Shown: positions 1-64,000 of the stretch, piece by piece
Layout of the letters: every line of letters starts with the position of its first letter
Position numbering within the stretch: position 1 is the first letter of the stretch
Source of the DNA: Burkholderiaceae bacterium
GTDB taxonomy: Bacteria; Pseudomonadota; Gammaproteobacteria; Burkholderiales; Burkholderiaceae_C
Direction: 5' to 3'
DNA: 64,000 nucleotides
Assembly (NCBI GenBank): GCA_026125795.1
Contig: JAHCKM010000001.1
Location: 1,674,001 to 1,738,000 of the forward strand
The notes under the pieces: model-generated
What the model was told of the DNA's origin: nothing
What the model saw: the letters and a program-made list of their open reading frames with translations, nothing else
Database searches by the model: none
Made by a program: the position numbers and the translations under genes

Positions 1-817
1 GGCCGAACGCGGTGATCACCTCGTCAAAGATCAGCAGCATGCCGTGCTCGGTGCAGATCTCGCGCAGGCGCTGCAGATAGCCGCGCGGCGGCACGATGAC
101 GCCGGCCGAGCCGGAGAAGGGCTCGACGATCACCGCCGCGATGGTGGACGCGTCGTGCAGCTGGATCAGCTGCAGGAGATCATCGGCCAGCGCAGCGCCG
201 TGCGGGCCCTCGGCGGGCGGCATGCCGCGGTGGAAGCTGCCCGCCGGCGGCTGCGTGTGCGGCAGGTGGTCCGCCTCCACGCCTTGGCCGAACAGCTTGC
301 GGTTGCCCACCATGCCACCGACCGAGATGCCGCCAAAGTTGACGCCGTGATAGCCCTTGGCGCGACCGATCAGGCGCGACTTGCCGGCCTGGCCGCGGAT
401 GCGCCAGTACGCACGCGCCATCTTCAGTGCGGTGTCGGCCGCCTCCGAACCCGAGCCGCAGAAGAACACGCGGTTCAGGCCGGCCGGCACCCGCTCGACG
501 ATCTTGTTCGCCAGCTCGAACGACAGCGGGTGCGCGAACTGGAAAGCCGGTGAATAGTCGAGCGTCTCGGCCTGCCGGCTCAGCGTATCGACGATTTCCT
601 TGTGGCCGTGACCCAGGCCGGTGCACCACAGGCCGGACAGCCCGTCGAACACCCGGCGGCCGTCGTGCGTGGTGTACCAGCGCCCTGCGGCGCCGGTGAT
701 CAGGCGCGGGTTCGCCAGGAACTGCCGATTGCCGGTAAACGGCATCCAGTGTGCGGCCAGCCACGCGGCATCGGTGTGGGTCGTGGCGGTTGAGCTGTGG
801 GGGTCGCGTGCATTCAT
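1..817 (-). CDS. omega-amino acid:pyruvate aminotransferase (class III), N-terminal part
   Basis: This is the first 272 codons of a PLP-dependent class III aminotransferase that runs off the left edge of the window. The reverse-strand reading begins MNARDPHSSTATTHTDAAWL and contains the family signatures GLSGLWCTGLGHGH, RVFFCGSGSEAADTALKMAR, YHGVNFGG and LLIFDEVITAFG. The PLP-binding lysine lies outside the window. Members move an amino group from beta-alanine or other omega-amino acids to pyruvate, giving alanine. The start is supported by GAGGAA about 8 bases upstream, overlapping the end of the upstream alanine dehydrogenase gene (10-bp gap). The pairing makes sense: the aminotransferase produces alanine and the dehydrogenase deaminates it back to pyruvate. 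Confidence 0.88.
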   Translation of the reverse strand, partial: MNARDPHSSTATTHTDAAWLAAHWMPFTGNRQFLANPRLITGAAGRWYTTHDGRRVFDGLSGLWCTGLGHGHKEIVDTLSRQAETLDYSPAFQFAHPLSFELANKIVERVPAGLNRVFFCGSGSEAADTALKMARAYWRIRGQAGKSRLIGRAKGYHGVNFGGISVGGMVGNRKLFGQGVEADHLPHTQPPAGSFHRGMPPAEGPHGAALADDLLQLIQLHDASTIAAVIVEPFSGSAGVIVPPRGYLQRLREICTEHGMLLIFDEVITAFG

Positions 818-826
818 GGTGGTTCC

Positions 827-1942
827 TCAGGCGATTGCCGCCTCGGCGGCGCGGTAGGCGTATCCCAGGTCGTGTGCCACCGCTTCGTGGGTGACCTCGC
901 CGAGGCACACGTTCAATCCGTTGCGCAGGTGCGGGTCCTGCCGCATCGCGGCCGCCCATCCCAGGTCGGCCAAGGCCAGTCCGTGGGCCAGCGTGGCGTT
1001 GTTCAGCGCCAGCGTCGATGTGCGCGCCACGGCGCCGGGCATGTTGGCGACGCAGTAGTGCACCACGCCGTCGACCCGATAGGTCGGATCGTCGTGCGTC
1101 GTCGGTCTGGAGGTTTCGAAGCAGCCGCCCTGGTCGATCGCCACGTCGACCACCACGCTGCCCGGCTTCATCGCCGACACGATCTGGCGCGTGACCAGCT
1201 TGGGCGCGGCAGCGCCTGGAACCAGCACGCCGCCGATCACGACATCGGCGTCGAGCACGGCCTCTTCGATGGAGGCTGCGGTGGAGTACCGCGTGCCGAC
1301 GCGGTTGCCGAACAGAAGATCGAGATGGCGCAGCCGCTCGGCGTTCTTGTCCAGCACCGTCACGCGCGCGCCCATGCCCACCGCCATCTGCAGCGCATGG
1401 GTGCCGACCACGCCGCCGCCGATGATCACCACGTGCGCAGCGGCCACGCCGGGCACGCCGCCGAGCAGCACGCCCATGCCGCCCTTTGACTTTTCGAGGT
1501 GCGCGGCGGCCGCGTGGATCGCCATGCGGCCGGCCACCTCGCTCATCGGCGCCAGCAACGGCAGCCCGCCACCGGGTGCCGTGATGGTCTCGTAGGCCAC
1601 GCACACGGCGCCCGACTGCAGCAGCGCCGCCGTCTGCCGGGGGTCGGGCGCCAGGTGCAGGTAGGTGTACAGCACCTGGCCGCGCCGCAACATCGCGCAC
1701 TCGGCCGGTTGCGGCTCCTTCACCTTGACGATCATCTCGGCCTCGCCGAACACGCTGGCGGCATCGGGTGCGATGCGCGCCCCGGCCTGCTGGTACTGCG
1801 CGTCGCTCATGCCGATCGCGGCGCCGGCGCCGGATTGCACCAGCACCTGGTGGCCGTGCGCGACGAACTCGCGCACGCTCGCCGGCGTCAGGCCGACCCG
1901 GTATTCATGGTTCTTGATCTCGGTGGGGACACCGATGCGCAT
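827..1942 (-). CDS. ald: alanine dehydrogenase
   Basis: This 371-residue protein is full length for NAD-dependent alanine dehydrogenase, which interconverts L-alanine and pyruvate plus ammonia in the cytoplasm. It starts MRIGVPTEIKNHEYRVGLTP, the conserved opening of the family. The catalytic Lys75 (VKVKEPQPAE) and His96 (TYLHLAPD) are present, and the Rossmann motif IIGGGVVGTHAL lies near residue 172. It is the first gene of a minus-strand operon with the aminotransferase and is divergent from a LysR-type regulator, so it is probably controlled by that regulator. Together the two genes could deaminate beta-alanine or a related omega-amino acid. Confidence 0.94.
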   Translation of the reverse strand: MRIGVPTEIKNHEYRVGLTPASVREFVAHGHQVLVQSGAGAAIGMSDAQYQQAGARIAPDAASVFGEAEMIVKVKEPQPAECAMLRRGQVLYTYLHLAPDPRQTAALLQSGAVCVAYETITAPGGGLPLLAPMSEVAGRMAIHAAAAHLEKSKGGMGVLLGGVPGVAAAHVVIIGGGVVGTHALQMAVGMGARVTVLDKNAERLRHLDLLFGNRVGTRYSTAASIEEAVLDADVVIGGVLVPGAAAPKLVTRQIVSAMKPGSVVVDVAIDQGGCFETSRPTTHDDPTYRVDGVVHYCVANMPGAVARTSTLALNNATLAHGLALADLGWAAAMRQDPHLRNGLNVCLGEVTHEAVAHDLGYAYRAAEAAIA

Positions 1943-1967
1943 ACCCGCTCCTCGCGCCGTCGCGATG

Positions 1968-1990
1968 CACCATGGTGGCGTGGTCCATGG
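1968..1990. promoter_or_regulatory. candidate operator between ald and its LysR regulator
   Basis: The 89-bp divergent region holds a perfect 10-bp palindrome CACCATGGTG (1968-1977) and a second CCATGG core 15 bp further on (1985-1990). Paired palindromic cores at this spacing in a LysR-divergent promoter are typical of regulator binding sites. The assignment is inferred from position and symmetry only. Confidence 0.35.
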
Positions 1991-2031
1991 TTGAATACAA
2001 GCACGAAATCCGCCAATTCACTTGACTGATC

Positions 2032-2973
2032 ATGCAAGTAAGCGCGAGGACCAGGGCCCTGCTGGGCCAGGTGGGCGACGTCGATCTGCGCCTGCTGCGC
2101 GTGTTCAAGGCGGTCGCCGATTGCGGCGGCATGGCTGCGGCCGAGTTGGAGCTCGACATCTCGATGTCGGCGATCAGCCGGCATGTCAAGGACCTGGAGA
2201 CCCGGCTGGGACTCGTGTTGTGTGCGCGCGGCCGCTCCGGATTCAGGCTGACGCCCGAGGGTGAGCTGCTCTATGGCGCCGCCGAACAGCTGCTGTCGGC
2301 CACCGAGGCGTTTCGCAGCCGGCTGCACGAGATCCATCGCCGCATCGGCGGCGACCTGCACGTGGCGGTGTTTGACAAGACGGCCAGCAACCCGCTGTCG
2401 CGCATCGCCGAGGCCGTGGCGCTGTTCCGCGACCGGGCGCCCGAGGTGCGGCTGCACCTGCACGTGGGCACCATCGCGATGATCGAGCGCGGCGTGATCG
2501 ACGGCCAGTACCACCTCGGTGTCATCCCCGAACATCGGCGATCCGAGAGCCTGGTGTACGAGGACCTGTTCGGCGAGACGATGCTCCTATACGCCGGCCG
2601 CGGCCATGACTGGTTCACGGCCGCCAAACGCAGACGCAGCTGGTCCGAGCTGCGGCGACAGTCGCTGGCCGCGCTCGGCTACCACTCGCCGAACCTGATC
2701 ACCGCGCAGAAGCACCGGCTCGAGCGCGAAGCCACGGCATCGGACCAGGAGGCCATCGCCACGCTGATCCTGTCGGGCCGCTACGTCGGTTTCCTGCCCG
2801 ATCACTACGCCGAGCCGTTCGTGCGCGGCGGCCGCATGCGCGCGGTGGCCAGCGACACCTTCTTCTATCGATGCCGCTTCTCGTGCATCCACCGGCGCGC
2901 ACCGGCGCCGCTGCGGCTGGCCGATGCGTTTCGTGCGGCGCTTCTTCAGGCCCATGCCGCGACGCAAGCCTAG
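2032..2973 (+). CDS. LysR-family transcriptional regulator
   Basis: This 313-residue protein has an N-terminal winged helix-turn-helix (about residues 18-77, RLLRVFKAVADCGGMAAAEL then MSAISRHVKDLETRLG) followed by a LysR substrate-binding domain. It is transcribed away from ald and the aminotransferase gene, the usual arrangement for a LysR protein that controls its divergent neighbours. The inducer cannot be read from sequence; an amino acid such as beta-alanine is possible. The helix-turn-helix is full length although a leader of about 17 residues precedes it. The arms ACTTG and CAAGT flank the start codon (2020-2039), which could allow autoregulation. Confidence 0.88.
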   Translation: MQVSARTRALLGQVGDVDLRLLRVFKAVADCGGMAAAELELDISMSAISRHVKDLETRLGLVLCARGRSGFRLTPEGELLYGAAEQLLSATEAFRSRLHEIHRRIGGDLHVAVFDKTASNPLSRIAEAVALFRDRAPEVRLHLHVGTIAMIERGVIDGQYHLGVIPEHRRSESLVYEDLFGETMLLYAGRGHDWFTAAKRRRSWSELRRQSLAALGYHSPNLITAQKHRLEREATASDQEAIATLILSGRYVGFLPDHYAEPFVRGGRMRAVASDTFFYRCRFSCIHRRAPAPLRLADAFRAALLQAHAATQA

Positions 2974-3067
2974 GGCATATCCGTTTCGTATGGGTCGATC
3001 ACAATCGAGTATTTGATCCTGCGGGGTCGGCGTGTCAATCTGGATGCGTGCCGTCAACGCATCCCGC

Positions 3068-4501
3068 ATGAACGACGATCTCTGCTTCTGGCCGGCCACC
3101 CGGCTGCGCGCGGCCATCGGGCGCCGGGAGCTGTCGCCGGTGGAACTGCTGCAGGCGGTGCTGCAGCGCGCGGAACGACTGCACGAGCGGCTCAACTGCT
3201 TCATCACGCTGTGCCACGATGAGGCGCTGCGCGATGCGCGCGCGGCCGAGAGCGCCGTGATGCGCGGCGAGCCGCTCGGCCTGCTGCACGGCATCCCGTA
3301 CGCCTGCAAGGATCTGGTCAACACGCGCGGCGTGCGCACGACGCTCGGCTCCAGGCTGTACGCGGCCCACATCCCCGACCACGATGCGGTCGCGGTGCAG
3401 CGGCTGCGCGCGCAGGGCGCCATCCTCATCGGCAAGACGACCACGTCGGAGTTCGGTGCCAAGTGCCTCACCGATGCGCCGTTGTTCGGGCGCACGCCAA
3501 ACGCCTGGAACCCGCAGCACACCAGCGGCGGCTCCAGCGGCGGCGCCGCCGTCGCGGTGGCCAGCGGCATCGCGCCGATCGGCGTGGCCACCGACGGCGG
3601 CGGCTCCACGCGCATACCGGCCGCGTGCAACGGCGTGGTGGGGCTGAAGCAGAGCATCGGCGTCGTGCCGCATTCGCAGGTGCTCGACGTGTTCGGCAAC
3701 CTGACCTACGTGACGCCGATGTCGCGCACGGTCGCCGACACCGCGTTGATGTTGCAGGCGATGGCCGGCGAGGATGCGTGCGATCCGTGGTCTGCCGGCG
3801 TGCGACCGGCCGACTACCTCGCTGCTGCGGCGGCGCTGCCGGATCTGCGCGGCAAGCGCGTGTTGTTCGCGTTGGCGCCAGCCGGGCGCCCGATCGCCGC
3901 GGACGTCCGCGCGTGTTTCCTGCGCGCCATCGGCCGCCTGCAGGACTTGGGGGCCGAGCTGGTCGAGATGCCGACCGACGGATGGGACATCGAGCCGCTG
4001 TGGCGCACCATCAACCACACGGTGTGGCGCGCGCGCTTCGTGTCGCTGACCGAGGCGAACCCGGGGGAGCTGAGTCCATCGCTGATCCGCCAGTTGGAGC
4101 TGGCCAACCGGTACAGCGCGGTGGACTACCAGAGCGCCAACTTCGAGCGCACCCGGCTGTTCCGCCGCGTGCAGGGTCTGCTGGCCGCGCACGATTTCAT
4201 CGTGGTGCCGACGCTGTCGCGCACCGCGCCGTCGATCGAACAGGATCTGTTCGACCCGCTGGAGATCGACGGGGGCTCGCATGCGGAGATGCGACCGAAC
4301 TGGTTTCCCTGGACGATGCCGTTCAACCTGACCGGCCATCCGGCGATCACCTTGCCCTGCGGATTCGGTGCCGATGGGTTGCCCGTCGGCGTGCAACTGG
4401 TCGGTCGCCTGCGCGGCGAAGCCGAGCTGCTGCAGGCGAGTGCGCTGTTCGAACGCGCGAGCGATCTGCTCGGTCGCTGGCCCAACCTGGAGACGTCATG
4501 A
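3068..4501 (+). CDS. amidase (amidase signature family)
   Basis: This is a 477-residue amidohydrolase with the Ser-cisSer-Lys triad of the amidase signature family: Lys81 (YACKDLV), the cis-serine in HTSGGSSGGA (about 156), and the nucleophile in ATDGGGSTRIPA (Ser180). Such enzymes hydrolyse amides or carbamates to acid and ammonia in the cytoplasm; the substrate here is unknown. ATG 3068 was chosen because family similarity begins there, but GTG 3032 and ATG 3044 are in frame and no start has a strong ribosome binding site. The stop overlaps the next start (ATGA), so it is translationally coupled to a Bug-type receptor gene. Confidence 0.87.
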   Translation: MNDDLCFWPATRLRAAIGRRELSPVELLQAVLQRAERLHERLNCFITLCHDEALRDARAAESAVMRGEPLGLLHGIPYACKDLVNTRGVRTTLGSRLYAAHIPDHDAVAVQRLRAQGAILIGKTTTSEFGAKCLTDAPLFGRTPNAWNPQHTSGGSSGGAAVAVASGIAPIGVATDGGGSTRIPAACNGVVGLKQSIGVVPHSQVLDVFGNLTYVTPMSRTVADTALMLQAMAGEDACDPWSAGVRPADYLAAAAALPDLRGKRVLFALAPAGRPIAADVRACFLRAIGRLQDLGAELVEMPTDGWDIEPLWRTINHTVWRARFVSLTEANPGELSPSLIRQLELANRYSAVDYQSANFERTRLFRRVQGLLAAHDFIVVPTLSRTAPSIEQDLFDPLEIDGGSHAEMRPNWFPWTMPFNLTGHPAITLPCGFGADGLPVGVQLVGRLRGEAELLQASALFERASDLLGRWPNLETS

Positions 4502-5481
4502 CACTCACATTCATTCGTCGCCTGGCGCTGGCGGCACTTCCACTGTGGCTGGCGGTGTTCGCGCTGCCGGTCTCGGCTCAGCGCACGGAGCCGCTGCGCA
4601 TCGTGGTGGGCTTCCCACCCGGCGGCGCTCTCGACATGCTCGCGCGCGCGATGGCGGAGCATCTGCGTGCCGCGGGAGAGGAGCAGGTCCTGGTCGAGAA
4701 CAAACCCGGCGCGTCGACGCGCATCTCCATCGACTACGTGCGCACCGCGGCGCCGAACGGCCGCACCGTGCTGCTGTCATCGAATGCGCCGCTGGTGATC
4801 TTTCCGATGACGTATCGCAGCCTGAGCTACGACCTGGAGCGGGATTTCATCCCGGTGGCGCATCTTGCCGAAGTGCCCACCGTGATCTCGACCGCTGCCG
4901 ATCGGCCCTACCGGTCGCTGCGCGAATACATCACGTGGGTGCGCGAAGATCCGACGCGCGGGAGCGTCGGGCTGGCGTCGCTGGGTGGATTGCTTCACTT
5001 CTCCGTGCTCGGGATGGGGCGCGAGCTCGGCCTCACGCTGACGCCGGTACCGTACAAAGGCGGCGCCCCGCTCGTGACCGACCTCGTCGGTGGTCACGTC
5101 CCGTTGTCGAGCGATGCGCTGGCGAGCCAGATGGAGCTGCACCGCAGCGGCAAGGTGCGCATCCTCGCCGTCTCCGGCACCAAGCGAATCGCCGCACTGC
5201 CCGATGTGCCCACGGCGCGCGAAGCCGGTGTCAATGCCTTCGATCATGCCAATGCCGCCTACGGCGCCTACGTGCCCGCCGGCACGCCGCCCGACGTGGT
5301 GCAGAAGCTGGAGTCGGCACTGATGACCGCGCTGCGCAGTCCGCAGGTCAAGGAGGCGGTGAACCGCGGGGGTCTGGTGGCGACCGGGCTGCCCGGCAAG
5401 GACCTGCGGCGCATCCTCGACGAAGAGCGCCGCTTCTGGCGCCCGATCGTGCAGGCCTCCGGGTTCCGCAGCGAGGACTAG
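4498..5481 (+). CDS. Bug-family periplasmic substrate-binding receptor
   Basis: This 327-residue protein has a Sec signal peptide (RRLALAALPLWLAVFALPVSAQ, cleavage near residue 27) and the Bug/TctC core: IVVGFPPGGALDMLAR, LVENKPGAST, PYKGGAPLVTDLVGGHV, and the C-terminal RFWRPIVQASGF. Bug proteins bind carboxylates or small amides in the periplasm. No TctA/TctB membrane pair is encoded nearby, so the transporter partner is elsewhere or the protein has a sensing role. It overlaps the amidase stop by 4 bp and has GGAG ahead of its start. Co-transcription with the amidase and aldolase suggests it captures the substrate of that pathway. Confidence 0.9.
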   Translation: MTLTFIRRLALAALPLWLAVFALPVSAQRTEPLRIVVGFPPGGALDMLARAMAEHLRAAGEEQVLVENKPGASTRISIDYVRTAAPNGRTVLLSSNAPLVIFPMTYRSLSYDLERDFIPVAHLAEVPTVISTAADRPYRSLREYITWVREDPTRGSVGLASLGGLLHFSVLGMGRELGLTLTPVPYKGGAPLVTDLVGGHVPLSSDALASQMELHRSGKVRILAVSGTKRIAALPDVPTAREAGVNAFDHANAAYGAYVPAGTPPDVVQKLESALMTALRSPQVKEAVNRGGLVATGLPGKDLRRILDEERRFWRPIVQASGFRSED

Positions 5482-5491
5482 GAGACCGCCC

Positions 5492-6253
5492 ATGAAGACC
5501 GACATGGACCCCGCCGAGTGGCAGCTGCGCTGCGAGCTGGCCGCGTGTTACCAGCTGACCGACCTGTACGGCATGTCCGACCTCGCGTCGACCCACATCT
5601 CGGTGATGCTGCCCGGCGCGGCGCATCACTTTCTGGTCAATCCGCTCGGCGTGCTGTTTGACGAGATGCGCGCGTCCGATCTGCTGAAGGTCGATCTGCA
5701 CGGGCGTGTCATCGGCGGCGATCCGGCGCTGCTCAACCCGGCCGGCTTCGTGATCCACAGCGCGATCCACCTCGCGCAGTCGGACATCGTCTGCGTGATG
5801 CACAGCCACACGCGCGCCAACAACGCGATCGCGATGCAGGCCACCGGCCTGCGCCCCTTGAGCCAGAAAGCCTGCGTGATGCTCGACTTCGTCGGCTACC
5901 ACGACTACGAGGGCGCGGCGCTCGACGAAGACGAGCGCGAGCGCCTGGTGCGCGACCTCGGCGCCGAGGGCCGGGTGCTGATCCTGCGCAACCACGGCGC
6001 GCTCACCGTCGGCCGCACGGTGGGTGAGGCGTTCTGCTGGATGCATCGCCTCGAGACGGCCTGCAAGTACCAGATCGACGGCCTGGCCGGCGGCCAGCCG
6101 CTGCACGAGCTGTCCGAGGCGACGATCCGGCACACGCGCGCCCAGGGCCGCAAGATGCTCGGCCCCGGCGGATTCCTCGAGACCGGCAAGGTGGAGTGGC
6201 CCGGCCTGCTGCGCAAGCTCGAGCGCGAGCGCGGCACCTCGTACCGGACCTGA
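5492..6253 (+). CDS. class II aldolase/adducin family protein
   Basis: This 253-residue protein matches the class II aldolase/adducin fold: the zinc-site histidines appear in VMHSHTRANNA (about residue 107) and in ILRNHGALTVG (about residue 165). Bacterial members cleave or epimerise sugar phosphates or act on small hydroxyacids; related proteins in Bug-linked operons are usually of unknown substrate. It lies 10 bp after the Bug receptor gene and its binding site GGAG overlaps that gene's stop codon, so it is the third gene of the amidase operon. The real reaction cannot be assigned. Confidence 0.85.
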   Translation: MKTDMDPAEWQLRCELAACYQLTDLYGMSDLASTHISVMLPGAAHHFLVNPLGVLFDEMRASDLLKVDLHGRVIGGDPALLNPAGFVIHSAIHLAQSDIVCVMHSHTRANNAIAMQATGLRPLSQKACVMLDFVGYHDYEGAALDEDERERLVRDLGAEGRVLILRNHGALTVGRTVGEAFCWMHRLETACKYQIDGLAGGQPLHELSEATIRHTRAQGRKMLGPGGFLETGKVEWPGLLRKLERERGTSYRT

Positions 6254-6256
6254 GCA

Positions 6257-6275
6257 GCGCGCCGGCCCGGCGCGC
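6257..6275. terminator. GC-rich hairpin between convergent genes
   Basis: Perfect 9-bp arms GCGCGCCGG and CCGGCGCGC with a one-base loop lie in the 33-bp gap between the aldolase gene and the convergent GntR gene. There is no T-run, so it would be an atypical bidirectional terminator or a transcript-end stabiliser. Confidence 0.45.
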
Positions 6276-6286
6276 GAGCGCGAGCC

Positions 6287-6973
6287 TCAGAGAAACGAGA
6301 ACGCCGTCGACTGCTCGAACGCATCGCGGATGTGCTGGATGCGTTCGCGGTTGAGCCGTTCGGCCAGTGCCGCGTCGCCGCGCGTGATCGCGGCGAGCAG
6401 CTTCTCGTGCTCGGTGATCGAGGCTTCCATGCGGCCGGGCAGCACCGCCGTGCGGTTGCCCACCAGCCGCAGGCGGTTCTCGATCACCAGCACGTGTTCG
6501 GCCAGCGACTCGCTGCGGCAGCACTCGACCAGCGCGCGCCGGAACGCCAGCGCGTGGTCCAGGTAGGAGGCCACGTCGCCCTTGCGCGCGGCCTCGGTGA
6601 GGCGGCGCAGCGAGGTCTTGAGGCGCTGCAGGTGGGCGTCGTCCATGTGCCGCGTCGCCAGGCGCGCCACCAGGCCCTCGAGCACCTCGCGGATCTCGAG
6701 CAGCTCGAGCACCTCGTCGGGTGAGAGCTGCTTGACGGTGACGCCGACGAAGGGCACGCGCGACAACAGGCGCTCGACCTCGAGCTGGCGGATGGCCTCG
6801 CGGATCGGCGTGCGACTGACCTCGAACTCTGCCGCCAGGTCCTGCTCGGTCAGCTTGGTGCCGGGCCTGAGCTCACCGCGCAGGATGGCCGACCGGATCT
6901 TGTCGGCGACCTGCTCGACCGACAGTTGCTGCGGCGCTCGCTTGCGCGCGGTGGCCGATTTGGAGGCGCTCAT
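6287..6973 (-). CDS. GntR-family regulator with FCD domain
   Basis: This 228-residue protein has an N-terminal GntR winged helix (about residues 15-80, ending SRTPIREAIRQLEVERLLSRVPFVGVTVK) and a C-terminal FCD ligand domain whose metal-site residues fall in DHALAFRRALVECC and EHEKLLAAI. FCD regulators usually repress catabolic operons and respond to a carboxylate. It follows the minus-strand Bug receptor gene by 25 bp and is probably the last gene of the operon that begins with the choline-sulfatase-like gene. ATG 6973 was chosen; an upstream extension in the same frame would enter the Bug gene and looks spurious. Confidence 0.88.
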   Translation of the reverse strand: MSASKSATARKRAPQQLSVEQVADKIRSAILRGELRPGTKLTEQDLAAEFEVSRTPIREAIRQLEVERLLSRVPFVGVTVKQLSPDEVLELLEIREVLEGLVARLATRHMDDAHLQRLKTSLRRLTEAARKGDVASYLDHALAFRRALVECCRSESLAEHVLVIENRLRLVGNRTAVLPGRMEASITEHEKLLAAITRGDAALAERLNRERIQHIRDAFEQSTAFSFL

Positions 6974-6979
6974 GCGCCT

Positions 6980-6989
6980 CTTATACAAG
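6980..6989. promoter_or_regulatory. possible GntR operator half-site
   Basis: CTTATACAAG lies 7 bp before the GntR start codon. It is near-symmetrical and resembles the TTGTATACAA-like sites bound by FCD-type GntR proteins, so autoregulation is possible. The gap here is only 25 bp, which limits it to control of the regulator gene itself. Confidence 0.3.
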
Positions 6990-6998
6990 ACAGGCGGC

Positions 6999-7955
6999 TC
7001 ACTCCAGCTTGGCGCCCGATTCCTTGACGACGGCGCCCCAGCGCGCGACCTCGCTGCGCAGGAACGCCTTGAACTGCTCGGCCGAGCTCGCGCGCGGCCG
7101 CCCACCCAGCGAGACGATGCGCTGCGAGAACTCGTCGGAACGCACGATCCTGGAGAGCTCCAGGCTCAGCCTCTCCACCGTCTGCGCCGGCGTGCCGGCC
7201 GGGGCCAGCATGCCGACCCAAGGCACCAGGTCGAAGCCTTCCAGGCCGCTTTCGGACAAGGTGGGGATCGATCGCAGCGCGGACACGCGCTCGGACGAAC
7301 TGACGGCGATCGCGCGCACCTTGCCGCCGGCCAGGAACGGTTGTGCCCCGGCGTAGGCATCGAACGACACCTGCACCTCGCCGGCGGCGAGGTCGGTCAG
7401 CGACTTGGCCGCCCCGACGTACGGCACGTGGGTCATCTGGATGCCGGTGCGCCGCATCAGCTCCGTCATCGCGAGGTGCGACACCGAGCCGTTGCCGGGC
7501 GACGAGTAGTTGATCGCGCCGGGATGGGCCCGCACATGGTCCAGCAGCTCGCGCAACGATCCGATCGGCAGCTTGCTGTTGACCATGAGCACGAGCGGTG
7601 CGTCGTACACCAGGCCGATCGGTTCGAAGTCGCGCACGCTGTCGTAGCGAATCTTGCTGTAGAGGAACGGGTTGCCGGCCAGCGCGGCCGATGCCGACAG
7701 CGTCAGCGTCGATCCATCGGCGGGCATGCGGGCGAAAGCGGCGAGCGCGACGCTGCCCGCCTGCCCCGGCATGTTCTCGACGATCAGCGTGCGCCCGAGC
7801 GAGGGCCCGAGCCGCTCGACCAGCAGCCGCGCCACCACGTCCACCGACTGTCCGGGTGGATAGCCGACGATCATCTTGCCGACTTCCTTCTGCGCCTGCG
7901 CGCCCGCGCAGGCAACGAACAGCACGACGCCGAGGATGCGAGTGACGATGTTCAT
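6999..7955 (-). CDS. Bug-family periplasmic substrate-binding receptor
   Basis: This 318-residue Bug/TctC receptor has a short signal peptide (MNIVTRILGVVLFVACAGAQAQ) and the core motifs MIVGYPPGQSVDVVARLL, LIVENMPGQAGSVA and VPYVGAAKSLTDLAAGEV, ending RWGAVVKESGAKLE. It should bind a small carboxylate in the periplasm. The start is preceded by AAGGGAG, which forms the 3' end of a 75-bp structured repeat. That repeat is also open in this frame, so a 25-residue N-terminal extension is possible on paper, but the extension would bury the signal peptide and is not favoured. An IS110 element separates it from mmsB, its likely former operon neighbour. Confidence 0.9.
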   Translation of the reverse strand: MNIVTRILGVVLFVACAGAQAQKEVGKMIVGYPPGQSVDVVARLLVERLGPSLGRTLIVENMPGQAGSVALAAFARMPADGSTLTLSASAALAGNPFLYSKIRYDSVRDFEPIGLVYDAPLVLMVNSKLPIGSLRELLDHVRAHPGAINYSSPGNGSVSHLAMTELMRRTGIQMTHVPYVGAAKSLTDLAAGEVQVSFDAYAGAQPFLAGGKVRAIAVSSSERVSALRSIPTLSESGLEGFDLVPWVGMLAPAGTPAQTVERLSLELSRIVRSDEFSQRIVSLGGRPRASSAEQFKAFLRSEVARWGAVVKESGAKLE

Positions 7956-8030
7956 CGGTGCTCCCTTGGCGCTGCGCGCCTGTCCCTCCGGGAGGGAATG
8001 AGTCCCTTCGGGCGGCCGAGCGGGGCTCAT
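7956..8030 (-). repeat. 75-bp structured 5'-UTR repeat, copy A
   Basis: Read on the minus strand, this unit begins ATGAGCCCC, forms three successive stem-loops and ends in the Shine-Dalgarno AAGGGAG directly before the Bug start at 7955. It matches the tandem copies at 13560-13702. The third stem here is GGCGC-GCA-GCGCC where the other copies have GGGCC-GAA-GGCCC, two compensatory base-pair swaps. The unit is 25 codons long and open in the Bug frame. I do not know a name for this element. Confidence 0.75.
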
Positions 8031-9505
8031 TGGGCATCCTCCCCGGTATTGACACCGCGAAGGAGAGCAGCCGATGGTGTGACCGACTTCCGTGCCCTCG
8101 CGGTGACTGCCTTGCGCGGCTGCCTCTTGAAGGCCCGCATGAGACCCGCGGCGCCGTGGGGTGCCGGAAGGCCACAACGGGCCACTGGATGTAGCGCCAC
8201 GCCTTGGAAGCTGGAGCGCCGATCAATGAGCTCCCCGTCGCGCCTTCCGACACGGGCAGTCATAGCGCAACTGCTAGGAGTCTGTCTATGAGTGCTGATG
8301 TTTCCGTCGGCCTGGACTGGGCCACAACCACGCACGCGGTGTGCATCATCGACGCCACCGGGCACGTGCTCGAGCGCTTCAGCGTCGCTCACGATCGCGA
8401 CGGCCTGGCCGAGCTGCTGCGCCGGCTGGCGCGCTTTGGCCCGCGCGTGCGCATCGCCATCGAGCGCCCCTCGGGCCTCATCGTCGATGCCTTGGTCGAA
8501 GCCGGGCACCAGGTCTTCCCGATACATCCCAACGCCGTGGCAGCCAGCCGGCCGCGCTATCGCAGCCACGGCGCCAAGAGCGATGCCAGCGATGCGTACC
8601 TGCTGGCCGATTTGCTGCGCACCGACGGCCATCGCTGGGCGCCGCTGTCGCCGCAATCGGACTCCATCCGCGCCTTGCGCGCGCTGGTGCGTGCGCGCGA
8701 TGAACTGGTGGCCACCCGCATCGCGTTGGCCAACCAGTTGCGCGCCACGCTGGAGGCCTTCTGGCCCGGCGCTGCGCGCATCTTCGCCGCCGTGGACTCG
8801 CCTATCGGGTTGGCGTTCCTGCGCCGCTATCCAGCGCCGGCCATGGCAGCTCGCTTGGGCCAAGTGCAACTCGGGCGCTTCTTGCGCGCCCAGCACTACA
8901 GCGGTCATCGCAGCCCTGCGCAACTGCTGGCACGCCTGCGCGCCGCAGCGCCTGGACACACCGGCGCGCTGACCACAGCGGCCATGGGCGATGTCGTGCT
9001 GGCCCTGGTGAGCGTGCTCAAGCCCTTGGTCGAGCAACTGGCCTCGCTCACCCGACGCATCGAGCACTTCGTGCACTCGCTGCCCGACGGTCTGATCTTC
9101 ATGTCCTTCCCGCGTGCAGGGCGCGTGTGTGCCGCTCAGATCCTTGCCGAGATCGGCGACGTGCGCGAGCGCTACCCCAGCGATGATCGCCTCGCCGCCG
9201 AGGCCGGTGTCGTGCCGCTGACCTATGAGTCGGGCAAGCGCCGCTGCGTGGGCTTCCGCTGGGCGTGCAATCACCGCTTGCGCCGCGCCATCACCACCTT
9301 GGCCGACAACTCCCGTCATGCCAATCTGTGGGCACGCAACATCTACACCGCCGCTCGTCATCGCGGTTGCGACCATCCACACGCCATCCGCATCCTCGCG
9401 CGCGCCTGGTTGCGCGTCATCTGGCGCGCCTGGGTCGATCGCAAACCCTACGACCCCCAGCTCCACCTCGGCGCCCTCAAGGCTTCGGAGCACGGAGGTT
9501 GACAC
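8031..9505 (+). mobile_element. IS110-family insertion sequence (left end approximate)
   Basis: The element carries one DEDD transposase gene and sits between mmsB and a Bug receptor gene that otherwise look like operon neighbours. The right end lies in the 11 bp between the transposase stop (9502) and the mmsB stop (9514). The left end is not resolved: it lies between the repeat that ends at 8030 and about 8183. There are no terminal inverted repeats, as expected for IS110. A 10-bp word CACTGGATGT occurs at 8183-8192 and at 9503-9512; it contains a CT dinucleotide like the known IS110 recombination core. The 5' noncoding part is where a bridge RNA would be encoded. Confidence 0.7.
8288..9502 (+). 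CDS. IS110-family transposase (DEDD recombinase)
   Basis: This intact 404-residue transposase has an N-terminal RuvC-like DEDD domain: Asp10 (VSVGLDWA), Glu59 (RIAIERPSG), Asp99 and Asp102 (KSDASDAYLLADLLRTD). The C-terminal transposase_20 domain contains FPRAGRVCAAQILAEIGD and PLTYESGKRRCVGFRWACN, with the serine that acts as nucleophile expected near AEAGVVPLTYESGK. It is preceded by TAGGAG. There are no frameshifts, so the element may be active. Enzymes of this family cut and paste through a circular intermediate and are guided by an RNA from the element's own noncoding end. Confidence 0.92.
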   Translation: MSADVSVGLDWATTTHAVCIIDATGHVLERFSVAHDRDGLAELLRRLARFGPRVRIAIERPSGLIVDALVEAGHQVFPIHPNAVAASRPRYRSHGAKSDASDAYLLADLLRTDGHRWAPLSPQSDSIRALRALVRARDELVATRIALANQLRATLEAFWPGAARIFAAVDSPIGLAFLRRYPAPAMAARLGQVQLGRFLRAQHYSGHRSPAQLLARLRAAAPGHTGALTTAAMGDVVLALVSVLKPLVEQLASLTRRIEHFVHSLPDGLIFMSFPRAGRVCAAQILAEIGDVRERYPSDDRLAAEAGVVPLTYESGKRRCVGFRWACNHRLRRAITTLADNSRHANLWARNIYTAARHRGCDHPHAIRILARAWLRVIWRAWVDRKPYDPQLHLGALKASEHGG

Positions 9506-9513
9506 TGGATGTC

Positions 9514-10422
9514 TCATGTGGTCTCCTTGGCGTCGGCGCGCGCGCGCGACGGGTCGAGCAACAAGATGATCGAAGAGAAGTCGAGCCGTGCGCGGCCGTT
9601 GGCGCAGTGCACGGCGTACATCGATGCCGCGGCGGCGCCCAGCGGCGTGGGCGATTGGCCGGCGCTGGCCGCCTGCTGCGCCAGCCGCAGGTCCTTGAGC
9701 ATCAGCTCGGACGCGAAGCCGCCCTCGTAGCCGCGATTCGACGGCGCTGCCGGCACCAGCCCGGGCTCCGGCGCGTAGCTCGTGAGCGCCCAGCACTGGC
9801 CCGACGACTTCGATGCGATCTCGAAGAACTTGCCGCTGTCCAGACCGAGCTTGCGCGCCAGCGCCAGCGCCTCGGACACCGCGAGCATCGAGACGCCGGC
9901 CAGCATGTTGTTGCAGATCTTGGCGGCCTGGCCCGCACCCGCGGCGCCGGCGTGCACGAGGGTCTTGCCCATCGCACGCAACACGTCCTGGGCACGATCG
10001 TAGGCGGCTGCCGAGCCGCCGACCATGAAGGTCAGCGTGCCGGCCGCTGCACCGGCGACGCCGCCGGAGACCGGCGCGTCTAGCGCGGCGAGTCCCTTGC
10101 GCCCGAGTGCTTCGTGGAACGCGGCGCACGACGCCACGTCGATGGTCGAGCAGTCGATCACCAGCGCGCCGTCGCGCAACGGCAGCGCGGCGTCGAGCAG
10201 CACGTCGAGCACGTGCGCGCCGCTGGGCAGCATGGTGATGACGATGTCGGCGCCGTCGACGGCAGCCGCCGCCGACGCGCTCGCGCGCAGGCCTGCCTGT
10301 TCGGCGCGGCCGAGCGCCGCGGCGCTGGCGTCGAAGCAGCGCACGTCGTGGCCTGCGTCCTGCAGTCGACGGGCCATCGGCAACCCCATGTTGCCGACGC
10401 CGATGAAACCGATGATCGCCAT
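9514..10422 (-). CDS. mmsB: 3-hydroxyisobutyrate dehydrogenase family protein
   Basis: This 302-residue beta-hydroxyacid dehydrogenase starts MAIIGFIGVGNMGLPMARRL, the NAD(P) motif GxGxMGxxM. It contains the substrate motif DAPVSGGVAGAAAGTLTFMVGG (about residue 117) and the catalytic-lysine region GAGQAAKICNNMLAGVSM (Lys near 171). It oxidises 3-hydroxyisobutyrate or a similar beta-hydroxyacid to the semialdehyde. The gene follows an aldehyde dehydrogenase gene by 14 bp on the minus strand, matching the two steps of valine-type catabolism. The IS110 element ends just beyond its stop codon without damaging it. Confidence 0.85.
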   Translation of the reverse strand: MAIIGFIGVGNMGLPMARRLQDAGHDVRCFDASAAALGRAEQAGLRASASAAAAVDGADIVITMLPSGAHVLDVLLDAALPLRDGALVIDCSTIDVASCAAFHEALGRKGLAALDAPVSGGVAGAAAGTLTFMVGGSAAAYDRAQDVLRAMGKTLVHAGAAGAGQAAKICNNMLAGVSMLAVSEALALARKLGLDSGKFFEIASKSSGQCWALTSYAPEPGLVPAAPSNRGYEGGFASELMLKDLRLAQQAASAGQSPTPLGAAAASMYAVHCANGRARLDFSSIILLLDPSRARADAKETT

Positions 10423-10436
10423 GTTGGCCTCCGGCC

Positions 10437-11936
10437 TCAGTTCATGTTGAAGATGACCGTCTTCTTGTGCGTGAAGTGCTCGAGCATCGCCTCCAGCGAC
10501 GCTTCGCGTCCGAGGCCCGACTGCTTGATGCCGCCGTACGAAAGGCCGGGCTGCACCACAATGTTCTGGTTCACCTGCACGAAGCCGGCCTGCAGGCGCC
10601 GCGTCGCGTCGAGCGCGGTCTTCAGGTCGCGCGTCCAGATCGTGGCGGCCAGCCCGTAAGCGCTGTCGTTGGCCATGGCGATGGCCTCGTCGTAGCTGCG
10701 AAAGCGGATCACGCAGGTGACCGGGCCGAAGATCTCCTCGCGTGCCAGGCGGCAGCCGTTGTCGAGCCCGGTGAAGATCACCGGCCTGACGAACAGGCCC
10801 TGGCGCAGGTGGTCCTGCGCGGGCAGGGCGCTGCACTCGAGCGCCTTCGCGCCGGGCATCGCACGGCCGCTCTCGATGTAGTCGAGCACCTTGGCGAGCT
10901 GGGTGCGCGAGATGAGGGTGCCGATGTCGGTCGCTTCGTCGAGCGGGTCGCCCATCGTCATCGCATCGACGCGCGCCTTCAGCGCCGTGACGAACGCATC
11001 GTGAACCGCGTCGTGGACGAGGATGCGGCTGGCGGCGGTGCAGCTCTGCCCCTGCCGCGTGAAGCGCATGCCGGCCACCGCGCCGTTGACGGCCTTGTCG
11101 ATGTCGGCGTCGCCCATCACGATCATCGGGCTCTTGCCGCCGAGCTCGAGCGTGACCGGGATCAGCTTCTCGCCGGCCATGCGCGCGACGATGCGGCCGG
11201 TCTCCACCGAGCCGGTGAACGTCACCTTGCCGACCTGCGGATGCGCGACCAGCGGCGCGCCGCACTCCGGACCGAAGCCCGAGACGATGTTGAGCACGCC
11301 GGCGGGCAGCTTCTGGTTGAGGATCTGGCACACGCGCAGCACGGCCAGCGGCGCCTCTTCGGCCGACTTGACCACCACCGTGTTGCCGGCCACCAGCGCC
11401 GGCGCGATCTTCAGCGCCATCAGCATCATCGGCGCGTTCCACGGGATGATCACGCCGACCACGCCGATCGGTTCGCGCTGCGTGACGGTGAGCATCTCCG
11501 GGTTGAACGGCACCGATTCGCCCTTGAGCTCCGAGGCCAGGCCGCCATAGAACTGCAGCGCATCGGCCACCACGCCAGCCTCGACGCGGCTTTCGGTGCG
11601 CAGGGCTTTGCCGGTCTCGAGCGCGACCAGCCGGCCCAGCTCTTCAACGTGCTCGGCGAGCAGCCGCGCGCAGTCGCTCACGAGAGCGCCGCGCTTGCGC
11701 GCCGGCATCGCGGCCCACGCGATTTGCGCACGCGCGGCGGCGCTCACGGCGCGATGGATGTCGTCGTTGTCACCGAGCGCGGCGTTGGCGACTTCGCGTC
11801 CGGTGGCCGGATTCACCACGGCAAAGGTCTTGCCGGAGGCGGCGCGCACAAGCTGGCCCGCGATCAGATGGTGTCCACCGATCGCGGCGGCGAGGCGGTG
11901 CGGGTCGGTGTCGGGCACGAGGGGCTGCGGGTTCAT
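10437..11936 (-). CDS. NAD-dependent aldehyde dehydrogenase
   Basis: This 499-residue enzyme is a full-length aldehyde dehydrogenase. The general base is in VTLELGGKSPMIV, the nucleophilic cysteine in RQGQSCTAASRI, and the family motifs IIPWNAPMMLMALKIAPAL and EEIFGPVTCVIRF are present. It oxidises an aldehyde to the acid in the cytoplasm; being next to mmsB it may act on the semialdehyde product, although betaine aldehyde is another option given the choline-sulfatase-like gene upstream. AAGGAA precedes ATG 11936. The gene starts 11 bp after the sulfatase stop, so the genes form one minus-strand operon. Confidence 0.9.
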   Translation of the reverse strand: MNPQPLVPDTDPHRLAAAIGGHHLIAGQLVRAASGKTFAVVNPATGREVANAALGDNDDIHRAVSAAARAQIAWAAMPARKRGALVSDCARLLAEHVEELGRLVALETGKALRTESRVEAGVVADALQFYGGLASELKGESVPFNPEMLTVTQREPIGVVGVIIPWNAPMMLMALKIAPALVAGNTVVVKSAEEAPLAVLRVCQILNQKLPAGVLNIVSGFGPECGAPLVAHPQVGKVTFTGSVETGRIVARMAGEKLIPVTLELGGKSPMIVMGDADIDKAVNGAVAGMRFTRQGQSCTAASRILVHDAVHDAFVTALKARVDAMTMGDPLDEATDIGTLISRTQLAKVLDYIESGRAMPGAKALECSALPAQDHLRQGLFVRPVIFTGLDNGCRLAREEIFGPVTCVIRFRSYDEAIAMANDSAYGLAATIWTRDLKTALDATRRLQAGFVQVNQNIVVQPGLSYGGIKQSGLGREASLEAMLEHFTHKKTVIFNMN

Positions 11937-11947
11937 CGGACGTTCCT

Positions 11948-13483
11948 TCATTCCGCGGTTGAGGCCAGCGGGGGCCAGCGCTTCTTGACCTTGATCACGC
12001 GCGCGCTGCCGCGACGCACGAAGCGCTTGGTGTCGTCGACCTGTGCCTGGTAGTCCCACGCCGGCTGCGAGTCGGCCGGCAACGAGTTGATGAACTTGCG
12101 CCGCGCCTGGCTGGCCAGCACCTGCGCGGTGATGGCCTCGGGGTCCCAGCGCGCGAGCACCGCGGCCTTGAGCACCGCCAGCACGTCGGGCCGCGCGGCG
12201 GCGATGTTGCTGAGCTCGTGCGGGTCCTGCTCCATGTCGAACAGCAGGTCCGGGTGGCCGTGCGTGTAGACGTACTTGTAGCGGCCGCGGCGCAGCATGC
12301 AGCACGGACCGGTCACGCCTTCAGCGGTGTATTCGCTGAAGGCCTCGCGCGATTCATGGGTCTGGCCGCCTTCGTCGCCGGTGGCCAGCAGCGGCGCGAG
12401 GCTGCGCCCGTCGATCGGCTCGACCCACTGCGGCGACCGGCCGTCGGCCGCGAAGTCGAGCAGCGTCGGCAGCAGATCGACATGCGACACCGGCTGCGCG
12501 ATGCGCCGGTGCCGCGGCCGGCGCGGATCGTGCACCAGCAGCGGCACCTTGGCCGACCAGTCGAAGAACACGCGCTTGAACCACATGCCGCGCTCGCCCA
12601 GCATGTCGCCGTGGTCCGACGTGAAGACGACGATGGTGTTGTCGGCAAACTTCGTGCGCTGCAGCGTCTCGAGCAGTCGGCCCACCTTGTCGTCGATGTA
12701 GCTCACCATCGCGTAGTACGCGTGGCGCGCGCGCTGCACCTGCTCGTCGGAGGCGCCGCCGTGGTTCAGGCCGTGCGAGTGCTGCACCCACTGGCTGAGC
12801 TTGTCGCGCTGCGCCATCGGCATGTCGCCGACGATCGGCAGGTTGATCTCGTCGGCCGAGTAGCGCGCGAGGTACTCGGGCAGGATGTGATACGGCGGAT
12901 GCGGGTGCGTGTACGACACGCACAGCATGAAGGGCTGCTCGTCTTCGCGCGCCAGGTCGTACAGGCGCTGGATGGCCTTGGCTTCGACCTCTTCGTCGTA
13001 GTCGAGCTGCAGGCTGCGATAGCAGGAGCCGCTCTCGTCGACCGTGCTGAGGTTGTGGCCGGGTGAGTAGAAGCTGAACTCGCCTTCGGCCCAGTCGGCC
13101 ACCCAGCCGAAATCGGCGGGATAGATGTCGGTGGTGAGCCGCTCCTGGAAGCCATGCTTCTGGTCCGGCCCCACGAAGTGCATCTTGCCGCTGAGGATGG
13201 TCTTGTAGCCCTGCTGCGCGAGGTAGTGGCCAACGGTGGGCGTGGCGGCCTGGAACTCGCAGGCGTTGTCGAAGGCGCCGATGCGCGACGCGTACTGGCC
13301 CGACAGCAGCGAGAAGCGCGCCGGCGCGCACAGCGGAAAGTTGCAGTACGCGTTGTTGAATACGCTCGAGCGCTCGGCCAGCGCCGCGAGGTGCGGCGCC
13401 TTGACGGCCGGGTTGCCATGGAAGGGCAGCACCGGCGCCGACAGCTGATCGGCCATCACGAACAGGAAATTGGGCTTGCGCAT
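11948..13483 (-). CDS. betC: sulfatase, choline-sulfatase-like
   Basis: This 511-residue protein is an arylsulfatase-superfamily enzyme close in length and layout to choline-sulfatase. It starts MRKPNFLFVMADQLSAPVLP with metal ligands near the N-terminus, carries the formylglycine motif C52-A-P-A-R with FSLLSGQYASR, and has SGKMHFVGPDQKHGF and FTSDHGDMLGERGMWFK. The cysteine would need conversion to formylglycine by a maturase not in this window. The likely reaction is hydrolysis of choline O-sulfate to choline and sulfate. No signal peptide is visible, consistent with a cytoplasmic enzyme. It heads the minus-strand operon running to the GntR gene. Confidence 0.84.
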   Translation of the reverse strand: MRKPNFLFVMADQLSAPVLPFHGNPAVKAPHLAALAERSSVFNNAYCNFPLCAPARFSLLSGQYASRIGAFDNACEFQAATPTVGHYLAQQGYKTILSGKMHFVGPDQKHGFQERLTTDIYPADFGWVADWAEGEFSFYSPGHNLSTVDESGSCYRSLQLDYDEEVEAKAIQRLYDLAREDEQPFMLCVSYTHPHPPYHILPEYLARYSADEINLPIVGDMPMAQRDKLSQWVQHSHGLNHGGASDEQVQRARHAYYAMVSYIDDKVGRLLETLQRTKFADNTIVVFTSDHGDMLGERGMWFKRVFFDWSAKVPLLVHDPRRPRHRRIAQPVSHVDLLPTLLDFAADGRSPQWVEPIDGRSLAPLLATGDEGGQTHESREAFSEYTAEGVTGPCCMLRRGRYKYVYTHGHPDLLFDMEQDPHELSNIAAARPDVLAVLKAAVLARWDPEAITAQVLASQARRKFINSLPADSQPAWDYQAQVDDTKRFVRRGSARVIKVKKRWPPLASTAE

Positions 13484-13505
13484 GGGCGTCCTGAGTTGCA
13501 CAATG

Positions 13506-13528
13506 ATTGCATGCAGATTGTATGCAAT
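13506..13528. promoter_or_regulatory. candidate GntR-type operator upstream of betC
   Basis: Perfect 7-bp arms ATTGCAT and ATGCAAT, 9 bp apart, lie 23 bp before the betC start. The right half also contains ATTG-TATG-CAAT, close to the ATTGTATACAAT type of FCD GntR operator. The GntR gene at the end of this operon is the obvious candidate regulator. Inferred from symmetry and context. Confidence 0.45.
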
Positions 13529-13559
13529 ACAGAAAGCTTGTCGAGCACAGGGACAAACC

Positions 13560-13702
13560 ATGAGCCCCGCCCGGCCGCCCGAAGGGGCTCATTCCCTCTC
13601 GGAGGGACAGGGCCGAAGGCCCAAGGGAGTACCAATGAGCCCCGCCCGGCCGCCCGAAGGGGCTCATTCCTGGAACAGGGCCGAAGGCCCAAGGGAGCAC
13701 CA
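13560..13702 (+). repeat. 75-bp structured 5'-UTR repeat, tandem copies B and C
   Basis: Copy B (13560-13634) and copy C (13635-13702) each start with ATGAGCCCC pairing with GGGGCTCAT, then end with the hairpin GGGCC-GAA-GGCCC and the Shine-Dalgarno AAGGGAG. Copy B also has TCCCTC paired with GAGGGA; copy C lost this middle stem by a 7-bp shortening. Copy C ends exactly at the CoA-transferase start codon. The two copies form one open frame of 48 codons beginning MSPARPPEGAHS, whose TGA overlaps the CoA-transferase ATG. Confidence 0.8.
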
Positions 13703-14920
13703 ATGACTGATGACCATCCGCTGCCGCTGGCCGGCATCCGCGTGCTGGACCTGACGCGCGCGCTGGCCGGACCGTTCTGCACGATGATCCTCGGCGACCT
13801 CGGCGCCGACGTGATCAAGGTCGAGCCGATCGGCGGCGACATGATCCGCCAGTGGGGGCCGTTCGACCGCGGCACCAGCGCGTACTACCTGAGCGGCAAT
13901 CGCAACAAGCGTGCGCTGGCGGTGGACTTCCGCAACCCGCGCGCGCTGGAGCTGCTGCGCTCGATGGCGTTGCGCTGCGACGTGCTGGTGGAGAACTTCA
14001 GGCCCGGCGCCGCCGAGTCGATGGGGCTGGACCACGACACGCTTGCCGCGCGCAACGAGCGGCTCATCCATGCCAGCGTCACCGGCTTCGGGCGCAGCGG
14101 ACCGGCGGGCAACCGCCCCGGGTTCGACCAGATCGCTCAGGGCTATTCCGGCCTGATGAGCGTCACCGGCTCCGAAGCATCGGGGCCGGTGCGCGTGGGT
14201 GTGGCGATCGGCGACCAGGCGGCGGGCATGTGGTGCGCCATCGGCATCCTCGCGGCGCTGGCCGAGCGCGTTTCCACGGGCAAGGGCCGGCGTGTCGAGA
14301 CCTCGCTGCTGGCGGGCCTGGTGGGACTGATGAGCGTGCAGGCCCAGCGCTATCTCAGCCTGGGCGAGGTTGCGGGACTGGCCGGCAATACACACCCGGT
14401 GATCGCGCCTTACGGCGTGTTCGAGACGGCCGACGGGCCGTTGAACATCGCGCCGGCCACCGAGGACATGTGGAAGCGTTTGTGCCAGGTAGTCGGCTTG
14501 TTGCACCTGACCGACGATCCGCGTTATGCCACCAACGCCGCCCGCATCCAGCGGCGGCAGGAGCTGAAGGCAGTCATCGAGGCCAGGCTGCGCGAAGGCA
14601 CGCGCAGCCAGTGGTCCGACAGACTGCTGGCGGCCGATATTCCGGCCGGGCCGATCAACACGCTGGCCGACGTGTTTGCCGACGAGCAGGTCCGGCATCT
14701 GGGTCTGGTGGAGGAGGTGACGCATGCCGAGCTTGGGCGCATCCGGCAGGTGGGAAGCCCCGTCGTGCTCGACGGCCGGCACGGGCGCAGCATCCGTCGT
14801 GCACCACCGGCGCTGGGCGAACACACGTTCGAGATCCTCGAGGAGTTCGGCTACTCGCGCAGCGATCTGCAGGCGCTGGCCGGCGCCGGCGTGATCCGGC
14901 AGCATCGAGAGCCGCGATGA
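13703..14920 (+). CDS. CaiB/BaiF (class III) CoA-transferase
   Basis: This 405-residue protein belongs to the formyl-CoA transferase-like family: GIRVLDLTRALAGPFCTMILGDLGADVIKVE, VLVENFRPGA, and the catalytic-aspartate region NRPGFDQIAQGYSGLMSVTG near residue 140. It would transfer CoA between carboxylic acids. ATG 13703 follows AAGGGAG at 9 bp; longer frames upstream are just the repeat element read through. It overlaps the enoyl-CoA hydratase-like gene by 4 bp, so acid activation and hydration of the CoA ester are probably consecutive steps. The substrate is unknown. Confidence 0.9.
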   Translation: MTDDHPLPLAGIRVLDLTRALAGPFCTMILGDLGADVIKVEPIGGDMIRQWGPFDRGTSAYYLSGNRNKRALAVDFRNPRALELLRSMALRCDVLVENFRPGAAESMGLDHDTLAARNERLIHASVTGFGRSGPAGNRPGFDQIAQGYSGLMSVTGSEASGPVRVGVAIGDQAAGMWCAIGILAALAERVSTGKGRRVETSLLAGLVGLMSVQAQRYLSLGEVAGLAGNTHPVIAPYGVFETADGPLNIAPATEDMWKRLCQVVGLLHLTDDPRYATNAARIQRRQELKAVIEARLREGTRSQWSDRLLAADIPAGPINTLADVFADEQVRHLGLVEEVTHAELGRIRQVGSPVVLDGRHGRSIRRAPPALGEHTFEILEEFGYSRSDLQALAGAGVIRQHREPR

Positions 14921-15651
14921 GCGCCGGCGTGCCTCCGACGCTCGACATCGACGGCGACACCGCGACCCTCACGTTGCGCAGGCCGTCGCAGCACAACCGG
15001 ATCGATCCCGACGATCCGCCGCTGATCTGCCGACACCTCGAACGGGTTCGCGGGCACACCACGCTGCGGTTGCTGGTGGTCACCGGCGAGGGCGACAAGA
15101 CCTTCTGTTCCGGCTACACGCTGGCGCGCATCGGCACGCACCTGGACCGCTCGCTCGAGGACATGCTCGATGCACTCGAAGCGCTCGAGATCCCCACGCT
15201 GTGCCTGATGAACGGCAGCGCTTATGGCGGCGGCACCGACCTGGCGATGGCATGCGACTTCCGAATCGGCGTGCGGGGCTGCCGGCTGTTCATGCCGGCG
15301 GCGCGCTTCGGGCTGCACTACTACCCGGGCGGCCTGCGCCGCTTCGTCACCCGGCTGGGCCCGACGGCGACGAAGAAGATCTTCCTCACCGCCGCGTCGC
15401 TCGGCGATGAAGAGCTGCTGCGCATCGGGTTTCTCACCGAGCTGGTGGATCGACGGGATCTTTCCGCAACGCTCGACCGGTACCGCCAAGACATACGAGG
15501 TTGCGAGGCTGCTGCGCTGAGGTCGATGAAGCAGCACATCGACCGCATCGCATGCGGCACGTGGAACGAAGAGCTCGGGCGCGCCGCCTACCACGCATCG
15601 CTGCGATCAACCGAGACCCTGCGGCGGCTGGCGAGCCTCGACGCCGGCTGA
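14917..15651 (+). CDS. enoyl-CoA hydratase/isomerase family protein
   Basis: This 244-residue crotonase-fold protein has the oxyanion-hole segments KTFCSGYTLARIG and MNGSAYGGGTDLAMACDFRIG. The usual second glutamate-bearing stretch is replaced by FGLHYYPGGLRRFVTRLG, so the exact chemistry (hydration, isomerisation or decarboxylation) is uncertain. It is translationally coupled to the CoA-transferase gene, which indicates it acts on that enzyme's CoA-ester product. Confidence 0.86.
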   Translation: MSAGVPPTLDIDGDTATLTLRRPSQHNRIDPDDPPLICRHLERVRGHTTLRLLVVTGEGDKTFCSGYTLARIGTHLDRSLEDMLDALEALEIPTLCLMNGSAYGGGTDLAMACDFRIGVRGCRLFMPAARFGLHYYPGGLRRFVTRLGPTATKKIFLTAASLGDEELLRIGFLTELVDRRDLSATLDRYRQDIRGCEAAALRSMKQHIDRIACGTWNEELGRAAYHASLRSTETLRRLASLDAG

Positions 15652-15739
15652 TCGGCCGCAGGCGAGTTTACAGGTGGACTGGATGAACGTACAGTCACCG
15701 TCCCGCTCAAGACGCGCATCTCATTGCCTTGCTGTTGCG

Positions 15740-15949
15740 ATGAACGCCCCACTGCTTCCTGAAGTCCTGCTCGGTCTGCAACGAGGCGATGAACCGAGCC
15801 TGCCGCTCGAGCGCGCAGGCGTGCAGAGCTACGTCTGGCACAGCCGCTTCGGTCCCATGCTGATCGAGGTGCGAGACGGCGTGACGTTCGTCAACGGCGC
15901 GCGTGTCGTCTCCGCGGCGGAGCTGCGCAGCGTGCGTTGCGCAGGTTGA
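15740..15949 (+). CDS. small hypothetical protein, 69 residues
   Basis: The frame starting at ATG 15740 encodes MNAPLLPEVLLGLQRGDEPS and continues with VQSYVWHSRFGPMLIEVRDGVTFVNG. I recognise no family. It lies 3 bp before the helicase gene in the same direction, which suggests co-transcription. The beta-rich C-terminal half looks like a real folded protein. No signal peptide or membrane segment is visible. Confidence 0.6.
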   Translation: MNAPLLPEVLLGLQRGDEPSLPLERAGVQSYVWHSRFGPMLIEVRDGVTFVNGARVVSAAELRSVRCAG

Positions 15950-15952
15950 GGC

Positions 15953-18001
15953 ATGCGCCGGCCCACGGTGCAGGTCGCCGACCCCTTCGCCACCCTGAAC
16001 CCCGCGCAGCGCTGCGCCGTGAACCACGGCCGCGGGCCGTTGCTGGTGATCGCCGGTGCCGGGTCGGGCAAGACGATGACGCTGGCCTCGCGCGTGGCCC
16101 GCCTGGTGCTCTCCGGTGCCGATCCGCAGCGCATCCTGCTCGTCACCTTCTCGCGCCGCGCGGCGCAGGAGATGGAGCGCCGCGTCGGCCGCGTGCTGCA
16201 TCAGGCGTTGAAGTTCGCATCGGATCGGCGGCCGCCATCGTTGCCTTGGTCGGGCACGTTCCATTCGCTCGGCGCACGGCTGCTGCGCGAATACGCAGGC
16301 CGCATCGGCTTGTCGGACTCATTCACGGTTCACGATCGCGCCGACGCCGAAGACCTGATGGGCCTGGTGCGCGAAGACCTCGGTCTGGCGGCCACGAAGC
16401 AGCGCTTTCCGCTGAAGGGAACCTGCCTGGCGATCTACTCGCGCTGCGTCAACAGCGAAGTGCCGTTGCACCAGGTGCTCGATGACGTCTTCCCCTGGTG
16501 CGCCGGATGGGAAGACGAGCTCAAGCGCCTGTTCGGCGCGTACGTGCGAGCCAAGCAGGCCCAGTGCGTGCTCGACTACGACGACTTGCTGTTGTATTGG
16601 GCCGATGCGATGGCCGAGCCCTCTCTGGCCAGCCATGTCGGCGCACGTTTCGACCATGTGCTGGTCGACGAGTACCAGGACACCAACCCGCTGCAAGCCA
16701 CGATCCTCAAGGCGCTCAAGCCCGATGGCCAAGGCCTCACGGTGGTGGGCGACGACGCGCAGTCGATCTACTCGTTCCGCGCCGCCGAGGTGCGCAACAT
16801 CCTCGACTTTCCCCGCACGTTCGCGGGCGCGCGGGTCGTCACGCTGGACCGCAACTACCGTTCGACGCAGCCGATCCTCGATGCGTCGAACGCCGTCATG
16901 GCGCTGGCCGCGGAACGCTTCACCAAGAACCTGTGGACCGACCGCACGGCAGGAGCCAGACCTCGTCTCGTCACGCTGGCCGATGAAGCGGCGCAGGCCG
17001 AGTGGGTGGCCGATGCGGTGCTGCGCGAACGCGAGGCTGGCATGGCGCTGAAGAAACAGGCCGTGCTGTTCCGCGTGTCGCACCACAGCGCGGCGCTGGA
17101 GCTCGAGCTCACGCGGCGCAACATCCCGTTCGTCAAGTTCGGCGGCCTGAAGTTCCTGGAAGCCGCCCATGTGAAGGATGTGCTATCGGTGCTGCGCTGG
17201 GCGCAGAACCCGCGGAGCCGCCTTGCGGGGTTTCGCGTCGCCCAGCTCGTGCCCGGCATTGGTCCGGCCACCGCACGGCGTCTGCTCGATGCGATGGATG
17301 CCGCGCCCGAGCCGTTGATCGCACTGCGTGAATTCGTGGCGCCGGTCGGCGCGGTGGATCCGTGGGGCGAGCTCGTCGCGTTGCTCGAGGCGCTCGATGG
17401 CGGTTGCCGCTGGCCCGCCGAGCTGGAGCAGGTGAACCGCTGGTATGACCCGCACCTGCAGCGCCTGCACGACGATGCCGCGATCCGTGCGGGTGATCTT
17501 GCGCAGCTCGCGCGCATCGCGCAGGGTTATGCCTCGCGCGAACGTTTCCTGACCGAGCTGACGCTGGACCCGCCCGACGCAACCAGCGACGAGGCGGGTG
17601 CGCCGCATCTCGACGAGGACTACCTGATCCTCTCGACGATTCATTCGGCCAAGGGGCAGGAGTGGCACGCCGTGACCGTGCTCAACGTGGTCGATGGTTG
17701 CATGCCGTCCGACATGGCCACCGGCAGCGCCGCCGAGATCGAGGAGGAAAGGCGGCTGCTCTATGTGGCGATGACACGCGCCAAGCAGAGCCTGCAGCTC
17801 ATGGTGCCGCTGCGCTTTCATGTGCACCAGCAGGCGGGGCTCGGCGATCGGCACCTCTATGCGTCGCTCACGCGCTTCATCTCACCGGCGACTGCTGCAT
17901 TGTTCGAGCAGGTGGGGCCGGCCACCGAGGCGGCTGGTACACCTGCTGTGGTGCCAACGACGGTCGATATCGGCGCGCGGCTGCGAGCCCGCTGGGCCTG
18001 A
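15953..18001 (+). CDS. UvrD/Rep-like ATP-dependent DNA helicase
   Basis: This 682-residue superfamily 1A helicase has motif I at IAGAGSGKT (35-41), motif Ia TFSRRAAQEM, motif II VDEYQDTNPLQ, motif III VVGDDAQSIYSFRAAE, motif IV LDRNYRSTQPIL, motif V LSTIHSAKGQEWHAVTVLNVVDG and motif VI EERRLLYVAMTRAK. It should translocate 3' to 5' on single-stranded DNA. It is shorter than UvrD (about 720) and lacks the long C-terminal Tudor-like extension, so it is best called UvrD-like and not UvrD itself. It probably acts in repair or in clearing replication blocks. Confidence 0.92.
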   Translation: MRRPTVQVADPFATLNPAQRCAVNHGRGPLLVIAGAGSGKTMTLASRVARLVLSGADPQRILLVTFSRRAAQEMERRVGRVLHQALKFASDRRPPSLPWSGTFHSLGARLLREYAGRIGLSDSFTVHDRADAEDLMGLVREDLGLAATKQRFPLKGTCLAIYSRCVNSEVPLHQVLDDVFPWCAGWEDELKRLFGAYVRAKQAQCVLDYDDLLLYWADAMAEPSLASHVGARFDHVLVDEYQDTNPLQATILKALKPDGQGLTVVGDDAQSIYSFRAAEVRNILDFPRTFAGARVVTLDRNYRSTQPILDASNAVMALAAERFTKNLWTDRTAGARPRLVTLADEAAQAEWVADAVLREREAGMALKKQAVLFRVSHHSAALELELTRRNIPFVKFGGLKFLEAAHVKDVLSVLRWAQNPRSRLAGFRVAQLVPGIGPATARRLLDAMDAAPEPLIALREFVAPVGAVDPWGELVALLEALDGGCRWPAELEQVNRWYDPHLQRLHDDAAIRAGDLAQLARIAQGYASRERFLTELTLDPPDATSDEAGAPHLDEDYLILSTIHSAKGQEWHAVTVLNVVDGCMPSDMATGSAAEIEEERRLLYVAMTRAKQSLQLMVPLRFHVHQQAGLGDRHLYASLTRFISPATAALFEQVGPATEAAGTPAVVPTTVDIGARLRARWA

Positions 18002-18019
18002 CGACCGTCCGGCTGCGCG

Positions 18020-19120
18020 TCAGCGCGCGTGCACGCGCAACGGGATGCGCCGGTTGCCGAAGCTGCCGCGATACGGCGCGAAGCGGCCCGCAATCGCAGT
18101 GGCGCAATGCGGGCAGCGACCGTCGTCGCTGAGGTCGTGGCGCACGATGCGGTGCCAGTCGCGCTCGATCAGCGCGGCATCGCACTGCGGGCAGAAGGTG
18201 GTGCCGCCTTGGCGGTCGTGCACGTTGCCCGTGTACACGTGCTGCAACCCGGCGTCCCGTGCGATGCGCCGTGCGCGCGCCAGCGTGGCCGGCGGCGTGG
18301 GCGGCAGATCGTCGAGCTTGTAGTCGGGGTGAAACGCGGTGAAGTGCAGCGGCACCGCGGGGGTCAGCTCGCGCGCGATCCACTGCGACAGCGCGCGCAG
18401 CTCGGCGTCGGAGTCGTTCTTGCCCGGTATCAGCAGCGTCGTGATCTCGGTCCACACGTCGGTCTCGTGGACCAGGTACTTCAACGTGTCCAGCACCGGG
18501 GCGATATGGGCGCCGGTCAGCTTGAAGTAGAAGTCTTCGGTGAAGGCCTTCAGGTCGACGTTGGCGGCGTCCATCTTGGCGTAGAACTCGCGCCGCGGTC
18601 CGGCGTGGATGTAGCCGGCGGTCACCGCGACCGTGGCGAGGCCCAGCGCGTGGCACGCGTCGGCCGTGTCCATCGCGTACTCCGCGAAGATCACCGGGTC
18701 GTTGTAGGTGAACGCCACGCTGCGGCATCCGCTGCGCTGCGCGGCCCGCGCGATCGCCTCGGGACTGGCCTGGTCCATCAGCCGGTCCATGCTGGCGCTC
18801 TTGCTGATGTCCCAGTTCTGGCAGAACTTGCACGCCAGGTTGCAGCCGGCCGTGCCGAACGAGAACACCGAAGAGCCGGGGTAGAAGTGATTCAGCGGCT
18901 TTTTCTCGATCGGGTCGACGCAGAAGCCCGACGAGCGTCCGTAGGTGGCCAGCACCATCGCGTCGCCCTCGCGCTTGCGCACAAAGCACAGGCCGCGCTG
19001 TCCCTCATGCAGCCGGCAGTCGCGCGGGCAGAGGTCGCACTGGATGCGGCCGTCGTCGAGCGTGTGCCACCAGCGCGCCGGATAGTGCTCGTCCGGGCCG
19101 CGTTCGGCAGGGCGCTTCAT
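18020..19120 (-). CDS. amrS: AmmeMemoRadiSam system radical SAM enzyme
   Basis: This 366-residue protein has the radical SAM motif CNLACKFC (CxxxCxxC) in FSFGTAGCNLACKFCQNWDISKS, an N-terminal zinc/FeS cysteine region (CDLCPRDCRLHEGQRGLCFVR) and a C-terminal rubredoxin-like CPQC/CPHC pair. This layout is specific to AmrS, the radical SAM partner of the AMMECR1 and MEMO domain proteins. Its start overlaps the stop of the AmrB-AmrA fusion gene, confirming the system. The reaction of this widespread system is not something I can state; the domain set is known but the product is not. Confidence 0.92.
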   Translation of the reverse strand: MKRPAERGPDEHYPARWWHTLDDGRIQCDLCPRDCRLHEGQRGLCFVRKREGDAMVLATYGRSSGFCVDPIEKKPLNHFYPGSSVFSFGTAGCNLACKFCQNWDISKSASMDRLMDQASPEAIARAAQRSGCRSVAFTYNDPVIFAEYAMDTADACHALGLATVAVTAGYIHAGPRREFYAKMDAANVDLKAFTEDFYFKLTGAHIAPVLDTLKYLVHETDVWTEITTLLIPGKNDSDAELRALSQWIARELTPAVPLHFTAFHPDYKLDDLPPTPPATLARARRIARDAGLQHVYTGNVHDRQGGTTFCPQCDAALIERDWHRIVRHDLSDDGRCPHCATAIAGRFAPYRGSFGNRRIPLRVHAR

Positions 19121-20529
19121 CACAGCGCCCCCACAGGCCCGGGCTCGGCCCACTTGTCGACCGTGTAGCGCCAGATGCGCAACTCGTCGGACCAGAACCC
19201 GGTGGCCAGTCCCATCTTGCGCTTCAGGCCCGCGACGAACTCGCTCGGGCTGCACAGGCTGCCCCACACCTGCGGCAAGAAGGTCGCGCGCTGCTGCCGA
19301 TACGCGAGCGTCAGGCCGTCGATGCCGGGGCGCAACGTCGCATGCAGTGCGGCTTCATCGGCAACGATCAGCGGCGACGACGGCGCCAGCAGCGACACCT
19401 CCACCGTCAGCCGCGTATAGTCGGCGCGTGTCAGCGGTGCGAAGCGGGTGTCCTGGAACGCCGCCGCCTCGGCGTTGTGGCGCACATCGTCGCGCAGCGG
19501 CCGGCGCGCTTCCAGCGAACCGATGCAGCCGCGCAGCTCGCCATCGGTCTTCAGCGTCACGAAGGTCGCACCGGGCGGCGACAGGAAATCGGCGTCGGGC
19601 GCGACGGCCACCGGCACGCGCAGCACCCGCGCGATCGCCTCGCGTGCATGCGCGAGCAGCACCGCGCCACGGTCCACCGGCGTTTGTTGTGTCGTGTCGT
19701 CAATCAACGTCCGGCTGGCCTTGGCTTGATACAGCGCGAGCGACGCATAACCGACGACGCGCCCGCGGTCGCCCGCGGTATCGCCGGAATTGCGCAGGTC
19801 CAGCAGCACCGGTGTCAGCGCGCGCCGGCGCGCCGTGAGCAGCAGCCCGTTGACCGCCATGGCGCCGCAAGCCTGCGTCGGATGCAGCGCGGGATCGAGC
19901 GCGAGCATCGCATCGACGGTCGCCCGATCGGCCTGCTGTGCCTCGCGATAAGGCAAATAGTGCGACAGGTCCGTGCTCACCACGATCAGCGTTTCGTCGC
20001 CGCCCCACAGCGTGTCGAGCACCTCGGCCACTTCGGCAGCCGTGGCATCACCGACGACCAACGGGACCAGCGTGAATGCACCGAGCGTGGCTTGCAGGAA
20101 CGGCAGGTGCACCTCGAGCGCATGCTCGGCCGCATGCGCGCGCGCGCTCTCGCTCACCTGCGGCAGGCCGCGCAGGCGCGCGACGGCCGCTGCGTCGACC
20201 TCGATCTCGCCCAGCGGCGTGGCGAAGCGCGCCGCGCCGGGCAGCGCCAATCCGCGCAGCGCGACGCGATGCGCGGGTCCGAGCAGCACCACGCGCTGCA
20301 CGCGACCTGCCAGGGGAGCCAAGTGCGCATAGGCCCGGGCGGCGATCGGGCCGGAATAGACGTAGCCCGCGTGCGGCGCGATCAGCGCCTTGGGTGGCTG
20401 GGTGTCTGTCGCGCCGGCGGCGCCCGACATCAACGCAGCCATGTCGCGGCGCAGGGCGGCCGCGTCGGCCGGGTAGAAAGTGCCCGCCACGGCTGCCGGT
20501 CTCGTGGCCAGCTCGGGAGTTCGAACCAT
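19120..20529 (-). CDS. AmrB-AmrA fusion (MEMO plus AMMECR1 domains)
   Basis: This 469-residue protein joins two domains that are often separate. The N-terminal MEMO-like dioxygenase domain (about 1-270) has APHAGYVYSGPIAARAYAHL, LLGPAHRV, HALEVHLPFLQ and VVSTDLSHYLPYREA with conserved metal-site histidines. The C-terminal AMMECR1 domain (about 285-465) has GATFVTLKTDGELRGCIGSLEARRPL and PQVWGSLCSPSEFVAGLKRKMGL. AGGAGG lies 7 bp before ATG 20529. It is coupled to amrS and so completes an AmmeMemoRadiSam set in two genes. Confidence 0.92.
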   Translation of the reverse strand: MVRTPELATRPAAVAGTFYPADAAALRRDMAALMSGAAGATDTQPPKALIAPHAGYVYSGPIAARAYAHLAPLAGRVQRVVLLGPAHRVALRGLALPGAARFATPLGEIEVDAAAVARLRGLPQVSESARAHAAEHALEVHLPFLQATLGAFTLVPLVVGDATAAEVAEVLDTLWGGDETLIVVSTDLSHYLPYREAQQADRATVDAMLALDPALHPTQACGAMAVNGLLLTARRRALTPVLLDLRNSGDTAGDRGRVVGYASLALYQAKASRTLIDDTTQQTPVDRGAVLLAHAREAIARVLRVPVAVAPDADFLSPPGATFVTLKTDGELRGCIGSLEARRPLRDDVRHNAEAAAFQDTRFAPLTRADYTRLTVEVSLLAPSSPLIVADEAALHATLRPGIDGLTLAYRQQRATFLPQVWGSLCSPSEFVAGLKRKMGLATGFWSDELRIWRYTVDKWAEPGPVGAL

Positions 20530-20620
20530 CAGGACCTCCTGCAGCCCCAAGACAACTATGCCTCTGATGGGGGCAGGCCGGCGAAGTTCAAGGCCGTGGG
20601 CGGCGGCGTGCCTGTTCGGC

Positions 20621-22384
20621 TCAGTGCTCCAGCCGACTGCCAATGAGCGCAGCTGCGGCGTCCGCGTCGAACACCAGGCGGCCCGGCCAAACGGGCCAGT
20701 TCGTGCGCAGGGACGCATGGTTCGGATCGCCGGTGCGTGCAAACGCGCCCAGGGCGGCCTGCATGGCTCTGGACAGTGCCAGGCGACCGGGCTCGTTGGA
20801 GCGACTGAACAGGATCCGGGAATAGAGCGACGGCCCGAAGTTGCCGAAGACAAACGGCAGATCAAACGTGTGCGCGGCGCCGAAGATGCTGTCGAACGGC
20901 GGCGGCAGCGCATCCCACTCGAATTCATAGGCCCAAACCTGACTCTGTTGCGTACGCAAGGCGTTCAGCACGTCGTCGCGTATGGCGGCAAACCAGAGGC
21001 GGTCGAGCTCGGCAGCGCGGGCATCGAATCCGGTGCCTGGGGTCGAGGCCGGAAGGTAGACCTGGGGGACCCACTGCTCGATGGTGGTCTGGGGTGCGGC
21101 TTCGGCGTCGTAGCGCGACACGAGCGCAAACACCGCGGCGTCGTCGAGCAGGCGGCCGCTGGTTCCGCCGAGGTCCGGACGGATGGCGAAGAGCTGCGGG
21201 AAGAGCTTGGTCTCGTCGCGAGTGTGGCCCGCCAGCACCGGCACGTGCACATAACGACCCGCTCGGATCGCGGCGATGGGGTCGGTCGCCACGATCCAGC
21301 CGTCCGCAACGGGATTCGATGCCGCCATGCCGCGGGCCGCGAGCCGCGCGCGCACGACGCCCAGGAGCGCGTCGGGCGAACGGCTGCGCAACCAGCGGGC
21401 CATCTCGCCGGGACCGTGTTCGGCAACGAGCTTGCGGGCTGCGGCCGCGTCCGGGGCACGACCGTCGGCGACCAGCGCTTCCAGCAGCAGCGCCTCGCCG
21501 CGCATCGCCCACAGCGAGGCCGGCAGCACGCCGGCGATCGCCCCCTTGGGCAACGACGCCGCGGTCGAGATGCCACCACTGAGCGCCACCACCCGGTGAA
21601 ACAGCGGCTTGGCGCGCGCCGTCACCATCGGCGAGGTCAGCAACGCGTAGACGTTCACCGCGCCGGCCGATTGCCCCATCAACACCACGCGTTGCGGGTC
21701 GCCGCCAAAGCTCGCGGCATGGGCCTGAACGAACTCCAGCGCCTTGACGATGTCGAGCAGCGCGTAGTTGCCCGAGTCGTCGTTGCGGTCGCCGGTCTTC
21801 AGCGACGAGAGGTTCAGGAACCCGAAGATGCCGAGGCGGTAGTTCACCGACACGACGACGGCGTCCTCGTTGCGTGCGAAGGTGGCGCCGTCGTAGACGG
21901 GATCGGCGGTGTAGCCGGTGATGTTGCTGCCGCCGTGCACGAACACGATGACCGCGCGTGGCTTGGGCGCCGTGGAAGCCGGCGTCCAGATGTTCAGGTA
22001 GAGGCAGTCTTCAGCCCCGACCGTCTTGCCCAGCGTGCTGCCGATGGTCTCGTCGTACCGATTGTGAAGGCCGGGGCTGTAGAGCCGACCGGTTTGCACG
22101 CACGCCGGTGCGTACGCAGTGGCGTCTCGTGGCGCGGTCCAGGCCTGCGGATCCTGCGGCGCGCGCCAACGCAGCGCTCCCACCGGCGGCCTGGCGTAAG
22201 GCACGCCCTTCCAGCTCCAGGTGCCGTGGCTGCCGGAGTCGTCGCTGCCGATGACGGGCCCCCACGTGGTGTCGCGCTGCATCGCCGGCCTTGATGAAGG
22301 CGGCGCGGCACACCCGACCAACCATGCGCCAACGGCGACGCAAGCCAGCGTCCGCAAGGTTTGCAGCACGGTCGCGTGCTTCAT
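20621..22384 (-). CDS. type B carboxylesterase, predicted lipoprotein
   Basis: This 587-residue alpha/beta hydrolase belongs to the carboxylesterase/para-nitrobenzyl esterase family: EDCLYLNIWTP, VFVHGGSNITG, the nucleophile elbow GQSAGAVNVYALL and HTRDETKLFPQLF. The N-terminus has a lipobox (CVAVGAWLVGC), so it is probably a lipoprotein facing the periplasm. The start overlaps the stop of the upstream Bug receptor gene. It could hydrolyse an ester whose acid is then captured by that receptor. Confidence 0.88.
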   Translation of the reverse strand: MKHATVLQTLRTLACVAVGAWLVGCAAPPSSRPAMQRDTTWGPVIGSDDSGSHGTWSWKGVPYARPPVGALRWRAPQDPQAWTAPRDATAYAPACVQTGRLYSPGLHNRYDETIGSTLGKTVGAEDCLYLNIWTPASTAPKPRAVIVFVHGGSNITGYTADPVYDGATFARNEDAVVVSVNYRLGIFGFLNLSSLKTGDRNDDSGNYALLDIVKALEFVQAHAASFGGDPQRVVLMGQSAGAVNVYALLTSPMVTARAKPLFHRVVALSGGISTAASLPKGAIAGVLPASLWAMRGEALLLEALVADGRAPDAAAARKLVAEHGPGEMARWLRSRSPDALLGVVRARLAARGMAASNPVADGWIVATDPIAAIRAGRYVHVPVLAGHTRDETKLFPQLFAIRPDLGGTSGRLLDDAAVFALVSRYDAEAAPQTTIEQWVPQVYLPASTPGTGFDARAAELDRLWFAAIRDDVLNALRTQQSQVWAYEFEWDALPPPFDSIFGAAHTFDLPFVFGNFGPSLYSRILFSRSNEPGRLALSRAMQAALGAFARTGDPNHASLRTNWPVWPGRLVFDADAAAALIGSRLEH

Positions 22385-23355
22385 TCGGCCGTGATGTTGG
22401 CGGCCTTGATGAGCTGCGCCCACTTGTTCGTCTCGCTGTTGATGAAGGTGGCGAATTCGGCCGACGTGCCACCGCGCACCTGCAGGCCCACCGCCTCGAC
22501 CTTCCTGCGGATCTCGGCATCGCCAAGCACGGCATTGGTTTCGGCATTCAGCCTCTGCACGATGGCCGTGGGCGTGCCGGCCGGCACCATCAGCCCGAAC
22601 CAGCCATAACCCACCACCGTCGGAAGCCCCGACTCGCGAAACGTCGGCACCTGCGGCTGCAGCGGGGTGCGCTCTTCGTTGGCCACCGCGAGCACCCGCA
22701 ACTTGCCGGCCTGGATGTGCGGGACGGCCGTCGAGATCGCGGTCAGTGTGCCGTCGATGCGCCCGGCGAGCAGTTCGTTGTAGGCCGGCGCATCACCGCG
22801 GTACTGGACCACGACGCCTTTGCTGCCCACCGCGCGCATCAGCAGCTCGGCGGTGAGGTGCGGCGCCGAGCCGGCGCCCGGCGAACCGAAGGTCAACCCG
22901 TTGGGGTTGGCCTTGCCATGTGCGACGAACTCGGCCACCGACTTGTAGGGCGCGTTGGCGTTGACGATCAGGAACAGCGGCGCGATCGCAGTGCTCACCA
23001 CCGCTTCGAAGCTCTTCTTGGCGTCGTACGGCAGCTTCGGGTAGAGCGCCTCGCCGATCGCGATCGGTGCCGCGGCGTGCAGCACGGTATAGCCGTCGGG
23101 CGCGGCACGGGCGACAAACTCGTTGGCGATGCGCGTCCCGGCGCCCGCCTTGTTCTCGACCACAAAGCCCTGACCGAGGCGCGCCGCGAGCGCTTCACCG
23201 AGCAGGCGGGTCAGGATGTCGTTGGAGCCACCGGCGCCGTACGGTGCGATCAGTGTGACGGTTCGGTTCGGCCATGCGCTGGCGAACACACAAGGGTGGG
23301 CGAGTCCCAGCGCGGCGATGCCAGCACTGAGCGCACGGCGGCGGGTGATCGGCAT
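22381..23355 (-). CDS. Bug-family periplasmic substrate-binding receptor
   Basis: This 324-residue receptor starts MPITRRRALSAGIAALGLAH, an arginine-rich signal peptide that could use the Tat route. Core motifs are VTLIAPYGAGGSNDILTRLLGEALAARLGQ (read in parts), VVENKAGAGTRIA and VQYRGDAPAYNELLAGRIDG. It is coupled to the esterase gene by a 4-bp overlap and follows the DUF1254/DUF1214 gene by 27 bp. The group probably handles an ester or polyester-like carbon source, but the ligand is not predictable. Confidence 0.9.
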   Translation of the reverse strand: MPITRRRALSAGIAALGLAHPCVFASAWPNRTVTLIAPYGAGGSNDILTRLLGEALAARLGQGFVVENKAGAGTRIANEFVARAAPDGYTVLHAAAPIAIGEALYPKLPYDAKKSFEAVVSTAIAPLFLIVNANAPYKSVAEFVAHGKANPNGLTFGSPGAGSAPHLTAELLMRAVGSKGVVVQYRGDAPAYNELLAGRIDGTLTAISTAVPHIQAGKLRVLAVANEERTPLQPQVPTFRESGLPTVVGYGWFGLMVPAGTPTAIVQRLNAETNAVLGDAEIRRKVEAVGLQVRGGTSAEFATFINSETNKWAQLIKAANITAE

Positions 23356-23382
23356 GGTGGTCTCCTGTCGGGCTCCAAAGGC

Positions 23383-24636
23383 TCAATCCAGTCGCCTCAG
23401 CGGCGGGTAGGCGTAGCGATACTCGAGGTGCTCGGGCTGCGGCTGGTACAGGCGCAGCACGAGATAGAACGGCTCGTCCGCCGGCGCCGGCAGCCAGTTG
23501 TGGCCGGGGCCCGGGTCCGTGGCCTGCACGCGGATCGACAGGCCGCCCTCGGCGTCTTGTCGCAAGCCGGGCGTCCGGTCTCCGATCGAATAGCGGTTGA
23601 TCGGGTTGGCGACGAACAGGCAGTCGCTGCGGCGGTACATCGTCAGCGACCAGAAGGCGCCCACCTGGGGCGCGCCTGCAGGCGGGAAGCGCAGCTCGTA
23701 CGCGTGCCGGCCATCGAGCGCGCGGCCGGCATCGTCGACCTCGGCGGTGGGATACATCGCTTCGTCGATGCCGAGCGCCCCGATCAGGTTGCGCGCGACA
23801 CGGGCACGGGTCAGCACGTCGTCGCCCCAGCTCGTGCGGACCGCCACGGGCAAGGCCCAGCCGTTGCCCAGCTGACGGGGCTGGTCCTGCGTGCGCAGCC
23901 CATCGAGCACACCCGGCAACAGCGCGCCGACGGCAGCCGGGTCGAGTGGCCAGGTCAACGACTCACCGACCGGCGGCGGGTTGCGCACCAGCGCCGCATC
24001 GACGGTCGTGAGGTACAGCGCCGCCGACGGCGTGCCGACGCGACGTCCGTCGAGCCGGGTATCGACGCGCATCGCGGCGTCGGTGCCGTCGAGGCGCGAC
24101 ATCCTCATCTCGGACTGCAGCGCGCGAACCGTCTCGAGATCGGCGCGGCTGTCGTCGACCAGGATGCGGCCGATCAGCCAGACATCGTCGCCCGGCGCGG
24201 CGATCACCTGCGACACGCCGCCTGCCGGCAGCGCGCCGTGCCAGCTCGGACCATGCACGAGCGAGCGCTGGCGGCGGTTGCCGGTGGTGCGCCGGCCGAC
24301 ATAGGCAAACGGGTTGGTCCACGCGTCGAGCAGGCCGAGCGTCCAGTAGCGTTGGCCCATGTCGGGCGTGTCGATGAGCACCGGGCCCTGCGACAGATCC
24401 AGCCAGGCGTTGCTGTAGACCGTGTCGTTGTTGGGGCTCACGACCTCGCGGTCTTCGGGCCCGAGCTTTCGATGCGTGTGCGTGAACTGGTTGACCCAGC
24501 GCAGCGTCGACGCGCGGTCCTGCGATGCGAAGCCCAGCGTTGGGTGGCGGCGCGCCGTGGTGGCCGCACGCATGCGCATCATCTCGAACAGCGGCAGGGT
24601 CTGGACCAGTGCGTCGCGGACGAGTTCAGAGGCCAT
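23383..24636 (-). CDS. DUF1254/DUF1214 domain protein
   Basis: This 417-residue protein has an N-terminal DUF1254 region (SPNNDTVYSNAWLDLSQGPVLIDTPDMGQRYWTL, read in parts) and a C-terminal DUF1214 region (PAGAPQVGAFWSLTMYRRSDCLFVANPINRYSIGDRT, in parts). Proteins of this type are common in Burkholderiales beside transport and ester-hydrolysis genes, but no activity is established that I can state. No signal peptide is seen from ATG 24636, unusual because many relatives are exported. It lies 11 bp after the CoA-transferase gene on the same strand. Confidence 0.85.
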   Translation of the reverse strand: MASELVRDALVQTLPLFEMMRMRAATTARRHPTLGFASQDRASTLRWVNQFTHTHRKLGPEDREVVSPNNDTVYSNAWLDLSQGPVLIDTPDMGQRYWTLGLLDAWTNPFAYVGRRTTGNRRQRSLVHGPSWHGALPAGGVSQVIAAPGDDVWLIGRILVDDSRADLETVRALQSEMRMSRLDGTDAAMRVDTRLDGRRVGTPSAALYLTTVDAALVRNPPPVGESLTWPLDPAAVGALLPGVLDGLRTQDQPRQLGNGWALPVAVRTSWGDDVLTRARVARNLIGALGIDEAMYPTAEVDDAGRALDGRHAYELRFPPAGAPQVGAFWSLTMYRRSDCLFVANPINRYSIGDRTPGLRQDAEGGLSIRVQATDPGPGHNWLPAPADEPFYLVLRLYQPQPEHLEYRYAYPPLRRLD

Positions 24637-24647
24637 TTCGGTGTCTC

Positions 24648-25841
24648 TCAAGCGACCACGCCGGCGCTGCGCAACGAGCGGATCTGCTCGGCGGCGTAGC
24701 CGACTTCGGCGAGCAGCGTGTCGCTGTCGGCACCGCAGGAGGGTGCCGCCGCAAGCGAGGGCCGCGCGGCGTCGTCGATGCGATAGGGCAGGCCGAGCGC
24801 GCGGTGGCGCACGCCATCGGCGCCCACGGCCTCGACGAGCAGGCCGCTGGCGGCCATGTCGGGGCTGTTCAACGCCTGGGCGTAGCTGCGGACGGCGCCA
24901 GCGACGATCTGGTTGCGCGCGAGCAGCATCACGCACTCATCGCTGCTGCGGTCGGACAGGCACTCGCGCAACACCGCGCGCAGCGCCGATCGGTTTGCGA
25001 CCCGTCGTTCGTTGCTGGAGAAGCGCGCATCGTGCGCAAGCTCCTCGCGCCCCAGCACACGGCACAAGCGCAGCCAGTGCTCCTCGGCGTAGGCTGAAAG
25101 CACGACGTGGCCGTCGCGCGTGGGCACCACCTCGGCGGCCGGCGCGTTGTTCGGCTGGCCGTCGCCCATGCGCGTCGGCTCGACGCCGCCACTGAGGTAG
25201 TCGGCCCAGGTGGTCGCCTGCAGGTGCATCGCGACTTCGAGCAGCGAGGTCTCGATGGTTGCGCCCACGCCGCTCTTCTCGCGGCCGTACAACGCCGCCA
25301 GCACCGCCTGTGCGCCCAGCTGCGCCGCGGCGGCGTCCACGATCGGCACGCCGACCTTCTGCGGAGGCCGGTCCGGCTCGCCCGTCACGGACATCAGGCC
25401 GCTCTCGGCCTGCGCCGCGATGTCGTAGCCGGGACGATCGCGTGACGGTCCGCGGCTTGCGAAACCGGAGATCGACAGGTAGACGATGCGCGGAAACCGA
25501 TCACGCACAACGCGCGGCCCGAGACCGAGCTTGTCCACGACACCGGGACGCAGGTTCTGAATCACCACATCGGCTCGGCCCATGAGGCGCAGCGCCGCTT
25601 CGCGGCCCGCATCGCTCTTGAGGTCGAGCGCGATCGATCGTTTGCCGCGGTTGCAGGCCTGCACCATCGCCTGGCCGTAGCGGCCGATGTGCCGCGCCTG
25701 GTCGCCCGTGGGCGACTCGATCTTCACGACGCTGGCACCAAGCTCCGCGAGCGTCATCGCGGCACCTGGGCCGGCGATGTACTGGCCGAGATCGACCACG
25801 TGGATGCCGGCGAGCGGTGACGCCGGTGCGGCGGCGAGCAT
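24648..25841 (-). CDS. CaiB/BaiF (class III) CoA-transferase
   Basis: This 397-residue CoA-transferase has GIHVVDLGQYIAGPGAAMTLAELGASVVKIE (in parts), NLRPGVVDKLGLG, and the region RDRPGYDIAAQAESGLMSVTGEP bearing the catalytic aspartate. AGGAGA lies about 11 bp before ATG 25841; the in-frame upstream start adds a basic stretch unlike the family and was not used. It is the first gene of a minus-strand operon (CoA-transferase, DUF1254/1214, Bug receptor, esterase) that is divergent from a LysR regulator. Confidence 0.9.
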   Translation of the reverse strand: MLAAAPASPLAGIHVVDLGQYIAGPGAAMTLAELGASVVKIESPTGDQARHIGRYGQAMVQACNRGKRSIALDLKSDAGREAALRLMGRADVVIQNLRPGVVDKLGLGPRVVRDRFPRIVYLSISGFASRGPSRDRPGYDIAAQAESGLMSVTGEPDRPPQKVGVPIVDAAAAQLGAQAVLAALYGREKSGVGATIETSLLEVAMHLQATTWADYLSGGVEPTRMGDGQPNNAPAAEVVPTRDGHVVLSAYAEEHWLRLCRVLGREELAHDARFSSNERRVANRSALRAVLRECLSDRSSDECVMLLARNQIVAGAVRSYAQALNSPDMAASGLLVEAVGADGVRHRALGLPYRIDDAARPSLAAAPSCGADSDTLLAEVGYAAEQIRSLRSAGVVA

Positions 25842-25944
25842 GGTGGTGCAGGTCTCCTGGTGTCGTGGGCGACCGGGTCCGGTCGGTTCTTGGCCCGACG
25901 ATAGGGGATCGTTCGATTCCTGAAAATTCGACAATCCTGATAAC

Positions 25945-25965
25945 GTGATCGCCATGGGTGATCAC
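25945..25965. promoter_or_regulatory. LysR-type binding site (ATC-N9-GAT)
   Basis: GTGATC and GATCAC are separated by 9 bp, which gives the ATC-N9-GAT pattern typical of LysR-family recognition sites. It ends 12 bp before the LysR start codon, in the 135-bp divergent region shared with the CoA-transferase operon. Confidence 0.5.
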
Positions 25966-25976
25966 ATGGGTGGGCC

Positions 25977-26942
25977 GTGAGCCGAGGCTTCGACCACGTC
26001 GTCCGGCGCCTGCGCTTGCGGCACCTCGAGCTTCTGGTGGCGCTGGCCGAGGTCGGCACCATGCGAGCGGCCGCGGGCCGCCTGAACCTCAGCCAGCCAG
26101 CGATCAGCAAGATGCTGCTGGAGGCCGAGGACGCGCTCGGCGCGCGTCTGTTCGAGCGCAGCCGCCAAGGGGTGCATCCGACCGCCGCCGGCACCGCAGC
26201 CATGTATCGGGCCCGTGTCATGCTCGGCGAGCTCGCACATGCGCGCGACGAGGTCGAGGCCATCCGAGGCGGCGCCAGCGCCGTGCTGCGCGTGGGAACG
26301 TTTTCGGTGACGGCGGCCGTGCCGGCCGCGGTGGTGCAACTGCGCCAGCGCATGCCCGGTGCGGCAGTCCACCTGCGCGAGGGGAGCGTCCGTGAACTGA
26401 TCCAACGCTTGCTCGAGGGCGAGCTCGACTGCGTGTTCGGGGCCCTCACCAACGAACTGCTGACCAGCGACCTTCTGCGCTCGCTGCAGTCAGAGGTCCT
26501 GCTTCAAGACCAGCTGTGCGTGCTGGCCGCCGAATCCAACACGGCGTGGCGGCGTCGTGGCCTGCGCTGGGTCGACCTGCGGGAGGCCAGTTGGGTTGCG
26601 CCTCCCAAGCAGACACTGGTTCGGCAAGCCTTCATGACGGCCTTTCTGAACGAAGGCACGGATCCTCCGGAGCCGGTGATTGAAGCGATGTCGTCCGTCA
26701 CGATCGGAGCGGTGTTGCGATTGGACCCCGCCTTGCTCGGTGCCGTGCGCTACGAGCACGCGCGCGCCGAGCTGTCGCATGGTGGCGTTCGGAGGCTCGC
26801 GCTGACGCCAGCCGTGGCGCTGCCGCCGCTCGGGCTCTTCACTCGACGGGCCGACGCGGGGCCGACGCCAGTGCTGCAGGAGTTTGCGCGCGCCATTCGC
26901 AAGGCGGGAGGCGCAGAGCTCGAGCGGGGCCGCAAGAGCTAG
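25977..26942 (+). CDS. LysR-family transcriptional regulator
   Basis: This 321-residue regulator has a helix-turn-helix at about residues 11-70 (RHLELLVALAEVGTMRAAAGRLNLSQPAISKMLLEAEDALGARLFER in parts) and a C-terminal co-inducer domain of the AbgR/GbpR-like kind. The GTG start at 25977 is the only one that keeps the whole DNA-binding domain. It is divergent from the CoA-transferase operon and a symmetric site lies just upstream, so it probably controls that operon and itself. Confidence 0.86.
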   Translation: MSRGFDHVVRRLRLRHLELLVALAEVGTMRAAAGRLNLSQPAISKMLLEAEDALGARLFERSRQGVHPTAAGTAAMYRARVMLGELAHARDEVEAIRGGASAVLRVGTFSVTAAVPAAVVQLRQRMPGAAVHLREGSVRELIQRLLEGELDCVFGALTNELLTSDLLRSLQSEVLLQDQLCVLAAESNTAWRRRGLRWVDLREASWVAPPKQTLVRQAFMTAFLNEGTDPPEPVIEAMSSVTIGAVLRLDPALLGAVRYEHARAELSHGGVRRLALTPAVALPPLGLFTRRADAGPTPVLQEFARAIRKAGGAELERGRKS

Positions 26943-27000
26943 AGCGATCGGACTTTCGTGTCGTCGGTTGCGACGGCGCGCGGCCTTGTGGTCTCTGGCG

Positions 27001-27056
27001 TCACTCGATGACCACGAATCCCGTGGCCTTGACGATCGGGCCCCACCCGCGCCGGT
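27001..27056 (-). pseudogene. remnant of a Bug receptor gene (C-terminal end only)
   Basis: Directly after the GMC oxidoreductase stop, the minus strand reads RRGWGPIVKATGFVVIE followed by TGA. This matches the C-terminus of Bug receptors (compare RFWRPIVQASGF and RWGAVVKESG elsewhere in this window). Only about 17 codons remain and no start or body is present, so it looks like a deletion scar from a lost receptor gene next to the oxidoreductase. Confidence 0.6.
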
Positions 27057-28763
27057 TCAGGTGCCCGCTGCAATCCAGCGCGCGGCCTTCTCGGCAATCA
27101 TCAACGTGGGGCTGTTGGTGTTGCCACTGGTGATGGTTGGCATCACGCTGGCGTCCACTACACGCAGGCCGGCGATCCCGCGGACGCGCAGGTGCGGGTC
27201 CACCACCGCCTGTGGATCGTCCATGCGGCCCATGCGGGCCGTGCCCACGGGGTGAAAGATCGTGGTGGCGATGTCGCCCGCCAGCCGCGCGAGCTCCTCA
27301 TCGCTCTGGAACTCGACGCCCGGCTTGAACTCGACGGGCCGGTACCTGGCCAGCGCCGGCTGCGCGACGATCCTGCGCACCACGCGCAGCGAATCGGCGG
27401 CCACCTGGCGGTCTTGCGGCGTGCTGAGGTAGTTGGGCGCGATGGCCGGCGCGGCATCGAAGGCCGCACTCTTGATCGTCACCGTGCCCCGACTCGTCGG
27501 GTTGAGGTTGCAGACGCTGGCGGTGAAGGCCGGGAAGTCGTGCAGCGGTTGCCCGAACGCCGGCAGGCTGAGCGGTTGCACGTGGAACTGCAGGTTCGCG
27601 TGCGGCAGATCGGGCCGACTCTTCGTGAAGATGCCGAGCTGCGACGGCGCCATGCTCATCGGCCCGCTGCGGTTCAGCGCGTACTCCAGCGCGATGGCCG
27701 CCTTGCCCCACAGGCTGTTGGACAAGGTGTTCAGCGTCTTCACGCCCTGCACCGTGTAGACGGCACGGATCTGCAGATGGTCCTGCAGGTTGGCGCCGAC
27801 ACCGGGCAGCTCCTGCTTCACTTCGATGCCGTGCTGCTGCAGCACGGCGCCGGGCCCGACCCCGGACAGCTGCAGGATCTGCGGCGTGCCGATGGCGCCG
27901 GCGCTGAGGATCACTTCGCACGATGCCCGCACCGTCAGCAGCTGTCCGTCGCGCACCAGCTCCACGCCGATGCAGCGCCAGGGGCCGTGGCCGTTGCGCT
28001 CGAGCAGCAGGCGTTTGACGCACGTTCGTGTCATCAGGCTGAGGTTGTCGCGCGTGCGCTCGATGGGACGCAGGAACGCCTTGCTGGTGTTCCAGCGCCA
28101 GCCGCGCTTCTGGTTCACCTCGAAATAGCCCACGCCCTCGTTGTCGCCTCGGTTGAAGTCGTTGCTCGGCGGGATGCCCGCTTGCTGGGCAGCGCTGGCG
28201 AACGCGTCGAGGATGTCCCAGCGCAGGCGCTGTTTCTCCACCCGCCACTCGCCGCCGTGGCCATGGAACCGGCCGGCATCCTGCCGACGTGCCGCGTGTG
28301 CCGCCTGCTCGTCGACGAAGCGGCTGCCCGCACCGACGCCGCTCGGCGTTGACGCGTCGAGGGCATGGTGGTTTTCGTGGACCATGAAGTCGCGCAGCGA
28401 CTCGAGCCAACTCCAGGATCCGTCACCGGTTTCACGCGCCCATGATTCGTAGTCGCGGGCCTGGCCGCGCATGTAGATCATGCCGTTGATGCTGCTGCAG
28501 CCGCCCAGGGTCTTGCCGCGCGGGTAGATCAGGCTGCGGCCGTTCAGGCCCGCTTGCGCTTCGGTGCGAAAGCACCAATCGGTCTTGGGGTTGTCGATGC
28601 AGTAGAGATAGCCCACCGGGATGTGAATCCACGGGTGGGTGTCGCGCCCGCCGGCTTCGACCAGCAGCACGCGCTTGCTGCGATCGGCCGACAACCGGTT
28701 GGCCAGCAGGCTGCCGGCCGTGCCGGCTCCGAGGACGATGTAGTCGAAGTTCGGCGATGGCAT
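27057..28763 (-). CDS. GMC-family oxidoreductase (choline dehydrogenase-like)
   Basis: This 568-residue FAD enzyme has the dinucleotide motif DYIVLGAGTAGSLLANRL, the GMC signatures IYPRGKTLGGCSSINGMIYMRG and SAGAIGTPQILQLSGVG, and the catalytic His region IFHPVGTARMG with ASVMPTITSGNTNSPTLMIAEKAA (in parts). It oxidises an alcohol to the aldehyde and passes electrons to a quinone or other acceptor. It resembles choline dehydrogenase but the region is far from the betC operon, so the substrate is left open. It has an inserted stretch around residues 120-150 that looks lineage-specific. Confidence 0.9.
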   Translation of the reverse strand: MPSPNFDYIVLGAGTAGSLLANRLSADRSKRVLLVEAGGRDTHPWIHIPVGYLYCIDNPKTDWCFRTEAQAGLNGRSLIYPRGKTLGGCSSINGMIYMRGQARDYESWARETGDGSWSWLESLRDFMVHENHHALDASTPSGVGAGSRFVDEQAAHAARRQDAGRFHGHGGEWRVEKQRLRWDILDAFASAAQQAGIPPSNDFNRGDNEGVGYFEVNQKRGWRWNTSKAFLRPIERTRDNLSLMTRTCVKRLLLERNGHGPWRCIGVELVRDGQLLTVRASCEVILSAGAIGTPQILQLSGVGPGAVLQQHGIEVKQELPGVGANLQDHLQIRAVYTVQGVKTLNTLSNSLWGKAAIALEYALNRSGPMSMAPSQLGIFTKSRPDLPHANLQFHVQPLSLPAFGQPLHDFPAFTASVCNLNPTSRGTVTIKSAAFDAAPAIAPNYLSTPQDRQVAADSLRVVRRIVAQPALARYRPVEFKPGVEFQSDEELARLAGDIATTIFHPVGTARMGRMDDPQAVVDPHLRVRGIAGLRVVDASVMPTITSGNTNSPTLMIAEKAARWIAAGT

Positions 28764-28866
28764 GCCAGTGCTCTCGTGCGGTGGCCCGGTGCGTCATTGG
28801 GCCACAGGCATCGGTCGCTCGCGCCACCCTTGCCGTGGGCCGGCTCCTGCAGTCGAGCCGGCCGCC

Positions 28867-29007
28867 TCAGGTGGGCCCGATGCCGCCTGGCATCAACATG
28901 CCGACGAAGAACAACATGGCGATGAAGGCCGCAGCCATGAAGACCCACAGGTCGTCGGTGCGGTTGGCACCTCTCAAGCCATGGGCCCGTCTCTTGTGCC
29001 AGCGCAT
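28867..29007 (-). CDS. 46-residue predicted membrane microprotein
   Basis: The minus strand encodes MRWHKRRAHGLRGANRTDDL followed by a hydrophobic segment (WVFMAAAFIAMLFFVGMLMP) and GGIGPT. GGGAG lies 5 bp before the ATG. The basic N-terminus and single membrane span predict a small inner-membrane protein with its N-terminus in the cytoplasm. It lies alone in the 383-bp space between the GMC oxidoreductase and the sugar dehydrogenase genes; the rest of that space shows nothing I can identify. Confidence 0.55.
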   Translation of the reverse strand: MRWHKRRAHGLRGANRTDDLWVFMAAAFIAMLFFVGMLMPGGIGPT

Positions 29008-29146
29008 GATCGCTCCCGTCGTGCTCGGGAAAAGGGAAGCGCATTCTGCTCGCTAATGGTGACCCTGCACATTTCAGGGTGAGGCACGGATGCGCGGGCA
29101 GCGCGCCGGCGCCGCTTGGGACCCGGGGCAACCCCGGTCGGCCGGC

Positions 29147-30442
29147 TCAGCGCGCCGGCGTCACGCGCCAGACGGTGTTCGACAGGTCATCGGCGACGAT
29201 CAGCGCGCCTTGCGGGTCGACCGTCACGCCGACCGGGCGGCCCATCGTCTTGCCGTCGGCCTGGAAGCCGGTGACAAAGTCCACCGCCGCGCCGCTCGGG
29301 CGGCCCTCGCGGAACGGCACGAAGACCACCTTGTAGCCCGCCGGCTCTTCGCGGTTCCAGCTGCCGTGCATGCCGACGAAGGCGCCCTCGTCGAACGGCC
29401 CGTCACCGCCCGATGCTGCGAATGCGAGCCCCAGCGGGGCCGAATGCGATGGCAGCGCGTAGTCCGGCCGCACGGTGGCCTGCACCTTCTGTGCGTCGTG
29501 CGGCCGCACGCGCGGGTCGGCGTTGGGCCCCCAGTACGCGTACGGCCAGCCGTAGAACGAGCCTTCGCGCACCGAGGTCAGGTAGTCGGGCACGAGGTTG
29601 GGGCCGAGTTCGTCGCGTTCGTTGACCACCGCCCAAAGCTGAGCGCTGCCCGGCTCGAAGGCGAGCGCGGTGGGGTTGCGCAGCCCGGTCGCAAACGGCC
29701 GCGCCGCGCCGCTGTTGGCCTCCACCTGCCACACCATGGCGCGGTTTTCCTCCACCGCCATGCCGCGCTCGCCGACGTTGCTGTTGGAGCCGATGCCCAC
29801 GTACAGGAACCGGCCCTCGGCATCGGCCGCGAGCGCCTTCGTCCAATGGTGGTTGATCGCCGACGGCAGCGGCGTCACCGTCACCGGCGCCGCGGTGGCC
29901 TGCGTCTGCCCGGGCTGGTAGTCAAACCGCACCAGAGCGTCCTGGTTGGCCACATAGAGCCGGTTGTCGACGAGGGCGAGGCCGTAGGGCGCGTTGAGGT
30001 TCTCGGCGTAGACCCATCGGCCTTCGTACTTGCCGTCGCCATCGGCGTCGCGCAACAAGGTCAACCGGTCGCCACCCTTGACCGGCGTCGTGCCCTTGGA
30101 CTTGATGATGCCGGCGATGTAGTCCTTGGGCGTCAGCATCGGCGCGCTCTTGCCCTTGCCCTCGGCCACCAGGATGTCGCGATTGGGCAGCACCAGCGTC
30201 TGGCGCGGGATCTGCAGCCCGGTGGCGATGGCCGAGATCGTCCAGCCATGCGGCACGGTCGGACGGCGGTCACCCCAAGGGGCCGGCTCGGCGATGCCCA
30301 TGTTCGGAAGCAGGCCGCGCTGCGGCGGCGGCAGCTCGGGTTGCGCGCCGTAGGGCCCGCTGCTCGGATTGCCCACGGCGGCCAGCGTCAGCGTTGCCGC
30401 AATGGCGACGGCAACGGCACCGACCTTCGTCGTGAGCCTCAT
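29147..30442 (-). CDS. PQQ-type sugar dehydrogenase (sorbosone/glucose dehydrogenase family)
   Basis: This 431-residue protein has an N-terminal signal segment (MRLTTKVGAVAVAIAATLTLAAVG) and the soluble aldose dehydrogenase beta-propeller motifs: LQIPRQTLVLPNRDILVAEG, GDRLTLLRDADGDGKYEGRW, NHHWTKALAADAEGRFLYVGIG, RNPTALAFEPGSAQLWAVVNERDELG and FVGMHGSWNREEPAGYKVVFVPF (in parts). It should be a periplasmic quinoprotein oxidising sugars. It is the fourth gene of the sigF operon, coupled by a 4-bp overlap to the DUF2231 gene, so it is likely stress-induced. Confidence 0.88.
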   Translation of the reverse strand: MRLTTKVGAVAVAIAATLTLAAVGNPSSGPYGAQPELPPPQRGLLPNMGIAEPAPWGDRRPTVPHGWTISAIATGLQIPRQTLVLPNRDILVAEGKGKSAPMLTPKDYIAGIIKSKGTTPVKGGDRLTLLRDADGDGKYEGRWVYAENLNAPYGLALVDNRLYVANQDALVRFDYQPGQTQATAAPVTVTPLPSAINHHWTKALAADAEGRFLYVGIGSNSNVGERGMAVEENRAMVWQVEANSGAARPFATGLRNPTALAFEPGSAQLWAVVNERDELGPNLVPDYLTSVREGSFYGWPYAYWGPNADPRVRPHDAQKVQATVRPDYALPSHSAPLGLAFAASGGDGPFDEGAFVGMHGSWNREEPAGYKVVFVPFREGRPSGAAVDFVTGFQADGKTMGRPVGVTVDPQGALIVADDLSNTVWRVTPAR

Positions 30443-30822
30443 GCCGTCCTCCAGCGCATGCCGGCCAGGCCGATCGCGCTCGCGATCGCCGCCAGCAGCA
30501 CCACCACCACCGACAGCCACAGCCCGGCCGGCATCGCTGCCCATGCGTCCTTGGCATGGATCAACGCGTTGACGAAGCCGACCACGAAGCTCGCGAGCAG
30601 CAGCAGCAGGTACAGCGTGCCGCGACGGTGGCGCATGACGGTCGACCGCAGCAGGTCCACCGCGGCCCACAGCAGCGCGACTCCCGCGAAGACGAGGCCG
30701 CCGGCGATCAGCCACGAGGCGAAGTTGGTCCACTGCACCTGGTAGGTTTGTGCGTAGGCCCAGTCGCTGAGCAGCGCGCCGAGGAAAAGCGGCAGCGCCG
30801 AGAAGGCGAGAACAGCGTGCAT
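30439..30822 (-). CDS. DUF2231-like membrane protein
   Basis: This 127-residue protein has four predicted membrane spans: MHAVLAFSALPLFLGALLSDWAY, FASWLIAGGLVFAGVALLWAAVDLL, LYLLLLLASFVVGFVNALIHA and GLWLSVVVVLLAAIASAIGLAG (each read in parts). The opening resembles the MHP-type start of DUF2231 proteins. GTG 30855 in frame is an alternative start. It lies between nrsF and the quinoprotein gene in the sigF operon and may serve as its membrane partner, but this is only contextual. Confidence 0.72.
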   Translation of the reverse strand: MHAVLAFSALPLFLGALLSDWAYAQTYQVQWTNFASWLIAGGLVFAGVALLWAAVDLLRSTVMRHRRGTLYLLLLLASFVVGFVNALIHAKDAWAAMPAGLWLSVVVVLLAAIASAIGLAGMRWRTA

Positions 30823-30887
30823 GCCTTCCCTGGGCAACCCCGATGCCTGCAACACGCATGGCGTGAAAGCTGCCGGTTCGACGCCGC

Positions 30888-31523
30888 CTACCAACGCAGA
30901 ACGCGCGGCCCCAGCGTGGCCCCGAGGCCTCCGGTCAGCAAGATGCCCAGCGTGTACCACAACGCCACGAATGCCGGAGACGATTCCGGACACGCCAAGG
31001 CGTAGCCGCCGGCGCCCACCGCGCCGGCCAGCAGTCCGGCCGCGAACCCGGCCTGTCGCGGCCGCGTCGGGGCAAGACCGCGCACCGCCCACAGCGTGGC
31101 AACCAGTGCCGGCAGCGACAGCACGAGGACGCTCCACGGGCAGACCGACCAGGAGCGCCCCAGCAGGGCCTGCAGGCGCGCTCCCGAGGCCTCCGACATC
31201 ATCGACGCCGCGCCCACCAGCGCCATGATCACCACGACGGCCAGCGTCGTGAGCTGGGCCGGGCGCGGGGGCGCGGCCGGCCGCGACAGCCGCGCCGTGA
31301 GCGCGGCGGCGGCGAGGGCCAACGCGCCGCAGTAGACCAGCTTGATCCACGGCGCCGGCGTGGCGTAGAGCGACGCGGGGATCGCACCCAATGCGCCGAC
31401 GGCGATCAACGCGCTCATCAACAATCCCAACGCGGCCGCCGGCGCCAGGCGCTTGGCCGCCAGCGCCCGCGGCGCGGGGCCGGCATTACGCGCCAACATC
31501 TCGATCAGCTGGTCGGTCTTCAT
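30888..31523 (-). CDS. nrsF: NrsF-family (DUF1109) anti-sigma factor
   Basis: This 211-residue protein has a short cytoplasmic N-terminus (MKTDQLIEMLARNAGPAPR) followed by six predicted membrane spans, the layout of DUF1109/NrsF proteins, which hold SigF-type sigma factors inactive at the inner membrane. Two cysteines, each followed by proline (SVCPWSV and LACPESS), sit in the C-terminal half; the Caulobacter relative depends on two cysteines. It lies 25 bp after the sigma factor gene in the same operon. In Caulobacter the pair responds to toxic metals; the signal here is unknown. Confidence 0.86.
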   Translation of the reverse strand: MKTDQLIEMLARNAGPAPRALAAKRLAPAAALGLLMSALIAVGALGAIPASLYATPAPWIKLVYCGALALAAAALTARLSRPAAPPRPAQLTTLAVVVIMALVGAASMMSEASGARLQALLGRSWSVCPWSVLVLSLPALVATLWAVRGLAPTRPRQAGFAAGLLAGAVGAGGYALACPESSPAFVALWYTLGILLTGGLGATLGPRVLRW

Positions 31524-31548
31524 GCCCGGTGTCCGCTCGATCGGTGTG

Positions 31549-32118
31549 TCATGCGCGATCGGCCTCACGCACCATGGCGGCCAGTCGCTTCAGGCCGCGG
31601 TGCACCTGCACCTTGATGGCCGACGGCGAGGCCCCGGTGCGCGCTGCCGCCTCCGCCACCGACAGGCCTTCGACCTTGGTCAGGAGGATGGCCTGCCTTT
31701 GCGCGGCCGGCAGCTGCTGCAGCAGCCTGCCGAGGTCGCGCGAGGTGCCGGTCTCTTGTGCATCGGCCACCAACAACTGCTCGTCGACGTCGTCGATGGC
31801 GTCATGGAGGCTGTCGCGCCGACCGCGTCGACGCCACAGGTCGACCAGCTTGTGCCGTGCGATGGCCACCGCCCAGGCGCTGACGGCGAGCGTCGGGTCG
31901 TAGGTGCCGCGTTGCAGATGCAGGGCCAACAGAGTCTCCTGAACCAGATCCTCCACCTCGTCCGGATAGGCCGACAGGCGGCGCTTCAGATAGCCCCGCA
32001 AACGGGCGGCGAGCAGACCCAGGCATTGCCGGTAGGCCGCGTCGTCACCCGAGCGAGCGCGCAGCCACAGCGGCTTGAGGGCGGACTCGAAGTCGCCGGG
32101 GCTGGCGTCAACAGGCAT
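31549..32118 (-). CDS. sigF: ECF RNA polymerase sigma factor, SigF type
   Basis: This 189-residue sigma factor has region 2 (LRGYLKRRLSAYPDEVEDLVQETLLALHLQR, in parts, with AVSAWAVAIARHKLVDLWRR) and region 4 (LPAAQRQAILLTKVEGLSVAEAAARTGASPSAIKVQVHRGLKRL, in parts). Its partner nrsF is next in the operon. The upstream sequence carries GTAACC-N16-CGAA, the consensus of SigF-type promoters, so it is probably autoregulated. The CGAA ends directly at the ATG used here, which is hard to reconcile with transcription starting from that promoter; see findings. Confidence 0.9.
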   Translation of the reverse strand: MPVDASPGDFESALKPLWLRARSGDDAAYRQCLGLLAARLRGYLKRRLSAYPDEVEDLVQETLLALHLQRGTYDPTLAVSAWAVAIARHKLVDLWRRRGRRDSLHDAIDDVDEQLLVADAQETGTSRDLGRLLQQLPAAQRQAILLTKVEGLSVAEAAARTGASPSAIKVQVHRGLKRLAAMVREADRA

Positions 32119-32144
32119 TTCGTGGCTCGGGGTCCTCTGGTTAC
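32119..32144 (-). promoter_or_regulatory. SigF-type promoter of the sigF operon
   Basis: On the minus strand GTAACC (32144-32139) is followed by exactly 16 bp and CGAA (32122-32119). This equals the GTAACC-N16-CGAA consensus I recall for Caulobacter SigF. The CGAA abuts the sigF ATG. Confidence 0.7.
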
Positions 32145-32181
32145 AGCGGCCCGCGATGGAGCCGAGCCGGATTGTGCGGCT

Positions 32182-32207
32182 GTAACCAATCGGCCGCGGC
32201 CGACGAA
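32182..32207 (+). promoter_or_regulatory. SigF-type promoter of the arsS-phnDEC operon
   Basis: GTAACC (32182-32187), 16 bp, then CGAA (32204-32207) on the plus strand, 36 bp before the arsS start codon. It is back to back with the sigF operon promoter, so both operons should answer to the same sigma factor. Confidence 0.7.
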
Positions 32208-32243
32208 TGGAGCTGCATCGTCCACGGCTGATGAGACGCCCGA

Positions 32244-33263
32244 ATGCACGCCACGCTGCCGCTGCTTGCCGCGACCGACTTCCCGCCGATCCGGCGCCGC
32301 TCGCTCGACACCCTGCAGGTCAACCTCGGGTACAAGTGCAACCAGAGTTGCCTGCACTGCCACGTGGCGGCCAGTCCGCAGCGCACCGAGATGATGGACA
32401 GCGACACCATCGCGCTGGTGCTCGAGGTGCTTGGCGCGCGCAAGGTCGGCACGCTCGATCTGACCGGCGGCGCGCCGGAGCTGAACCCGCACTTTCGGCA
32501 GCTCGTGCGCGAGGCCCGTGCGCTGGGCGTGCGCGTGATCGACCGCTGCAACCTGACCATCCTGTCCGAGCCGGGTCAGGATGGGCTCGCCGCTTTTCTG
32601 GCCGAGCAGGGCGTGGAGGTGACCGCCTCGCTGCCTTGTTATACGCCGGCCAATGTCGATCGCCAGCGCGGCGATGGTGTCTTCGAACGCAGCATCGCCG
32701 GGCTGCGCCAGCTCAACGCGCTGGGTTATGGCGATCCCGGCCGCGGCCTGGTGCTCAATCTGGTCTACAACCCGCAGGGTCCGTCGCTGCCGCCGCCGCA
32801 GGACAAGCTGCAGGCCGACTACAAGCGCGAGCTGCTGCTGCACTTCGGCATCCGCTTCAACCACCTGCACGCGCTGACCAACATGCCGATCCAGCGCTTT
32901 GGCAGCACGCTGGTCAGCAAGGGCAGCTTCGGCGCCTACATGAAGCTGCTGCGTGGCAGCTATCGCGCGGACAACCTGGGCGCGGTGATGTGCCGCAGCC
33001 TGCTTAGCGTGGACTGGAAAGGTTTTGTCTACGACTGCGACTTCAACCAGATGCTGGGCCTGCACGCCGACCTCGCGGGACACACGCGACCCCACCTTCG
33101 CGACCTGCTGCGCCACGATCCGTCGGGCGCCGCGATCCGTGTGGCCGACCACTGCTACGGCTGCACCGCGGGGCAGGGCAGCAGCTGCGGCGGTGCGCTG
33201 GATCCGGCGGCGAGCGCCGAGGCGCCGGCCGTTGCGGGCGCGGCGACGGGGCAGCGCGCGTGA
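32244..33263 (+). CDS. arsS: radical SAM protein, arsenosugar biosynthesis ArsS-like
   Basis: This 339-residue radical SAM protein has the cluster motif at C32, C36 and C39 (YKCNQSCLHCH) and LDLTGGAPELNPHF, and a C-terminal region with CRSLLSVDWKGFVYDCDFNQML and CYGCTAGQGSSCGG, the DUF3641-type cysteines of ArsS. In cyanobacteria ArsS attaches the 5'-deoxyadenosyl group to dimethylarsenic. No ArsM methyltransferase is present nearby, so the arsenic role is by family name only. It is followed by a phosphonate-type ABC transporter in the same operon and is preceded by a SigF-type promoter. Confidence 0.86.
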   Translation: MHATLPLLAATDFPPIRRRSLDTLQVNLGYKCNQSCLHCHVAASPQRTEMMDSDTIALVLEVLGARKVGTLDLTGGAPELNPHFRQLVREARALGVRVIDRCNLTILSEPGQDGLAAFLAEQGVEVTASLPCYTPANVDRQRGDGVFERSIAGLRQLNALGYGDPGRGLVLNLVYNPQGPSLPPPQDKLQADYKRELLLHFGIRFNHLHALTNMPIQRFGSTLVSKGSFGAYMKLLRGSYRADNLGAVMCRSLLSVDWKGFVYDCDFNQMLGLHADLAGHTRPHLRDLLRHDPSGAAIRVADHCYGCTAGQGSSCGGALDPAASAEAPAVAGAATGQRA

Positions 33264-33340
33264 ACGATCCGATCGACCAGCCCTGCGCATTCGTCAAACC
33301 GGCGGCCGGCATGCCGTCCGCGCCCACAGGAGATTTCCGC

Positions 33341-34243
33341 ATGAACCCGAGTCGTCGCAGCGCGTCCGCCATGGCATTGGCCTGCTTGTTCGCCGGGCCT
33401 GGCGTCGCCCGGGCGCAGGCCGCCGGCGGCGTCGCGCCGCTGAAGTTCGGCGTTGGCCTGTTCCAGCCTGACCGCGAGAAGAACGACGCCACCTACCGCC
33501 CGCTGGCCGCACACCTGGCGCAGCGCCTGGGCCGAGCGGTGGAGCTGCGCACCGTCGACAGCTGGGAGGGCCTGGCCAAGAGCCTGGCCAACGGCGAGAC
33601 CGACATCGCGCTGATGGGCCCCTGGGGCTACGTGCTGGCCAACCACTACAGCGAGGCCCAGGTCGTCTCGACCATCCTCTACCAGGGCAAGCCCGAGTAC
33701 TTTGCGCTCATCGTCACGCACCCGGAGTCGGGCCTGAACAGCGTGGACGACCTGCTTGGCCCCAAGGGCCGCGGCCGCAGCTTCGCGTTCGGCGACAAGG
33801 GCTCGACCTCGGGCTACCTGATCCCGCTCCACCTGTTCCAGCAGCGCGGCATCGACCCCGAGAAGCACTTCGCGCGCGTGCTCTACACCAAGCACCAGGC
33901 GATCCAGACCCAGGTGACGGCCGGGCAGCTCGACGCCGGCGCCGACTACAACCGCAACCGCGATGCCATGATCGCCCAGGGCCTGATCCAGGCCGCGCGC
34001 AGCAAGGTGATCTGGCAGTCGGCGCCGCTGCCCAACGACGCGCTGGCGGTCAGTGCCGCGCTGGCCAAGGACAGCGCCTTCGTCAAGCGGCTGCAGACGG
34101 CGCTGGCCGATGTGGGGCCGCTGCTGGCCGGCCAGTCCAGCCTGCTGCCCGCCCACTACACCGGCTTCGTGGCGAGCGACAACACGTTCTACAAGCCCAT
34201 CCGCGACGCCGGACTGGCCACGGGCAAGCTGGGCGCGAGGTGA
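33341..34243 (+). CDS. phnD: phosphate/phosphonate-type ABC transporter substrate-binding protein
   Basis: This 300-residue PhnD-type periplasmic protein has a signal peptide (RRSASAMALACLFAGPGVARAQA) and PhnD motifs: LKFGVGLFQPD, SLANGETDIALMGPWGYVLA, FAFGDKGSTSGYLIPLHLF and VTAGQLDAGADYNRNRDAMI. AGGAGA lies 9 bp before ATG 33341; the in-frame GTG at 33260 overlaps arsS but would bury the signal. Ligands in this family include phosphonates, phosphite and phosphate analogues. Lying after arsS, an arsenic oxyanion or organo-arsenical is an attractive but unproven ligand. Confidence 0.88.
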   Translation: MNPSRRSASAMALACLFAGPGVARAQAAGGVAPLKFGVGLFQPDREKNDATYRPLAAHLAQRLGRAVELRTVDSWEGLAKSLANGETDIALMGPWGYVLANHYSEAQVVSTILYQGKPEYFALIVTHPESGLNSVDDLLGPKGRGRSFAFGDKGSTSGYLIPLHLFQQRGIDPEKHFARVLYTKHQAIQTQVTAGQLDAGADYNRNRDAMIAQGLIQAARSKVIWQSAPLPNDALAVSAALAKDSAFVKRLQTALADVGPLLAGQSSLLPAHYTGFVASDNTFYKPIRDAGLATGKLGAR

Positions 34244-35130
34244 CGGTGTCGGCGCTGCGGCTCACGCTGCGGCCCCCGCGAGGCCGCGGCGGGTTCGCGC
34301 TGCTGGTGGCGCTGTATGCCGGGCTGGTGGCGGTGTGCCTGGTCACGCTGGCCGGCGCAGGCGACCTGAGCTTCGGACGCAACCCCTGGGACAACCTGCT
34401 CAAGACGGTGGGCGAGTTCGCGCGCCCCAGCTTCCTCGATGCCTGGTTCGGCCCCGAGCGGCTCGAATACCGCAGCGACGACGGCACGCTGCTGCGCGTG
34501 GAGAACCGGCGCGAGGTCGAGGCCAGCTTCCTGGCCGCGCTGGGCCGCGCCGCCTGGGTCACGTTCCAGATCGCCACGCTGGGCTCGCTGCTGGCCGCGC
34601 TGCTAGCGTTGCCGCTGGCGATGCTGGTCGCACGCAACCTGCGCGCACCGCGCGTTCTTGCGCTGGGCGCCAAGGCCGTGCTCGACGTCGCGCGTGCGGT
34701 GCACACGCTGGTCTTTGGCCTGATCCTGGTGGGCATCGTCGGCCTCGGTCCCACGGCCGGCGTGCTGGCCATCGCGCTGCACTCGATGGGCACCTACGGC
34801 AAGCTGTTTGCCGAGAGCATCGAGTCGCTCGACATGGCGGCGGTCGACGCGGTGCGCGCCACCGGCGCGAGCGAGGCGCAAGTCTTCTTCCACGGCGTGT
34901 GGCCGTCTGTGCTGCCGCAGTTCGTCAGCCACCACCTCTACGTCTGGGAGTTCAACATCCGCGACTCCACCATCCTGGGGCTGATCGGCGCCGGCGGCCT
35001 GGGCCTGCTGATCAGCGAGGCGGTCAGCCTGTTCCAATGGAGCCGGCTGGCGACGCTGCTGATCGTCGTCGTGGCGCTGGTGATGGCGTTCGACGCAATG
35101 TCGCGGCGCATCCGCGAGGCGCTGCTGTGA
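34240..35130 (+). CDS. phnE: phosphonate-type ABC transporter permease
   Basis: This 296-residue permease has about six membrane spans and the EAA-type loop ESIESLDMAAVDAVRATGASEAQVFFHGVWPSVLPQF (in parts), typical of PhnE. The GTG start at 34240 overlaps the phnD stop and the gene overlaps phnC by 4 bp, so the three are translationally coupled. A periplasmic stretch near residues 55-95 (FGPERLEYRSDDGTLLRVEN) is longer than in simple permeases. Confidence 0.88.
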   Translation: MTVSALRLTLRPPRGRGGFALLVALYAGLVAVCLVTLAGAGDLSFGRNPWDNLLKTVGEFARPSFLDAWFGPERLEYRSDDGTLLRVENRREVEASFLAALGRAAWVTFQIATLGSLLAALLALPLAMLVARNLRAPRVLALGAKAVLDVARAVHTLVFGLILVGIVGLGPTAGVLAIALHSMGTYGKLFAESIESLDMAAVDAVRATGASEAQVFFHGVWPSVLPQFVSHHLYVWEFNIRDSTILGLIGAGGLGLLISEAVSLFQWSRLATLLIVVVALVMAFDAMSRRIREALL

Positions 35131-35960
35131 CGCCGGCCGTGCACCTCGAAGGTGTGCGCGTGGCGCTGGCGGGTCGGATGCTGCTGGAGGTGCCACAGCT
35201 GCTGGTCGAGCCCGGCGAGCGCGTGGCCATCGTCGGGCCCAACGGCGCCGGCAAGAGCACGCTGCTGAAGCTGATCGGGGCTTTGCTGCCGGCGCAGCAC
35301 GGAAAGGTGTGCGTGCTCGGCCGATCGATCGGTCCCGAGGGTCCGGCGCGGCGCCTCGACACCGCGCAGCGCCGGGCGCTGCGCCGCGAGGTTGGCATCC
35401 TGATGCAGGGGCTGCACCTGGTGCCGCGCCTGAGCGCCCGCGAGAACGTGTTGATCGGCGCGCTGAGCCGGCTGCGCGGCAGCGACGCCTGGCGCAGCCT
35501 GCTGCGCTGGTATCCCCCGGCGCTGGTGGAGGCCGCCGATGCGGCGCTCGCGGCGCTGGGCCTGGCCGAGCGCGCCGGCACGCGCGCCGACCGGCTCTCG
35601 GGCGGCGAGCGGCAGAAGGTGGCGCTGGCGCGGCTGCAGCTGCAACGCCCGCGCCTCGTGCTTGCCGACGAACCGACTTCAGCGTTAGACCCGGCTGCCA
35701 CGACCCAGGTCTGCGAGGCGCTGCTCGCGGCGGCAGGCGCTGCGAGCCAGACGCTGATCACCGTGGTGCACGACCTCGAGTTGCTGCCGCGCCTGGCCAC
35801 ACGCGTGGTGAGCCTGGCCGATGGCCGCGTGTGGTGGGACCGGCCGATCGATGGCGTGACGCCGTCGATGCTGCAGGGCCTGTACGACCGGCGGTCTGCC
35901 GAGGCGGCCATCGGGGCGCGGCCTGCGCCCGCGCCGCTGTCCCGGCTCGTGCGAGCCTGA
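35127..35960 (+). CDS. phnC: phosphonate-type ABC transporter ATPase
   Basis: This 277-residue ATPase has Walker A GPNGAGKSTLLK (about 38), the signature LSGGERQKVALARLQLQ, Walker B RLVLADEPTSALD and the switch histidine in ITVVHDLELLPRLA. It powers the PhnDE importer encoded just before it. The GTG start overlaps the phnE stop (GTGA). Confidence 0.9.
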   Translation: MTPAVHLEGVRVALAGRMLLEVPQLLVEPGERVAIVGPNGAGKSTLLKLIGALLPAQHGKVCVLGRSIGPEGPARRLDTAQRRALRREVGILMQGLHLVPRLSARENVLIGALSRLRGSDAWRSLLRWYPPALVEAADAALAALGLAERAGTRADRLSGGERQKVALARLQLQRPRLVLADEPTSALDPAATTQVCEALLAAAGAASQTLITVVHDLELLPRLATRVVSLADGRVWWDRPIDGVTPSMLQGLYDRRSAEAAIGARPAPAPLSRLVRA

Positions 35961-36017
35961 CCGTCCGGCGATGCCGGCCATGTACCGGCGCGCCCGCCGG
36001 TCAGCGCGGCGGGGCCG

Positions 36018-36680
36018 TCAGGGCTGCGCGTCGCTCTTGGCGTAGAAGTCGAGCAGGGTGCGCGGCGTCGGGCGCGGCGCATCGGCGTCGGGCCGCTGGC
36101 GGCGCTCCAGGTCTCGCCGCAGTTCGAGCAACTGTCCGTGTATTTCGGCATCGGCGATCTGCGCCAGCGCGATGGCGGTCGACAGCCAGAGTCGCTGCCG
36201 AAACTTCGATCCGAACTGAGGAAAGCCCGCGTCTTGCTCCTGCCTCTCGTCTTCGGGCCGAAGCACGCCCATCTTGCGCAGCAGATCGAGCTTGGTGGGG
36301 GCGTCCAGGGATGCGCCAAAGCGCTCCAGCGAGCCATCGATGTGGGTGATGCGGTGGGCAAAACGGTTGCGACACGCGGCCAGAGCCCGCAACGCGTCGG
36401 CGCCGGCAGCGTCGAGGATGTCCAGCGTCTGCGCGAGTTGCAGCTTGCCCGTCTTGCCGTCGAAGGTCAGCCGCGAGACGTGATCGAAAGCCTTGTCCTG
36501 CTTGATCTCGCGCACCACCCGTTGCGCGATGGCCGCTTCGGCGATGACCTGCAGTTGAATCAGGAACGCCCAATCGCTCGGCTCCTCGAGCAGCCTCCCG
36601 TAGAAGCCGGTCGGCAAGCCGATGGCGGTGTTGAGTTCGCGGATCCGCTCGTCGATCCGCAGCTTGATTTCGACGGTCAT
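36018..36680 (-). CDS. hypothetical protein with HEPN-like RNxxxH motif
   Basis: This 220-residue, mostly helical protein carries ALAACRNRFAHRITHIDG; R-N-R-F-A-H fits the R-x4-H signature of HEPN domains, many of which are RNases in toxin-antitoxin or phage-defence systems, though some are structural. No nucleotidyltransferase partner or antitoxin lies beside it. The C-terminal part (LLELRRDLERRQRPDADAPR, in parts) is coiled-coil-like. I do not recognise a specific family. ATG 36680 was chosen over an upstream TTG. Confidence 0.6.
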   Translation of the reverse strand: MTVEIKLRIDERIRELNTAIGLPTGFYGRLLEEPSDWAFLIQLQVIAEAAIAQRVVREIKQDKAFDHVSRLTFDGKTGKLQLAQTLDILDAAGADALRALAACRNRFAHRITHIDGSLERFGASLDAPTKLDLLRKMGVLRPEDERQEQDAGFPQFGSKFRQRLWLSTAIALAQIADAEIHGQLLELRRDLERRQRPDADAPRPTPRTLLDFYAKSDAQP

Positions 36681-36758
36681 GGCGCCGTGAACGGTCAAGC
36701 CCAGGATAAGTAGCGCGCGCGTTGCCGCCGTTCGGACAAACCCGGAAGACCCGGCGCT

Positions 36759-37190
36759 TCAGCTGCGCGGCGCCAAGATCGCCATGGTCAGCCGAGACAC
36801 CACCGTCGGGCGGCCCTGGTCGTCCACCAGATCGATCTGCCAGACATGCGTCGTTCGCCCGCGGTGCACCGGGCGCGCGGTGCCGGTGACCCAGCCGCGA
36901 TCGACGCTGCGCAGGTGGTTGGCGTTGATGTCGAGTCCGACCGCGCGATAGCCGGCCGCCAGCGAGTAGGCGGCTCCGCACGAGCCGAGCGACTCGGCCA
37001 GCACGACCGAAATCCCGCCGTGCAGGATACCGTAGGGCTGGCGCGTGCGCGCATCGACCGGCACGCGGCCGCGCACGAAGTCGTCTCCGACCTCGACGAA
37101 CTCGATGCCCAGGTGCTCCACCGTCGTGCCGCGGTGGATCTCGGTGAGGATCTCCACCGAGATCGGTTGCTGCCAGATTCGTTGCTGCAT
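36759..37190 (-). CDS. PaaI-family hotdog thioesterase
   Basis: This 143-residue protein has the hotdog-fold thioesterase signature QPYGILHGGISVVLAESLGS and GLDINANHLRSVDRGWVTGTARPVHRGRTTHVWQIDL (in parts), as in PaaI/MenI-type acyl-CoA thioesterases. It would hydrolyse an acyl- or aryl-CoA in the cytoplasm. It starts 10 bp after the acyl-CoA dehydrogenase gene on the same strand and probably prunes CoA esters from that pathway. Confidence 0.88.
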   Translation of the reverse strand: MQQRIWQQPISVEILTEIHRGTTVEHLGIEFVEVGDDFVRGRVPVDARTRQPYGILHGGISVVLAESLGSCGAAYSLAAGYRAVGLDINANHLRSVDRGWVTGTARPVHRGRTTHVWQIDLVDDQGRPTVVSRLTMAILAPRS

Positions 37191-37200
37191 GGCGCGAGTA

Positions 37201-38379
37201 TCAACCCGCCGATCCGTACGACCTGGGCAGGCCGAGCACCTTCTCGGCGATGAACGACAGGATCAGCTGCTCGGTCACCGGCGCAATGCGCGTGATCATC
37301 ACCTCGCGCAGCAGCCGCTCCACGTGGTACTCCTTGGCGTAGCCGAAGCCGCCGTGCGTCAGCACCGCTTGCAGGCAGGCGTCGTATCCGGCGCGCGCCC
37401 CCAGGAACTTGGCGCTGTTGGCCTCGGCGCCGCAGGGTTGTCCCTGGTCGTACAGCCACGCGCCTTTCATCACCAGGGCCCAAGCCGCCTCCAGCGCCAT
37501 CCAGCGCTCGGCCAGCGGGTGCTGGATGCCCTGGTTCTGGCCGATCGGACGGTCGAACACGATGCGCTCGCGCGCGTAGCGCGCCGCGCGGCGCAGCGCA
37601 TCCTGGCCGATGGCGATGGCTTCGGCGGCCACCAGCAGCCGCTCGGGGTTGAGGCTGTGCAGGATGGTCGAGAAGCCCTTGCCCTCGTCGCCGATGCGAT
37701 CGGCCTCGGGGATGAACAGCCCGTCGATGAAGATGGCGTTGGAGTCGACCGCATGGCGGCCCATCTTCGCGATGCGCCGCACCTCGATCTTGCTGCGGTC
37801 GAGGTCGGTGTAGAAGACCGACAGGCCGTCGGTCGGTCGTGCGCCGTGTTCCAGCGCGGCGGTGCGCGCCAGCAGCATGATCTTGTTGGCCACCTGCGCG
37901 GTCGAGGTCCACACCTTCTGGCCCTGCACGCGGTAGCCGCCCGGTACCTTGTGGGCAAAGGTCTTGATGGCGGCGGTGTTCAGGCCGGCATCGGGCTCGG
38001 TGAAGCCGAACGCACATTGGTCCTTGCCTTCGATCAGGCGCGGCAGCCAGCGCTGGCGCTGCTCGGGGGTGCCGAACACCACGATCGGATGCGGCCCGAA
38101 CAGGTTGATGTGCACCGTGCTGGCGGCCGCCATGCCGCCGCCGTGACTTGCCACCTCGTGCATCATGATGGCCGCCTCGGTCACGCCGAGGCCCGCGCCG
38201 CCGTACTCGGCGGGCATCGTGATGCCGAGCCAGCCGCCTTCGGCCATCGCCTGGTGGAAGGCGTGCGGAAACTCGCCGTCGTCGTCGCGCGCCAGCCAGT
38301 AGTCGTCGTCGAAGCGGCGCACCACCGCGCCCACGCCGTCGCGGATGGCGCGCTGCTCTGCGCTGACCGAGAAGTCCAC
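37201..38379 (-). CDS. acyl-CoA dehydrogenase
   Basis: This 392-residue flavoenzyme has the acyl-CoA dehydrogenase layout: LGITMPAEYGGAGLGVTEAA, CAFGFTEPDAGLNTAAIKT (FAD/substrate loop), GQKVWTSTAQVANKIMLLART (in parts) and YHVERLLREVMITRIAPVTEQLI with the C-terminal helix. It introduces a 2,3 double bond and passes electrons to ETF. The GTG start at 38379 has AAAGG 7 bp upstream. It is the middle gene of a nitroreductase, dehydrogenase, thioesterase set on the minus strand. Confidence 0.9.
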   Translation of the reverse strand: MDFSVSAEQRAIRDGVGAVVRRFDDDYWLARDDDGEFPHAFHQAMAEGGWLGITMPAEYGGAGLGVTEAAIMMHEVASHGGGMAAASTVHINLFGPHPIVVFGTPEQRQRWLPRLIEGKDQCAFGFTEPDAGLNTAAIKTFAHKVPGGYRVQGQKVWTSTAQVANKIMLLARTAALEHGARPTDGLSVFYTDLDRSKIEVRRIAKMGRHAVDSNAIFIDGLFIPEADRIGDEGKGFSTILHSLNPERLLVAAEAIAIGQDALRRAARYARERIVFDRPIGQNQGIQHPLAERWMALEAAWALVMKGAWLYDQGQPCGAEANSAKFLGARAGYDACLQAVLTHGGFGYAKEYHVERLLREVMITRIAPVTEQLILSFIAEKVLGLPRSYGSAG

Positions 38380-38389
38380 GGCGCGGCCT

Positions 38390-39079
38390 TTAGTCGACCC
38401 ACTGCACGGCGTCGGCCAGCGTGGCGCGCGGCGTGCGAAAGGCGTTGGCCGGATGGCTCGGGTCCTCCAGGCCGAACGCCAGGCCGCAGACCACGCGGCG
38501 TTGCGGGTCCAGCCCCCACTGCTCGCGCCAGAACTGCGGGTACGCGGCAAGTGCGGCCATCGCGATCGAGGCCACGCCGCAGGCGCGCGCCGCCAGCATG
38601 AACATCGCGATGTAGGCACCGCAGTCGATCGCACCGTAGGTGCCCAACGGCTCCTCGGTGGTGACGATCGCCACGTGCGGCGCACCGAAGAAGCGAAAGT
38701 TCTCCAGCCGCTGGCGGTCGGCCGCTTCCTTGTCGCCGCGCGCGACGCCGGTGGCGGCATAGAGCTGAAAGCCGCACTCGCGCCGCCGTTGCAGGTACAC
38801 GCCGCGGTATTCGCGCGGCCAGTCGAGATCGGGCTGCGGCCTGGCGCCGCTGCGCACGTGCGCCAGCAATGCGCCGCGCGCGCGTTCGGTGGCCGCGGCG
38901 CTGCCCACCGTCAGCTGCCACGCCTGCGAGTTGCACCACGACGGGCTGCGCTGGGCGATCGTGAGGATGCGGTCGATCGTTGCGCGCGGCAGCGGATCCG
39001 GCCGATAGCCGCGACAGCTGTAGCGATCGAGCGCGAGGTGTTCCAGCGTGGTGGCGCAGTCGGGGGCGTGGCTGTTCAT
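38390..39079 (-). CDS. nitroreductase family protein
   Basis: This 229-residue FMN protein has the nitroreductase signatures RYSCRGYRPDPLPRATIDRIL (in part), AQRSPSWCNSQAWQLTV, and GAPHVAIVTTEEPLGTYGAIDCG, ending in ALAAYPQFWREQWGLDPQRRVVCGLAFGLEDPSHPAN (in parts). Such enzymes reduce nitroaromatics, quinones or enones with NAD(P)H. The gene ends 10 bp before the acyl-CoA dehydrogenase start and is probably co-transcribed with it. Confidence 0.88.
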   Translation of the reverse strand: MNSHAPDCATTLEHLALDRYSCRGYRPDPLPRATIDRILTIAQRSPSWCNSQAWQLTVGSAAATERARGALLAHVRSGARPQPDLDWPREYRGVYLQRRRECGFQLYAATGVARGDKEAADRQRLENFRFFGAPHVAIVTTEEPLGTYGAIDCGAYIAMFMLAARACGVASIAMAALAAYPQFWREQWGLDPQRRVVCGLAFGLEDPSHPANAFRTPRATLADAVQWVD

Positions 39080-39143
39080 GGGCCGATGCTACCGAACGCG
39101 CTTGGCCCGGCCCGGTGATCGGCAGCACCGGGCCGGCCGGCGC

Positions 39144-40727
39144 TCACTGCAGCGGCGGCACCACGCCGGCGAACTTCAGCAAGTCAGTGATGCGGAACAC
39201 GCCGGGGCCGCCGGCCGACGGCAGGTGCGGCTTCCAGCGCGGGTTCTCCGACAGGTAGGAATCGCGGTCCGCGCGCAGCAGCTCGAAGAACACTTCGCCG
39301 ACGATGCGGCCGCCCACCGGCCCGAGCCGCGCGCCGCCTTCCATCACCTCGGCCTCCTTGAGGATGTAGTACCACAGCGGTGTGCTCTCGGCCATGCCGA
39401 AGGGCTTGAGCTCGGCGAGCTGCGGCGGCGTCAGCGCGGGCACGCGCAGGCGCTGTGCAACGGCCTGGCCCGACGGCAGCCCGAAGTTCACGTGCCGCAC
39501 CAGGTTGCGCGACGCCAGCGATTGCATGCCGTCGGCCGGCAGGCCGGGCGAGGGCGCCAGCGAGCCCGGCAGGTGCATCAGCGGCGTCGACAGCTTGGTG
39601 TCGATCAGCTTGTTGGGCCGCGCGTTGCCGTCGCCGAAGTCGAAGAAGGTCTGCCAGTCGACAAATCGACGCGCGGCGCGGCGCCCGCCGCGCAGGTCGC
39701 CGGGGTCGGCGCCGTTGGGGTCGAGCGCATCGTCGAACACGAAGGCGAAGAACGGCGTGCCGTTGTCGGGTCCGAAGTTGAGCCGGTAGCTCGGGCGGAT
39801 CTGCGAGTGGCCGAAGCGGTACGCCGCCACCGAGAACTCGATCGGCAGCAGCGGGTTGCCGCCGGAGTTGCGCCGCGCATCGGCGCGGTACTGGCCGGGG
39901 CGCTCGCGCAGCAGCTGGTCGACGCGGCGCTGGCCGATCGTCATCGGCAGGAACTCGTGCACGATGATCCATTGGTAGTGCCAGGTCACGATGCGCCGCG
40001 CCTCCTCGAACACCTGGCGCGGGCTGGCGCCTTGCCAGCGGCCCTGCGCGCGCAACTGGTCGACCACGGCGTTGTGGAACTTGAGCATCGCCACATGCAG
40101 CTGCGAAAGGATCACGTTCTCGTCGTTGCGGCTGTCGCCGACCAGCGCTTCGCCGTTGGAGTCGCGCGGCAGGTCGAAGCGCATCGCGCCCTTGCGCGAC
40201 ACCTCGGGCGAACCGGGAATCGGATCGACCCGCATGCGGTAGTCGCCGTTGCGCGTGTCGTACAGCTCGGCCGAGCGCTCCGGCCCTTCGCCGTACACGC
40301 TGTCGAGGTCGAACGCGGCGGTGCGGAAGTTGCGCGTGCGCGCCGGGTCGGCGTTGCCGGTCAGCGCCGAGCGCCGGTCGAACGTGATGTCGTGGTCGAG
40401 GAACTGGCCGAAGAACGTCACGCCGGCCGTCATCGCGGTGTTGTCGCGGTTGTCGGGGCTGAAAACCGGCTGGTTGACGATCGACTGGATCGCATCGGTC
40501 AGGTTGTCGCGCGCGTCCAGCGGCCCATCCTTGGCGCCAAGAAGCGCCGCCGCGTTGCGCGTGCGATCGTTCTGCGCGGCGAACGCCGGCAGCTCGGGGA
40601 ACATGCGCGTGAACACGTTGTCGGGGTGGCGCGGCTGGCGCGGAAAACGTGCGTCGACGGTGTCGGCCCAAGCCGGCGCCAGCGCGAGCGCCGCGAGCAT
40701 GGGAAACAAACAAACGGCTCGGTTCAT
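39144..40727 (-). CDS. secreted animal-type heme peroxidase
   Basis: This 527-residue protein has a Sec signal peptide (MNRAVCLFPMLAALALAPAWA) and the animal-peroxidase/peroxinectin motifs: TFFGQFLDHDITFD (distal histidine), AAFDLDSVYGEGPERSAELYD, SQLHVAMLKFHNAVVDQL, TWHYQWIIVHEFLP (proximal histidine region) and RFGHSQIRPSYRL. It would use hydrogen peroxide to oxidise halides or organic substrates outside the cytoplasm. GGAGG lies 7 bp before ATG 40727. These enzymes are scattered in bacteria and their roles are little known. Confidence 0.87.
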   Translation of the reverse strand: MNRAVCLFPMLAALALAPAWADTVDARFPRQPRHPDNVFTRMFPELPAFAAQNDRTRNAAALLGAKDGPLDARDNLTDAIQSIVNQPVFSPDNRDNTAMTAGVTFFGQFLDHDITFDRRSALTGNADPARTRNFRTAAFDLDSVYGEGPERSAELYDTRNGDYRMRVDPIPGSPEVSRKGAMRFDLPRDSNGEALVGDSRNDENVILSQLHVAMLKFHNAVVDQLRAQGRWQGASPRQVFEEARRIVTWHYQWIIVHEFLPMTIGQRRVDQLLRERPGQYRADARRNSGGNPLLPIEFSVAAYRFGHSQIRPSYRLNFGPDNGTPFFAFVFDDALDPNGADPGDLRGGRRAARRFVDWQTFFDFGDGNARPNKLIDTKLSTPLMHLPGSLAPSPGLPADGMQSLASRNLVRHVNFGLPSGQAVAQRLRVPALTPPQLAELKPFGMAESTPLWYYILKEAEVMEGGARLGPVGGRIVGEVFFELLRADRDSYLSENPRWKPHLPSAGGPGVFRITDLLKFAGVVPPLQ

Positions 40728-41070
40728 GCGGTCCTCCATACAGCAGAGTCAGCGGCAGGGTAGGCAGGCCACGCAGCGATTGACACCGGCATCGCTGCGG
40801 CGCGCAAGAACGGTTTTTTCAGGTAACGCCTCTCCGCGCTGCGCGGCGCCCTCGTGTGGCCGGTGCGAGGCAGCACGCGGTGCGCAACACCGCTCACGCG
40901 ACTTACATCGCGCAAAGACGTTGCCGTTGGTGAGCGACGGTGGGATTGGAGCGAGAAGCTCGGTGCCAGCCCTGTGGCGCTCGCGCGCGGGTCGCGCTAG
41001 GCGCGGCGCCGGCGTGCGCTTGAAGAGGGCGAAGTGCCCATGTGGCCCTCGTCGCTGAAGGCGCTGCGGC
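40728..41070. other. intergenic region, no gene seen
   Basis: This 343-bp gap lies between the peroxidase start and the tctE stop. It has lower G+C patches such as GGTTTTTTCAGG near 40812 but no open frame I can support, no strong hairpin and no repeat. It presumably holds the peroxidase promoter. Confidence 0.5.
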
Positions 41071-42486
41071 TCACGCCGCCACGGTCTGCGCCAGCGGAAG
41101 GCGCACGATCGCGTCGAGTCCGGTCACGCGAGCGCCGTGCCCGCGGTTGACCAGCTCGATGCTGCCGCCGAGCGACTCGACGATCTCGTGGCAGATCACC
41201 AGCCCGAGCCCGCCGCTGCCGCGTGTGTGGCCGGCGGCGGCAAACGGTTCGAACAGGTGCTGGCGTTGCTCCTCTCCGATGCCAGGGCCGCTGTCGCTGA
41301 CCACCAGTGCGGCGGTGCGCGCGTCGCAGGGCATGTGCACGCTCAGGCGACCGCCCGGCGGGCAATGCCGGATCGCGTTGTGCAGCAGGTTGCGCGACAG
41401 CTCGCGCAGCGACCATTCGTGCGCGCGCACCGAAGCCTCGCGCAGCTCGAGCTCGAAGTCGAGCCGTGCCTCGGCGATCAGCGGCGACAGGTCGACCGCC
41501 ACGGCGCGGATCACCGCCGACCACTGCGTGACCGGTGCCTGCCCCTCGACGCGCAACTGCTCGACCTTGGCCAGCGCCAGCATCTGGTTGGCCAGCTCGG
41601 TGGCGCCGGCCACCGTGGCGCCGATCTCGGCGAGCGCCTGCTCGGGCGCCACGTCGCCGCGCCGCGCCGACTGCACCTGCGTGGTCAGCACCGCCAGCGG
41701 CGTGCGCAGCTGGTGCGAGGCATCGCGCACGAAGCGCTTCTGGTGCGACAGCAGGCGCGAGAGCCGCGCCATCACGCCGTTGGTGGCGTCCAGCACCGGT
41801 CGCAGCTCCTGCGGCGCATCGTCCACCGACAGGGGCGTCAGGTCACCCTCACGGCGCGTGCGCAGCTGCGCGCTGATGTCGCGCACCGGCCGCGTGGCGC
41901 GCTGCACCACCGCGATCACCACCGCGGCTACTACCCCCAGCAGCAGCGCCTGCCGCCAAAGGGTCTCGATCAGGATGGTGCGTGCCAGCGCCTTGCGCAC
42001 GTCGAGCGTCTCGGCCACCTGGATCGTCGCCATGCCGCGCGCGTCGATGCCGGCCACCGGCTGCAGCAGCACCGCCATGCGCACCGGCGTGCCGTCGTAC
42101 TCGTCGTCGTAGAAGCGCACCAGCGCGGCGTAGACGTTGGGCTCGGAGCTGTCGCCGCGCGGCGCCGGCAGGTCGGCGAAGCCCGACACCACCTCGCCGT
42201 CAAAGCCGATCACCTTGTAGAAGATGCGGCTGCGGTTGTCGGCCTCGAAGGCCTCGAGCGCCGAATACGCCACCTCGCTGCGCAGGTGCGCGCTGCCGCC
42301 TTCTTCGGCGATGTGCAGCAGCTCGCCGATCGACTTGGCCGACGCCAGCAGCGTGCGGTCGTAGGCCGTGTCGGACGCCTGCAGGGCTTGCCGGTACAGG
42401 CTCACGGTGTTGAACGACACCAGCGCCGCCACCGGCAGCAGGATGCCCAGCAGCAGACGCGCGCGCAGCGACGGTTGCCGCTTCAC
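41071..42486 (-). CDS. tctE: TctE-type sensor histidine kinase
   Basis: This 471-residue sensor has an N-terminal membrane span (LLLGILLPVAALVSFNTVSL), a periplasmic domain of about 140 residues, a second span (ALLLGVVAAVVIAVVQRA), a HAMP segment, the phospho-accepting histidine in RDASHQLRTPLAVL, and N, G1 and G2 boxes (ELSRNLLHNAIRH, VSDSGPGIG, GSGGLGLVICHEIV). It resembles TctE, which senses tricarboxylates. It overlaps tctD by 4 bp. Confidence 0.9.
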   Translation of the reverse strand: MKRQPSLRARLLLGILLPVAALVSFNTVSLYRQALQASDTAYDRTLLASAKSIGELLHIAEEGGSAHLRSEVAYSALEAFEADNRSRIFYKVIGFDGEVVSGFADLPAPRGDSSEPNVYAALVRFYDDEYDGTPVRMAVLLQPVAGIDARGMATIQVAETLDVRKALARTILIETLWRQALLLGVVAAVVIAVVQRATRPVRDISAQLRTRREGDLTPLSVDDAPQELRPVLDATNGVMARLSRLLSHQKRFVRDASHQLRTPLAVLTTQVQSARRGDVAPEQALAEIGATVAGATELANQMLALAKVEQLRVEGQAPVTQWSAVIRAVAVDLSPLIAEARLDFELELREASVRAHEWSLRELSRNLLHNAIRHCPPGGRLSVHMPCDARTAALVVSDSGPGIGEEQRQHLFEPFAAAGHTRGSGGLGLVICHEIVESLGGSIELVNRGHGARVTGLDAIVRLPLAQTVAA

Positions 42487-43160
42487 GGGTCCGGCCCGGC
42501 CTGCACCAGGTAGCCCAGCCCGCGCAGCGTGACCAGCTCGACGCCGGTGCCGGCGAGCTTCTTGCGCAACCGGTAGGCCACGACCTCGATCGCGCTGAGC
42601 TGCACGTCGGGCTCGTCGCGGAACACCACCGTGCTCAGGTGCTCCTTGGTGACGGCGTGGCCCGGCTTGGCCAGCAGCGCGCGCAGCATGGCGACCTCGC
42701 GCGGCGTGAGGCTCATCGGTCGCTCGCGCCAGTGCACGGCGCCGCTGTCGTCGTCGACGCGCAGGCCATGGAAGTCCGCCGGCGCGTTGGCGGCCGGCGC
42801 GCCGGAGCGCCGCGACAGCGCCTTGATGCGCGCCTCGAGCTCGTCGAGGTCGAACGGCTTGGGCAGGTAATCGTCGGCGCCGGTGTTCAGGCCGAGCACG
42901 CGGTCGCCCACCGCGCCGCGCGCGGTCAGCACGATCACCGGCGCGTCCAGGCCTTCGGCGCGCGCCTCGCCGAGCACCGCGAGTCCGTCCTTGCCGGGCA
43001 GGCTCAGGTCGAGCAGCACCACGTCGGGCGCGCTGGCACGCCAGCGCTCGAGCGCTCGGTTGCCGTCACCGCACACCACGATGCGCATGCCGCGCCGCTC
43101 CAGGCTGCGCTGCAGCGACACCTGCATCGCAACGTTGTCTTCGATCAGCAGGACCTTCAT
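42483..43160 (-). CDS. tctD: TctD-type response regulator
   Basis: This 225-residue OmpR-class regulator has a receiver domain (MKVLLIEDNVAMQ, phospho-acceptor in DVVLLDLSLPGKDGL, KPFDLDELEARI) and a winged-helix DNA-binding domain (LTPREVAMLRALLAKPGHAV, IEVVAYRLRKKL, LRGLGYLV). With TctE it should control the divergent tctC receptor gene 117 bp away. Confidence 0.92.
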   Translation of the reverse strand: MKVLLIEDNVAMQVSLQRSLERRGMRIVVCGDGNRALERWRASAPDVVLLDLSLPGKDGLAVLGEARAEGLDAPVIVLTARGAVGDRVLGLNTGADDYLPKPFDLDELEARIKALSRRSGAPAANAPADFHGLRVDDDSGAVHWRERPMSLTPREVAMLRALLAKPGHAVTKEHLSTVVFRDEPDVQLSAIEVVAYRLRKKLAGTGVELVTLRGLGYLVQAGPDP

Positions 43161-43277
43161 GGCGCGCCGCTCGATTATCGGCGTGGCCCGATTCGGTGTT
43201 TCCCCTCGTGCCATCGACAGCCGATTGACAGGCGCGCCTTGCACCATGGGCGCACTCGATCTTTCCGGAGGTGCCTC

Positions 43278-44237
43278 ATGGATCGCGCTGCATTCGTCAA
43301 GTCGCTCGCCGCCCTCGCCGCGCTCGGTGTGCTGGCGCCGCACGCCCGCGCCGGCGTCAACCTGAAGATGATGGTGCCCGCCAACCCCGGCGGCGGCTGG
43401 GACACCACCGGGCGCGCGCTCGGCAAGGCGCTGCAGGAGTCCGGCGAAGCCTCGTCGGTGGTCTACGAGAACAAGGGTGGTGCCGCCGGTGCGCTGGGCC
43501 TGGCGCAGTTCGTCAACTCGGCCAAGGGCGATCCCAACGCGATGATGGTGATGGGCGCGGTGATGCTCGGCGGCCTGATCACCGGCAAGCCGCCGGTTTC
43601 CCTGAGCCAGGCCACGCCGATCGCGCGGCTGACCAGCGAGTACAACGTCTTCGTCGTGCCGGCCGGCTCGCCGTTGAAGTCGATGAAGGACGTGGTCGAT
43701 GCGCTGAAGAAAGACCCGGCCAGCGTCAAGTGGGGCGGCGGTTCGCGCGGCTCCACCGAGCACATCGCGGCGGCCATGATCGCGCGCGAGGTCGGTGTCG
43801 ACGCGGCCAAGATCAACTACGTGGCGTTCCGCGGCGGCGGCGAAGCCACCGCGGCCATTCTGGGCAGCAACGTTAGCGTCGGCGGCAGCGGCTACAGCGA
43901 GTTCGCGCAGTACATCGAGGCCGGCAAGATGGTCCCGATCGGCGTCACGTCGCCCACGCGCGTCAAGGGCGTCAACGTGCCGACGCTCAAGGAGCAGGGC
44001 ATCAACGTCGAGATCGGCAACTGGCGCGGCGTGTACGGCGGGCCCAACATCACGCCGGCGCAGGCCAAGGCGCTGGCCGAGATGGTCGTCAAGGCCACCA
44101 AGACCAAGGCCTGGGCCGAGGCCATGGAGAAGAACAACTGGACGCCGGCGCTGCTCACCGGGGCGGAGTTCGCCGACTTCGTCGATCGCGACTTCGCCAG
44201 CCTGCGCGCGACGATGGTCAAGGCCGGCATGGTCTGA
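43278..44237 (+). CDS. tctC: TctC-like tripartite tricarboxylate receptor
   Basis: This 319-residue receptor has a signal peptide (FVKSLAALAALGVLAPHARA) and the motifs LKMMVPANPGGGWDTTGRAL, VVYENKGGAAGALGLAQFV and VAFRGGGEATAAILGSNVSV. It is closer to true TctC than the Bug proteins elsewhere in the window. CGGAGGTG precedes ATG 43278. The tctA and tctB membrane genes that usually follow are missing; a hairpin comes next. Confidence 0.9.
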   Translation: MDRAAFVKSLAALAALGVLAPHARAGVNLKMMVPANPGGGWDTTGRALGKALQESGEASSVVYENKGGAAGALGLAQFVNSAKGDPNAMMVMGAVMLGGLITGKPPVSLSQATPIARLTSEYNVFVVPAGSPLKSMKDVVDALKKDPASVKWGGGSRGSTEHIAAAMIAREVGVDAAKINYVAFRGGGEATAAILGSNVSVGGSGYSEFAQYIEAGKMVPIGVTSPTRVKGVNVPTLKEQGINVEIGNWRGVYGGPNITPAQAKALAEMVVKATKTKAWAEAMEKNNWTPALLTGAEFADFVDRDFASLRATMVKAGMV

Positions 44238-44254
44238 GGCCTGCCAAGGGCCCT

Positions 44255-44280
44255 GAAGGTCGCCGCGCGGCGACCTTCAA
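44255..44280. terminator. perfect inverted repeat between convergent genes
   Basis: Twelve-base arms TGAAGGTCGCCG and CGGCGACCTTCA with a 2-base loop fill the 50-bp gap between tctC and the convergent lipoprotein gene. There is no T-run on either side. It probably terminates both transcripts. Confidence 0.6.
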
Positions 44281-44287
44281 CGCGTGA

Positions 44288-44863
44288 TCAACGCGTGACG
44301 ATGCCGCTGGCGATCTCGCCCGACGATTGCAGCGGCCCCAGCGGGTTGCGGCGTTCCTCCACATGGTCGATGCGCGCCTCGCCGCTGTGGCTGGCGAACA
44401 CCACCCTGTCGAGCTTCACGGCCACCAGCGCGGTGAAGCTCCAGCCGGTCACGTGGGTTTGGCGCTTGAAATTGAAGAAGTCCAGCAGGAAGTTGCCGAC
44501 GCGGCGGGTCTGGCGGCGCCCGAAGTGGAACTCGTAGAGCGAGCACGCGTCGCGCGCCGCGATGCATTCGCGGATGCCAGGATCCAGCGTCTCCAGCGGC
44601 ACCGACGAATTCGGCGCCAGCCGTGCGATCGAGTCGGGGTAGCCGATGCGCACCACGTTCGGACTCTCGCGCACCCTGAAGCCCAGGGTCTCGAGGTCCT
44701 GCAGCGTGGTCTGGTACGGCACCACGCGGTCCAGCGCGTGCTCCGCCTGCTCGAAGCTGTCGAACCCGATGCGCGGATCGTTCGCCGTCTTGGGCAGCAT
44801 GGCAATGCAGCCGGCGAGCCCGGCTGCGGACAGCGCACACAAGAAGCGGCATGGCAGCGGCAT
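44288..44863 (-). CDS. hypothetical lipoprotein, 191 residues
   Basis: The N-terminus MPLPCRFLCALSAAGLAGC ends in a lipobox (GLAGC), so this is a predicted lipoprotein. Motifs such as RIGFDSFEQAEHALDRVVPYQTTLQDLETLGFRVRESPN (in parts) resemble small outer-membrane lipoproteins that modulate surface structures, but I cannot name the family. It is downstream of the enamidase gene on the same strand with a 74-bp gap and may be read from the same transcript. Confidence 0.65.
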   Translation of the reverse strand: MPLPCRFLCALSAAGLAGCIAMLPKTANDPRIGFDSFEQAEHALDRVVPYQTTLQDLETLGFRVRESPNVVRIGYPDSIARLAPNSSVPLETLDPGIRECIAARDACSLYEFHFGRRQTRRVGNFLLDFFNFKRQTHVTGWSFTALVAVKLDRVVFASHSGEARIDHVEERRNPLGPLQSSGEIASGIVTR

Positions 44864-44937
44864 CGATGCTGGGCGGTTGGACGCCCGCGATCCTACCTGC
44901 GCCCGGCCCGGCAAGCAGCGTGCCGGATGCAGAATGA

Positions 44938-46134
44938 TCAGTGCGCTCCTCGTACCACCGGAACCTCCTGCGCCGGTGGCGTGTTGCGGCTGCGGCCGCA
45001 GCGCACGATGCCGTCGATCATCACCATGCCCACGCCGGGTATGTCGCCGAGCTGCACGCTGTCCAGCAGCGTGCGGCCGGCGCTGTGCTGCGCGCGGTCC
45101 ATGAACACGAAGTCGGCATCGCGGCCCGGCTCGATCAGTCCGCAGTTGAGTTTGCGCAGTCGCGCGGTGTTGCCGGTGGCAAAGCAGAACACCAGCTCGG
45201 CCGGGATCTGCGCCAGGCTCGACAGCAGGGCGATCAGGCGCAGGATGCCGAGCGGCTGCACGCCGGAGCCGGCCGGCCCGTCGGTGCCCAGGATCACGCG
45301 GTGCGGGCATTTGAGCTGCAGGGCGGCCTTGGCCGCCGCGATCGCGACGCGCTCGTTGCCGTTGTGCACGATCTCGATCGCCCGCGCACTCTTCTCGCAC
45401 AGCTCGCACACGTGCGCCTCGGGCAACGAGGTGTGGCCGCCGTTGATGTGGCCGATGACGTCGGCATCGGCCTCGAGCACGACATCCTTGTCGATCAGGC
45501 CGGAACCAGGGATGCTCGGGCCGCCGGTGTGGATCGTGCTCTGGATGCCGTGCTTGCGCGCCCAGGCCACCATCTGACGCGCCTCGGCACCGGCCTTGAC
45601 AGAACCGAGGCCCACCTCGCCGAGCAGCGTGACGCCGGCAGCGGCCAACTCGGCGAAGTCGCTCTCGACCATGCCTTTTTCGATCACCGGCGCGCCGGCC
45701 AGCACCTTGACACCGGCGGGCCGGAAGTTGTGAAACGCGCGCTGCGCGGTGATGGCCAGCGCCTTCAGCCCGACGATGTCCTTGGGCCGGCCCGGCAGGT
45801 GCACCTCGCCGGCCGAAATCATCGTCGTGACGCCGCCGTTCATCGTGCTGTCGATCCAGTTGAGCTGGCTCTGGCGCGGCGTCCAGTCGCCGAACACCGG
45901 ATGCACGTGGCTGTCGATCAGGCCGGGCGCGACGCAGGTCTTCTTGCAGTCGATCTCGGTGCGCGGGTTGTCGATGTCGCAATCCTTCTCGCGGCCCACC
46001 GCGGTGATGACGCCGTTGTCCACCACGATGGTGTCGGCGTCGAGAATGGGCCGGTCGATGTCGCCCGACAGCATCAAGCCGACGTTGCGGACCACGACCT
46101 TGCCCGAATTGCCGGCGGCGGCAACGTCTGCCAT
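44938..46134 (-). CDS. ena: enamidase (amidohydrolase of nicotinate ring cleavage)
   Basis: This 398-residue amidohydrolase has the metal motif DSHVHPVFG (His76, His78), QSTIHTGGPSIPGSG, VIGHINGGHTSLPEA and ILGTDGPAGSGV, and is close in length to the enamidase of Eubacterium barkeri. That enzyme opens the ring of 1,4,5,6-tetrahydro-6-oxonicotinate to give 2-formylglutarate and ammonia. Here it follows tetR by 16 bp and fpr upstream, and faces the hnr operon, which would make its substrate. The assignment rests on family resemblance and context together. Confidence 0.82.
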   Translation of the reverse strand: MADVAAAGNSGKVVVRNVGLMLSGDIDRPILDADTIVVDNGVITAVGREKDCDIDNPRTEIDCKKTCVAPGLIDSHVHPVFGDWTPRQSQLNWIDSTMNGGVTTMISAGEVHLPGRPKDIVGLKALAITAQRAFHNFRPAGVKVLAGAPVIEKGMVESDFAELAAAGVTLLGEVGLGSVKAGAEARQMVAWARKHGIQSTIHTGGPSIPGSGLIDKDVVLEADADVIGHINGGHTSLPEAHVCELCEKSARAIEIVHNGNERVAIAAAKAALQLKCPHRVILGTDGPAGSGVQPLGILRLIALLSSLAQIPAELVFCFATGNTARLRKLNCGLIEPGRDADFVFMDRAQHSAGRTLLDSVQLGDIPGVGMVMIDGIVRCGRSRNTPPAQEVPVVRGAH

Positions 46135-46150
46135 GCGGTGCTCCTTGTTT

Positions 46151-46840
46151 TCAGCGCGCCGCGCTCACCTTGCGCAGCACGGCATCGATCATGAACGCTT
46201 CCCAGTGCGCCAGCGCGGCCGGTGTGTCGAGGCTCTCGCCGAGAAACGCCGACAGCGTATAGCGGTTGGACAGGTAGAAGTAGCCCATCGCCGCGATCAT
46301 CAGGTAGACGTCGCGCGCCGACAGGTCGCTGCGAAACAGCTTCTGCTTGACGCCGGCGGCCAGCACGCGCGCCGTCACGCCGATCACCGGCGAGGACAGC
46401 TCGCTCGCGCGCAGGCTCTTGCCGATGTGGCGGCCACGGTGCAGGTTCTCGGTGTTGAGCAGCGTGATGAACTCGGGATTGGCCTGGTAGTAGCCCCAGA
46501 CGAAACGGATCACGTCGGCCAGCGCCTGCGCCGGCTTGGCCTCGTCGAGCTCGAGCGCGGTCTCGGCGTCGTTGAAGCGCCGGTAGGCCTCCTCGATCAC
46601 CGCGATGAACAGGCCTTCCTTGCTGCCGAAGTAGTAATAGATCATGCGGTCGTACGAGCGCGCAGCCTTGGAGATCTGCTCCACGCGGCCGCCTTCGTAG
46701 CCGTGCTTGGCGAACACCTTGGTGGCCGCGCGCAGGATGCTTTCGCGCGTGGCCTGCGCCGCGAGCTGGCGCACGCCGGGCTGGGGCGCGGCGCGGCCCG
46801 CCTGGCGGCGCGCGGCGGTGCGACGCGTCGGGGCGGCCAC
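46151..46840 (-). CDS. TetR-family regulator of the nicotinate cluster
   Basis: This 229-residue protein has a TetR helix-turn-helix (AQATRESILRAATKVFAKHGYEGGRVEQISKAARSYDRMIYYYFGSKEGLF, in parts, about residues 30-80) and a C-terminal ligand domain with ANPEFITLLNTENLHRGRHI. The GTG start lies 4 bp after the fpr stop. It is sandwiched between fpr and ena, so it is the local regulator; the inverted repeat at 47702-47717 is its probable operator. A nicotinate pathway intermediate is the likely ligand. Confidence 0.85.
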   Translation of the reverse strand: MAAPTRRTAARRQAGRAAPQPGVRQLAAQATRESILRAATKVFAKHGYEGGRVEQISKAARSYDRMIYYYFGSKEGLFIAVIEEAYRRFNDAETALELDEAKPAQALADVIRFVWGYYQANPEFITLLNTENLHRGRHIGKSLRASELSSPVIGVTARVLAAGVKQKLFRSDLSARDVYLMIAAMGYFYLSNRYTLSAFLGESLDTPAALAHWEAFMIDAVLRKVSAAR

Positions 46841-46844
46841 GGCG

Positions 46845-47618
46845 CTATTGCTCTGCGAACGCACGCTCCACCACGAACTGGCCGGGCGTCGTGGTGTTGC
46901 CCTCATGGAAGCCGCGCGACTCGAGCACGCGCTTCAGGTCGCGCAGCATCGCCGGGCTGCCGCAGATCATCACGCGATCCTCGCCCGGGTCGAGCGGCGG
47001 CAGGTCGAGGTCGGCGAACAGCTTGCCCGATTCGATCAGCTCGGTGATGCGGCCCATGTTGCGATAGGGCTCGCGCGTCACCGTGGGGTAGTAACGCAAC
47101 TGCTGCCGCACCATGTCGCCGAGGAACTCGTGCTGCGGCAGGTGCTCCACCAGCAGGTCATGGTAGGCCAGCTCGTCGACCTCGCGCACGCCGTGCACCA
47201 GCACGATCTGCTCAAAGCGCTCGTAGGTGGCCGGGTCGCGCACGATGCTCATGAAGGGCGCCAGGCCGGTGCCGGTTGACATCAGGTACAGACGCCTGCC
47301 CGGCAGCAGGTAGTCGATCAGCAGCGTGCCGGTGGGCTTGCGGCCGACCACGACCGGATCGCCCGGGCGCACGTGCTGCAGGCGCGACGTGAGCGGCCCG
47401 TTTGGCACCTTGATGCTGAGGAACTCCAGGTGATCCTCGTGGTTGGGGCTGACGATCGAGTAGGCGCGCAGCAGCGGCTTGCCGTCCACCTTGAGGCCGA
47501 TCATCGTGAAGTGCCCGTTGGAGAAGCGCAGGCCGGCGTCGCGCGTGGTGGTGAAGGTGAACAGGCGGTCGGTCCAGTGATGCACCGAAAGCACGCGTTC
47601 CTCGTTGAATGCACTCAT
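46845..47618 (-). CDS. fpr: ferredoxin-NADP reductase
   Basis: This 257-residue flavoprotein has the FAD motif LLRAYSIVSPN, LSIKVPNGPLTSRLQHVRPGD and the NADP motif LMSTGTGLAPFMSIVRDP, with the C-terminal CGSPAMLRDLKRVLESRGF. It is the first gene of the operon with tetR and ena and is divergent from the 6-hydroxynicotinate reductase gene. The known 6-hydroxynicotinate reductase takes electrons from reduced ferredoxin, so this Fpr is the obvious NADPH-linked electron source. A dedicated ferredoxin gene is not seen in the window. Confidence 0.9.
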   Translation of the reverse strand: MSAFNEERVLSVHHWTDRLFTFTTTRDAGLRFSNGHFTMIGLKVDGKPLLRAYSIVSPNHEDHLEFLSIKVPNGPLTSRLQHVRPGDPVVVGRKPTGTLLIDYLLPGRRLYLMSTGTGLAPFMSIVRDPATYERFEQIVLVHGVREVDELAYHDLLVEHLPQHEFLGDMVRQQLRYYPTVTREPYRNMGRITELIESGKLFADLDLPPLDPGEDRVMICGSPAMLRDLKRVLESRGFHEGNTTTPGQFVVERAFAEQ

Positions 47619-47701
47619 CGGGTGAGCCTGGTGCCCGCTCGCGGGGCTGGGGTCAACGCGCGTTGCAGGCGCCGCGCGCATGCGCTAGAGTCGGTCGCCA
47701 G

Positions 47702-47739
47702 TGTAGCAGCGGCTACATGAAAGTTAAGTATCCGCTACA
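47702..47739. promoter_or_regulatory. candidate TetR operator between the nicotinate operons
   Basis: TGTAGC-AGCG-GCTACA (47702-47717) is a perfect inverted repeat, and a further GCTACA half-site begins at 47734, exactly 22 bp (two helical turns) after the second arm. The sites sit in the divergent region of fpr and hnr, the natural target of the TetR protein. Confidence 0.6.
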
Positions 47740-47814
47740 TCAAACATGCGATGGCGCAAGGCGTGAATCCGTGAGCGAACGCGAGCACACCAAGACCGAC
47801 GGCATCGGCGACCC

Positions 47815-47870
47815 CGCGCCGCTCGGCGCGGGTTCCGCCGTTTTCGCGCCGCTCGGCGCGGGTTCCGCCG
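47815..47870 (+). repeat. two tandem 26-bp hairpin repeats before hnr
   Basis: Two identical 26-bp words start at 47815 and 47845, a 30-bp period. Each opens with CGCGCCG-CT-CGGCGCG, a perfect hairpin. They lie between GTG 47771 and ATG 47927 in the hnr frame and, if translated, would encode APLGAGSA twice. Confidence 0.65.
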
Positions 47871-47926
47871 ACCTCGCGCTGCCGGCCGGTGCCGACCCGT
47901 GGCGCTCGCGGCCGCGCAGCGAGCGC

Positions 47927-49420
47927 ATGGCGTCCAACAAGATCGAGTGCAACGCGTGCCCGGTGCTGTGCCAGATCAGCGACGGCAAGGTCGGCGCGTG
48001 CGACCGCTACGCCAACTCGGCGGGCGTGCTCGTGCGGGTGGATCCGGTGCTGCTGGTGCGCAAGGCCGTGGCGGTCGGCCAGGGCGTCGAAGACGGCGCG
48101 CTGGTGCCGTTTGTCGCCGCGGGCGCGCAGCCGGCGGCCGACCCATCCGAGCCGGTCTTCGTCACCGCGGTCGGCGCATCGACCACGTATCCGGACTACA
48201 AGCCCGCGCCGTTCATCGTGGCCACGCAGGCGCAGGGCGTCGACATGGTGACCGTGGTCACCGAGGGCATCTTCAGCTACTGCAGCATGAAGGTGAAGAT
48301 CGACACCGACCGCTGGCTCGGCCCCGAGCAGGCCAACGTGCGCTGCTCGGGCGAGGTGGTGGGTCACGTCACCACCGCCGAGTACGGCTCGCAGATGCTG
48401 TCGCTCGGCGGCGTGCACCACATCACCGGCGGCAGCAAGAAGGAAGGCCGCGTCACCGTCGATATGATGCACGCGCTCGGCAACAAGCAGCCGGTGGAGC
48501 TGGCCATCGATGGCGGCAGCGCGGTGCGCGTGCAGGCCGGCCGGCCGCCGGTGGTCGACGGCGTCGAGGAGCGCCGCATGCGCGTGGGCTGCGGCTCGGC
48601 CACCATCGGCATCTTCGCGCAGCAGTTCAAGGACGTGGTCGACGAGGTGGTGGTGGTCGACGACCACATCACCGGCGTGCTCACCGAGCACCAGGCCGGC
48701 CGCTGCCTCGACATGCGCCCGGCGGGCCTGAAGGTGCGCGGCCGCAAGTCGACGCCGGGGCGTTATTTCCAGGTGGCCAACCCCGGCACCGGCTGGGGCG
48801 GCACCGACATCGCCGACCCGATGACCATCGTCGAGAGCTGGGACCGCGATCTCGCATGGCCGGGCTTGCGGCTGCTGATGGTCAGCACCACCGGCGAGCA
48901 CGCGCAGTACTTCGTGCTCGACGGCCAGCGCGTGCCGCAGCCGATGCCGATGCCGCCCGAGGTGCAGCGCGTGGTGGAGCGCATCGGCGAGAACTGCGAG
49001 CCGTCGGTGGCCACCGTGCTGTTCGTCGGCGGCGCCGGCGGCAGCCTGCGTGCCGGCGTCACCGAGAACCCGGTGCAGCTCACGCGCGCGATCAAACGCG
49101 CGCTGGTCAACGTCACCTGCGGCGGCGCGCCGGCCTATGTGTGGCCCGGCGGCGGCATCACGGTGATGGTGGACGTGGCGCGCATGCCGGACCACAGCTT
49201 CGGCACCGTGCCCACACCGGCCATCGTGGCGCCGATCGAGTTCACGATGCGCCTGTCCGATTACCGCGAGCTGGGCGGCCACATGCGTTTCGTGCGGCCG
49301 CTGAGCGAGGTGCTGGCCACCGGCGCCTGGCACCACGACGGCGCGCCGACGGCGCGTCGATTCGTGGCGGCCCTGCCGGACAACCCGTGGCCGATCGGCC
49401 ACGGCCCGTTGCTGGGATGA
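47927..49420 (+). CDS. hnr: 6-hydroxynicotinate reductase-like FeS flavoprotein
   Basis: This 497-residue protein opens with C-x2-C-x3-C-x9-C (CNACPVLCQISDGKVGAC), expected to bind a 4Fe-4S cluster, followed by FVTAVGASTTYPDYKPAPFI, GGVHHITGGSKKEGRVTVDMM (in parts) and TCGGAPAYVWPGGGITVMVD. I assign it as 6-hydroxynicotinate reductase by resemblance and because enamidase, nicotinate dehydrogenase and fpr surround it. It would reduce 6-hydroxynicotinate to 1,4,5,6-tetrahydro-6-oxonicotinate. The frame is open to GTG 47771, which would add 52 residues including a tandem repeat; ATG 47927 is preferred because similarity begins there. The next gene overlaps its stop by 4 bp. Confidence 0.75.
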   Translation: MASNKIECNACPVLCQISDGKVGACDRYANSAGVLVRVDPVLLVRKAVAVGQGVEDGALVPFVAAGAQPAADPSEPVFVTAVGASTTYPDYKPAPFIVATQAQGVDMVTVVTEGIFSYCSMKVKIDTDRWLGPEQANVRCSGEVVGHVTTAEYGSQMLSLGGVHHITGGSKKEGRVTVDMMHALGNKQPVELAIDGGSAVRVQAGRPPVVDGVEERRMRVGCGSATIGIFAQQFKDVVDEVVVVDDHITGVLTEHQAGRCLDMRPAGLKVRGRKSTPGRYFQVANPGTGWGGTDIADPMTIVESWDRDLAWPGLRLLMVSTTGEHAQYFVLDGQRVPQPMPMPPEVQRVVERIGENCEPSVATVLFVGGAGGSLRAGVTENPVQLTRAIKRALVNVTCGGAPAYVWPGGGITVMVDVARMPDHSFGTVPTPAIVAPIEFTMRLSDYRELGGHMRFVRPLSEVLATGAWHHDGAPTARRFVAALPDNPWPIGHGPLLG

Positions 49421-50349
49421 GCCTGATGGCCGCACAACGCCAGGCTCTGCCGGATTCGCGTTGGCATTTCATGCACGGGCCGATCGACATCGTGATCGGC
49501 GCCGATGGCGAGGCCGATGCCGTGCAGGCGGCGCATGAAGCGGCCTGGCAACGCTTCGAGCCGCTGCTCGACGAGCTCGTCGCTGAACTGCCGTTGCTGC
49601 GCCAGCCGATCGTGGCGGAGCGGCCGTGCGCGCTCGCCGACGCCAATCCGTTGCGTGGCGTCGTCGCGCGCCGCATGTGGCAGGCGTGCGCGCCGTTCTC
49701 AGGGGACTTCATCACGCCGATGGCGGCGGTGGCGGGTTCGGTGGCGCAGGAGCTGATCGCCTGCTACCGGCGCCCCGGCGTGCGGCGCGCATGGGTCAAC
49801 AACGGCGGCGACATCGCGCTGCACCTGACGCCGGGTGAGCAGGTGCGCATCGGCCTGTTCGCCGACCTGGCGCGGCTCGACGCCACTCAAGTGCTGCGCG
49901 CCGCGCAAGACCGGCTCGCGCTCGACGGCACGCTGGTCGTGCGCGCCGAAGACGGCGTGCGCGGCGTGGCCACCAGCGGATGGCGCGGCCGCAGCTTTTC
50001 GCTCGGCATCGCCGACAGCGTGACCGTGCTGGCGCGCGAAGCGGCCGCCGCCGACGCGGCGGCGACGGTGGTGGCCAACGCGGTGAACGTGCACGCATCC
50101 GGCATCCGGCGCACGCCGGCCCATGCACTGCGCGACGACACCGACCTTGGCGCGCTTCCCGTCACGGTGGATGTGCCGACGCTGCCGGCCGCCGCGGTGA
50201 GCGAAGCGCTCGATCGGGGCCAGGCGTGTGCATTGGCGTTGCAGGCCCGCGGACTGGTGCTCGCCGCGGCGCTGCTGTGCCAGCGCCAGGCCCGTCTCGT
50301 GACGGCGCACACTACGGCGCTGGCGCCATCCTTGCTTGAGACCGCATGA
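49417..50349 (+). CDS. UPF0280 family protein, ApbE superfamily
   Basis: This 310-residue protein has the UPF0280 layout and ApbE-like elements: RAWVNNGGDIALHLTPGE (residues about 126-143), GVRGVATSGWRGRSFSLGIADSVTVLAR (in parts) and AADAAATVVANAVN, the counterparts of the GG-D, TSG and ADALAT motifs of FAD:protein FMN transferases. No signal peptide is seen, so it is cytoplasmic. UPF0280 has no established reaction. Being coupled to hnr, whose characterised relative carries covalent flavin, it may attach flavin to that protein. This is inference. Confidence 0.78.
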   Translation: MSLMAAQRQALPDSRWHFMHGPIDIVIGADGEADAVQAAHEAAWQRFEPLLDELVAELPLLRQPIVAERPCALADANPLRGVVARRMWQACAPFSGDFITPMAAVAGSVAQELIACYRRPGVRRAWVNNGGDIALHLTPGEQVRIGLFADLARLDATQVLRAAQDRLALDGTLVVRAEDGVRGVATSGWRGRSFSLGIADSVTVLAREAAAADAAATVVANAVNVHASGIRRTPAHALRDDTDLGALPVTVDVPTLPAAAVSEALDRGQACALALQARGLVLAAALLCQRQARLVTAHTTALAPSLLETA

Positions 50350-50981
50350 TGATCGAGATCCGACGCGTGCTCACCCAGGTGGAAGACATCTTCCACGAGT
50401 TCGGCCCGCCGCCGCCCCAGCCGCTGCGCCGCGGCGTGGTGGCCGCCGTGCTGCGCAACCCGTTTGCCGGTCGCTATGAGCCCGACATCGTGCCGATGAT
50501 GGAAGCGCTCAATCCGGTGGGCCTCGAGATGGCGCACAAGCTGCTAGCGGCGATGAACGCGCCGCCCGAGCGCATCCAAGGCTACGGCAAGGGCGCGATC
50601 GTCGGCTCGGCCGGCGAGCTCGAGCACGGTGCGTTGTGGCACGTGCCGGGCGGCTATGCGATGCGCGAGCTGCTCGGCTGGAAGGGCGACGCTGCGTCGT
50701 ACAAGCAGGGCGTGGCCACCGGCCAGAGCGGCAACGCGCTGGCGATCGTGCCGAGCACCAAGAAGGTCGGCCCGCCGGGCGCCGCGCTCGACGTGCCGCT
50801 GACGCACATCAACGCCAGCTACGTGCGCAGCCACTTCGATGCGGTGGAGGTGCACGTGCCGGGCGCGCCGCGCGCCGACGAGATCGTGCTGATCCTGACC
50901 ATGAGCACCGGCGCGCGCATCCATGCGCGCGTCGGCGGTCTGGCCGCATCGGCGATTCAAAAGTGGGACGGCCAACGCTGA
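50346..50981 (+). CDS. DUF1185 (amino acid synthesis family) protein, copy 1
   Basis: This 211-residue protein belongs to the family labelled amino acid synthesis (DUF1185): RRGVVAAVLRNPFAGRYEPDI, IQGYGKGAIVGSAGELEHGALWHVPGGYAMRELLG (in parts), ALAIVPSTKKVGPPGAALDVPLTHI and VRSHFDAVEVHV. The function is not known to me despite the label. It overlaps the UPF0280 stop by 4 bp and is followed by a paralogue, so both act in the nicotinate operon. Confidence 0.82.
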   Translation: MMIEIRRVLTQVEDIFHEFGPPPPQPLRRGVVAAVLRNPFAGRYEPDIVPMMEALNPVGLEMAHKLLAAMNAPPERIQGYGKGAIVGSAGELEHGALWHVPGGYAMRELLGWKGDAASYKQGVATGQSGNALAIVPSTKKVGPPGAALDVPLTHINASYVRSHFDAVEVHVPGAPRADEIVLILTMSTGARIHARVGGLAASAIQKWDGQR

Positions 50982-50998
50982 AAGACAAAGGACCGACG

Positions 50999-51583
50999 AT
51001 GCCCGCACAAATCCGCAAGCTCGTGGTGCAGGTCGACGAGACCCGCATCGAGATGGGACAGACCGTGAACCCGCCGACGCGCCGCGCGCTCGCGATGGCG
51101 GTGATTCACAACCCGTGCGCCGGCCGCTACGTGGAGAACCTCGACGAGCTGATCGCCATCGGCGAGGAACTCGGTGGCCTGCTCGGCAGCAAGTGCGTCG
51201 AGGCGCTCGGCATCCAGCCGGGCCAGGCGCACAGCTACGGCAAGGCCGCGATCGTCGGCGAAGCCGGCGAGCTGGAGCACGCGGCGGCGATCCTGCACCC
51301 CAAGCTCGGCGCGCCGTTGCGCAAGGCGGTTGAAAAAGGTGCCGCGCTGGTGCCGTCGGCCAAGAAGCAGGGCGGCCTGGGCACCGCGGTGGACGTGCCG
51401 CTCGGCCACAAGGATGCCGCGTTCGTGCGCAGCCATTTCGATGCCATCGAAGCGCGCGTCAGCGATGCGCCGCGCGCCAACGAGATCGTGGTTGCGGTCG
51501 CCGTCACCGCCAGCGGACGCCCGCTGGCGCGCGTGGGCGGCCTGCAGGTGAGCGAGATCCAGGGCCAGGACGGCCTGCGTTGA
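50999..51583 (+). CDS. DUF1185 (amino acid synthesis family) protein, copy 2
   Basis: This 194-residue paralogue of the preceding gene shares MAVIHNPCAGRYVENLDELI, HSYGKAAIVGEAGELEHAAAILHP (in parts), LVPSAKKQGGLGTAVDVPLGHKDAAFVRSHFDAIEARV (in parts) and a C-terminal RVGGLQVSEIQ. It lacks the roughly 12-residue middle insertion of copy 1. AAAGGA lies before ATG 50999. Two diverged copies in tandem suggest a heteromer or two successive steps. Confidence 0.82.
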   Translation: MPAQIRKLVVQVDETRIEMGQTVNPPTRRALAMAVIHNPCAGRYVENLDELIAIGEELGGLLGSKCVEALGIQPGQAHSYGKAAIVGEAGELEHAAAILHPKLGAPLRKAVEKGAALVPSAKKQGGLGTAVDVPLGHKDAAFVRSHFDAIEARVSDAPRANEIVVAVAVTASGRPLARVGGLQVSEIQGQDGLR

Positions 51584-51611
51584 TGTTGTTTTGACCAGGA
51601 GGGAACCTTCG

Positions 51612-52802
51612 ATGAAGCGAATCGTCACTGCGGCCCTGCTTGCGTTGTGCGCCACCGGCGCGGCGCTGGCGCAAGGGGTGATCAAGATCGGAGAGGTCAA
51701 CAGCTACAAGGTGCAGCCCGCCTTCCTCGAGCCGTACAAGAAGGGCATGGAGCTGGCGGTGGAGGAGATCAACGCCGCGGGCGGCGTCAACGGCAAGAAG
51801 CTGCAGCTGATCACGCGCGACGACAACGGCTCGCCGGGCGACGCGGTGCGCGCCGCCGAGGAGCTGGTCTCGCGCGAGCAGGTCGACGTGCTGGCCGGCG
51901 GCTTCCTGTCCAACATCGGTCTCGCGCTGACCGACTTCGCCAAGCAGCGCAAGTTCTTCTACCTGGCCAGCGAGCCGCTGACCGACAAGATCGTCTGGGG
52001 CAACGGCAACAAGTACACCTTCCGCCTGCGCCCGAGCACCTACATGCAAAGCGCGATGCTGGTGCCCGAGGCGGCCAAGCTCAAGAAGAAGCGCTGGGCC
52101 GTGGTCTACCCCAACTACGAGTACGGCCAATCGGCGGTGTCCACGTTCAAGGCGCTGCTCAAGGCGGCGCAGCCGGATGTGGAGTTCGTCGCCGAGCAGG
52201 CGCCGCCGCTCGGACGGCTCGATCCCGGCTCGGTGGTGCAGGCGCTGGCCGACGCCAAGCCCGATGCGATCTTCAACGTGCTGTTCGGCGCCGACCTCGC
52301 CAAGTTCGTGCGCGAGGGTAACACGCGCGGCCTGTTCCAGGGCCGCGAGGTGGTGAGCATGCTGACCGGCGAGCCCGAGTACCTCGACCCGCTGAAGGAC
52401 GAGACGCCCAACGGCTGGATCGTCACCGGCTATCCGTGGTACGGGGTGCAGACGCCCGAGCACAAGTCGTTCTTCATCGCGTACCACAAGAAGTACAACG
52501 ACTATCCGCGCCTGGGCTCTGTGGTGGGCTACAGCGCGATCTACTCGCTGGCCGCCGGCATCAAGAAGGCGAAGTCCACCGAGACCGAGAAGCTGGTCGC
52601 TGCGTTCCGCGGCCTCGAGCTGATGACGCCGTTCGGCAAGACGGTGTTCCGTCCGCAGGACCACCAGTCGACGATGGGCGCCTACGTCGGCAAGACCAAG
52701 AACGAGGGCGGCAAGGGCACGATGGTGGACTACGTGTACCTCGACGGCGCCAAGTTCCAGCCCAGCGATGCGGAGGTGAAGAAGCTGCGTCCCGCCGATT
52801 GA
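51612..52802 (+). CDS. branched-chain-type ABC transporter substrate-binding protein
   Basis: This 396-residue periplasmic protein has a signal peptide (MKRIVTAALLALCATGAALA) and a LivK/type I periplasmic fold: IKIGEVNSYKVQPAFLEPYKKGMELAVEEINAAGGVNGKKL (in parts), DDNGSPGDAVRAAEELVSRE and VVYPNYEYGQSAVSTFKALL. AGGAGGGA precedes ATG 51612. Family members bind amino acids, amides or aromatic acids. Its place in the operon points to nicotinate, nicotinamide or a hydroxylated derivative as ligand. Confidence 0.88.
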   Translation: MKRIVTAALLALCATGAALAQGVIKIGEVNSYKVQPAFLEPYKKGMELAVEEINAAGGVNGKKLQLITRDDNGSPGDAVRAAEELVSREQVDVLAGGFLSNIGLALTDFAKQRKFFYLASEPLTDKIVWGNGNKYTFRLRPSTYMQSAMLVPEAAKLKKKRWAVVYPNYEYGQSAVSTFKALLKAAQPDVEFVAEQAPPLGRLDPGSVVQALADAKPDAIFNVLFGADLAKFVREGNTRGLFQGREVVSMLTGEPEYLDPLKDETPNGWIVTGYPWYGVQTPEHKSFFIAYHKKYNDYPRLGSVVGYSAIYSLAAGIKKAKSTETEKLVAAFRGLELMTPFGKTVFRPQDHQSTMGAYVGKTKNEGGKGTMVDYVYLDGAKFQPSDAEVKKLRPAD

Positions 52803-52827
52803 TCTTGCAGACGGCACACCGGCGCCC

Positions 52828-54711
52828 GTGACCTTCTCGGCGTTCCTCGTTCAGCTGCTCAACGGGTTGGCCGGCGCGTCGTCGCTGTTCCTGGTGGCGG
52901 CCGGGCTGTCGCTGATCTTCGGCGTCACGCGCATCGTCAACTTCGCGCACGGCTCGTTCTACATGCTCGGCGTGTACCTCGCGGTCGCGCTCACGGGCAA
53001 GCTGGGTGCCGGCATCGGCTTCTGGCCGTCGGTGCTGCTGGCGGCGCTGGCGGTGGGCCTGATCGGCGCCGTGGTCGAGGTGCTGCTGCTGCGCCGCATC
53101 TACCGCGCGCCGGAGCTGTTCCAGCTGCTGGCCACGTTTGCGCTGGTGCTGGTGATCAAGGACGCCGCGCTGTGGCTGTGGGGCGCCGAAGACCTGCTCG
53201 GCCCGCGCGCGCCCGGCCTGGCGGGCTCCATCGAGATCCTCGGCCGGCGCTTTCCCACCTACGACCTGCTGCTGATCGCGATCGGCCCCGCGGTGCTGGG
53301 GCTGCTCACGCTGCTGCTCACGCGCACACGCTGGGGCACGCTGGTGCGCGCGGCCACGCAAGACCGCGAGATGGTGGGCGCGCTGGGCGTCAACCAGGCC
53401 GTGCTGTTCACCAGCGTGTTCGCGCTCGGTGCGCTGCTGGCGGGCCTCGGCGGCGCGCTGCAGGTGCCGCGCGAGCCGGCGTCGCTTCACCTCGATCTGT
53501 TGACCATCGGCGATGCGTTCGTCGTGGTGGTGGTCGGTGGCATGGGCTCGATCCCCGGCGCCTACGTGGCCGCACTGCTGATCGCCGAGATCAAGGCGCT
53601 GTGCATCGGCATCGGGACGGTGCAGATCGGCGGCATTGATTTCAGCTTTTCCAAGCTGACGCTGGTGGTCGAGTTCCTGGTGATGGCGGTGGTGTTGGTG
53701 GTGCGGCCATGGGGCTTGATGGGCCGGCCGCAAGGCGTGAGCCGCAACGCCGGTGCGGCCGAGGCGCCGCTGCGTCCGGCCGATCAGCGCCTGAAGGTTG
53801 CGGGTCTGGTGCTGCTGATCGTGCTGCTGGCGCTGCCCTGGTGGGGCGCCAACATGCCGTACGCCACGGTGCTGGCGATCGATCTGCTGACCGCGGCGTT
53901 GTTCGCCGCCAGCCTGCACTTCATCATGGGGCCGGCGGGCATGCACTCGTTCGGCCACGCGGCCTACTTCGGCCTCGGTGCCTACGGGGCGGCGTTGCTG
54001 ATGCTGCGCCTGCAGCTGCCGATGGAGCTCGCGCTCGTCGTGGCGCCGCTGGTGGCGGCCCTGGGCGCGCTGGTGGTCGGCTGGTTCAGCGTGCGCCTGA
54101 CCGGCGTCTACCTCGCGATGCTGACGCTGGCGTTCGCGCAGATCGTCTGGTCGGTCACGTTCCAGTGGGACGACTTCACCGGCGGCAGCAACGGCCTGAC
54201 CGGCGTGTGGCCGGCCGCGTGGCTGGGCGACAAGAGTGCCTACTACCTGCTGGTGTTGATCACGGTGGCGTTGGCGGGATGGGCGCTGCGGCGCATCGTG
54301 TTCTCGCCGTTCGGCTATGCGATGCGCGCTGGGCGCGATTCACCGCTGCGCTCCGATGCGATCGGCATCGACGTGAAGCGCGTGCAATGGGTGGCGTTCG
54401 TCATCGCGGCGCTGTTCGCGGGACTGGCAGGAGCGCTCTATGCCTTCAGCAAGGGCAGCATCTCGCCCGACAGCATGCACGTGGGGAAGTCGGTCGATGG
54501 GCTGGTGATGGTGTTGCTGGGTGGGGTGCAGACCTTGGCCGGGCCTTGGGTGGGCGCTGTCACTTTCACTTGGCTGCAGGATTCGATTGCGCGCAATACC
54601 GAGTATTGGCGGGCTTTGTTGGGCGGCGTGATCTTGCTGTTGGTGTTGGCGTTTCCGATGGGGCTGGCGGGGTGGGTGCGGTTGCGGTACGAGCGATGGG
54701 TGATTCGATGA
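52828..54711 (+). CDS. fused LivH-LivM ABC permease
   Basis: This 627-residue protein joins the two permease halves that are normally separate. Residues about 1-290 match LivH (GLSLIFGVTRIVNFAHGSFYMLG, ALGVNQAVLFTSVFALGALLAG, VVVVVGGMGSIPGAYVAAL) and about 325-627 match LivM (GPAGMHSFGHAAYFGLGAYGAALL, LTGVYLAMLTLAFAQIVWS, AIGIDVKRVQWVAFVIAALFAGLAGALYAF, each read in parts). The linker is short and carries no stop. The GTG start lies 25 bp after the binding-protein gene. Confidence 0.9.
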   Translation: MTFSAFLVQLLNGLAGASSLFLVAAGLSLIFGVTRIVNFAHGSFYMLGVYLAVALTGKLGAGIGFWPSVLLAALAVGLIGAVVEVLLLRRIYRAPELFQLLATFALVLVIKDAALWLWGAEDLLGPRAPGLAGSIEILGRRFPTYDLLLIAIGPAVLGLLTLLLTRTRWGTLVRAATQDREMVGALGVNQAVLFTSVFALGALLAGLGGALQVPREPASLHLDLLTIGDAFVVVVVGGMGSIPGAYVAALLIAEIKALCIGIGTVQIGGIDFSFSKLTLVVEFLVMAVVLVVRPWGLMGRPQGVSRNAGAAEAPLRPADQRLKVAGLVLLIVLLALPWWGANMPYATVLAIDLLTAALFAASLHFIMGPAGMHSFGHAAYFGLGAYGAALLMLRLQLPMELALVVAPLVAALGALVVGWFSVRLTGVYLAMLTLAFAQIVWSVTFQWDDFTGGSNGLTGVWPAAWLGDKSAYYLLVLITVALAGWALRRIVFSPFGYAMRAGRDSPLRSDAIGIDVKRVQWVAFVIAALFAGLAGALYAFSKGSISPDSMHVGKSVDGLVMVLLGGVQTLAGPWVGAVTFTWLQDSIARNTEYWRALLGGVILLLVLAFPMGLAGWVRLRYERWVIR

Positions 54712-55279
54712 CACTGCGTGCGACAACGGCGCGGCGCGGCGGGCGGTACCCGGGGTGGGCTCCTACTGTCGCGGTCGGCGCTGCGCGCCGACTGCGCTGC
54801 GGTGCTCGCATCACAAGGGCGGCTGCGATGCCGCTCGCAGCGGCCCTGAACGGGCCACTGCTTCATGGCTTCTCGCCGGTCCGGCCCTGGCGGGCCGGAC
54901 TCCCCCTTGTGCTGCTGCGCTCCTCGCCGCGCCACAAGTCGCCCACCCCGGATACCGCCCACCGCGCAGCAACGCTCTTGGTCCTCCTCGATGAAAACCA
55001 CGGTGGTGCTGGCAAAGCCGTGGTCGGGTGTGCGCCGGCAGCGACATCTGCGGCGCCGAGGACCGCAGAGCGCATGGCCGCGCGCGCGCAGCGCGCGCTT
55101 CCACATCTGACTCGCGTCGACTGTTCGAGCATAGCGAACGAAGTGAGCGGCGCGAGTTTCGACGCGGGCCATGCGATCGAGGACCGGAGGGGAGTCGGCC
55201 GCAGGCCGACCGCTGCAGCCGAGCGCTGGCGCACACCCGGCCGCGGCTTTGCCTCGCTCGGTCTTCGAACACAAAGAGC
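54712..55279. other. 568-bp noncoding region with inverted repeats inside the operon
   Basis: No gene is supported between the permease and ATPase genes. A 20-bp inverted repeat with one mismatch lies at 54741-54760 and 54941-54960, enclosing 180 bp. Further structures are the nested stems ACTCGCG/CGCGAGT (55110-55116, 55151-55157) around GTTCG/CGAAC (55123-55127, 55135-55139), CGCGTCGA/TCGACGCG (55113-55120, 55159-55166), and GTCGGCC-GCA-GGCCGAC (55194-55210). The gap is unusual because all other neighbours in this operon overlap or nearly so. It may be an inserted repeat element or carry a structured RNA. Confidence 0.6.
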
Positions 55280-56053
55280 ATGAGCCTGCTCAAGGTCACG
55301 CACCTCACCAAGTCCTTCGGCGGCAACCGCGCCGTCGACGACGTCTCGTTCGAGCTCGCCGCCGGCGAGCTGCTCGCGATGATCGGTCCCAACGGCGCCG
55401 GCAAGTCGACCACCTTCAACATGGTCAACGGCCAGCTCGCGCCCGATGGCGGCGCGATCACGTTGAACGGCACCGAGCTGGTTGGCAAGCGTCCGCGCGA
55501 GGTGTGGAAGCTCGGTGTCGGGCGCACCTTCCAGATTGCCGAGACCTTCGCGTCGCTGACGGTGGCCGAGAACGTGCAGATGGCCTTGTTGTCGCACGAT
55601 GCCAAGGTGTTCTCGTTCTGGCGCAAGGCCGCCGCGCACAAGCGCGACGAGGCGATGGCGCTGCTCGAGCAGGTGGGCATGGCGGCTCAGGCCGAGCGGC
55701 CGTGCAGCGTGCTGGCCTACGGCGACGTCAAGCGCGTGGAACTGGCGATCGCGCTGGCCAATGCGCCCAAGCTGCTGCTGATGGACGAGCCCACCGCCGG
55801 CATGGCGCCCAAGGAGCGCAACGACCTGATGGCGCTCACGCGCCAGCTGGTGCAGCAGCGCGGGCTTGCGGTGCTGTTCACCGAGCACAGCATGGACGTG
55901 GTGTTCGCCTACGCCGACCGCATTTTGGTACTGGCGCGCGGCAAGCTCATTGCACAAGGCGAGCCGGCACAGATCCGCGAGGACGCCAAGGTGCAGGAGG
56001 TGTACTTCGGCAGCGGCAAGACCTTCGAGAAGAAGTCGGCGGTCACGGCATGA
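55280..56053 (+). CDS. livG: branched-chain-type ABC transporter ATPase LivG
   Basis: This 257-residue ATPase has Walker A GPNGAGKSTTFN, the signature-bearing PCSVLAYGDVKRVELAIAL, Walker B LLLMDEPTAGMAPKE, the switch His in LFTEHSMDVVFAYADRI and the C-terminal VQEVYFGSG of LivG. It pairs with livF, whose start overlaps its stop. The signature reads LAYGDVKR where the typical LSGG sits, a known variation in this family. An upstream in-frame extension to 55028 is noncoding. Confidence 0.9.
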   Translation: MSLLKVTHLTKSFGGNRAVDDVSFELAAGELLAMIGPNGAGKSTTFNMVNGQLAPDGGAITLNGTELVGKRPREVWKLGVGRTFQIAETFASLTVAENVQMALLSHDAKVFSFWRKAAAHKRDEAMALLEQVGMAAQAERPCSVLAYGDVKRVELAIALANAPKLLLMDEPTAGMAPKERNDLMALTRQLVQQRGLAVLFTEHSMDVVFAYADRILVLARGKLIAQGEPAQIREDAKVQEVYFGSGKTFEKKSAVTA

Positions 56054-56790
56054 ATACCGGCAACGCCGACGTGCTGCTGCAGGCCCGCGGCATCGCCGCG
56101 TGGTACGGCGCGGCGCAGATCCTGTTCGACATCGGGCTCGACGTGAAACGCGGCGAGGTGGTGGCGCTGATGGGGCGCAACGGTGCGGGCAAGAGCACCA
56201 CGTTGAAGGCGCTGATGGGCATCATCCCGCAGCGCGCCGGCCATGTGGAGTTCATGGGCCACGACATCGCGCGCGAAGCGCCGTATCAGATCGCCCGTCG
56301 CGGCCTGGGCTACGTGCCGGAGGACCGGCGCATCTTCAGCGACCTCACGGTGATGGAGAACCTCGAGGTCGCGCGCCAGAGCGCGCGCAACTGGGCCGAC
56401 GGCAGCGCGGCGCCGAGCTGGACGCCCGAGCGGCTGTTCAAGCTGTTTCCCAACCTGGGCGAGATGCCGCAGCGCCCGGGCGGGCGCATGAGCGGCGGCG
56501 AGCAGCAGATGCTGACCGTGGCGCGCACGCTGATGGGCAACCCGCTGCTGCTGCTGCTCGACGAGCCGAGCGAAGGCGTGGCGCCGGTGATCGTCGAGCA
56601 GATGGCGCAGATGATCCTGGAGCTCAAGGGCCACGGCGTCAGCATCTTGCTGTCGGAGCAGAACATGCACTTCGCCGAGCTGGTGTCCGACCGCGCCTAC
56701 GTGCTCGAGAAAGGGCAGATCCGCTACCAGGCCACGATGGCCGAGCTTGCCGCCAACGACGAGGTGCGGCGGGCTTATCTTTCGATGTGA
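56050..56790 (+). CDS. livF: branched-chain-type ABC transporter ATPase LivF
   Basis: This 246-residue ATPase has Walker A GRNGAGKSTTLKALMG, LGYVPEDRRIFSDLTVMENL, the signature MSGGEQQMLTVARTLMG, Walker B LLLLLDEPSEGVAPV and the LivF-type end ANDEVRRAYLSM. With LivG it drives import through the fused permease. It overlaps livG by 4 bp. Confidence 0.92.
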   Translation: MNTGNADVLLQARGIAAWYGAAQILFDIGLDVKRGEVVALMGRNGAGKSTTLKALMGIIPQRAGHVEFMGHDIAREAPYQIARRGLGYVPEDRRIFSDLTVMENLEVARQSARNWADGSAAPSWTPERLFKLFPNLGEMPQRPGGRMSGGEQQMLTVARTLMGNPLLLLLDEPSEGVAPVIVEQMAQMILELKGHGVSILLSEQNMHFAELVSDRAYVLEKGQIRYQATMAELAANDEVRRAYLSM

Positions 56791-56824
56791 CCTCGTCCGA
56801 ACCGCCATGCCTCGAGGAGGGCTC

Positions 56825-57553
56825 ATGAACAGACAAGCCATGACCATGGACCGCCGCTTCTTCGTCGGCGGACTCTCGGCCGCCGCGCTGCTGGCGGCGC
56901 TGCCGGCGCGCGCCGCCAAGGTCAAGCCCGGCGCCGATGCCGCGCTGATCGTGGTGGACGTGCAGAACTGCTTCGTCACCGGCGGCACCTTGCCGGTGAA
57001 GGGCGGCGAGGAGGTGGTGCCGGTGATCAACAGAATAGCCGGCGGCTTCAGGAACATCGTCGTCACGCAGGACTGGCACACGCCGGGCCACGCGTCGTTT
57101 GCCAGCAGCCACTCGGGCAAGAAGCCGTTCGAGACCACCAAGCTGGCCTACGGCATGCAGGTGCTGTGGCCCGACCACTGCGTGCAGGGCAGCGACGACG
57201 CGGCGCTGCACAAAGACTTGAAGCTGCCGACCGCGCAGCTGGTGATCCGCAAGGGCTACAACAAGGGCGTGGACAGCTACTCGGCCTTCATGGAGGCCGA
57301 TGGCAAGACGGTCACGGGTCTGGCGGGCTACCTGAAGGCGCGCGGCATCAAGACCGTGTTTGTCACCGGGCTGGCCACCGACTTCTGCGTCAGCTGGACG
57401 GCGCAGGATGCGCGCAAGGCCGGCTTCAACGTCTACGTGATCGAAGACGCCACGCGTGCGATCGACTTGAACGGCTCGCTCGCCGCGGCCTGGAAGGCGA
57501 TGACGGCCAAGGGCGTCAAGCGCATCCAGTCGGGCGACATCGAGGTGGCTTGA
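56825..57553 (+). CDS. pncA: nicotinamidase with Tat signal peptide
   Basis: This 242-residue isochorismatase-fold enzyme has the nicotinamidase triad: Asp in ALIVVDVQNCF, Lys in LVIRKGYNKGVDSY, and Cys in VTGLATDFCVSWTAQDA, with the metal site in TQDWHTPGHASF. It hydrolyses nicotinamide to nicotinate. Unlike housekeeping PncA it begins with a twin-arginine signal (MDRRFFVGGLSAAALLAALP, ending ARA), so it should be folded in the cytoplasm and exported to the periplasm. GAGGAGGG precedes ATG 56825. It lies directly before nicAB, which would use its product. Confidence 0.88.
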   Translation: MNRQAMTMDRRFFVGGLSAAALLAALPARAAKVKPGADAALIVVDVQNCFVTGGTLPVKGGEEVVPVINRIAGGFRNIVVTQDWHTPGHASFASSHSGKKPFETTKLAYGMQVLWPDHCVQGSDDAALHKDLKLPTAQLVIRKGYNKGVDSYSAFMEADGKTVTGLAGYLKARGIKTVFVTGLATDFCVSWTAQDARKAGFNVYVIEDATRAIDLNGSLAAAWKAMTAKGVKRIQSGDIEVA

Positions 57554-57555
57554 AG

Positions 57556-58023
57556 TTGTCCACCCCGTTGACGCTCAAGGTCAACGGCCGCTCGCACGAG
57601 CTGGCTGCCGAGCCGCACGTGCCGCTGCTGCAGGTGCTGCGCAACGACCTGCAGCTCAACGGCCCCAAGTTCGGCTGCGGCCTCGGCGAATGCGGCGCCT
57701 GCACCGTGCTGCTCGACGGTGTGGCGGCGCGCGCATGCTGCACGCCGGTGGCCGGCGTCGGCGCACGCGAGGTCACCACGCTCGAGGGCCTGGCCGTCGA
57801 CGGCGCGCTGCACGCGGTGCAGCAGGCCTTCATCGACACGCAGGCCGCGCAGTGCGGTTATTGCCTCAACGGCATGGTGATGGGCACCGTGGCGCTGCTG
57901 CGGCGCATCGCGCAGCCCACCGAGGGCCAGGCGCGCGCCGCGCTGTCGCACAACCTGTGCCGCTGCGGTACCCACCTGGAAATCCTGGCGGCGGTGCAGC
58001 GCGCGGCCCAGCTGCTCAAGTGA
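57556..58023 (+). CDS. nicA: nicotinate dehydrogenase FeS subunit
   Basis: This 155-residue protein carries two 2Fe-2S clusters: the plant-ferredoxin-type site in KFGCGLGECGACTVLLDGVAARACC (in parts) and the second in QCGYCLNGMVMGTVALL with NLCRCGTH. It transfers electrons from the molybdenum site of NicB. TTG 57556 was chosen because GAGGTGG lies 8 bp upstream; TTG 57550 is the alternative. Its stop overlaps the nicB start. Confidence 0.92.
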   Translation: MSTPLTLKVNGRSHELAAEPHVPLLQVLRNDLQLNGPKFGCGLGECGACTVLLDGVAARACCTPVAGVGAREVTTLEGLAVDGALHAVQQAFIDTQAAQCGYCLNGMVMGTVALLRRIAQPTEGQARAALSHNLCRCGTHLEILAAVQRAAQLLK

Positions 58024-61000
58024 TGGCGCGCGCCGCTGGGCCCGTGGACGTGCAGCGGCCGCGGGCTGCTGCGTGGCACACGCGGCGCGAGTTCCGCGCG
58101 GCTGATGGCGTGCTGCTGGTGCTGCGCGATCCGCCGCCGCCCGTGGCGCCGGCGCCCGGCCAGCCGCCCACCGTGCCGGCCAATCCGGCCGAAGGCCCCG
58201 AGGTGCTGCTGGCGTTCGCCGACGACGGCCACGCAGTGGCGCTCGGCGGACACGTCGACCTCGGCACCGGGATCCAGACCGCGTATGCGCAGCTGGTGGC
58301 CGACGAGCTCGACCTGCCGCTCGATCGCGTCAGCGTGATCCTCGGCGACACGGCGCGCGCGCCGAACCAGGGCCCGACGATCGCCAGCACGTCGATCCAG
58401 ATCCACGCGCTGCCGTTGCGCCAGGCAGCGGCGCAGGCACGCGCATGGCTGCGCGAGGCCGCATCGCAGCAGCTCGGCGTGGCGGCCGACGCGCTGCGCC
58501 TGGAGGGCGGCGACGCCTGCGCGCCCGATGGGCGGCGCGTCGCGCTGGGCCAGCTGGTGGCCGGCCGGCACGTCGAGCTGATGCTCGATGCCGGCACGGC
58601 ACTCAAGACGCCGAGCGAGTACCGCATCATCGGCACGTCGGCCCCCCGCAAGGACATCCCGGCCAAGGTCGCGGGCGACGCGGTCTACGTGCACGACGTG
58701 CGCGTGCCCGGCATGCAACACGGACGCGTGGTGCGGCCGCCGTATGCCGGCATCGACGCCGGCGACTTCGTCGGCCGCACCTTGCTGGCGGTGGACGAAG
58801 CGTCGATCGCGCACATCGCCGGCGTGCGCCAGGTGGTGGTGATCGGCGACTTCGTCGGCATCGTCGCCGAGCGCGAAGACCAGGCCGAGGCCGCGATGCA
58901 CGCATTGCGCGTGTCGTGGAAGCCGTGGCCGGCGCTGCCGCCGCTCGATGACCTGGCGCAGGCGATCCGCGCCAACCCGGCCACGCCGCGCATCGTCGCC
59001 AGCCAGGGTGACGTCGACGCCGCGCGTGCGGCGAGCGCGACCGCGCTCGATCGCGAGTACGTCTGGCCGTACCAGATGCACGCGTCGATCGGGCCCTCTT
59101 GCGCGGTCGCCGACTGGCGGGGCCATTCGCTCACGGTCTGGGCCGGCACGCAGAATCCGCACGTCCTGCGCGCCGATCTGGCCAAACTCACCGGTCTGTC
59201 GGACACGGCGGTCGACGTGGTTCGCCTCGAGGCGAGCGGCTGCTACGGCCGCAACGGCGCCGACGACGTGGCAGCCGACGCCGCGCTGCTGTCGCGCGCG
59301 GTGGGCGCGCCGGTGCGCGTGCAGCTCACGCGCGAGCAGGAACACGCGTGGGAGCCCAAGGGCGCGGCGCAGCTGATGCGCGTGCGCGGCGGGCTCGATG
59401 CGTCGGGCAACCCCACCGCGTACGACTTCGACACCTCGTACCCGAGCAACGCGGCGCCCACGCTGGCGCTGCTGCTCACGCGCACCATCGAGCCGGTGGC
59501 GCGTGCCTTCGAGATGGGCGATCGCACCGCGGTGCCGCCGTATGCGTACGCCAACCAGCGCATCACGGTGAACGACATGGCGCCGCTGCTGCGCGCGTCG
59601 TGGCTGCGCGGCGTGTCGGCGCTGCCCAACTCGTTCGCGCATGAGAGCTACATCGACGAGCTGGCGCATGCGGCCGGCGTCGATCCGGTGGAGTACCGGC
59701 TGCGCCACCTGAAGGACGATCGTGCCGCCGAGCTGGTGCGCGCGGTGGCTGACAAGGCCGGCTGGCGTGTGCACTCGCAGCCGCAGCAGCAGGGCGCCGA
59801 TGGCGACTGGCTCAAGGGCCAGGGCTTTGCCTATGCGCGCTACGTGCACAGCAAGTTCCCCGGCTTCGGCGCCGCATGGGCGGCCTGGGTGGCCGACGTC
59901 GAGGTGCACCGTGTCACCGGCGACGTGCACGTGCGCCGTGTCGTGGTCGGGCAGGACGCCGGGTTGATGGTCAACCCGGACGGCGTGTTGCACCAGGTGC
60001 ACGGCAACGTGATCCAGACCACCAGCCGCGCACTGAAGGAGCGGGTCGGCGTCGACCCGCAGACGCGCGCCGTCACGGCGCAGGAGTGGGGCAGCTATCC
60101 GATCCTGAGCTTTCGCGACGTGCCGGTGGTCGAGGTGCTGCTGATGCCGCGCCCCGGCGAGCCGCCGCTCGGCGTGGGCGAGTCGTCGTCGGTGCCGGGC
60201 ACCGCGGCGATCGCCAACGCGATCTTCGATGCCACCGGCGTGCGCTTGCGGCAGCCGCCGTTCACGCCCGAGGTGGTGCGCGCTGCGATCAACCCGCTGC
60301 CCGCACCGCCCGCGCCGGCAGCGCCGCCGGCCGATGAAGTGCGCGAGCACGCGCAGGATCCGCAGCGCCGGCGCAAGGGCTTGCTGGCAACCGTGGGCGC
60401 GCTCGCCGCGGCCGGCATCGGTCTGCTGGGCGCCGCGCTGGGCTGGCGTCCGGCGATCGCGCCGGTGCAGCTCAGCGCGCCGCAGATCTACAGCGCCGAG
60501 CTGGTCGAGCGCGGCCGGCAGCTCGCCGCGCTCGGCAACTGCACGCATTGCCACAGCGCCGACGGCGGCGCGCCGCTGGCCGGTGGACGCGCCGTCGAGA
60601 CGCCGTTCGGCACCGTGGTGTCGACCAACATCACGCCCGATGCTGCAACCGGCATTGGCCGCTGGAGCTTCAGCGCCTTCCAGCGTGCGATGCGCGAGGG
60701 CATCGCGCGCGACGGGCGTCATCTGTACCCGGCCTTTCCATACCCGTCGTTCACGCAGGCGAGCGACGATGACCTGCAAGCGATCTATGCCTGGCTGATG
60801 GCGCAGCCGGCCGTCGTTCACGCGCCGCCGCCGGGTGAGCTGCGCTTTCCGTTCAACTGGCGTCCGCTGATGGCGCTGTGGAACGCGCTGCACCTGCAAA
60901 GCGGCCCGGTCGCGAACGTCGACGGGCGCAGCGCGCTGTGGAGCCGCGGCGCGTACCTGGTCAACGGCCTCGGCCACTGCGGCGCCTGCCACAGCGCGCG

Positions 61001-61652
61001 CGATGCGCTGGGCGCCGAGCGCAACCGCAGCGCCTACCTGGGCGGCGCGCTGCAACAAGGCTGGGAGGCGCCGGCTCTCGGCGCCTTGTCGCGCGCACCG
61101 GTGCCGTGGACCGAGGCGCAACTGATGCGCTACCTGCAGCGCGGCCACGATGCCTTGCACGGCATGGCCGGCGGCCCGATGGCGCCGGTGGTGCGCGGCC
61201 TCGCGCAGTTGCCGAGCGACGATGTGCGCGCGATCGCGCACTACCTGGTGTCGCTGCAACCCGATCGCACCGACGGCAGCGCCGAGACGCTGCTGGCGCG
61301 CAGCCGTGCGCAAGCCGCGCTGCTGCGCGGCCCGGCGCAGCGCCTGTTCGAAAGCGCCTGCGGCGCCTGCCACCACGATGGCGACGGCCCCGAGTTGGTC
61401 GGCCTGAACCAGCCGCTGGCATTGAACCCCAACCTGCACGGCACGCGGCCCGACAACCTGCTGCGCACCGTGCTCGACGGCATCCAGGATCCGGCGTTCA
61501 TCCACATCGGCCACATGCCGGCGTTTCGCCACGCGCTGAACGACGCGCAGATCGTCGAGCTGGCCGCATACATGCGGCAGCGCTTCGCGCCGGGCCAGCC
61601 GCCGTGGCCCGATCTCGCCGGTGCGGTGGTGCGGGCGCGTGCGCAACCCTGA
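58023..61652 (+). CDS. nicB: nicotinate dehydrogenase molybdenum/cytochrome c subunit
   Basis: This 1209-residue protein has an N-terminal xanthine-oxidase-type molybdopterin domain (about 1-770; GGHVDLGTGIQTAYAQLVADEL, ASGCYGRNGADDVAADAALL, PLGVGESSSVPGTAAIANAI, in parts), a membrane span after basic residues (RRRKGLLATVGALAAAGIGL, about 783-812), then three c-type heme sites at residues 840 (CTHCH), 986 (CGACH) and 1113 (CGACH). This is the NicB layout. It hydroxylates nicotinate to 6-hydroxynicotinate. The basic residues before the span predict a cytoplasmic molybdenum domain and periplasmic cytochromes feeding the respiratory chain. Confidence 0.93.
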   Translation: MARAAGPVDVQRPRAAAWHTRREFRAADGVLLVLRDPPPPVAPAPGQPPTVPANPAEGPEVLLAFADDGHAVALGGHVDLGTGIQTAYAQLVADELDLPLDRVSVILGDTARAPNQGPTIASTSIQIHALPLRQAAAQARAWLREAASQQLGVAADALRLEGGDACAPDGRRVALGQLVAGRHVELMLDAGTALKTPSEYRIIGTSAPRKDIPAKVAGDAVYVHDVRVPGMQHGRVVRPPYAGIDAGDFVGRTLLAVDEASIAHIAGVRQVVVIGDFVGIVAEREDQAEAAMHALRVSWKPWPALPPLDDLAQAIRANPATPRIVASQGDVDAARAASATALDREYVWPYQMHASIGPSCAVADWRGHSLTVWAGTQNPHVLRADLAKLTGLSDTAVDVVRLEASGCYGRNGADDVAADAALLSRAVGAPVRVQLTREQEHAWEPKGAAQLMRVRGGLDASGNPTAYDFDTSYPSNAAPTLALLLTRTIEPVARAFEMGDRTAVPPYAYANQRITVNDMAPLLRASWLRGVSALPNSFAHESYIDELAHAAGVDPVEYRLRHLKDDRAAELVRAVADKAGWRVHSQPQQQGADGDWLKGQGFAYARYVHSKFPGFGAAWAAWVADVEVHRVTGDVHVRRVVVGQDAGLMVNPDGVLHQVHGNVIQTTSRALKERVGVDPQTRAVTAQEWGSYPILSFRDVPVVEVLLMPRPGEPPLGVGESSSVPGTAAIANAIFDATGVRLRQPPFTPEVVRAAINPLPAPPAPAAPPADEVREHAQDPQRRRKGLLATVGALAAAGIGLLGAALGWRPAIAPVQLSAPQIYSAELVERGRQLAALGNCTHCHSADGGAPLAGGRAVETPFGTVVSTNITPDAATGIGRWSFSAFQRAMREGIARDGRHLYPAFPYPSFTQASDDDLQAIYAWLMAQPAVVHAPPPGELRFPFNWRPLMALWNALHLQSGPVANVDGRSALWSRGAYLVNGLGHCGACHSARDALGAERNRSAYLGGALQQGWEAPALGALSRAPVPWTEAQLMRYLQRGHDALHGMAGGPMAPVVRGLAQLPSDDVRAIAHYLVSLQPDRTDGSAETLLARSRAQAALLRGPAQRLFESACGACHHDGDGPELVGLNQPLALNPNLHGTRPDNLLRTVLDGIQDPAFIHIGHMPAFRHALNDAQIVELAAYMRQRFAPGQPPWPDLAGAVVRARAQP

Positions 61653-61706
61653 GCGCGCCGCCGTCCCGGTTGTGGTCTGATACGGGCCCCCGGGACCGGA
61701 GACCCC

Positions 61707-62918
61707 ATGCCAGCGCCTTTCAAGCCGGCGATCAGCACGCTGCTCGACACCGACCTGTACAAGTTCACCATGTGGCAGGTGATGCTGCACCACAACCCGG
61801 AAGCCACCGGGATGACGCAGTTCATCTGCCGCAACACGCCGCAGTATCCGCTGGCCGATCTGGCCGGTGAGGTGCGCGAGCAGCTCGAGCACCTGTGCAG
61901 CCTGCGCTTCACCGAGCACGACATCGGCCTGCTCGGCACGCGGGCCTACATCAAGAAAGACTTCCTCGAGTGGCTCGGCATCTTCCGCTTCCAGATGAAG
62001 TTCCTCGACATCACGGTGAACGGCGATGCGCTGAACATCGTCGCGCGCGGGCCGCTGGTGCACATCACCGCGTTCGAGATCTTCGTGCTGTCGATCGTCA
62101 ACGAGCTGTACTTCCGCCGCCTGACCACGCCGGCGGTGATGGCCGAAGGGCGGCGCCGCCTGGCGGCCAAGATCGAGCACCTGCGCTCGTTCATGGCCGA
62201 CCCTCAGCACCAGCGGCGCCACCCGTACGAGTTCTTCGACTTCGGCACGCGGCGGCGCTTCTCGCGCGAGTGGCACGACGAGGTGATCGCCACGCTCGCG
62301 CGCGAAGTGCCGCAGTGGTTTCGCGGCACCAGCAACGTCGAGCTGGCGTTCAAGCACGGCGTGGCGCCGATCGGCACGATGGCGCACGAGCACATGCAGA
62401 AGCACCAGGGCCTGGGCAACGTGCAGCTGCGCCGCTCGGTGCGTGCCGCGCTGGAGGAGTGGGTGCAGGAGTACCGCGGCGACCTCGGCATCGCGCTCAC
62501 CGACGTGATCACCACAGACGCCTTCCTGCGCGACTTTGACCTGTACTACACCAAGCTGTTTGACGGTGTGCGCCACGACTCGGGCGATCCCGACGCATGG
62601 GCGCACAAGGTGCTCGAGCACTACAAGCGGCTGCGCATCGATGCGCGCACCAAGCGGCTGGTGTTCTCCAACGCGCTCACGTTCGACGACTCGTTTCGCC
62701 TCTACCTGAACTGGGGCGACGCCGCGCAGCACGGCTCGGGCATCGGCACCTGGCTTTCGAACGACCTCGGACTGACGCCGCTCAACATCGTGATGAAGCT
62801 CAAGCAGGTGAACAACCAGCCGGTGGCCAAGATCTCCGACGATCCGAGCAAGGCGCTCGGCGAAGACCCGGTGTTCCTGGCGTACCTGAAGCAGGTGTTC
62901 GACGTGACGCCACGCTGA
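61707..62918 (+). CDS. pncB: nicotinate phosphoribosyltransferase
   Basis: This 403-residue enzyme makes nicotinate mononucleotide from nicotinate and PRPP. It starts ISTLLDTDLYKFTMWQVMLH and has FDFGTRRRFSREWHDEV, the phospho-histidine segment GTMAHEHMQKHQ, DVITTDAFLRDFDLYYTKLFDGVRHDSGDPDAWAHKV (in parts) and FSNALTFDDSFRLY. GGAG lies just before ATG 61707, and 7-bp arms GTCCCGG/CCGGGAC stand directly 5' of it. It ends the nicotinate operon, so the operon can direct nicotinate to NAD salvage as well as breakdown. Confidence 0.93.
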   Translation: MPAPFKPAISTLLDTDLYKFTMWQVMLHHNPEATGMTQFICRNTPQYPLADLAGEVREQLEHLCSLRFTEHDIGLLGTRAYIKKDFLEWLGIFRFQMKFLDITVNGDALNIVARGPLVHITAFEIFVLSIVNELYFRRLTTPAVMAEGRRRLAAKIEHLRSFMADPQHQRRHPYEFFDFGTRRRFSREWHDEVIATLAREVPQWFRGTSNVELAFKHGVAPIGTMAHEHMQKHQGLGNVQLRRSVRAALEEWVQEYRGDLGIALTDVITTDAFLRDFDLYYTKLFDGVRHDSGDPDAWAHKVLEHYKRLRIDARTKRLVFSNALTFDDSFRLYLNWGDAAQHGSGIGTWLSNDLGLTPLNIVMKLKQVNNQPVAKISDDPSKALGEDPVFLAYLKQVFDVTPR

Positions 62919-63082
62919 GCGGTGGCGCCGGCTTGCGCGGCCACTCGGCCCGGCCCGTGCACATTGCGCACGTGCGCCGATTGTTCGGGCGCATCGGCAG
63001 CGGTTGCTGACCTGGATCAGACCGGCGCGGGCGCAGAAGTGCGTTCATTGCACCCCCACCGCCCATGCCACCGAGGTGCACC

Positions 63083-63295
63083 GTGTCGAGCCGCCCCAGG
63101 AACGTCCAGCAGCTGATCGCCGAGTGGGTCTGCCTGACCCATGCCCGGAACACGCGCGATCACTCGCGCGGTTATGACGCGCGCCACCTGCAGCAGGAGA
63201 TCGATCGCCAGCGCGTGATCGACGAGGCCAGCGCCGCGGCGGCGCTGGCCAGGCAGTACGTCGCCGGCGATCGCAACGCGCCGCGCGCGGCCTGA
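63083..63295 (+). CDS. small hypothetical protein, 70 residues
   Basis: The frame from GTG 63083 encodes SSRPRNVQQLIAEWVCLTHA followed by RNTRDHSRGYDARHLQQEIDRQ and an alanine-rich tail. GAGGTG lies 4 bp upstream; ATG 63065 is an alternative without a binding site. It is basic and helical, with no membrane segment. I recognise no family. Confidence 0.5.
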   Translation: MSSRPRNVQQLIAEWVCLTHARNTRDHSRGYDARHLQQEIDRQRVIDEASAAAALARQYVAGDRNAPRAA

Positions 63296-63322
63296 AGCAG
63301 CGGATTTCTGGATCCGGGCGGC

Positions 63323-64000
63323 TCAGCCCGGCCGGCCGTCGATTCGCGCGCGCGTGAGCACCGGCCAGTAGCGCACCGCAAAGAGCCCGAATCCAGCCGA
63401 CCACAGCAGTGCCGAGGCTTGCAGCGCGGCGAAAGAGGCGGCGGGCCACAGCAACGGCACCAGCACGCGTGCCGCGCCGGCCAGCAGCACGAGCACATAA
63501 CACGCCACGTCGAAGCGGTCGGCGCGCAGCGGCCGCGCCGTGTGGCCGCGCGCGGTGCGCGTCATCATGCCGATGATCATGGCGCCGATCGCGCCCACCG
63601 TCAGCGCGTGCGTGGCGGCCGACGCGGCGACGAGCCCGAGCCCGGCCGCGGCGCGCAGACCCAGGTGGATCGGTATCCAGCCGTAGGCGAGGTGCAGCAC
63701 CCAGACGAGCGGAGCACCGGTGGTACGCCACGGGCGCCACAGCGCCCAGCGCACGGCATGTGCGATGCCTGCGACGGCGGCCAGGGCGACCAACCCGCCG
63801 CCGCCGATGCCGGCCACGTCGGCCGCCAGCAGCACGAGCAGCGAGCCCAACGCCGCTTTCTCGAGCGCCGCGTGGCGCACGGCACCGGCACCCGGCACAC
63901 CGTTGTTGGTGAACATCGGGATCACGCGCCCGCCCATCACGGCCACGATGAACAGCACCACGTCCAGGCCGAGCTGGAGGCCGGCCCACGCCGGTGCCGC
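63323..64000 (-). CDS. nnrS: NnrS family membrane protein, C-terminal part
   Basis: The frame is open past the right edge of the window, so the N-terminus is missing. The visible 225 residues have at least six membrane spans and the NnrS motifs FIVAVMGGRVIPMFTNNGVPG, HLAYGWIPIHLGLRAAA and HALTVGAIGAMIIGMMTRTARGHTARPL (in parts). NnrS is a heme- and copper-containing membrane protein that protects against nitrosative stress during denitrification. Convergent with the small ORF at 63083. Confidence 0.9.
   Translation of the reverse strand, partial: AAPAWAGLQLGLDVVLFIVAVMGGRVIPMFTNNGVPGAGAVRHAALEKAALGSLLVLLAADVAGIGGGGLVALAAVAGIAHAVRWALWRPWRTTGAPLVWVLHLAYGWIPIHLGLRAAAGLGLVAASAATHALTVGAIGAMIIGMMTRTARGHTARPLRADRFDVACYVLVLLAGAARVLVPLLWPAASFAALQASALLWSAGFGLFAVRYWPVLTRARIDGRPG

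Follow-up and report, generated by a model that had tools for sequence, protein, structure and literature searches.

A probable Azorhizobium-type nicotinate catabolic cluster in a betaproteobacterium, and the constant pairing of its hnr gene with UPF0280

Introduction

The first three genes of this kind of nicotinate pathway were reportedly already found in nine Proteobacteria by Alhapel et al. in 2006. Clusters of the same kind as the one described here were reported in 2012 for Azorhizobium caulinodans ORS571 (AZC_2804-2790) and three other strains, namely Bradyrhizobium japonicum, R. palustris HaA2 and SG-6C (Shettigar et al. 2012, PMC3511419). According to the sections of that paper cited here, SG-6C degrades nicotinate and 6-chloronicotinate via 6-hydroxynicotinate, and the cluster was assigned by BLAST.

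The locus examined here lies within a 64,000-nucleotide stretch of Burkholderiaceae DNA (the window). Judged by its gene families, it is most probably a betaproteobacterial nicotinate catabolic cluster of the Azorhizobium type, in which hydroxylation would be followed by ring reduction and ring opening. A preliminary description had presented it as the genetic form of a hybrid oxidative-reductive route; the route stands, but not as the first such cluster, given the 2012 report as cited above. The route itself is already known, and the cluster chiefly documents it in another clade. It also makes two old unknowns, UPF0280 and DUF1185, testable.

Gene content and order

The cluster spans positions 44938-62918, with ena, tetR and fpr on the minus strand and hnr through pncB on the plus strand. 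The order and orientation first proposed, fpr-tetR-ena facing hnr-UPF0280-DUF1185-DUF1185-ABC importer-pncA-nicAB-pncB, were matched gene for gene. The features, named by predicted function, are as follows.

44938..46134, minus strand: ena, enamidase (1,4,5,6-tetrahydro-6-oxonicotinate hydrolase); PF01979, PDB 2VUN match
46151..46906, minus strand: TetR-family regulator; PF00440 and PF17938 (E=2e-40); start uncertain, overlaps the fpr ORF
46845..47618, minus strand: fpr, ferredoxin/flavodoxin-NADP reductase; PF00175 and PF00970 (FAD/NAD domains)
47702..47717, strand not applicable: palindrome TGTAGC-N4-GCTACA between fpr and hnr, proposed TetR operator
47771..49420, plus strand: hnr, 6-hydroxynicotinate reductase; identity to annotated plasmid records
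49417..50349, plus strand: UPF0280/COG2122 protein, proposed Hnr maturase; NF003322, ApbE-like fold
50346..50981, plus strand: DUF1185/AA_synth copy 1; PF06684 (E=1.9e-68), PDB 3BYQ (E=1.5e-50)
50999..51583, plus strand: DUF1185/AA_synth copy 2; PF06684 (E=3.4e-70, scored on a longer ORF)
51612..52802, plus strand: ABC importer periplasmic binding protein, urea/branched-chain type; PF13458 (E=5e-72)
52828..54711, plus strand: ABC importer permease, a single 627-aa ORF; PF02653 (BPD_transp_2) in two stretches
55280..56053, plus strand: ABC importer ATPase 1; open frame, start approximate
56050..56790, plus strand: ABC importer ATPase 2; PF00005 (E=1e-29), start approximate
56825..57553, plus strand: pncA, nicotinamidase with Tat-like signal; NF008623, 178.3 bits
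57562..58023, plus strand: nicA, [2Fe-2S] subunit of nicotinate dehydrogenase; PF01799 and PF00111, start approximate
58023..61652, plus strand: nicB, molybdopterin subunit; PF20256, PF02738, PF00034 and PF13442
61707..62918, plus strand: pncB, nicotinate phosphoribosyltransferase (salvage branch); PF04095, TIGR01514 (437 bits)

By its Pfam domain make-up, NicAB is a Mo/[2Fe-2S] nicotinate hydroxylase; NicB carries MoCoBD domains and a single hydrophobic segment (LATVGALAAAGIGLLGAAL) ahead of three cytochrome c domains. The importer is of the branched-chain-amino-acid/urea type, with a binding protein, one permease ORF and two ATPases, the first of which occupies the position of an annotated ABC ATPase in a Comamonadaceae plasmid cluster. 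PncA scores above the cut-off of its equivalog profile NF008623 (174 bits), PncB likewise clears that of its curated profile, and Fpr scores 154 bits against NF008178, under the 390-bit cut-off of that profile. The start of hnr is probably the GTG at 47771, and its product has the N-terminal peptide EHTKTDG; for fpr we infer an internal ATG near 47618, and for pncA the start is corrected to 56825, with a signal peptide. None of the maleamate-route genes nicC, nicX, nicD and nicF is among the cluster genes, as the preliminary description had said, and neither a decarboxylase nor an aldehyde dehydrogenase gene was seen within the cluster. A two-component pair and an NnrS gene flank it.

Recurrence in related genomes

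Relatives of hnr are common (at least 591 confirmed), and most of the gene order was found again in 80 related loci. Many of these are truncated at a contig end, and rearrangements occur in some (L059, L075, Paraburkholderia type). The arrangement is beyond chance. Matches were found to UPF0280 in 79 of the 80 loci, to the two DUF1185 genes in 78 and 76, to tetR in 69, ena in 67, nicA in 64, fpr in 61 and pncA in 33; the single match to pncB reflects its position, which is out of reach of most of these loci. The 12 Paraburkholderia-type clusters gave no match to fpr. The pncA gene is not a constant member of the cluster, being without a match in 30 of the 63 loci with a nicA match. An XDH-type hydroxylase replaces NicAB as the first enzyme in some loci, and a second binding-protein gene is present in some; by eye, such a gene is what separates pncA from nicA in two of the loci (L077 and L054).

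Ring reduction and ring opening

Whether hnr or ena might lie nearer to another amidohydrolase/reductase pair was checked for each protein, and the outcome leaves the pathway assignment standing. Among solved structures Ena is nearest to the E. barkeri enamidase (PDB 2VUN; E=3e-108, 365.8 bits, residues 12-390), and the motifs HVH (76), GEVGLG (172), IHTGG (201), GHINGG (228) and LGTDGP (282), which we take to be the metal-ligand motifs, align with those of 2VUN. The hnr product had no Pfam match at the cut-off and no NCBIfam match, and was named by its 58-74% identity to 26 plasmid records, which are the reference here; 17 of these are annotated as 6-hydroxynicotinate reductase, while the others are hypothetical or have no gene annotated. 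Identity is 74% to the annotated Hnr of a Comamonadaceae plasmid and 58-64% to annotated alphaproteobacterial ones. A profile search with Hnr gave only a chance match (E=2.2), and the Pfam search at E<=10 gave no DUF39; kinship to COG1900/DUF39, if true, would explain the common UPF0280 partner. The AlphaFold model of Hnr had no Foldseek match in the PDB at E<=0.001, but the model is middling (pLDDT 71, pTM 0.66), so that this is not evidence of a new fold.

Among the 32 genomes with hnr in a set of 398 Pseudomonadota genomes, 16 have ena only, 14 have a caprolactamase-like hyuB only, two have both and none has neither, and the hnr-linked hyuB subfamily was not found in any of the 366 remaining genomes. 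(The initial list held 34 hnr genomes, of which G061 and G285 were dropped as partial matches with stops, E 6e-5 and 7e-4 and 24-30% identity; an hnr in two overlapping pieces, probably a frameshift, in G016 was counted, as were matches with one stop each to ena in G322 and to hyuB in G194 and G197.) An ATP-dependent lactamase may replace the enamidase in some lineages. Fisher's test of ena against hyuB gives 5e-7, which overstates the case since the Hnr tree holds few changes (at least two for hyuB, four for ena). An independent-pairs test had two informative pairs out of four (p 0.5), and the tree backs only about two independent ena/hyuB switches; G207 and G167 are labelled on it as NicAB and XDH, respectively, with neither hydroxylase seen in their fetched stretches. 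The HyuAB proteins of hnr genomes without ena score 482 bits (NF050156) and 309 bits (NF050157), both under the cut-off of 1000. In the present genome no HyuAB ortholog was matched, and HyuAB is absent from the window.

PncA signal and candidate operator

The N-terminus of PncA carries a Tat-like signal (DRRFFVGGLSAAALLAALPARA), in which a hydrophobic stretch comes after an RR motif, as identified by eye and by regular expression. The RR motif occurs in 29 of the 31 readable PncA relatives and is lacking in two (33 matches in all, two unreadable), which suggests that deamidation of nicotinamide is probably periplasmic. Between fpr and hnr, the palindrome at 47702-47717 is the sole exact match to TGTAGC-N4-GCTACA in the window, with a further GCTACA half-site at 47734, and we propose it as a candidate TetR operator. 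The half-site is present in all 60 fpr-hnr spacers, as against a mean of 16.1 and a maximum of 25 in 200 composition-keeping shuffles, although the spacers come from related genomes and are not independent.

UPF0280 and DUF1185

The strictest association of hnr, which the preliminary description did not mention any more than it did the PncA signal peptide or the operator, is with UPF0280. The two genes are present in the same 32 of the 398 genomes, side by side and without exception, across nine family codes (counting a UPF0280 match with one stop in G386). All 76 loci with enough downstream sequence have them next to each other (four of the 80 loci, with <1200 bases downstream, were excluded), as do all 31 additional genomes. 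The protein scores 382 bits against its family profile NF003322 (cut-off 290), and its fold is clearly like that of the flavin transferase ApbE, although its score against the ApbE profile PF02424 is 17 bits, below the gathering value of 25.6.

The DUF1185 proteins score 229.8 and 235.5 bits against PF06684 (cut-off 27), and the family is present in every hnr genome but G139 (31 of 32) and in 28 of the 366 others. In two hnr genomes the DUF1185 pair adjoins ena, which lies on the opposite strand. Twenty DUF1185 loci lying away from hnr clusters were fetched; they were hand-picked rather than random and include three from hnr genomes (two from G000, one from G123). In 14 of them an aldehyde dehydrogenase shares the 15 kb stretch, and in 16 the DUF1185 gene was recovered by the gene caller. 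Structures of DUF1185 proteins are solved, and a place after ring opening narrows the candidate substrates. Our tentative proposal, which we hold with some doubt, is that DUF1185 might act on the ring-opening product, likeliest by aiding the decarboxylation/tautomerisation of 2-formylglutarate to glutarate semialdehyde. For the DUF1185 relative HcdD, the authors of PMC7913881 observed no effect in the experiments cited.

Proposed pathway and alternative explanations

The route put forward in the preliminary description, NicAB hydroxylation, Hnr reduction and Ena ring opening, is consistent with all homology found. From the observed gene families, order, conservation and pairing we infer a scheme of activities, cellular sites and electron flow. 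Tat-exported PncA would deamidate nicotinamide in the periplasm, and nicotinate would enter via the ABC importer, with PncB routing part of it to NAD. NicAB at the membrane would hydroxylate nicotinate and pass electrons to periplasmic cytochrome c. Hnr, supplied by Fpr with electrons from NAD(P)H, would convert 6-hydroxynicotinate to 1,4,5,6-tetrahydro-6-oxonicotinate (THON), and Ena would convert THON to 2-formylglutarate and ammonia. Glutarate semialdehyde would be oxidised by a dehydrogenase encoded outside the cluster; one SSADH above cut-off is present elsewhere in the genome, and for the glutarate end of the route a CsiD search gave no match. Both operons would be governed by TetR via the TGTAGC-N4-GCTACA operator.

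The pairing and the ApbE-like fold suggest that UPF0280 may be required for active Hnr, through maturation of a flavin or of a metal/sulfur centre, a proposal that we judge about evenly balanced. Consistent with a flavin, the GGD and ATSG motifs of ApbE are retained and the flavin of the E. barkeri Hnr is covalently bound. Flavinylation motifs of the ApbE type have the form D-x-x-S/T-G-A-T; none was seen by eye in Hnr alignments A1 and A2, the conserved candidates TTYPDYKP and GCGSA not fitting that form. The HxxDPxTG segment of ApbE, whose His is presumably the catalytic one (H257 in V. cholerae), is absent from UPF0280 (profile alignment A3 vs A4; prob 92.7, E=4.4e-7). This absence favours a role of UPF0280 in sulfur trafficking or as an Fe-S/persulfide factor of Hnr over one as a flavin transferase, as do the seven Cys of Hnr invariant in both A1 and A2, four of which form an N-terminal CxxCxxxC-x9-C motif. 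The archaeal relative MA1715 is called a sulfur trafficking protein in PMC12068725, and a persulfide idea is reported in PMC5764234, in both cases as far as the passages cited go. We regard such a sulfur role as possible though not probable, since the fold, the retained motifs and the bound flavin of E. barkeri speak against it, and UPF0280 itself has no invariant Cys in A3 (C88 is near-invariant).

A passenger role for UPF0280 and DUF1185, structural or regulatory but neither catalytic nor in maturation, would agree with the DUF1185-less hnr genome and with neither protein having a measured activity in this pathway; it is very unlikely in view of the exceptionless hnr-UPF0280 pairing and of the GE-EH and Arg positions kept in 184 hnr-linked and 21 other DUF1185 copies. 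The cluster might also serve another substituted pyridine, such as 6-chloronicotinate or another pyridine carboxylate, nicotinate being one substrate among several. The input of the pathway can vary, as relatives with an XDH-type hydroxylase in place of NicAB indicate, some loci have the second binding-protein gene, and in SG-6C 6-chloronicotinate feeds into this route by way of 6-hydroxynicotinate (PMC3511419, as cited). Here, the presence of both pncA and pncB in the operon indicates nicotinamide/nicotinate, and we consider a different substrate unlikely.

Comparison with known systems

With the fermentation of nicotinate by E. barkeri the cluster shares Hnr and Ena, the latter compared directly with 2VUN, but the hydroxylase here is the cytochrome-linked NicAB, and the later fermentative genes of E. 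barkeri are absent from the cluster. With the nic cluster of Pseudomonas putida it shares a NicAB-type hydroxylase with cytochrome c domains, but there the ring is oxygenated, whereas here it would be reduced and hydrolysed.

For the ring-opening step, caprolactamase CapAB and oxoprolinase OplAB belong to the same family as the HyuAB of hnr genomes without ena. OplAB opens delta-valerolactam (PMC11033972, in the part cited), and from the exchange one would expect an enzyme that spends ATP on hydrolysing a stable lactam with a six-membered ring.

In anaerobes, COG2122 (MA1715, DvMF_0044) takes part in homocysteine synthesis with DUF39 and NIL/ferredoxin proteins (PMC5764234, in the passages cited), while here its constant partner is Hnr; the relative DVU1097 has a solved structure (PDB 2O34). 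A wider reading, which may hold but which we would not yet call probable, is that Hnr and UPF0280 form an obligate enzyme-maturase pair. UPF0280, as a relative of ApbE, would then install or repair the redox centres of reductive enzymes linked to ferredoxin, without use of the ApbE histidine. Around this core, lineages would have exchanged both the hydroxylase (NicAB/XDH) and the ring opener, the latter being either Ena or a dedicated, ATP-driven HyuAB that resembles caprolactamase and acts on the six-membered lactam THON. The genetic role of COG2122/UPF0280 has so far been in hard-to-handle anaerobes; tied one-to-one to one reductase in manipulable aerobic bacteria, its chemistry becomes directly approachable.

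The closest systems remain the 2012 clusters, with which, by the description in the sections of PMC3511419 cited here, the locus shares the first three steps, hnr, a putative nicotinate ABC transporter and two conserved unknown proteins, and from which it differs in its betaproteobacterial host, the divergent ena-tetR-fpr group, the doubled DUF1185 and the PncA signal peptide. What is new here is the hnr-UPF0280 pairing, the ena/hyuB complementarity, the Tat-like signal of PncA and the candidate palindromic operator.

Organization of the cluster

The window corresponds to G000:C1:1674001-1738000, where G000 is its 6.57-Mb genome of six contigs. Two divergent operons at 44938-62918 carry, in gene names and order, exactly the set listed in the preliminary description:

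within 44938-62918, minus strand: fpr-tetR-ena operon
within 44938-62918, plus strand: hnr-UPF0280-DUF1185-DUF1185-ABC importer-pncA-nicA-nicB-pncB operon

Several of the genes overlap or nearly abut (hnr ends at 49420 and UPF0280 starts at 49417). The most likely hnr start is the GTG at 47771, because the peptide EHTKTDG just downstream recurs in relatives, as judged by eye among those printed (a too-narrow regular expression gave 3/80). The cluster is flanked by a two-component sensor/regulator pair (41071-43763) and an NnrS gene (63323-63961).

The fpr-hnr spacer contains the palindrome TGTAGCAGCGGCTACA at 47702-47717, its only exact match within the window; with two mismatches allowed, about one occurrence in the window is expected by chance. 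The half-site is present in 60 of 60 spacers, which come from related genomes and hence are not independent, whereas 200 shuffles preserving only base composition averaged 16.1 and reached at most 25.

Identity of the enzymes

Ena is the most clearly identified part of the cluster, its sole strong relative in the PDB being 2VUN, the enamidase of E. barkeri, at E=3e-108; the next match has E=3e-4. The HxH, Glu, His, His and Asp motifs, which we take to be metal-binding residues, align between the two. NicA and NicB contain [2Fe-2S] and molybdopterin domains and three cytochrome c stretches, an arrangement of the P. putida type. No clear N-terminal signal was seen in NicB, in which a single hydrophobic segment, with RRRK just before it, separates the molybdopterin region from the cytochromes. 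Applied to this segment, the positive-inside rule would place hydroxylation in the cytoplasm and the NicB cytochromes in the periplasm. PncA and PncB both score above curated cut-offs. For Hnr, profile and structure searches found no Pfam family, NCBIfam family or solved relative, and the name comes from its resemblance (58-74% identity) to 26 plasmid records, of which 17 are named 6-hydroxynicotinate reductase.

The N-terminus of PncA, MNRQAMTMDRRFFVGGLSAAALLAALPARA, includes the following feature:

56825-56914 (also L032-L111, fetched related loci): conserved Tat-like signal peptide of PncA

Among the 80 best hnr-related loci, 33 have a pncA match; 31 of these are readable, and in 29 an RR motif is present, accompanied by a stretch judged by eye to be hydrophobic. 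The signal suggests that nicotinamide is deamidated in the periplasm. The gene is not constant, being without a match in 30 of the 63 loci that have a nicA match. A literature search, judged on titles and the beginnings of abstracts, returned no paper on an exported nicotinamidase.

Exchange of the hydroxylase and probable exchange of the ring opener

In two annotated plasmid loci (Fuscovulum and Neorhizobium), genes for hydantoinase A/B accompany the hnr-UPF0280-DUF1185 core, and ena is absent from the stretch shown. Among 398 Pseudomonadota genomes, 32 have hnr; 18 of these contain an ena ortholog (61-100% identity) and 16 an ortholog of the plasmid-locus hyuB (65-82% identity; next paralogs at most 45%), with both in two genomes and neither in none. 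At E<=1e-170, members of this hyuB subfamily are found in 16 of the 398 genomes, all with hnr:

hyuAB-subfamily genomes: G386, G171, G274, G333, G055, G367, G194, G123, G071, G197, G051, G331, G277, G016, G167, G139

The subfamily is caprolactamase-like and scores under the caprolactamase cut-off. Loci L182 and L183 are listed with this HyuAB subfamily, which is nearly complementary to ena. From these comparisons, HyuAB is likely an alternative ring opener to Ena. ATP-dependent opening of 1,4,5,6-tetrahydro-6-oxonicotinate would be chemically reasonable, because this compound is a six-membered lactam and the ATP-dependent oxoprolinases OplA/OplB open delta-valerolactam, according to the abstract of PMC11033972. 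The complementarity should not be over-read, since two changes of hyuB suffice on the tree, two independent pairs are informative in the ena-hyuB comparison, and just 7 of the 16 hyuB genomes have that gene within 15 kb of hnr. A literature search found no paper containing both hydroxynicotin- and hydantoinase.

The hydroxylase is exchanged between hnr clusters, as the ring opener probably is. Of the 32 genomes, 14 (window counted) have NicAB next to hnr and 16 an XDH-type pair; neither was seen in the stretches fetched from G207 and G167. In the 16 XDH-type stretches (L188, L191, L201-L203, L205-L215), an FAD subunit and a fused Fe-S/Mo subunit precede hnr-UPF0280, replacing NicAB, and nine have a pncA match near.

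Other variants were observed. In Paraburkholderia-type clusters (L071, L086, L087, L089, L092, L093, L101-L103, L105, L106, L109), ena is within the hnr operon, and no fpr or binding-protein match was found. One DUF1185 copy (copy-2 type) rather than two is present in L041, L048, L051, L058, L082, L083 and the f48 genomes, and a second periplasmic binding-protein gene lies upstream of nicA in one Variovorax and one Acidovorax locus (L077:19255-20526, L054:13090-14274). In the one-contig genome G016, hnr is split into two overlapping pieces (G016:C1:2969823-2971264), a probable frameshift or sequencing error.

Later steps and DUF1185

Nothing that completes the route was found in the cluster at 44938-62918. 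In the genome, a single SSADH passes the curated cut-off, further aldehyde dehydrogenase matches are numerous, and CsiD has no match.

In 20 further, hand-picked DUF1185 loci (one representative per neighbour family Pfam-checked), an aldehyde dehydrogenase lies within 15 kb in 14, an alpha/beta hydrolase in nine and a luciferase-like monooxygenase in eight, a set that we take to be trigonelline-like. The nicotinate and trigonelline routes share a 2-formyl-dicarboxylate type of intermediate, from which CO2 has to be removed. Because of these neighbourhoods and this shared intermediate, our guess is that DUF1185 might help the loss of CO2. An excerpt of PMC7913881 relates the family to the trigonelline-breakdown protein TgnF, for which stimulation of a succinate semialdehyde dehydrogenase is claimed; the HcdD of that study was without effect. 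The fold is chorismate-mutase-like, with highly conserved His93, Arg176 and Glu90, in the relevant part of PMC2954203. Copies linked to hnr (184) and others (21) retain a GE-EH motif and Arg positions, which in our reading probably correspond to those residues. The window's genome has two more DUF1185 genes, G000:C3:612920-613438 (L150) and G000:C3:687223-687750 (L151), the latter near an aldehyde dehydrogenase and SDR-like, BNR-repeat-like and ThDP-type genes.

Comparison with known clusters

Relatives of hnr are common, with at least 591 confirmed in a scan of GTDB species genomes; among the best 80 of these, the organisms with recognisable names are Burkholderiales. The abstract of Alhapel et al. 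2006 reportedly describes Fe-S clusters and a covalently attached flavin in Hnr, and places the route's first three genes in nine Proteobacteria. In passages of PMC3511419, which cites Alhapel et al. 2006 and Kitts et al. 1989/1992, such a cluster is described in Azorhizobium caulinodans and three other strains, SG-6C among them, and is tied to the nicotinate route by BLAST; strain SG-6C metabolises 6-chloronicotinate via 6-hydroxynicotinate. The window cluster is therefore a further member of an already known type, and not the first of its kind.
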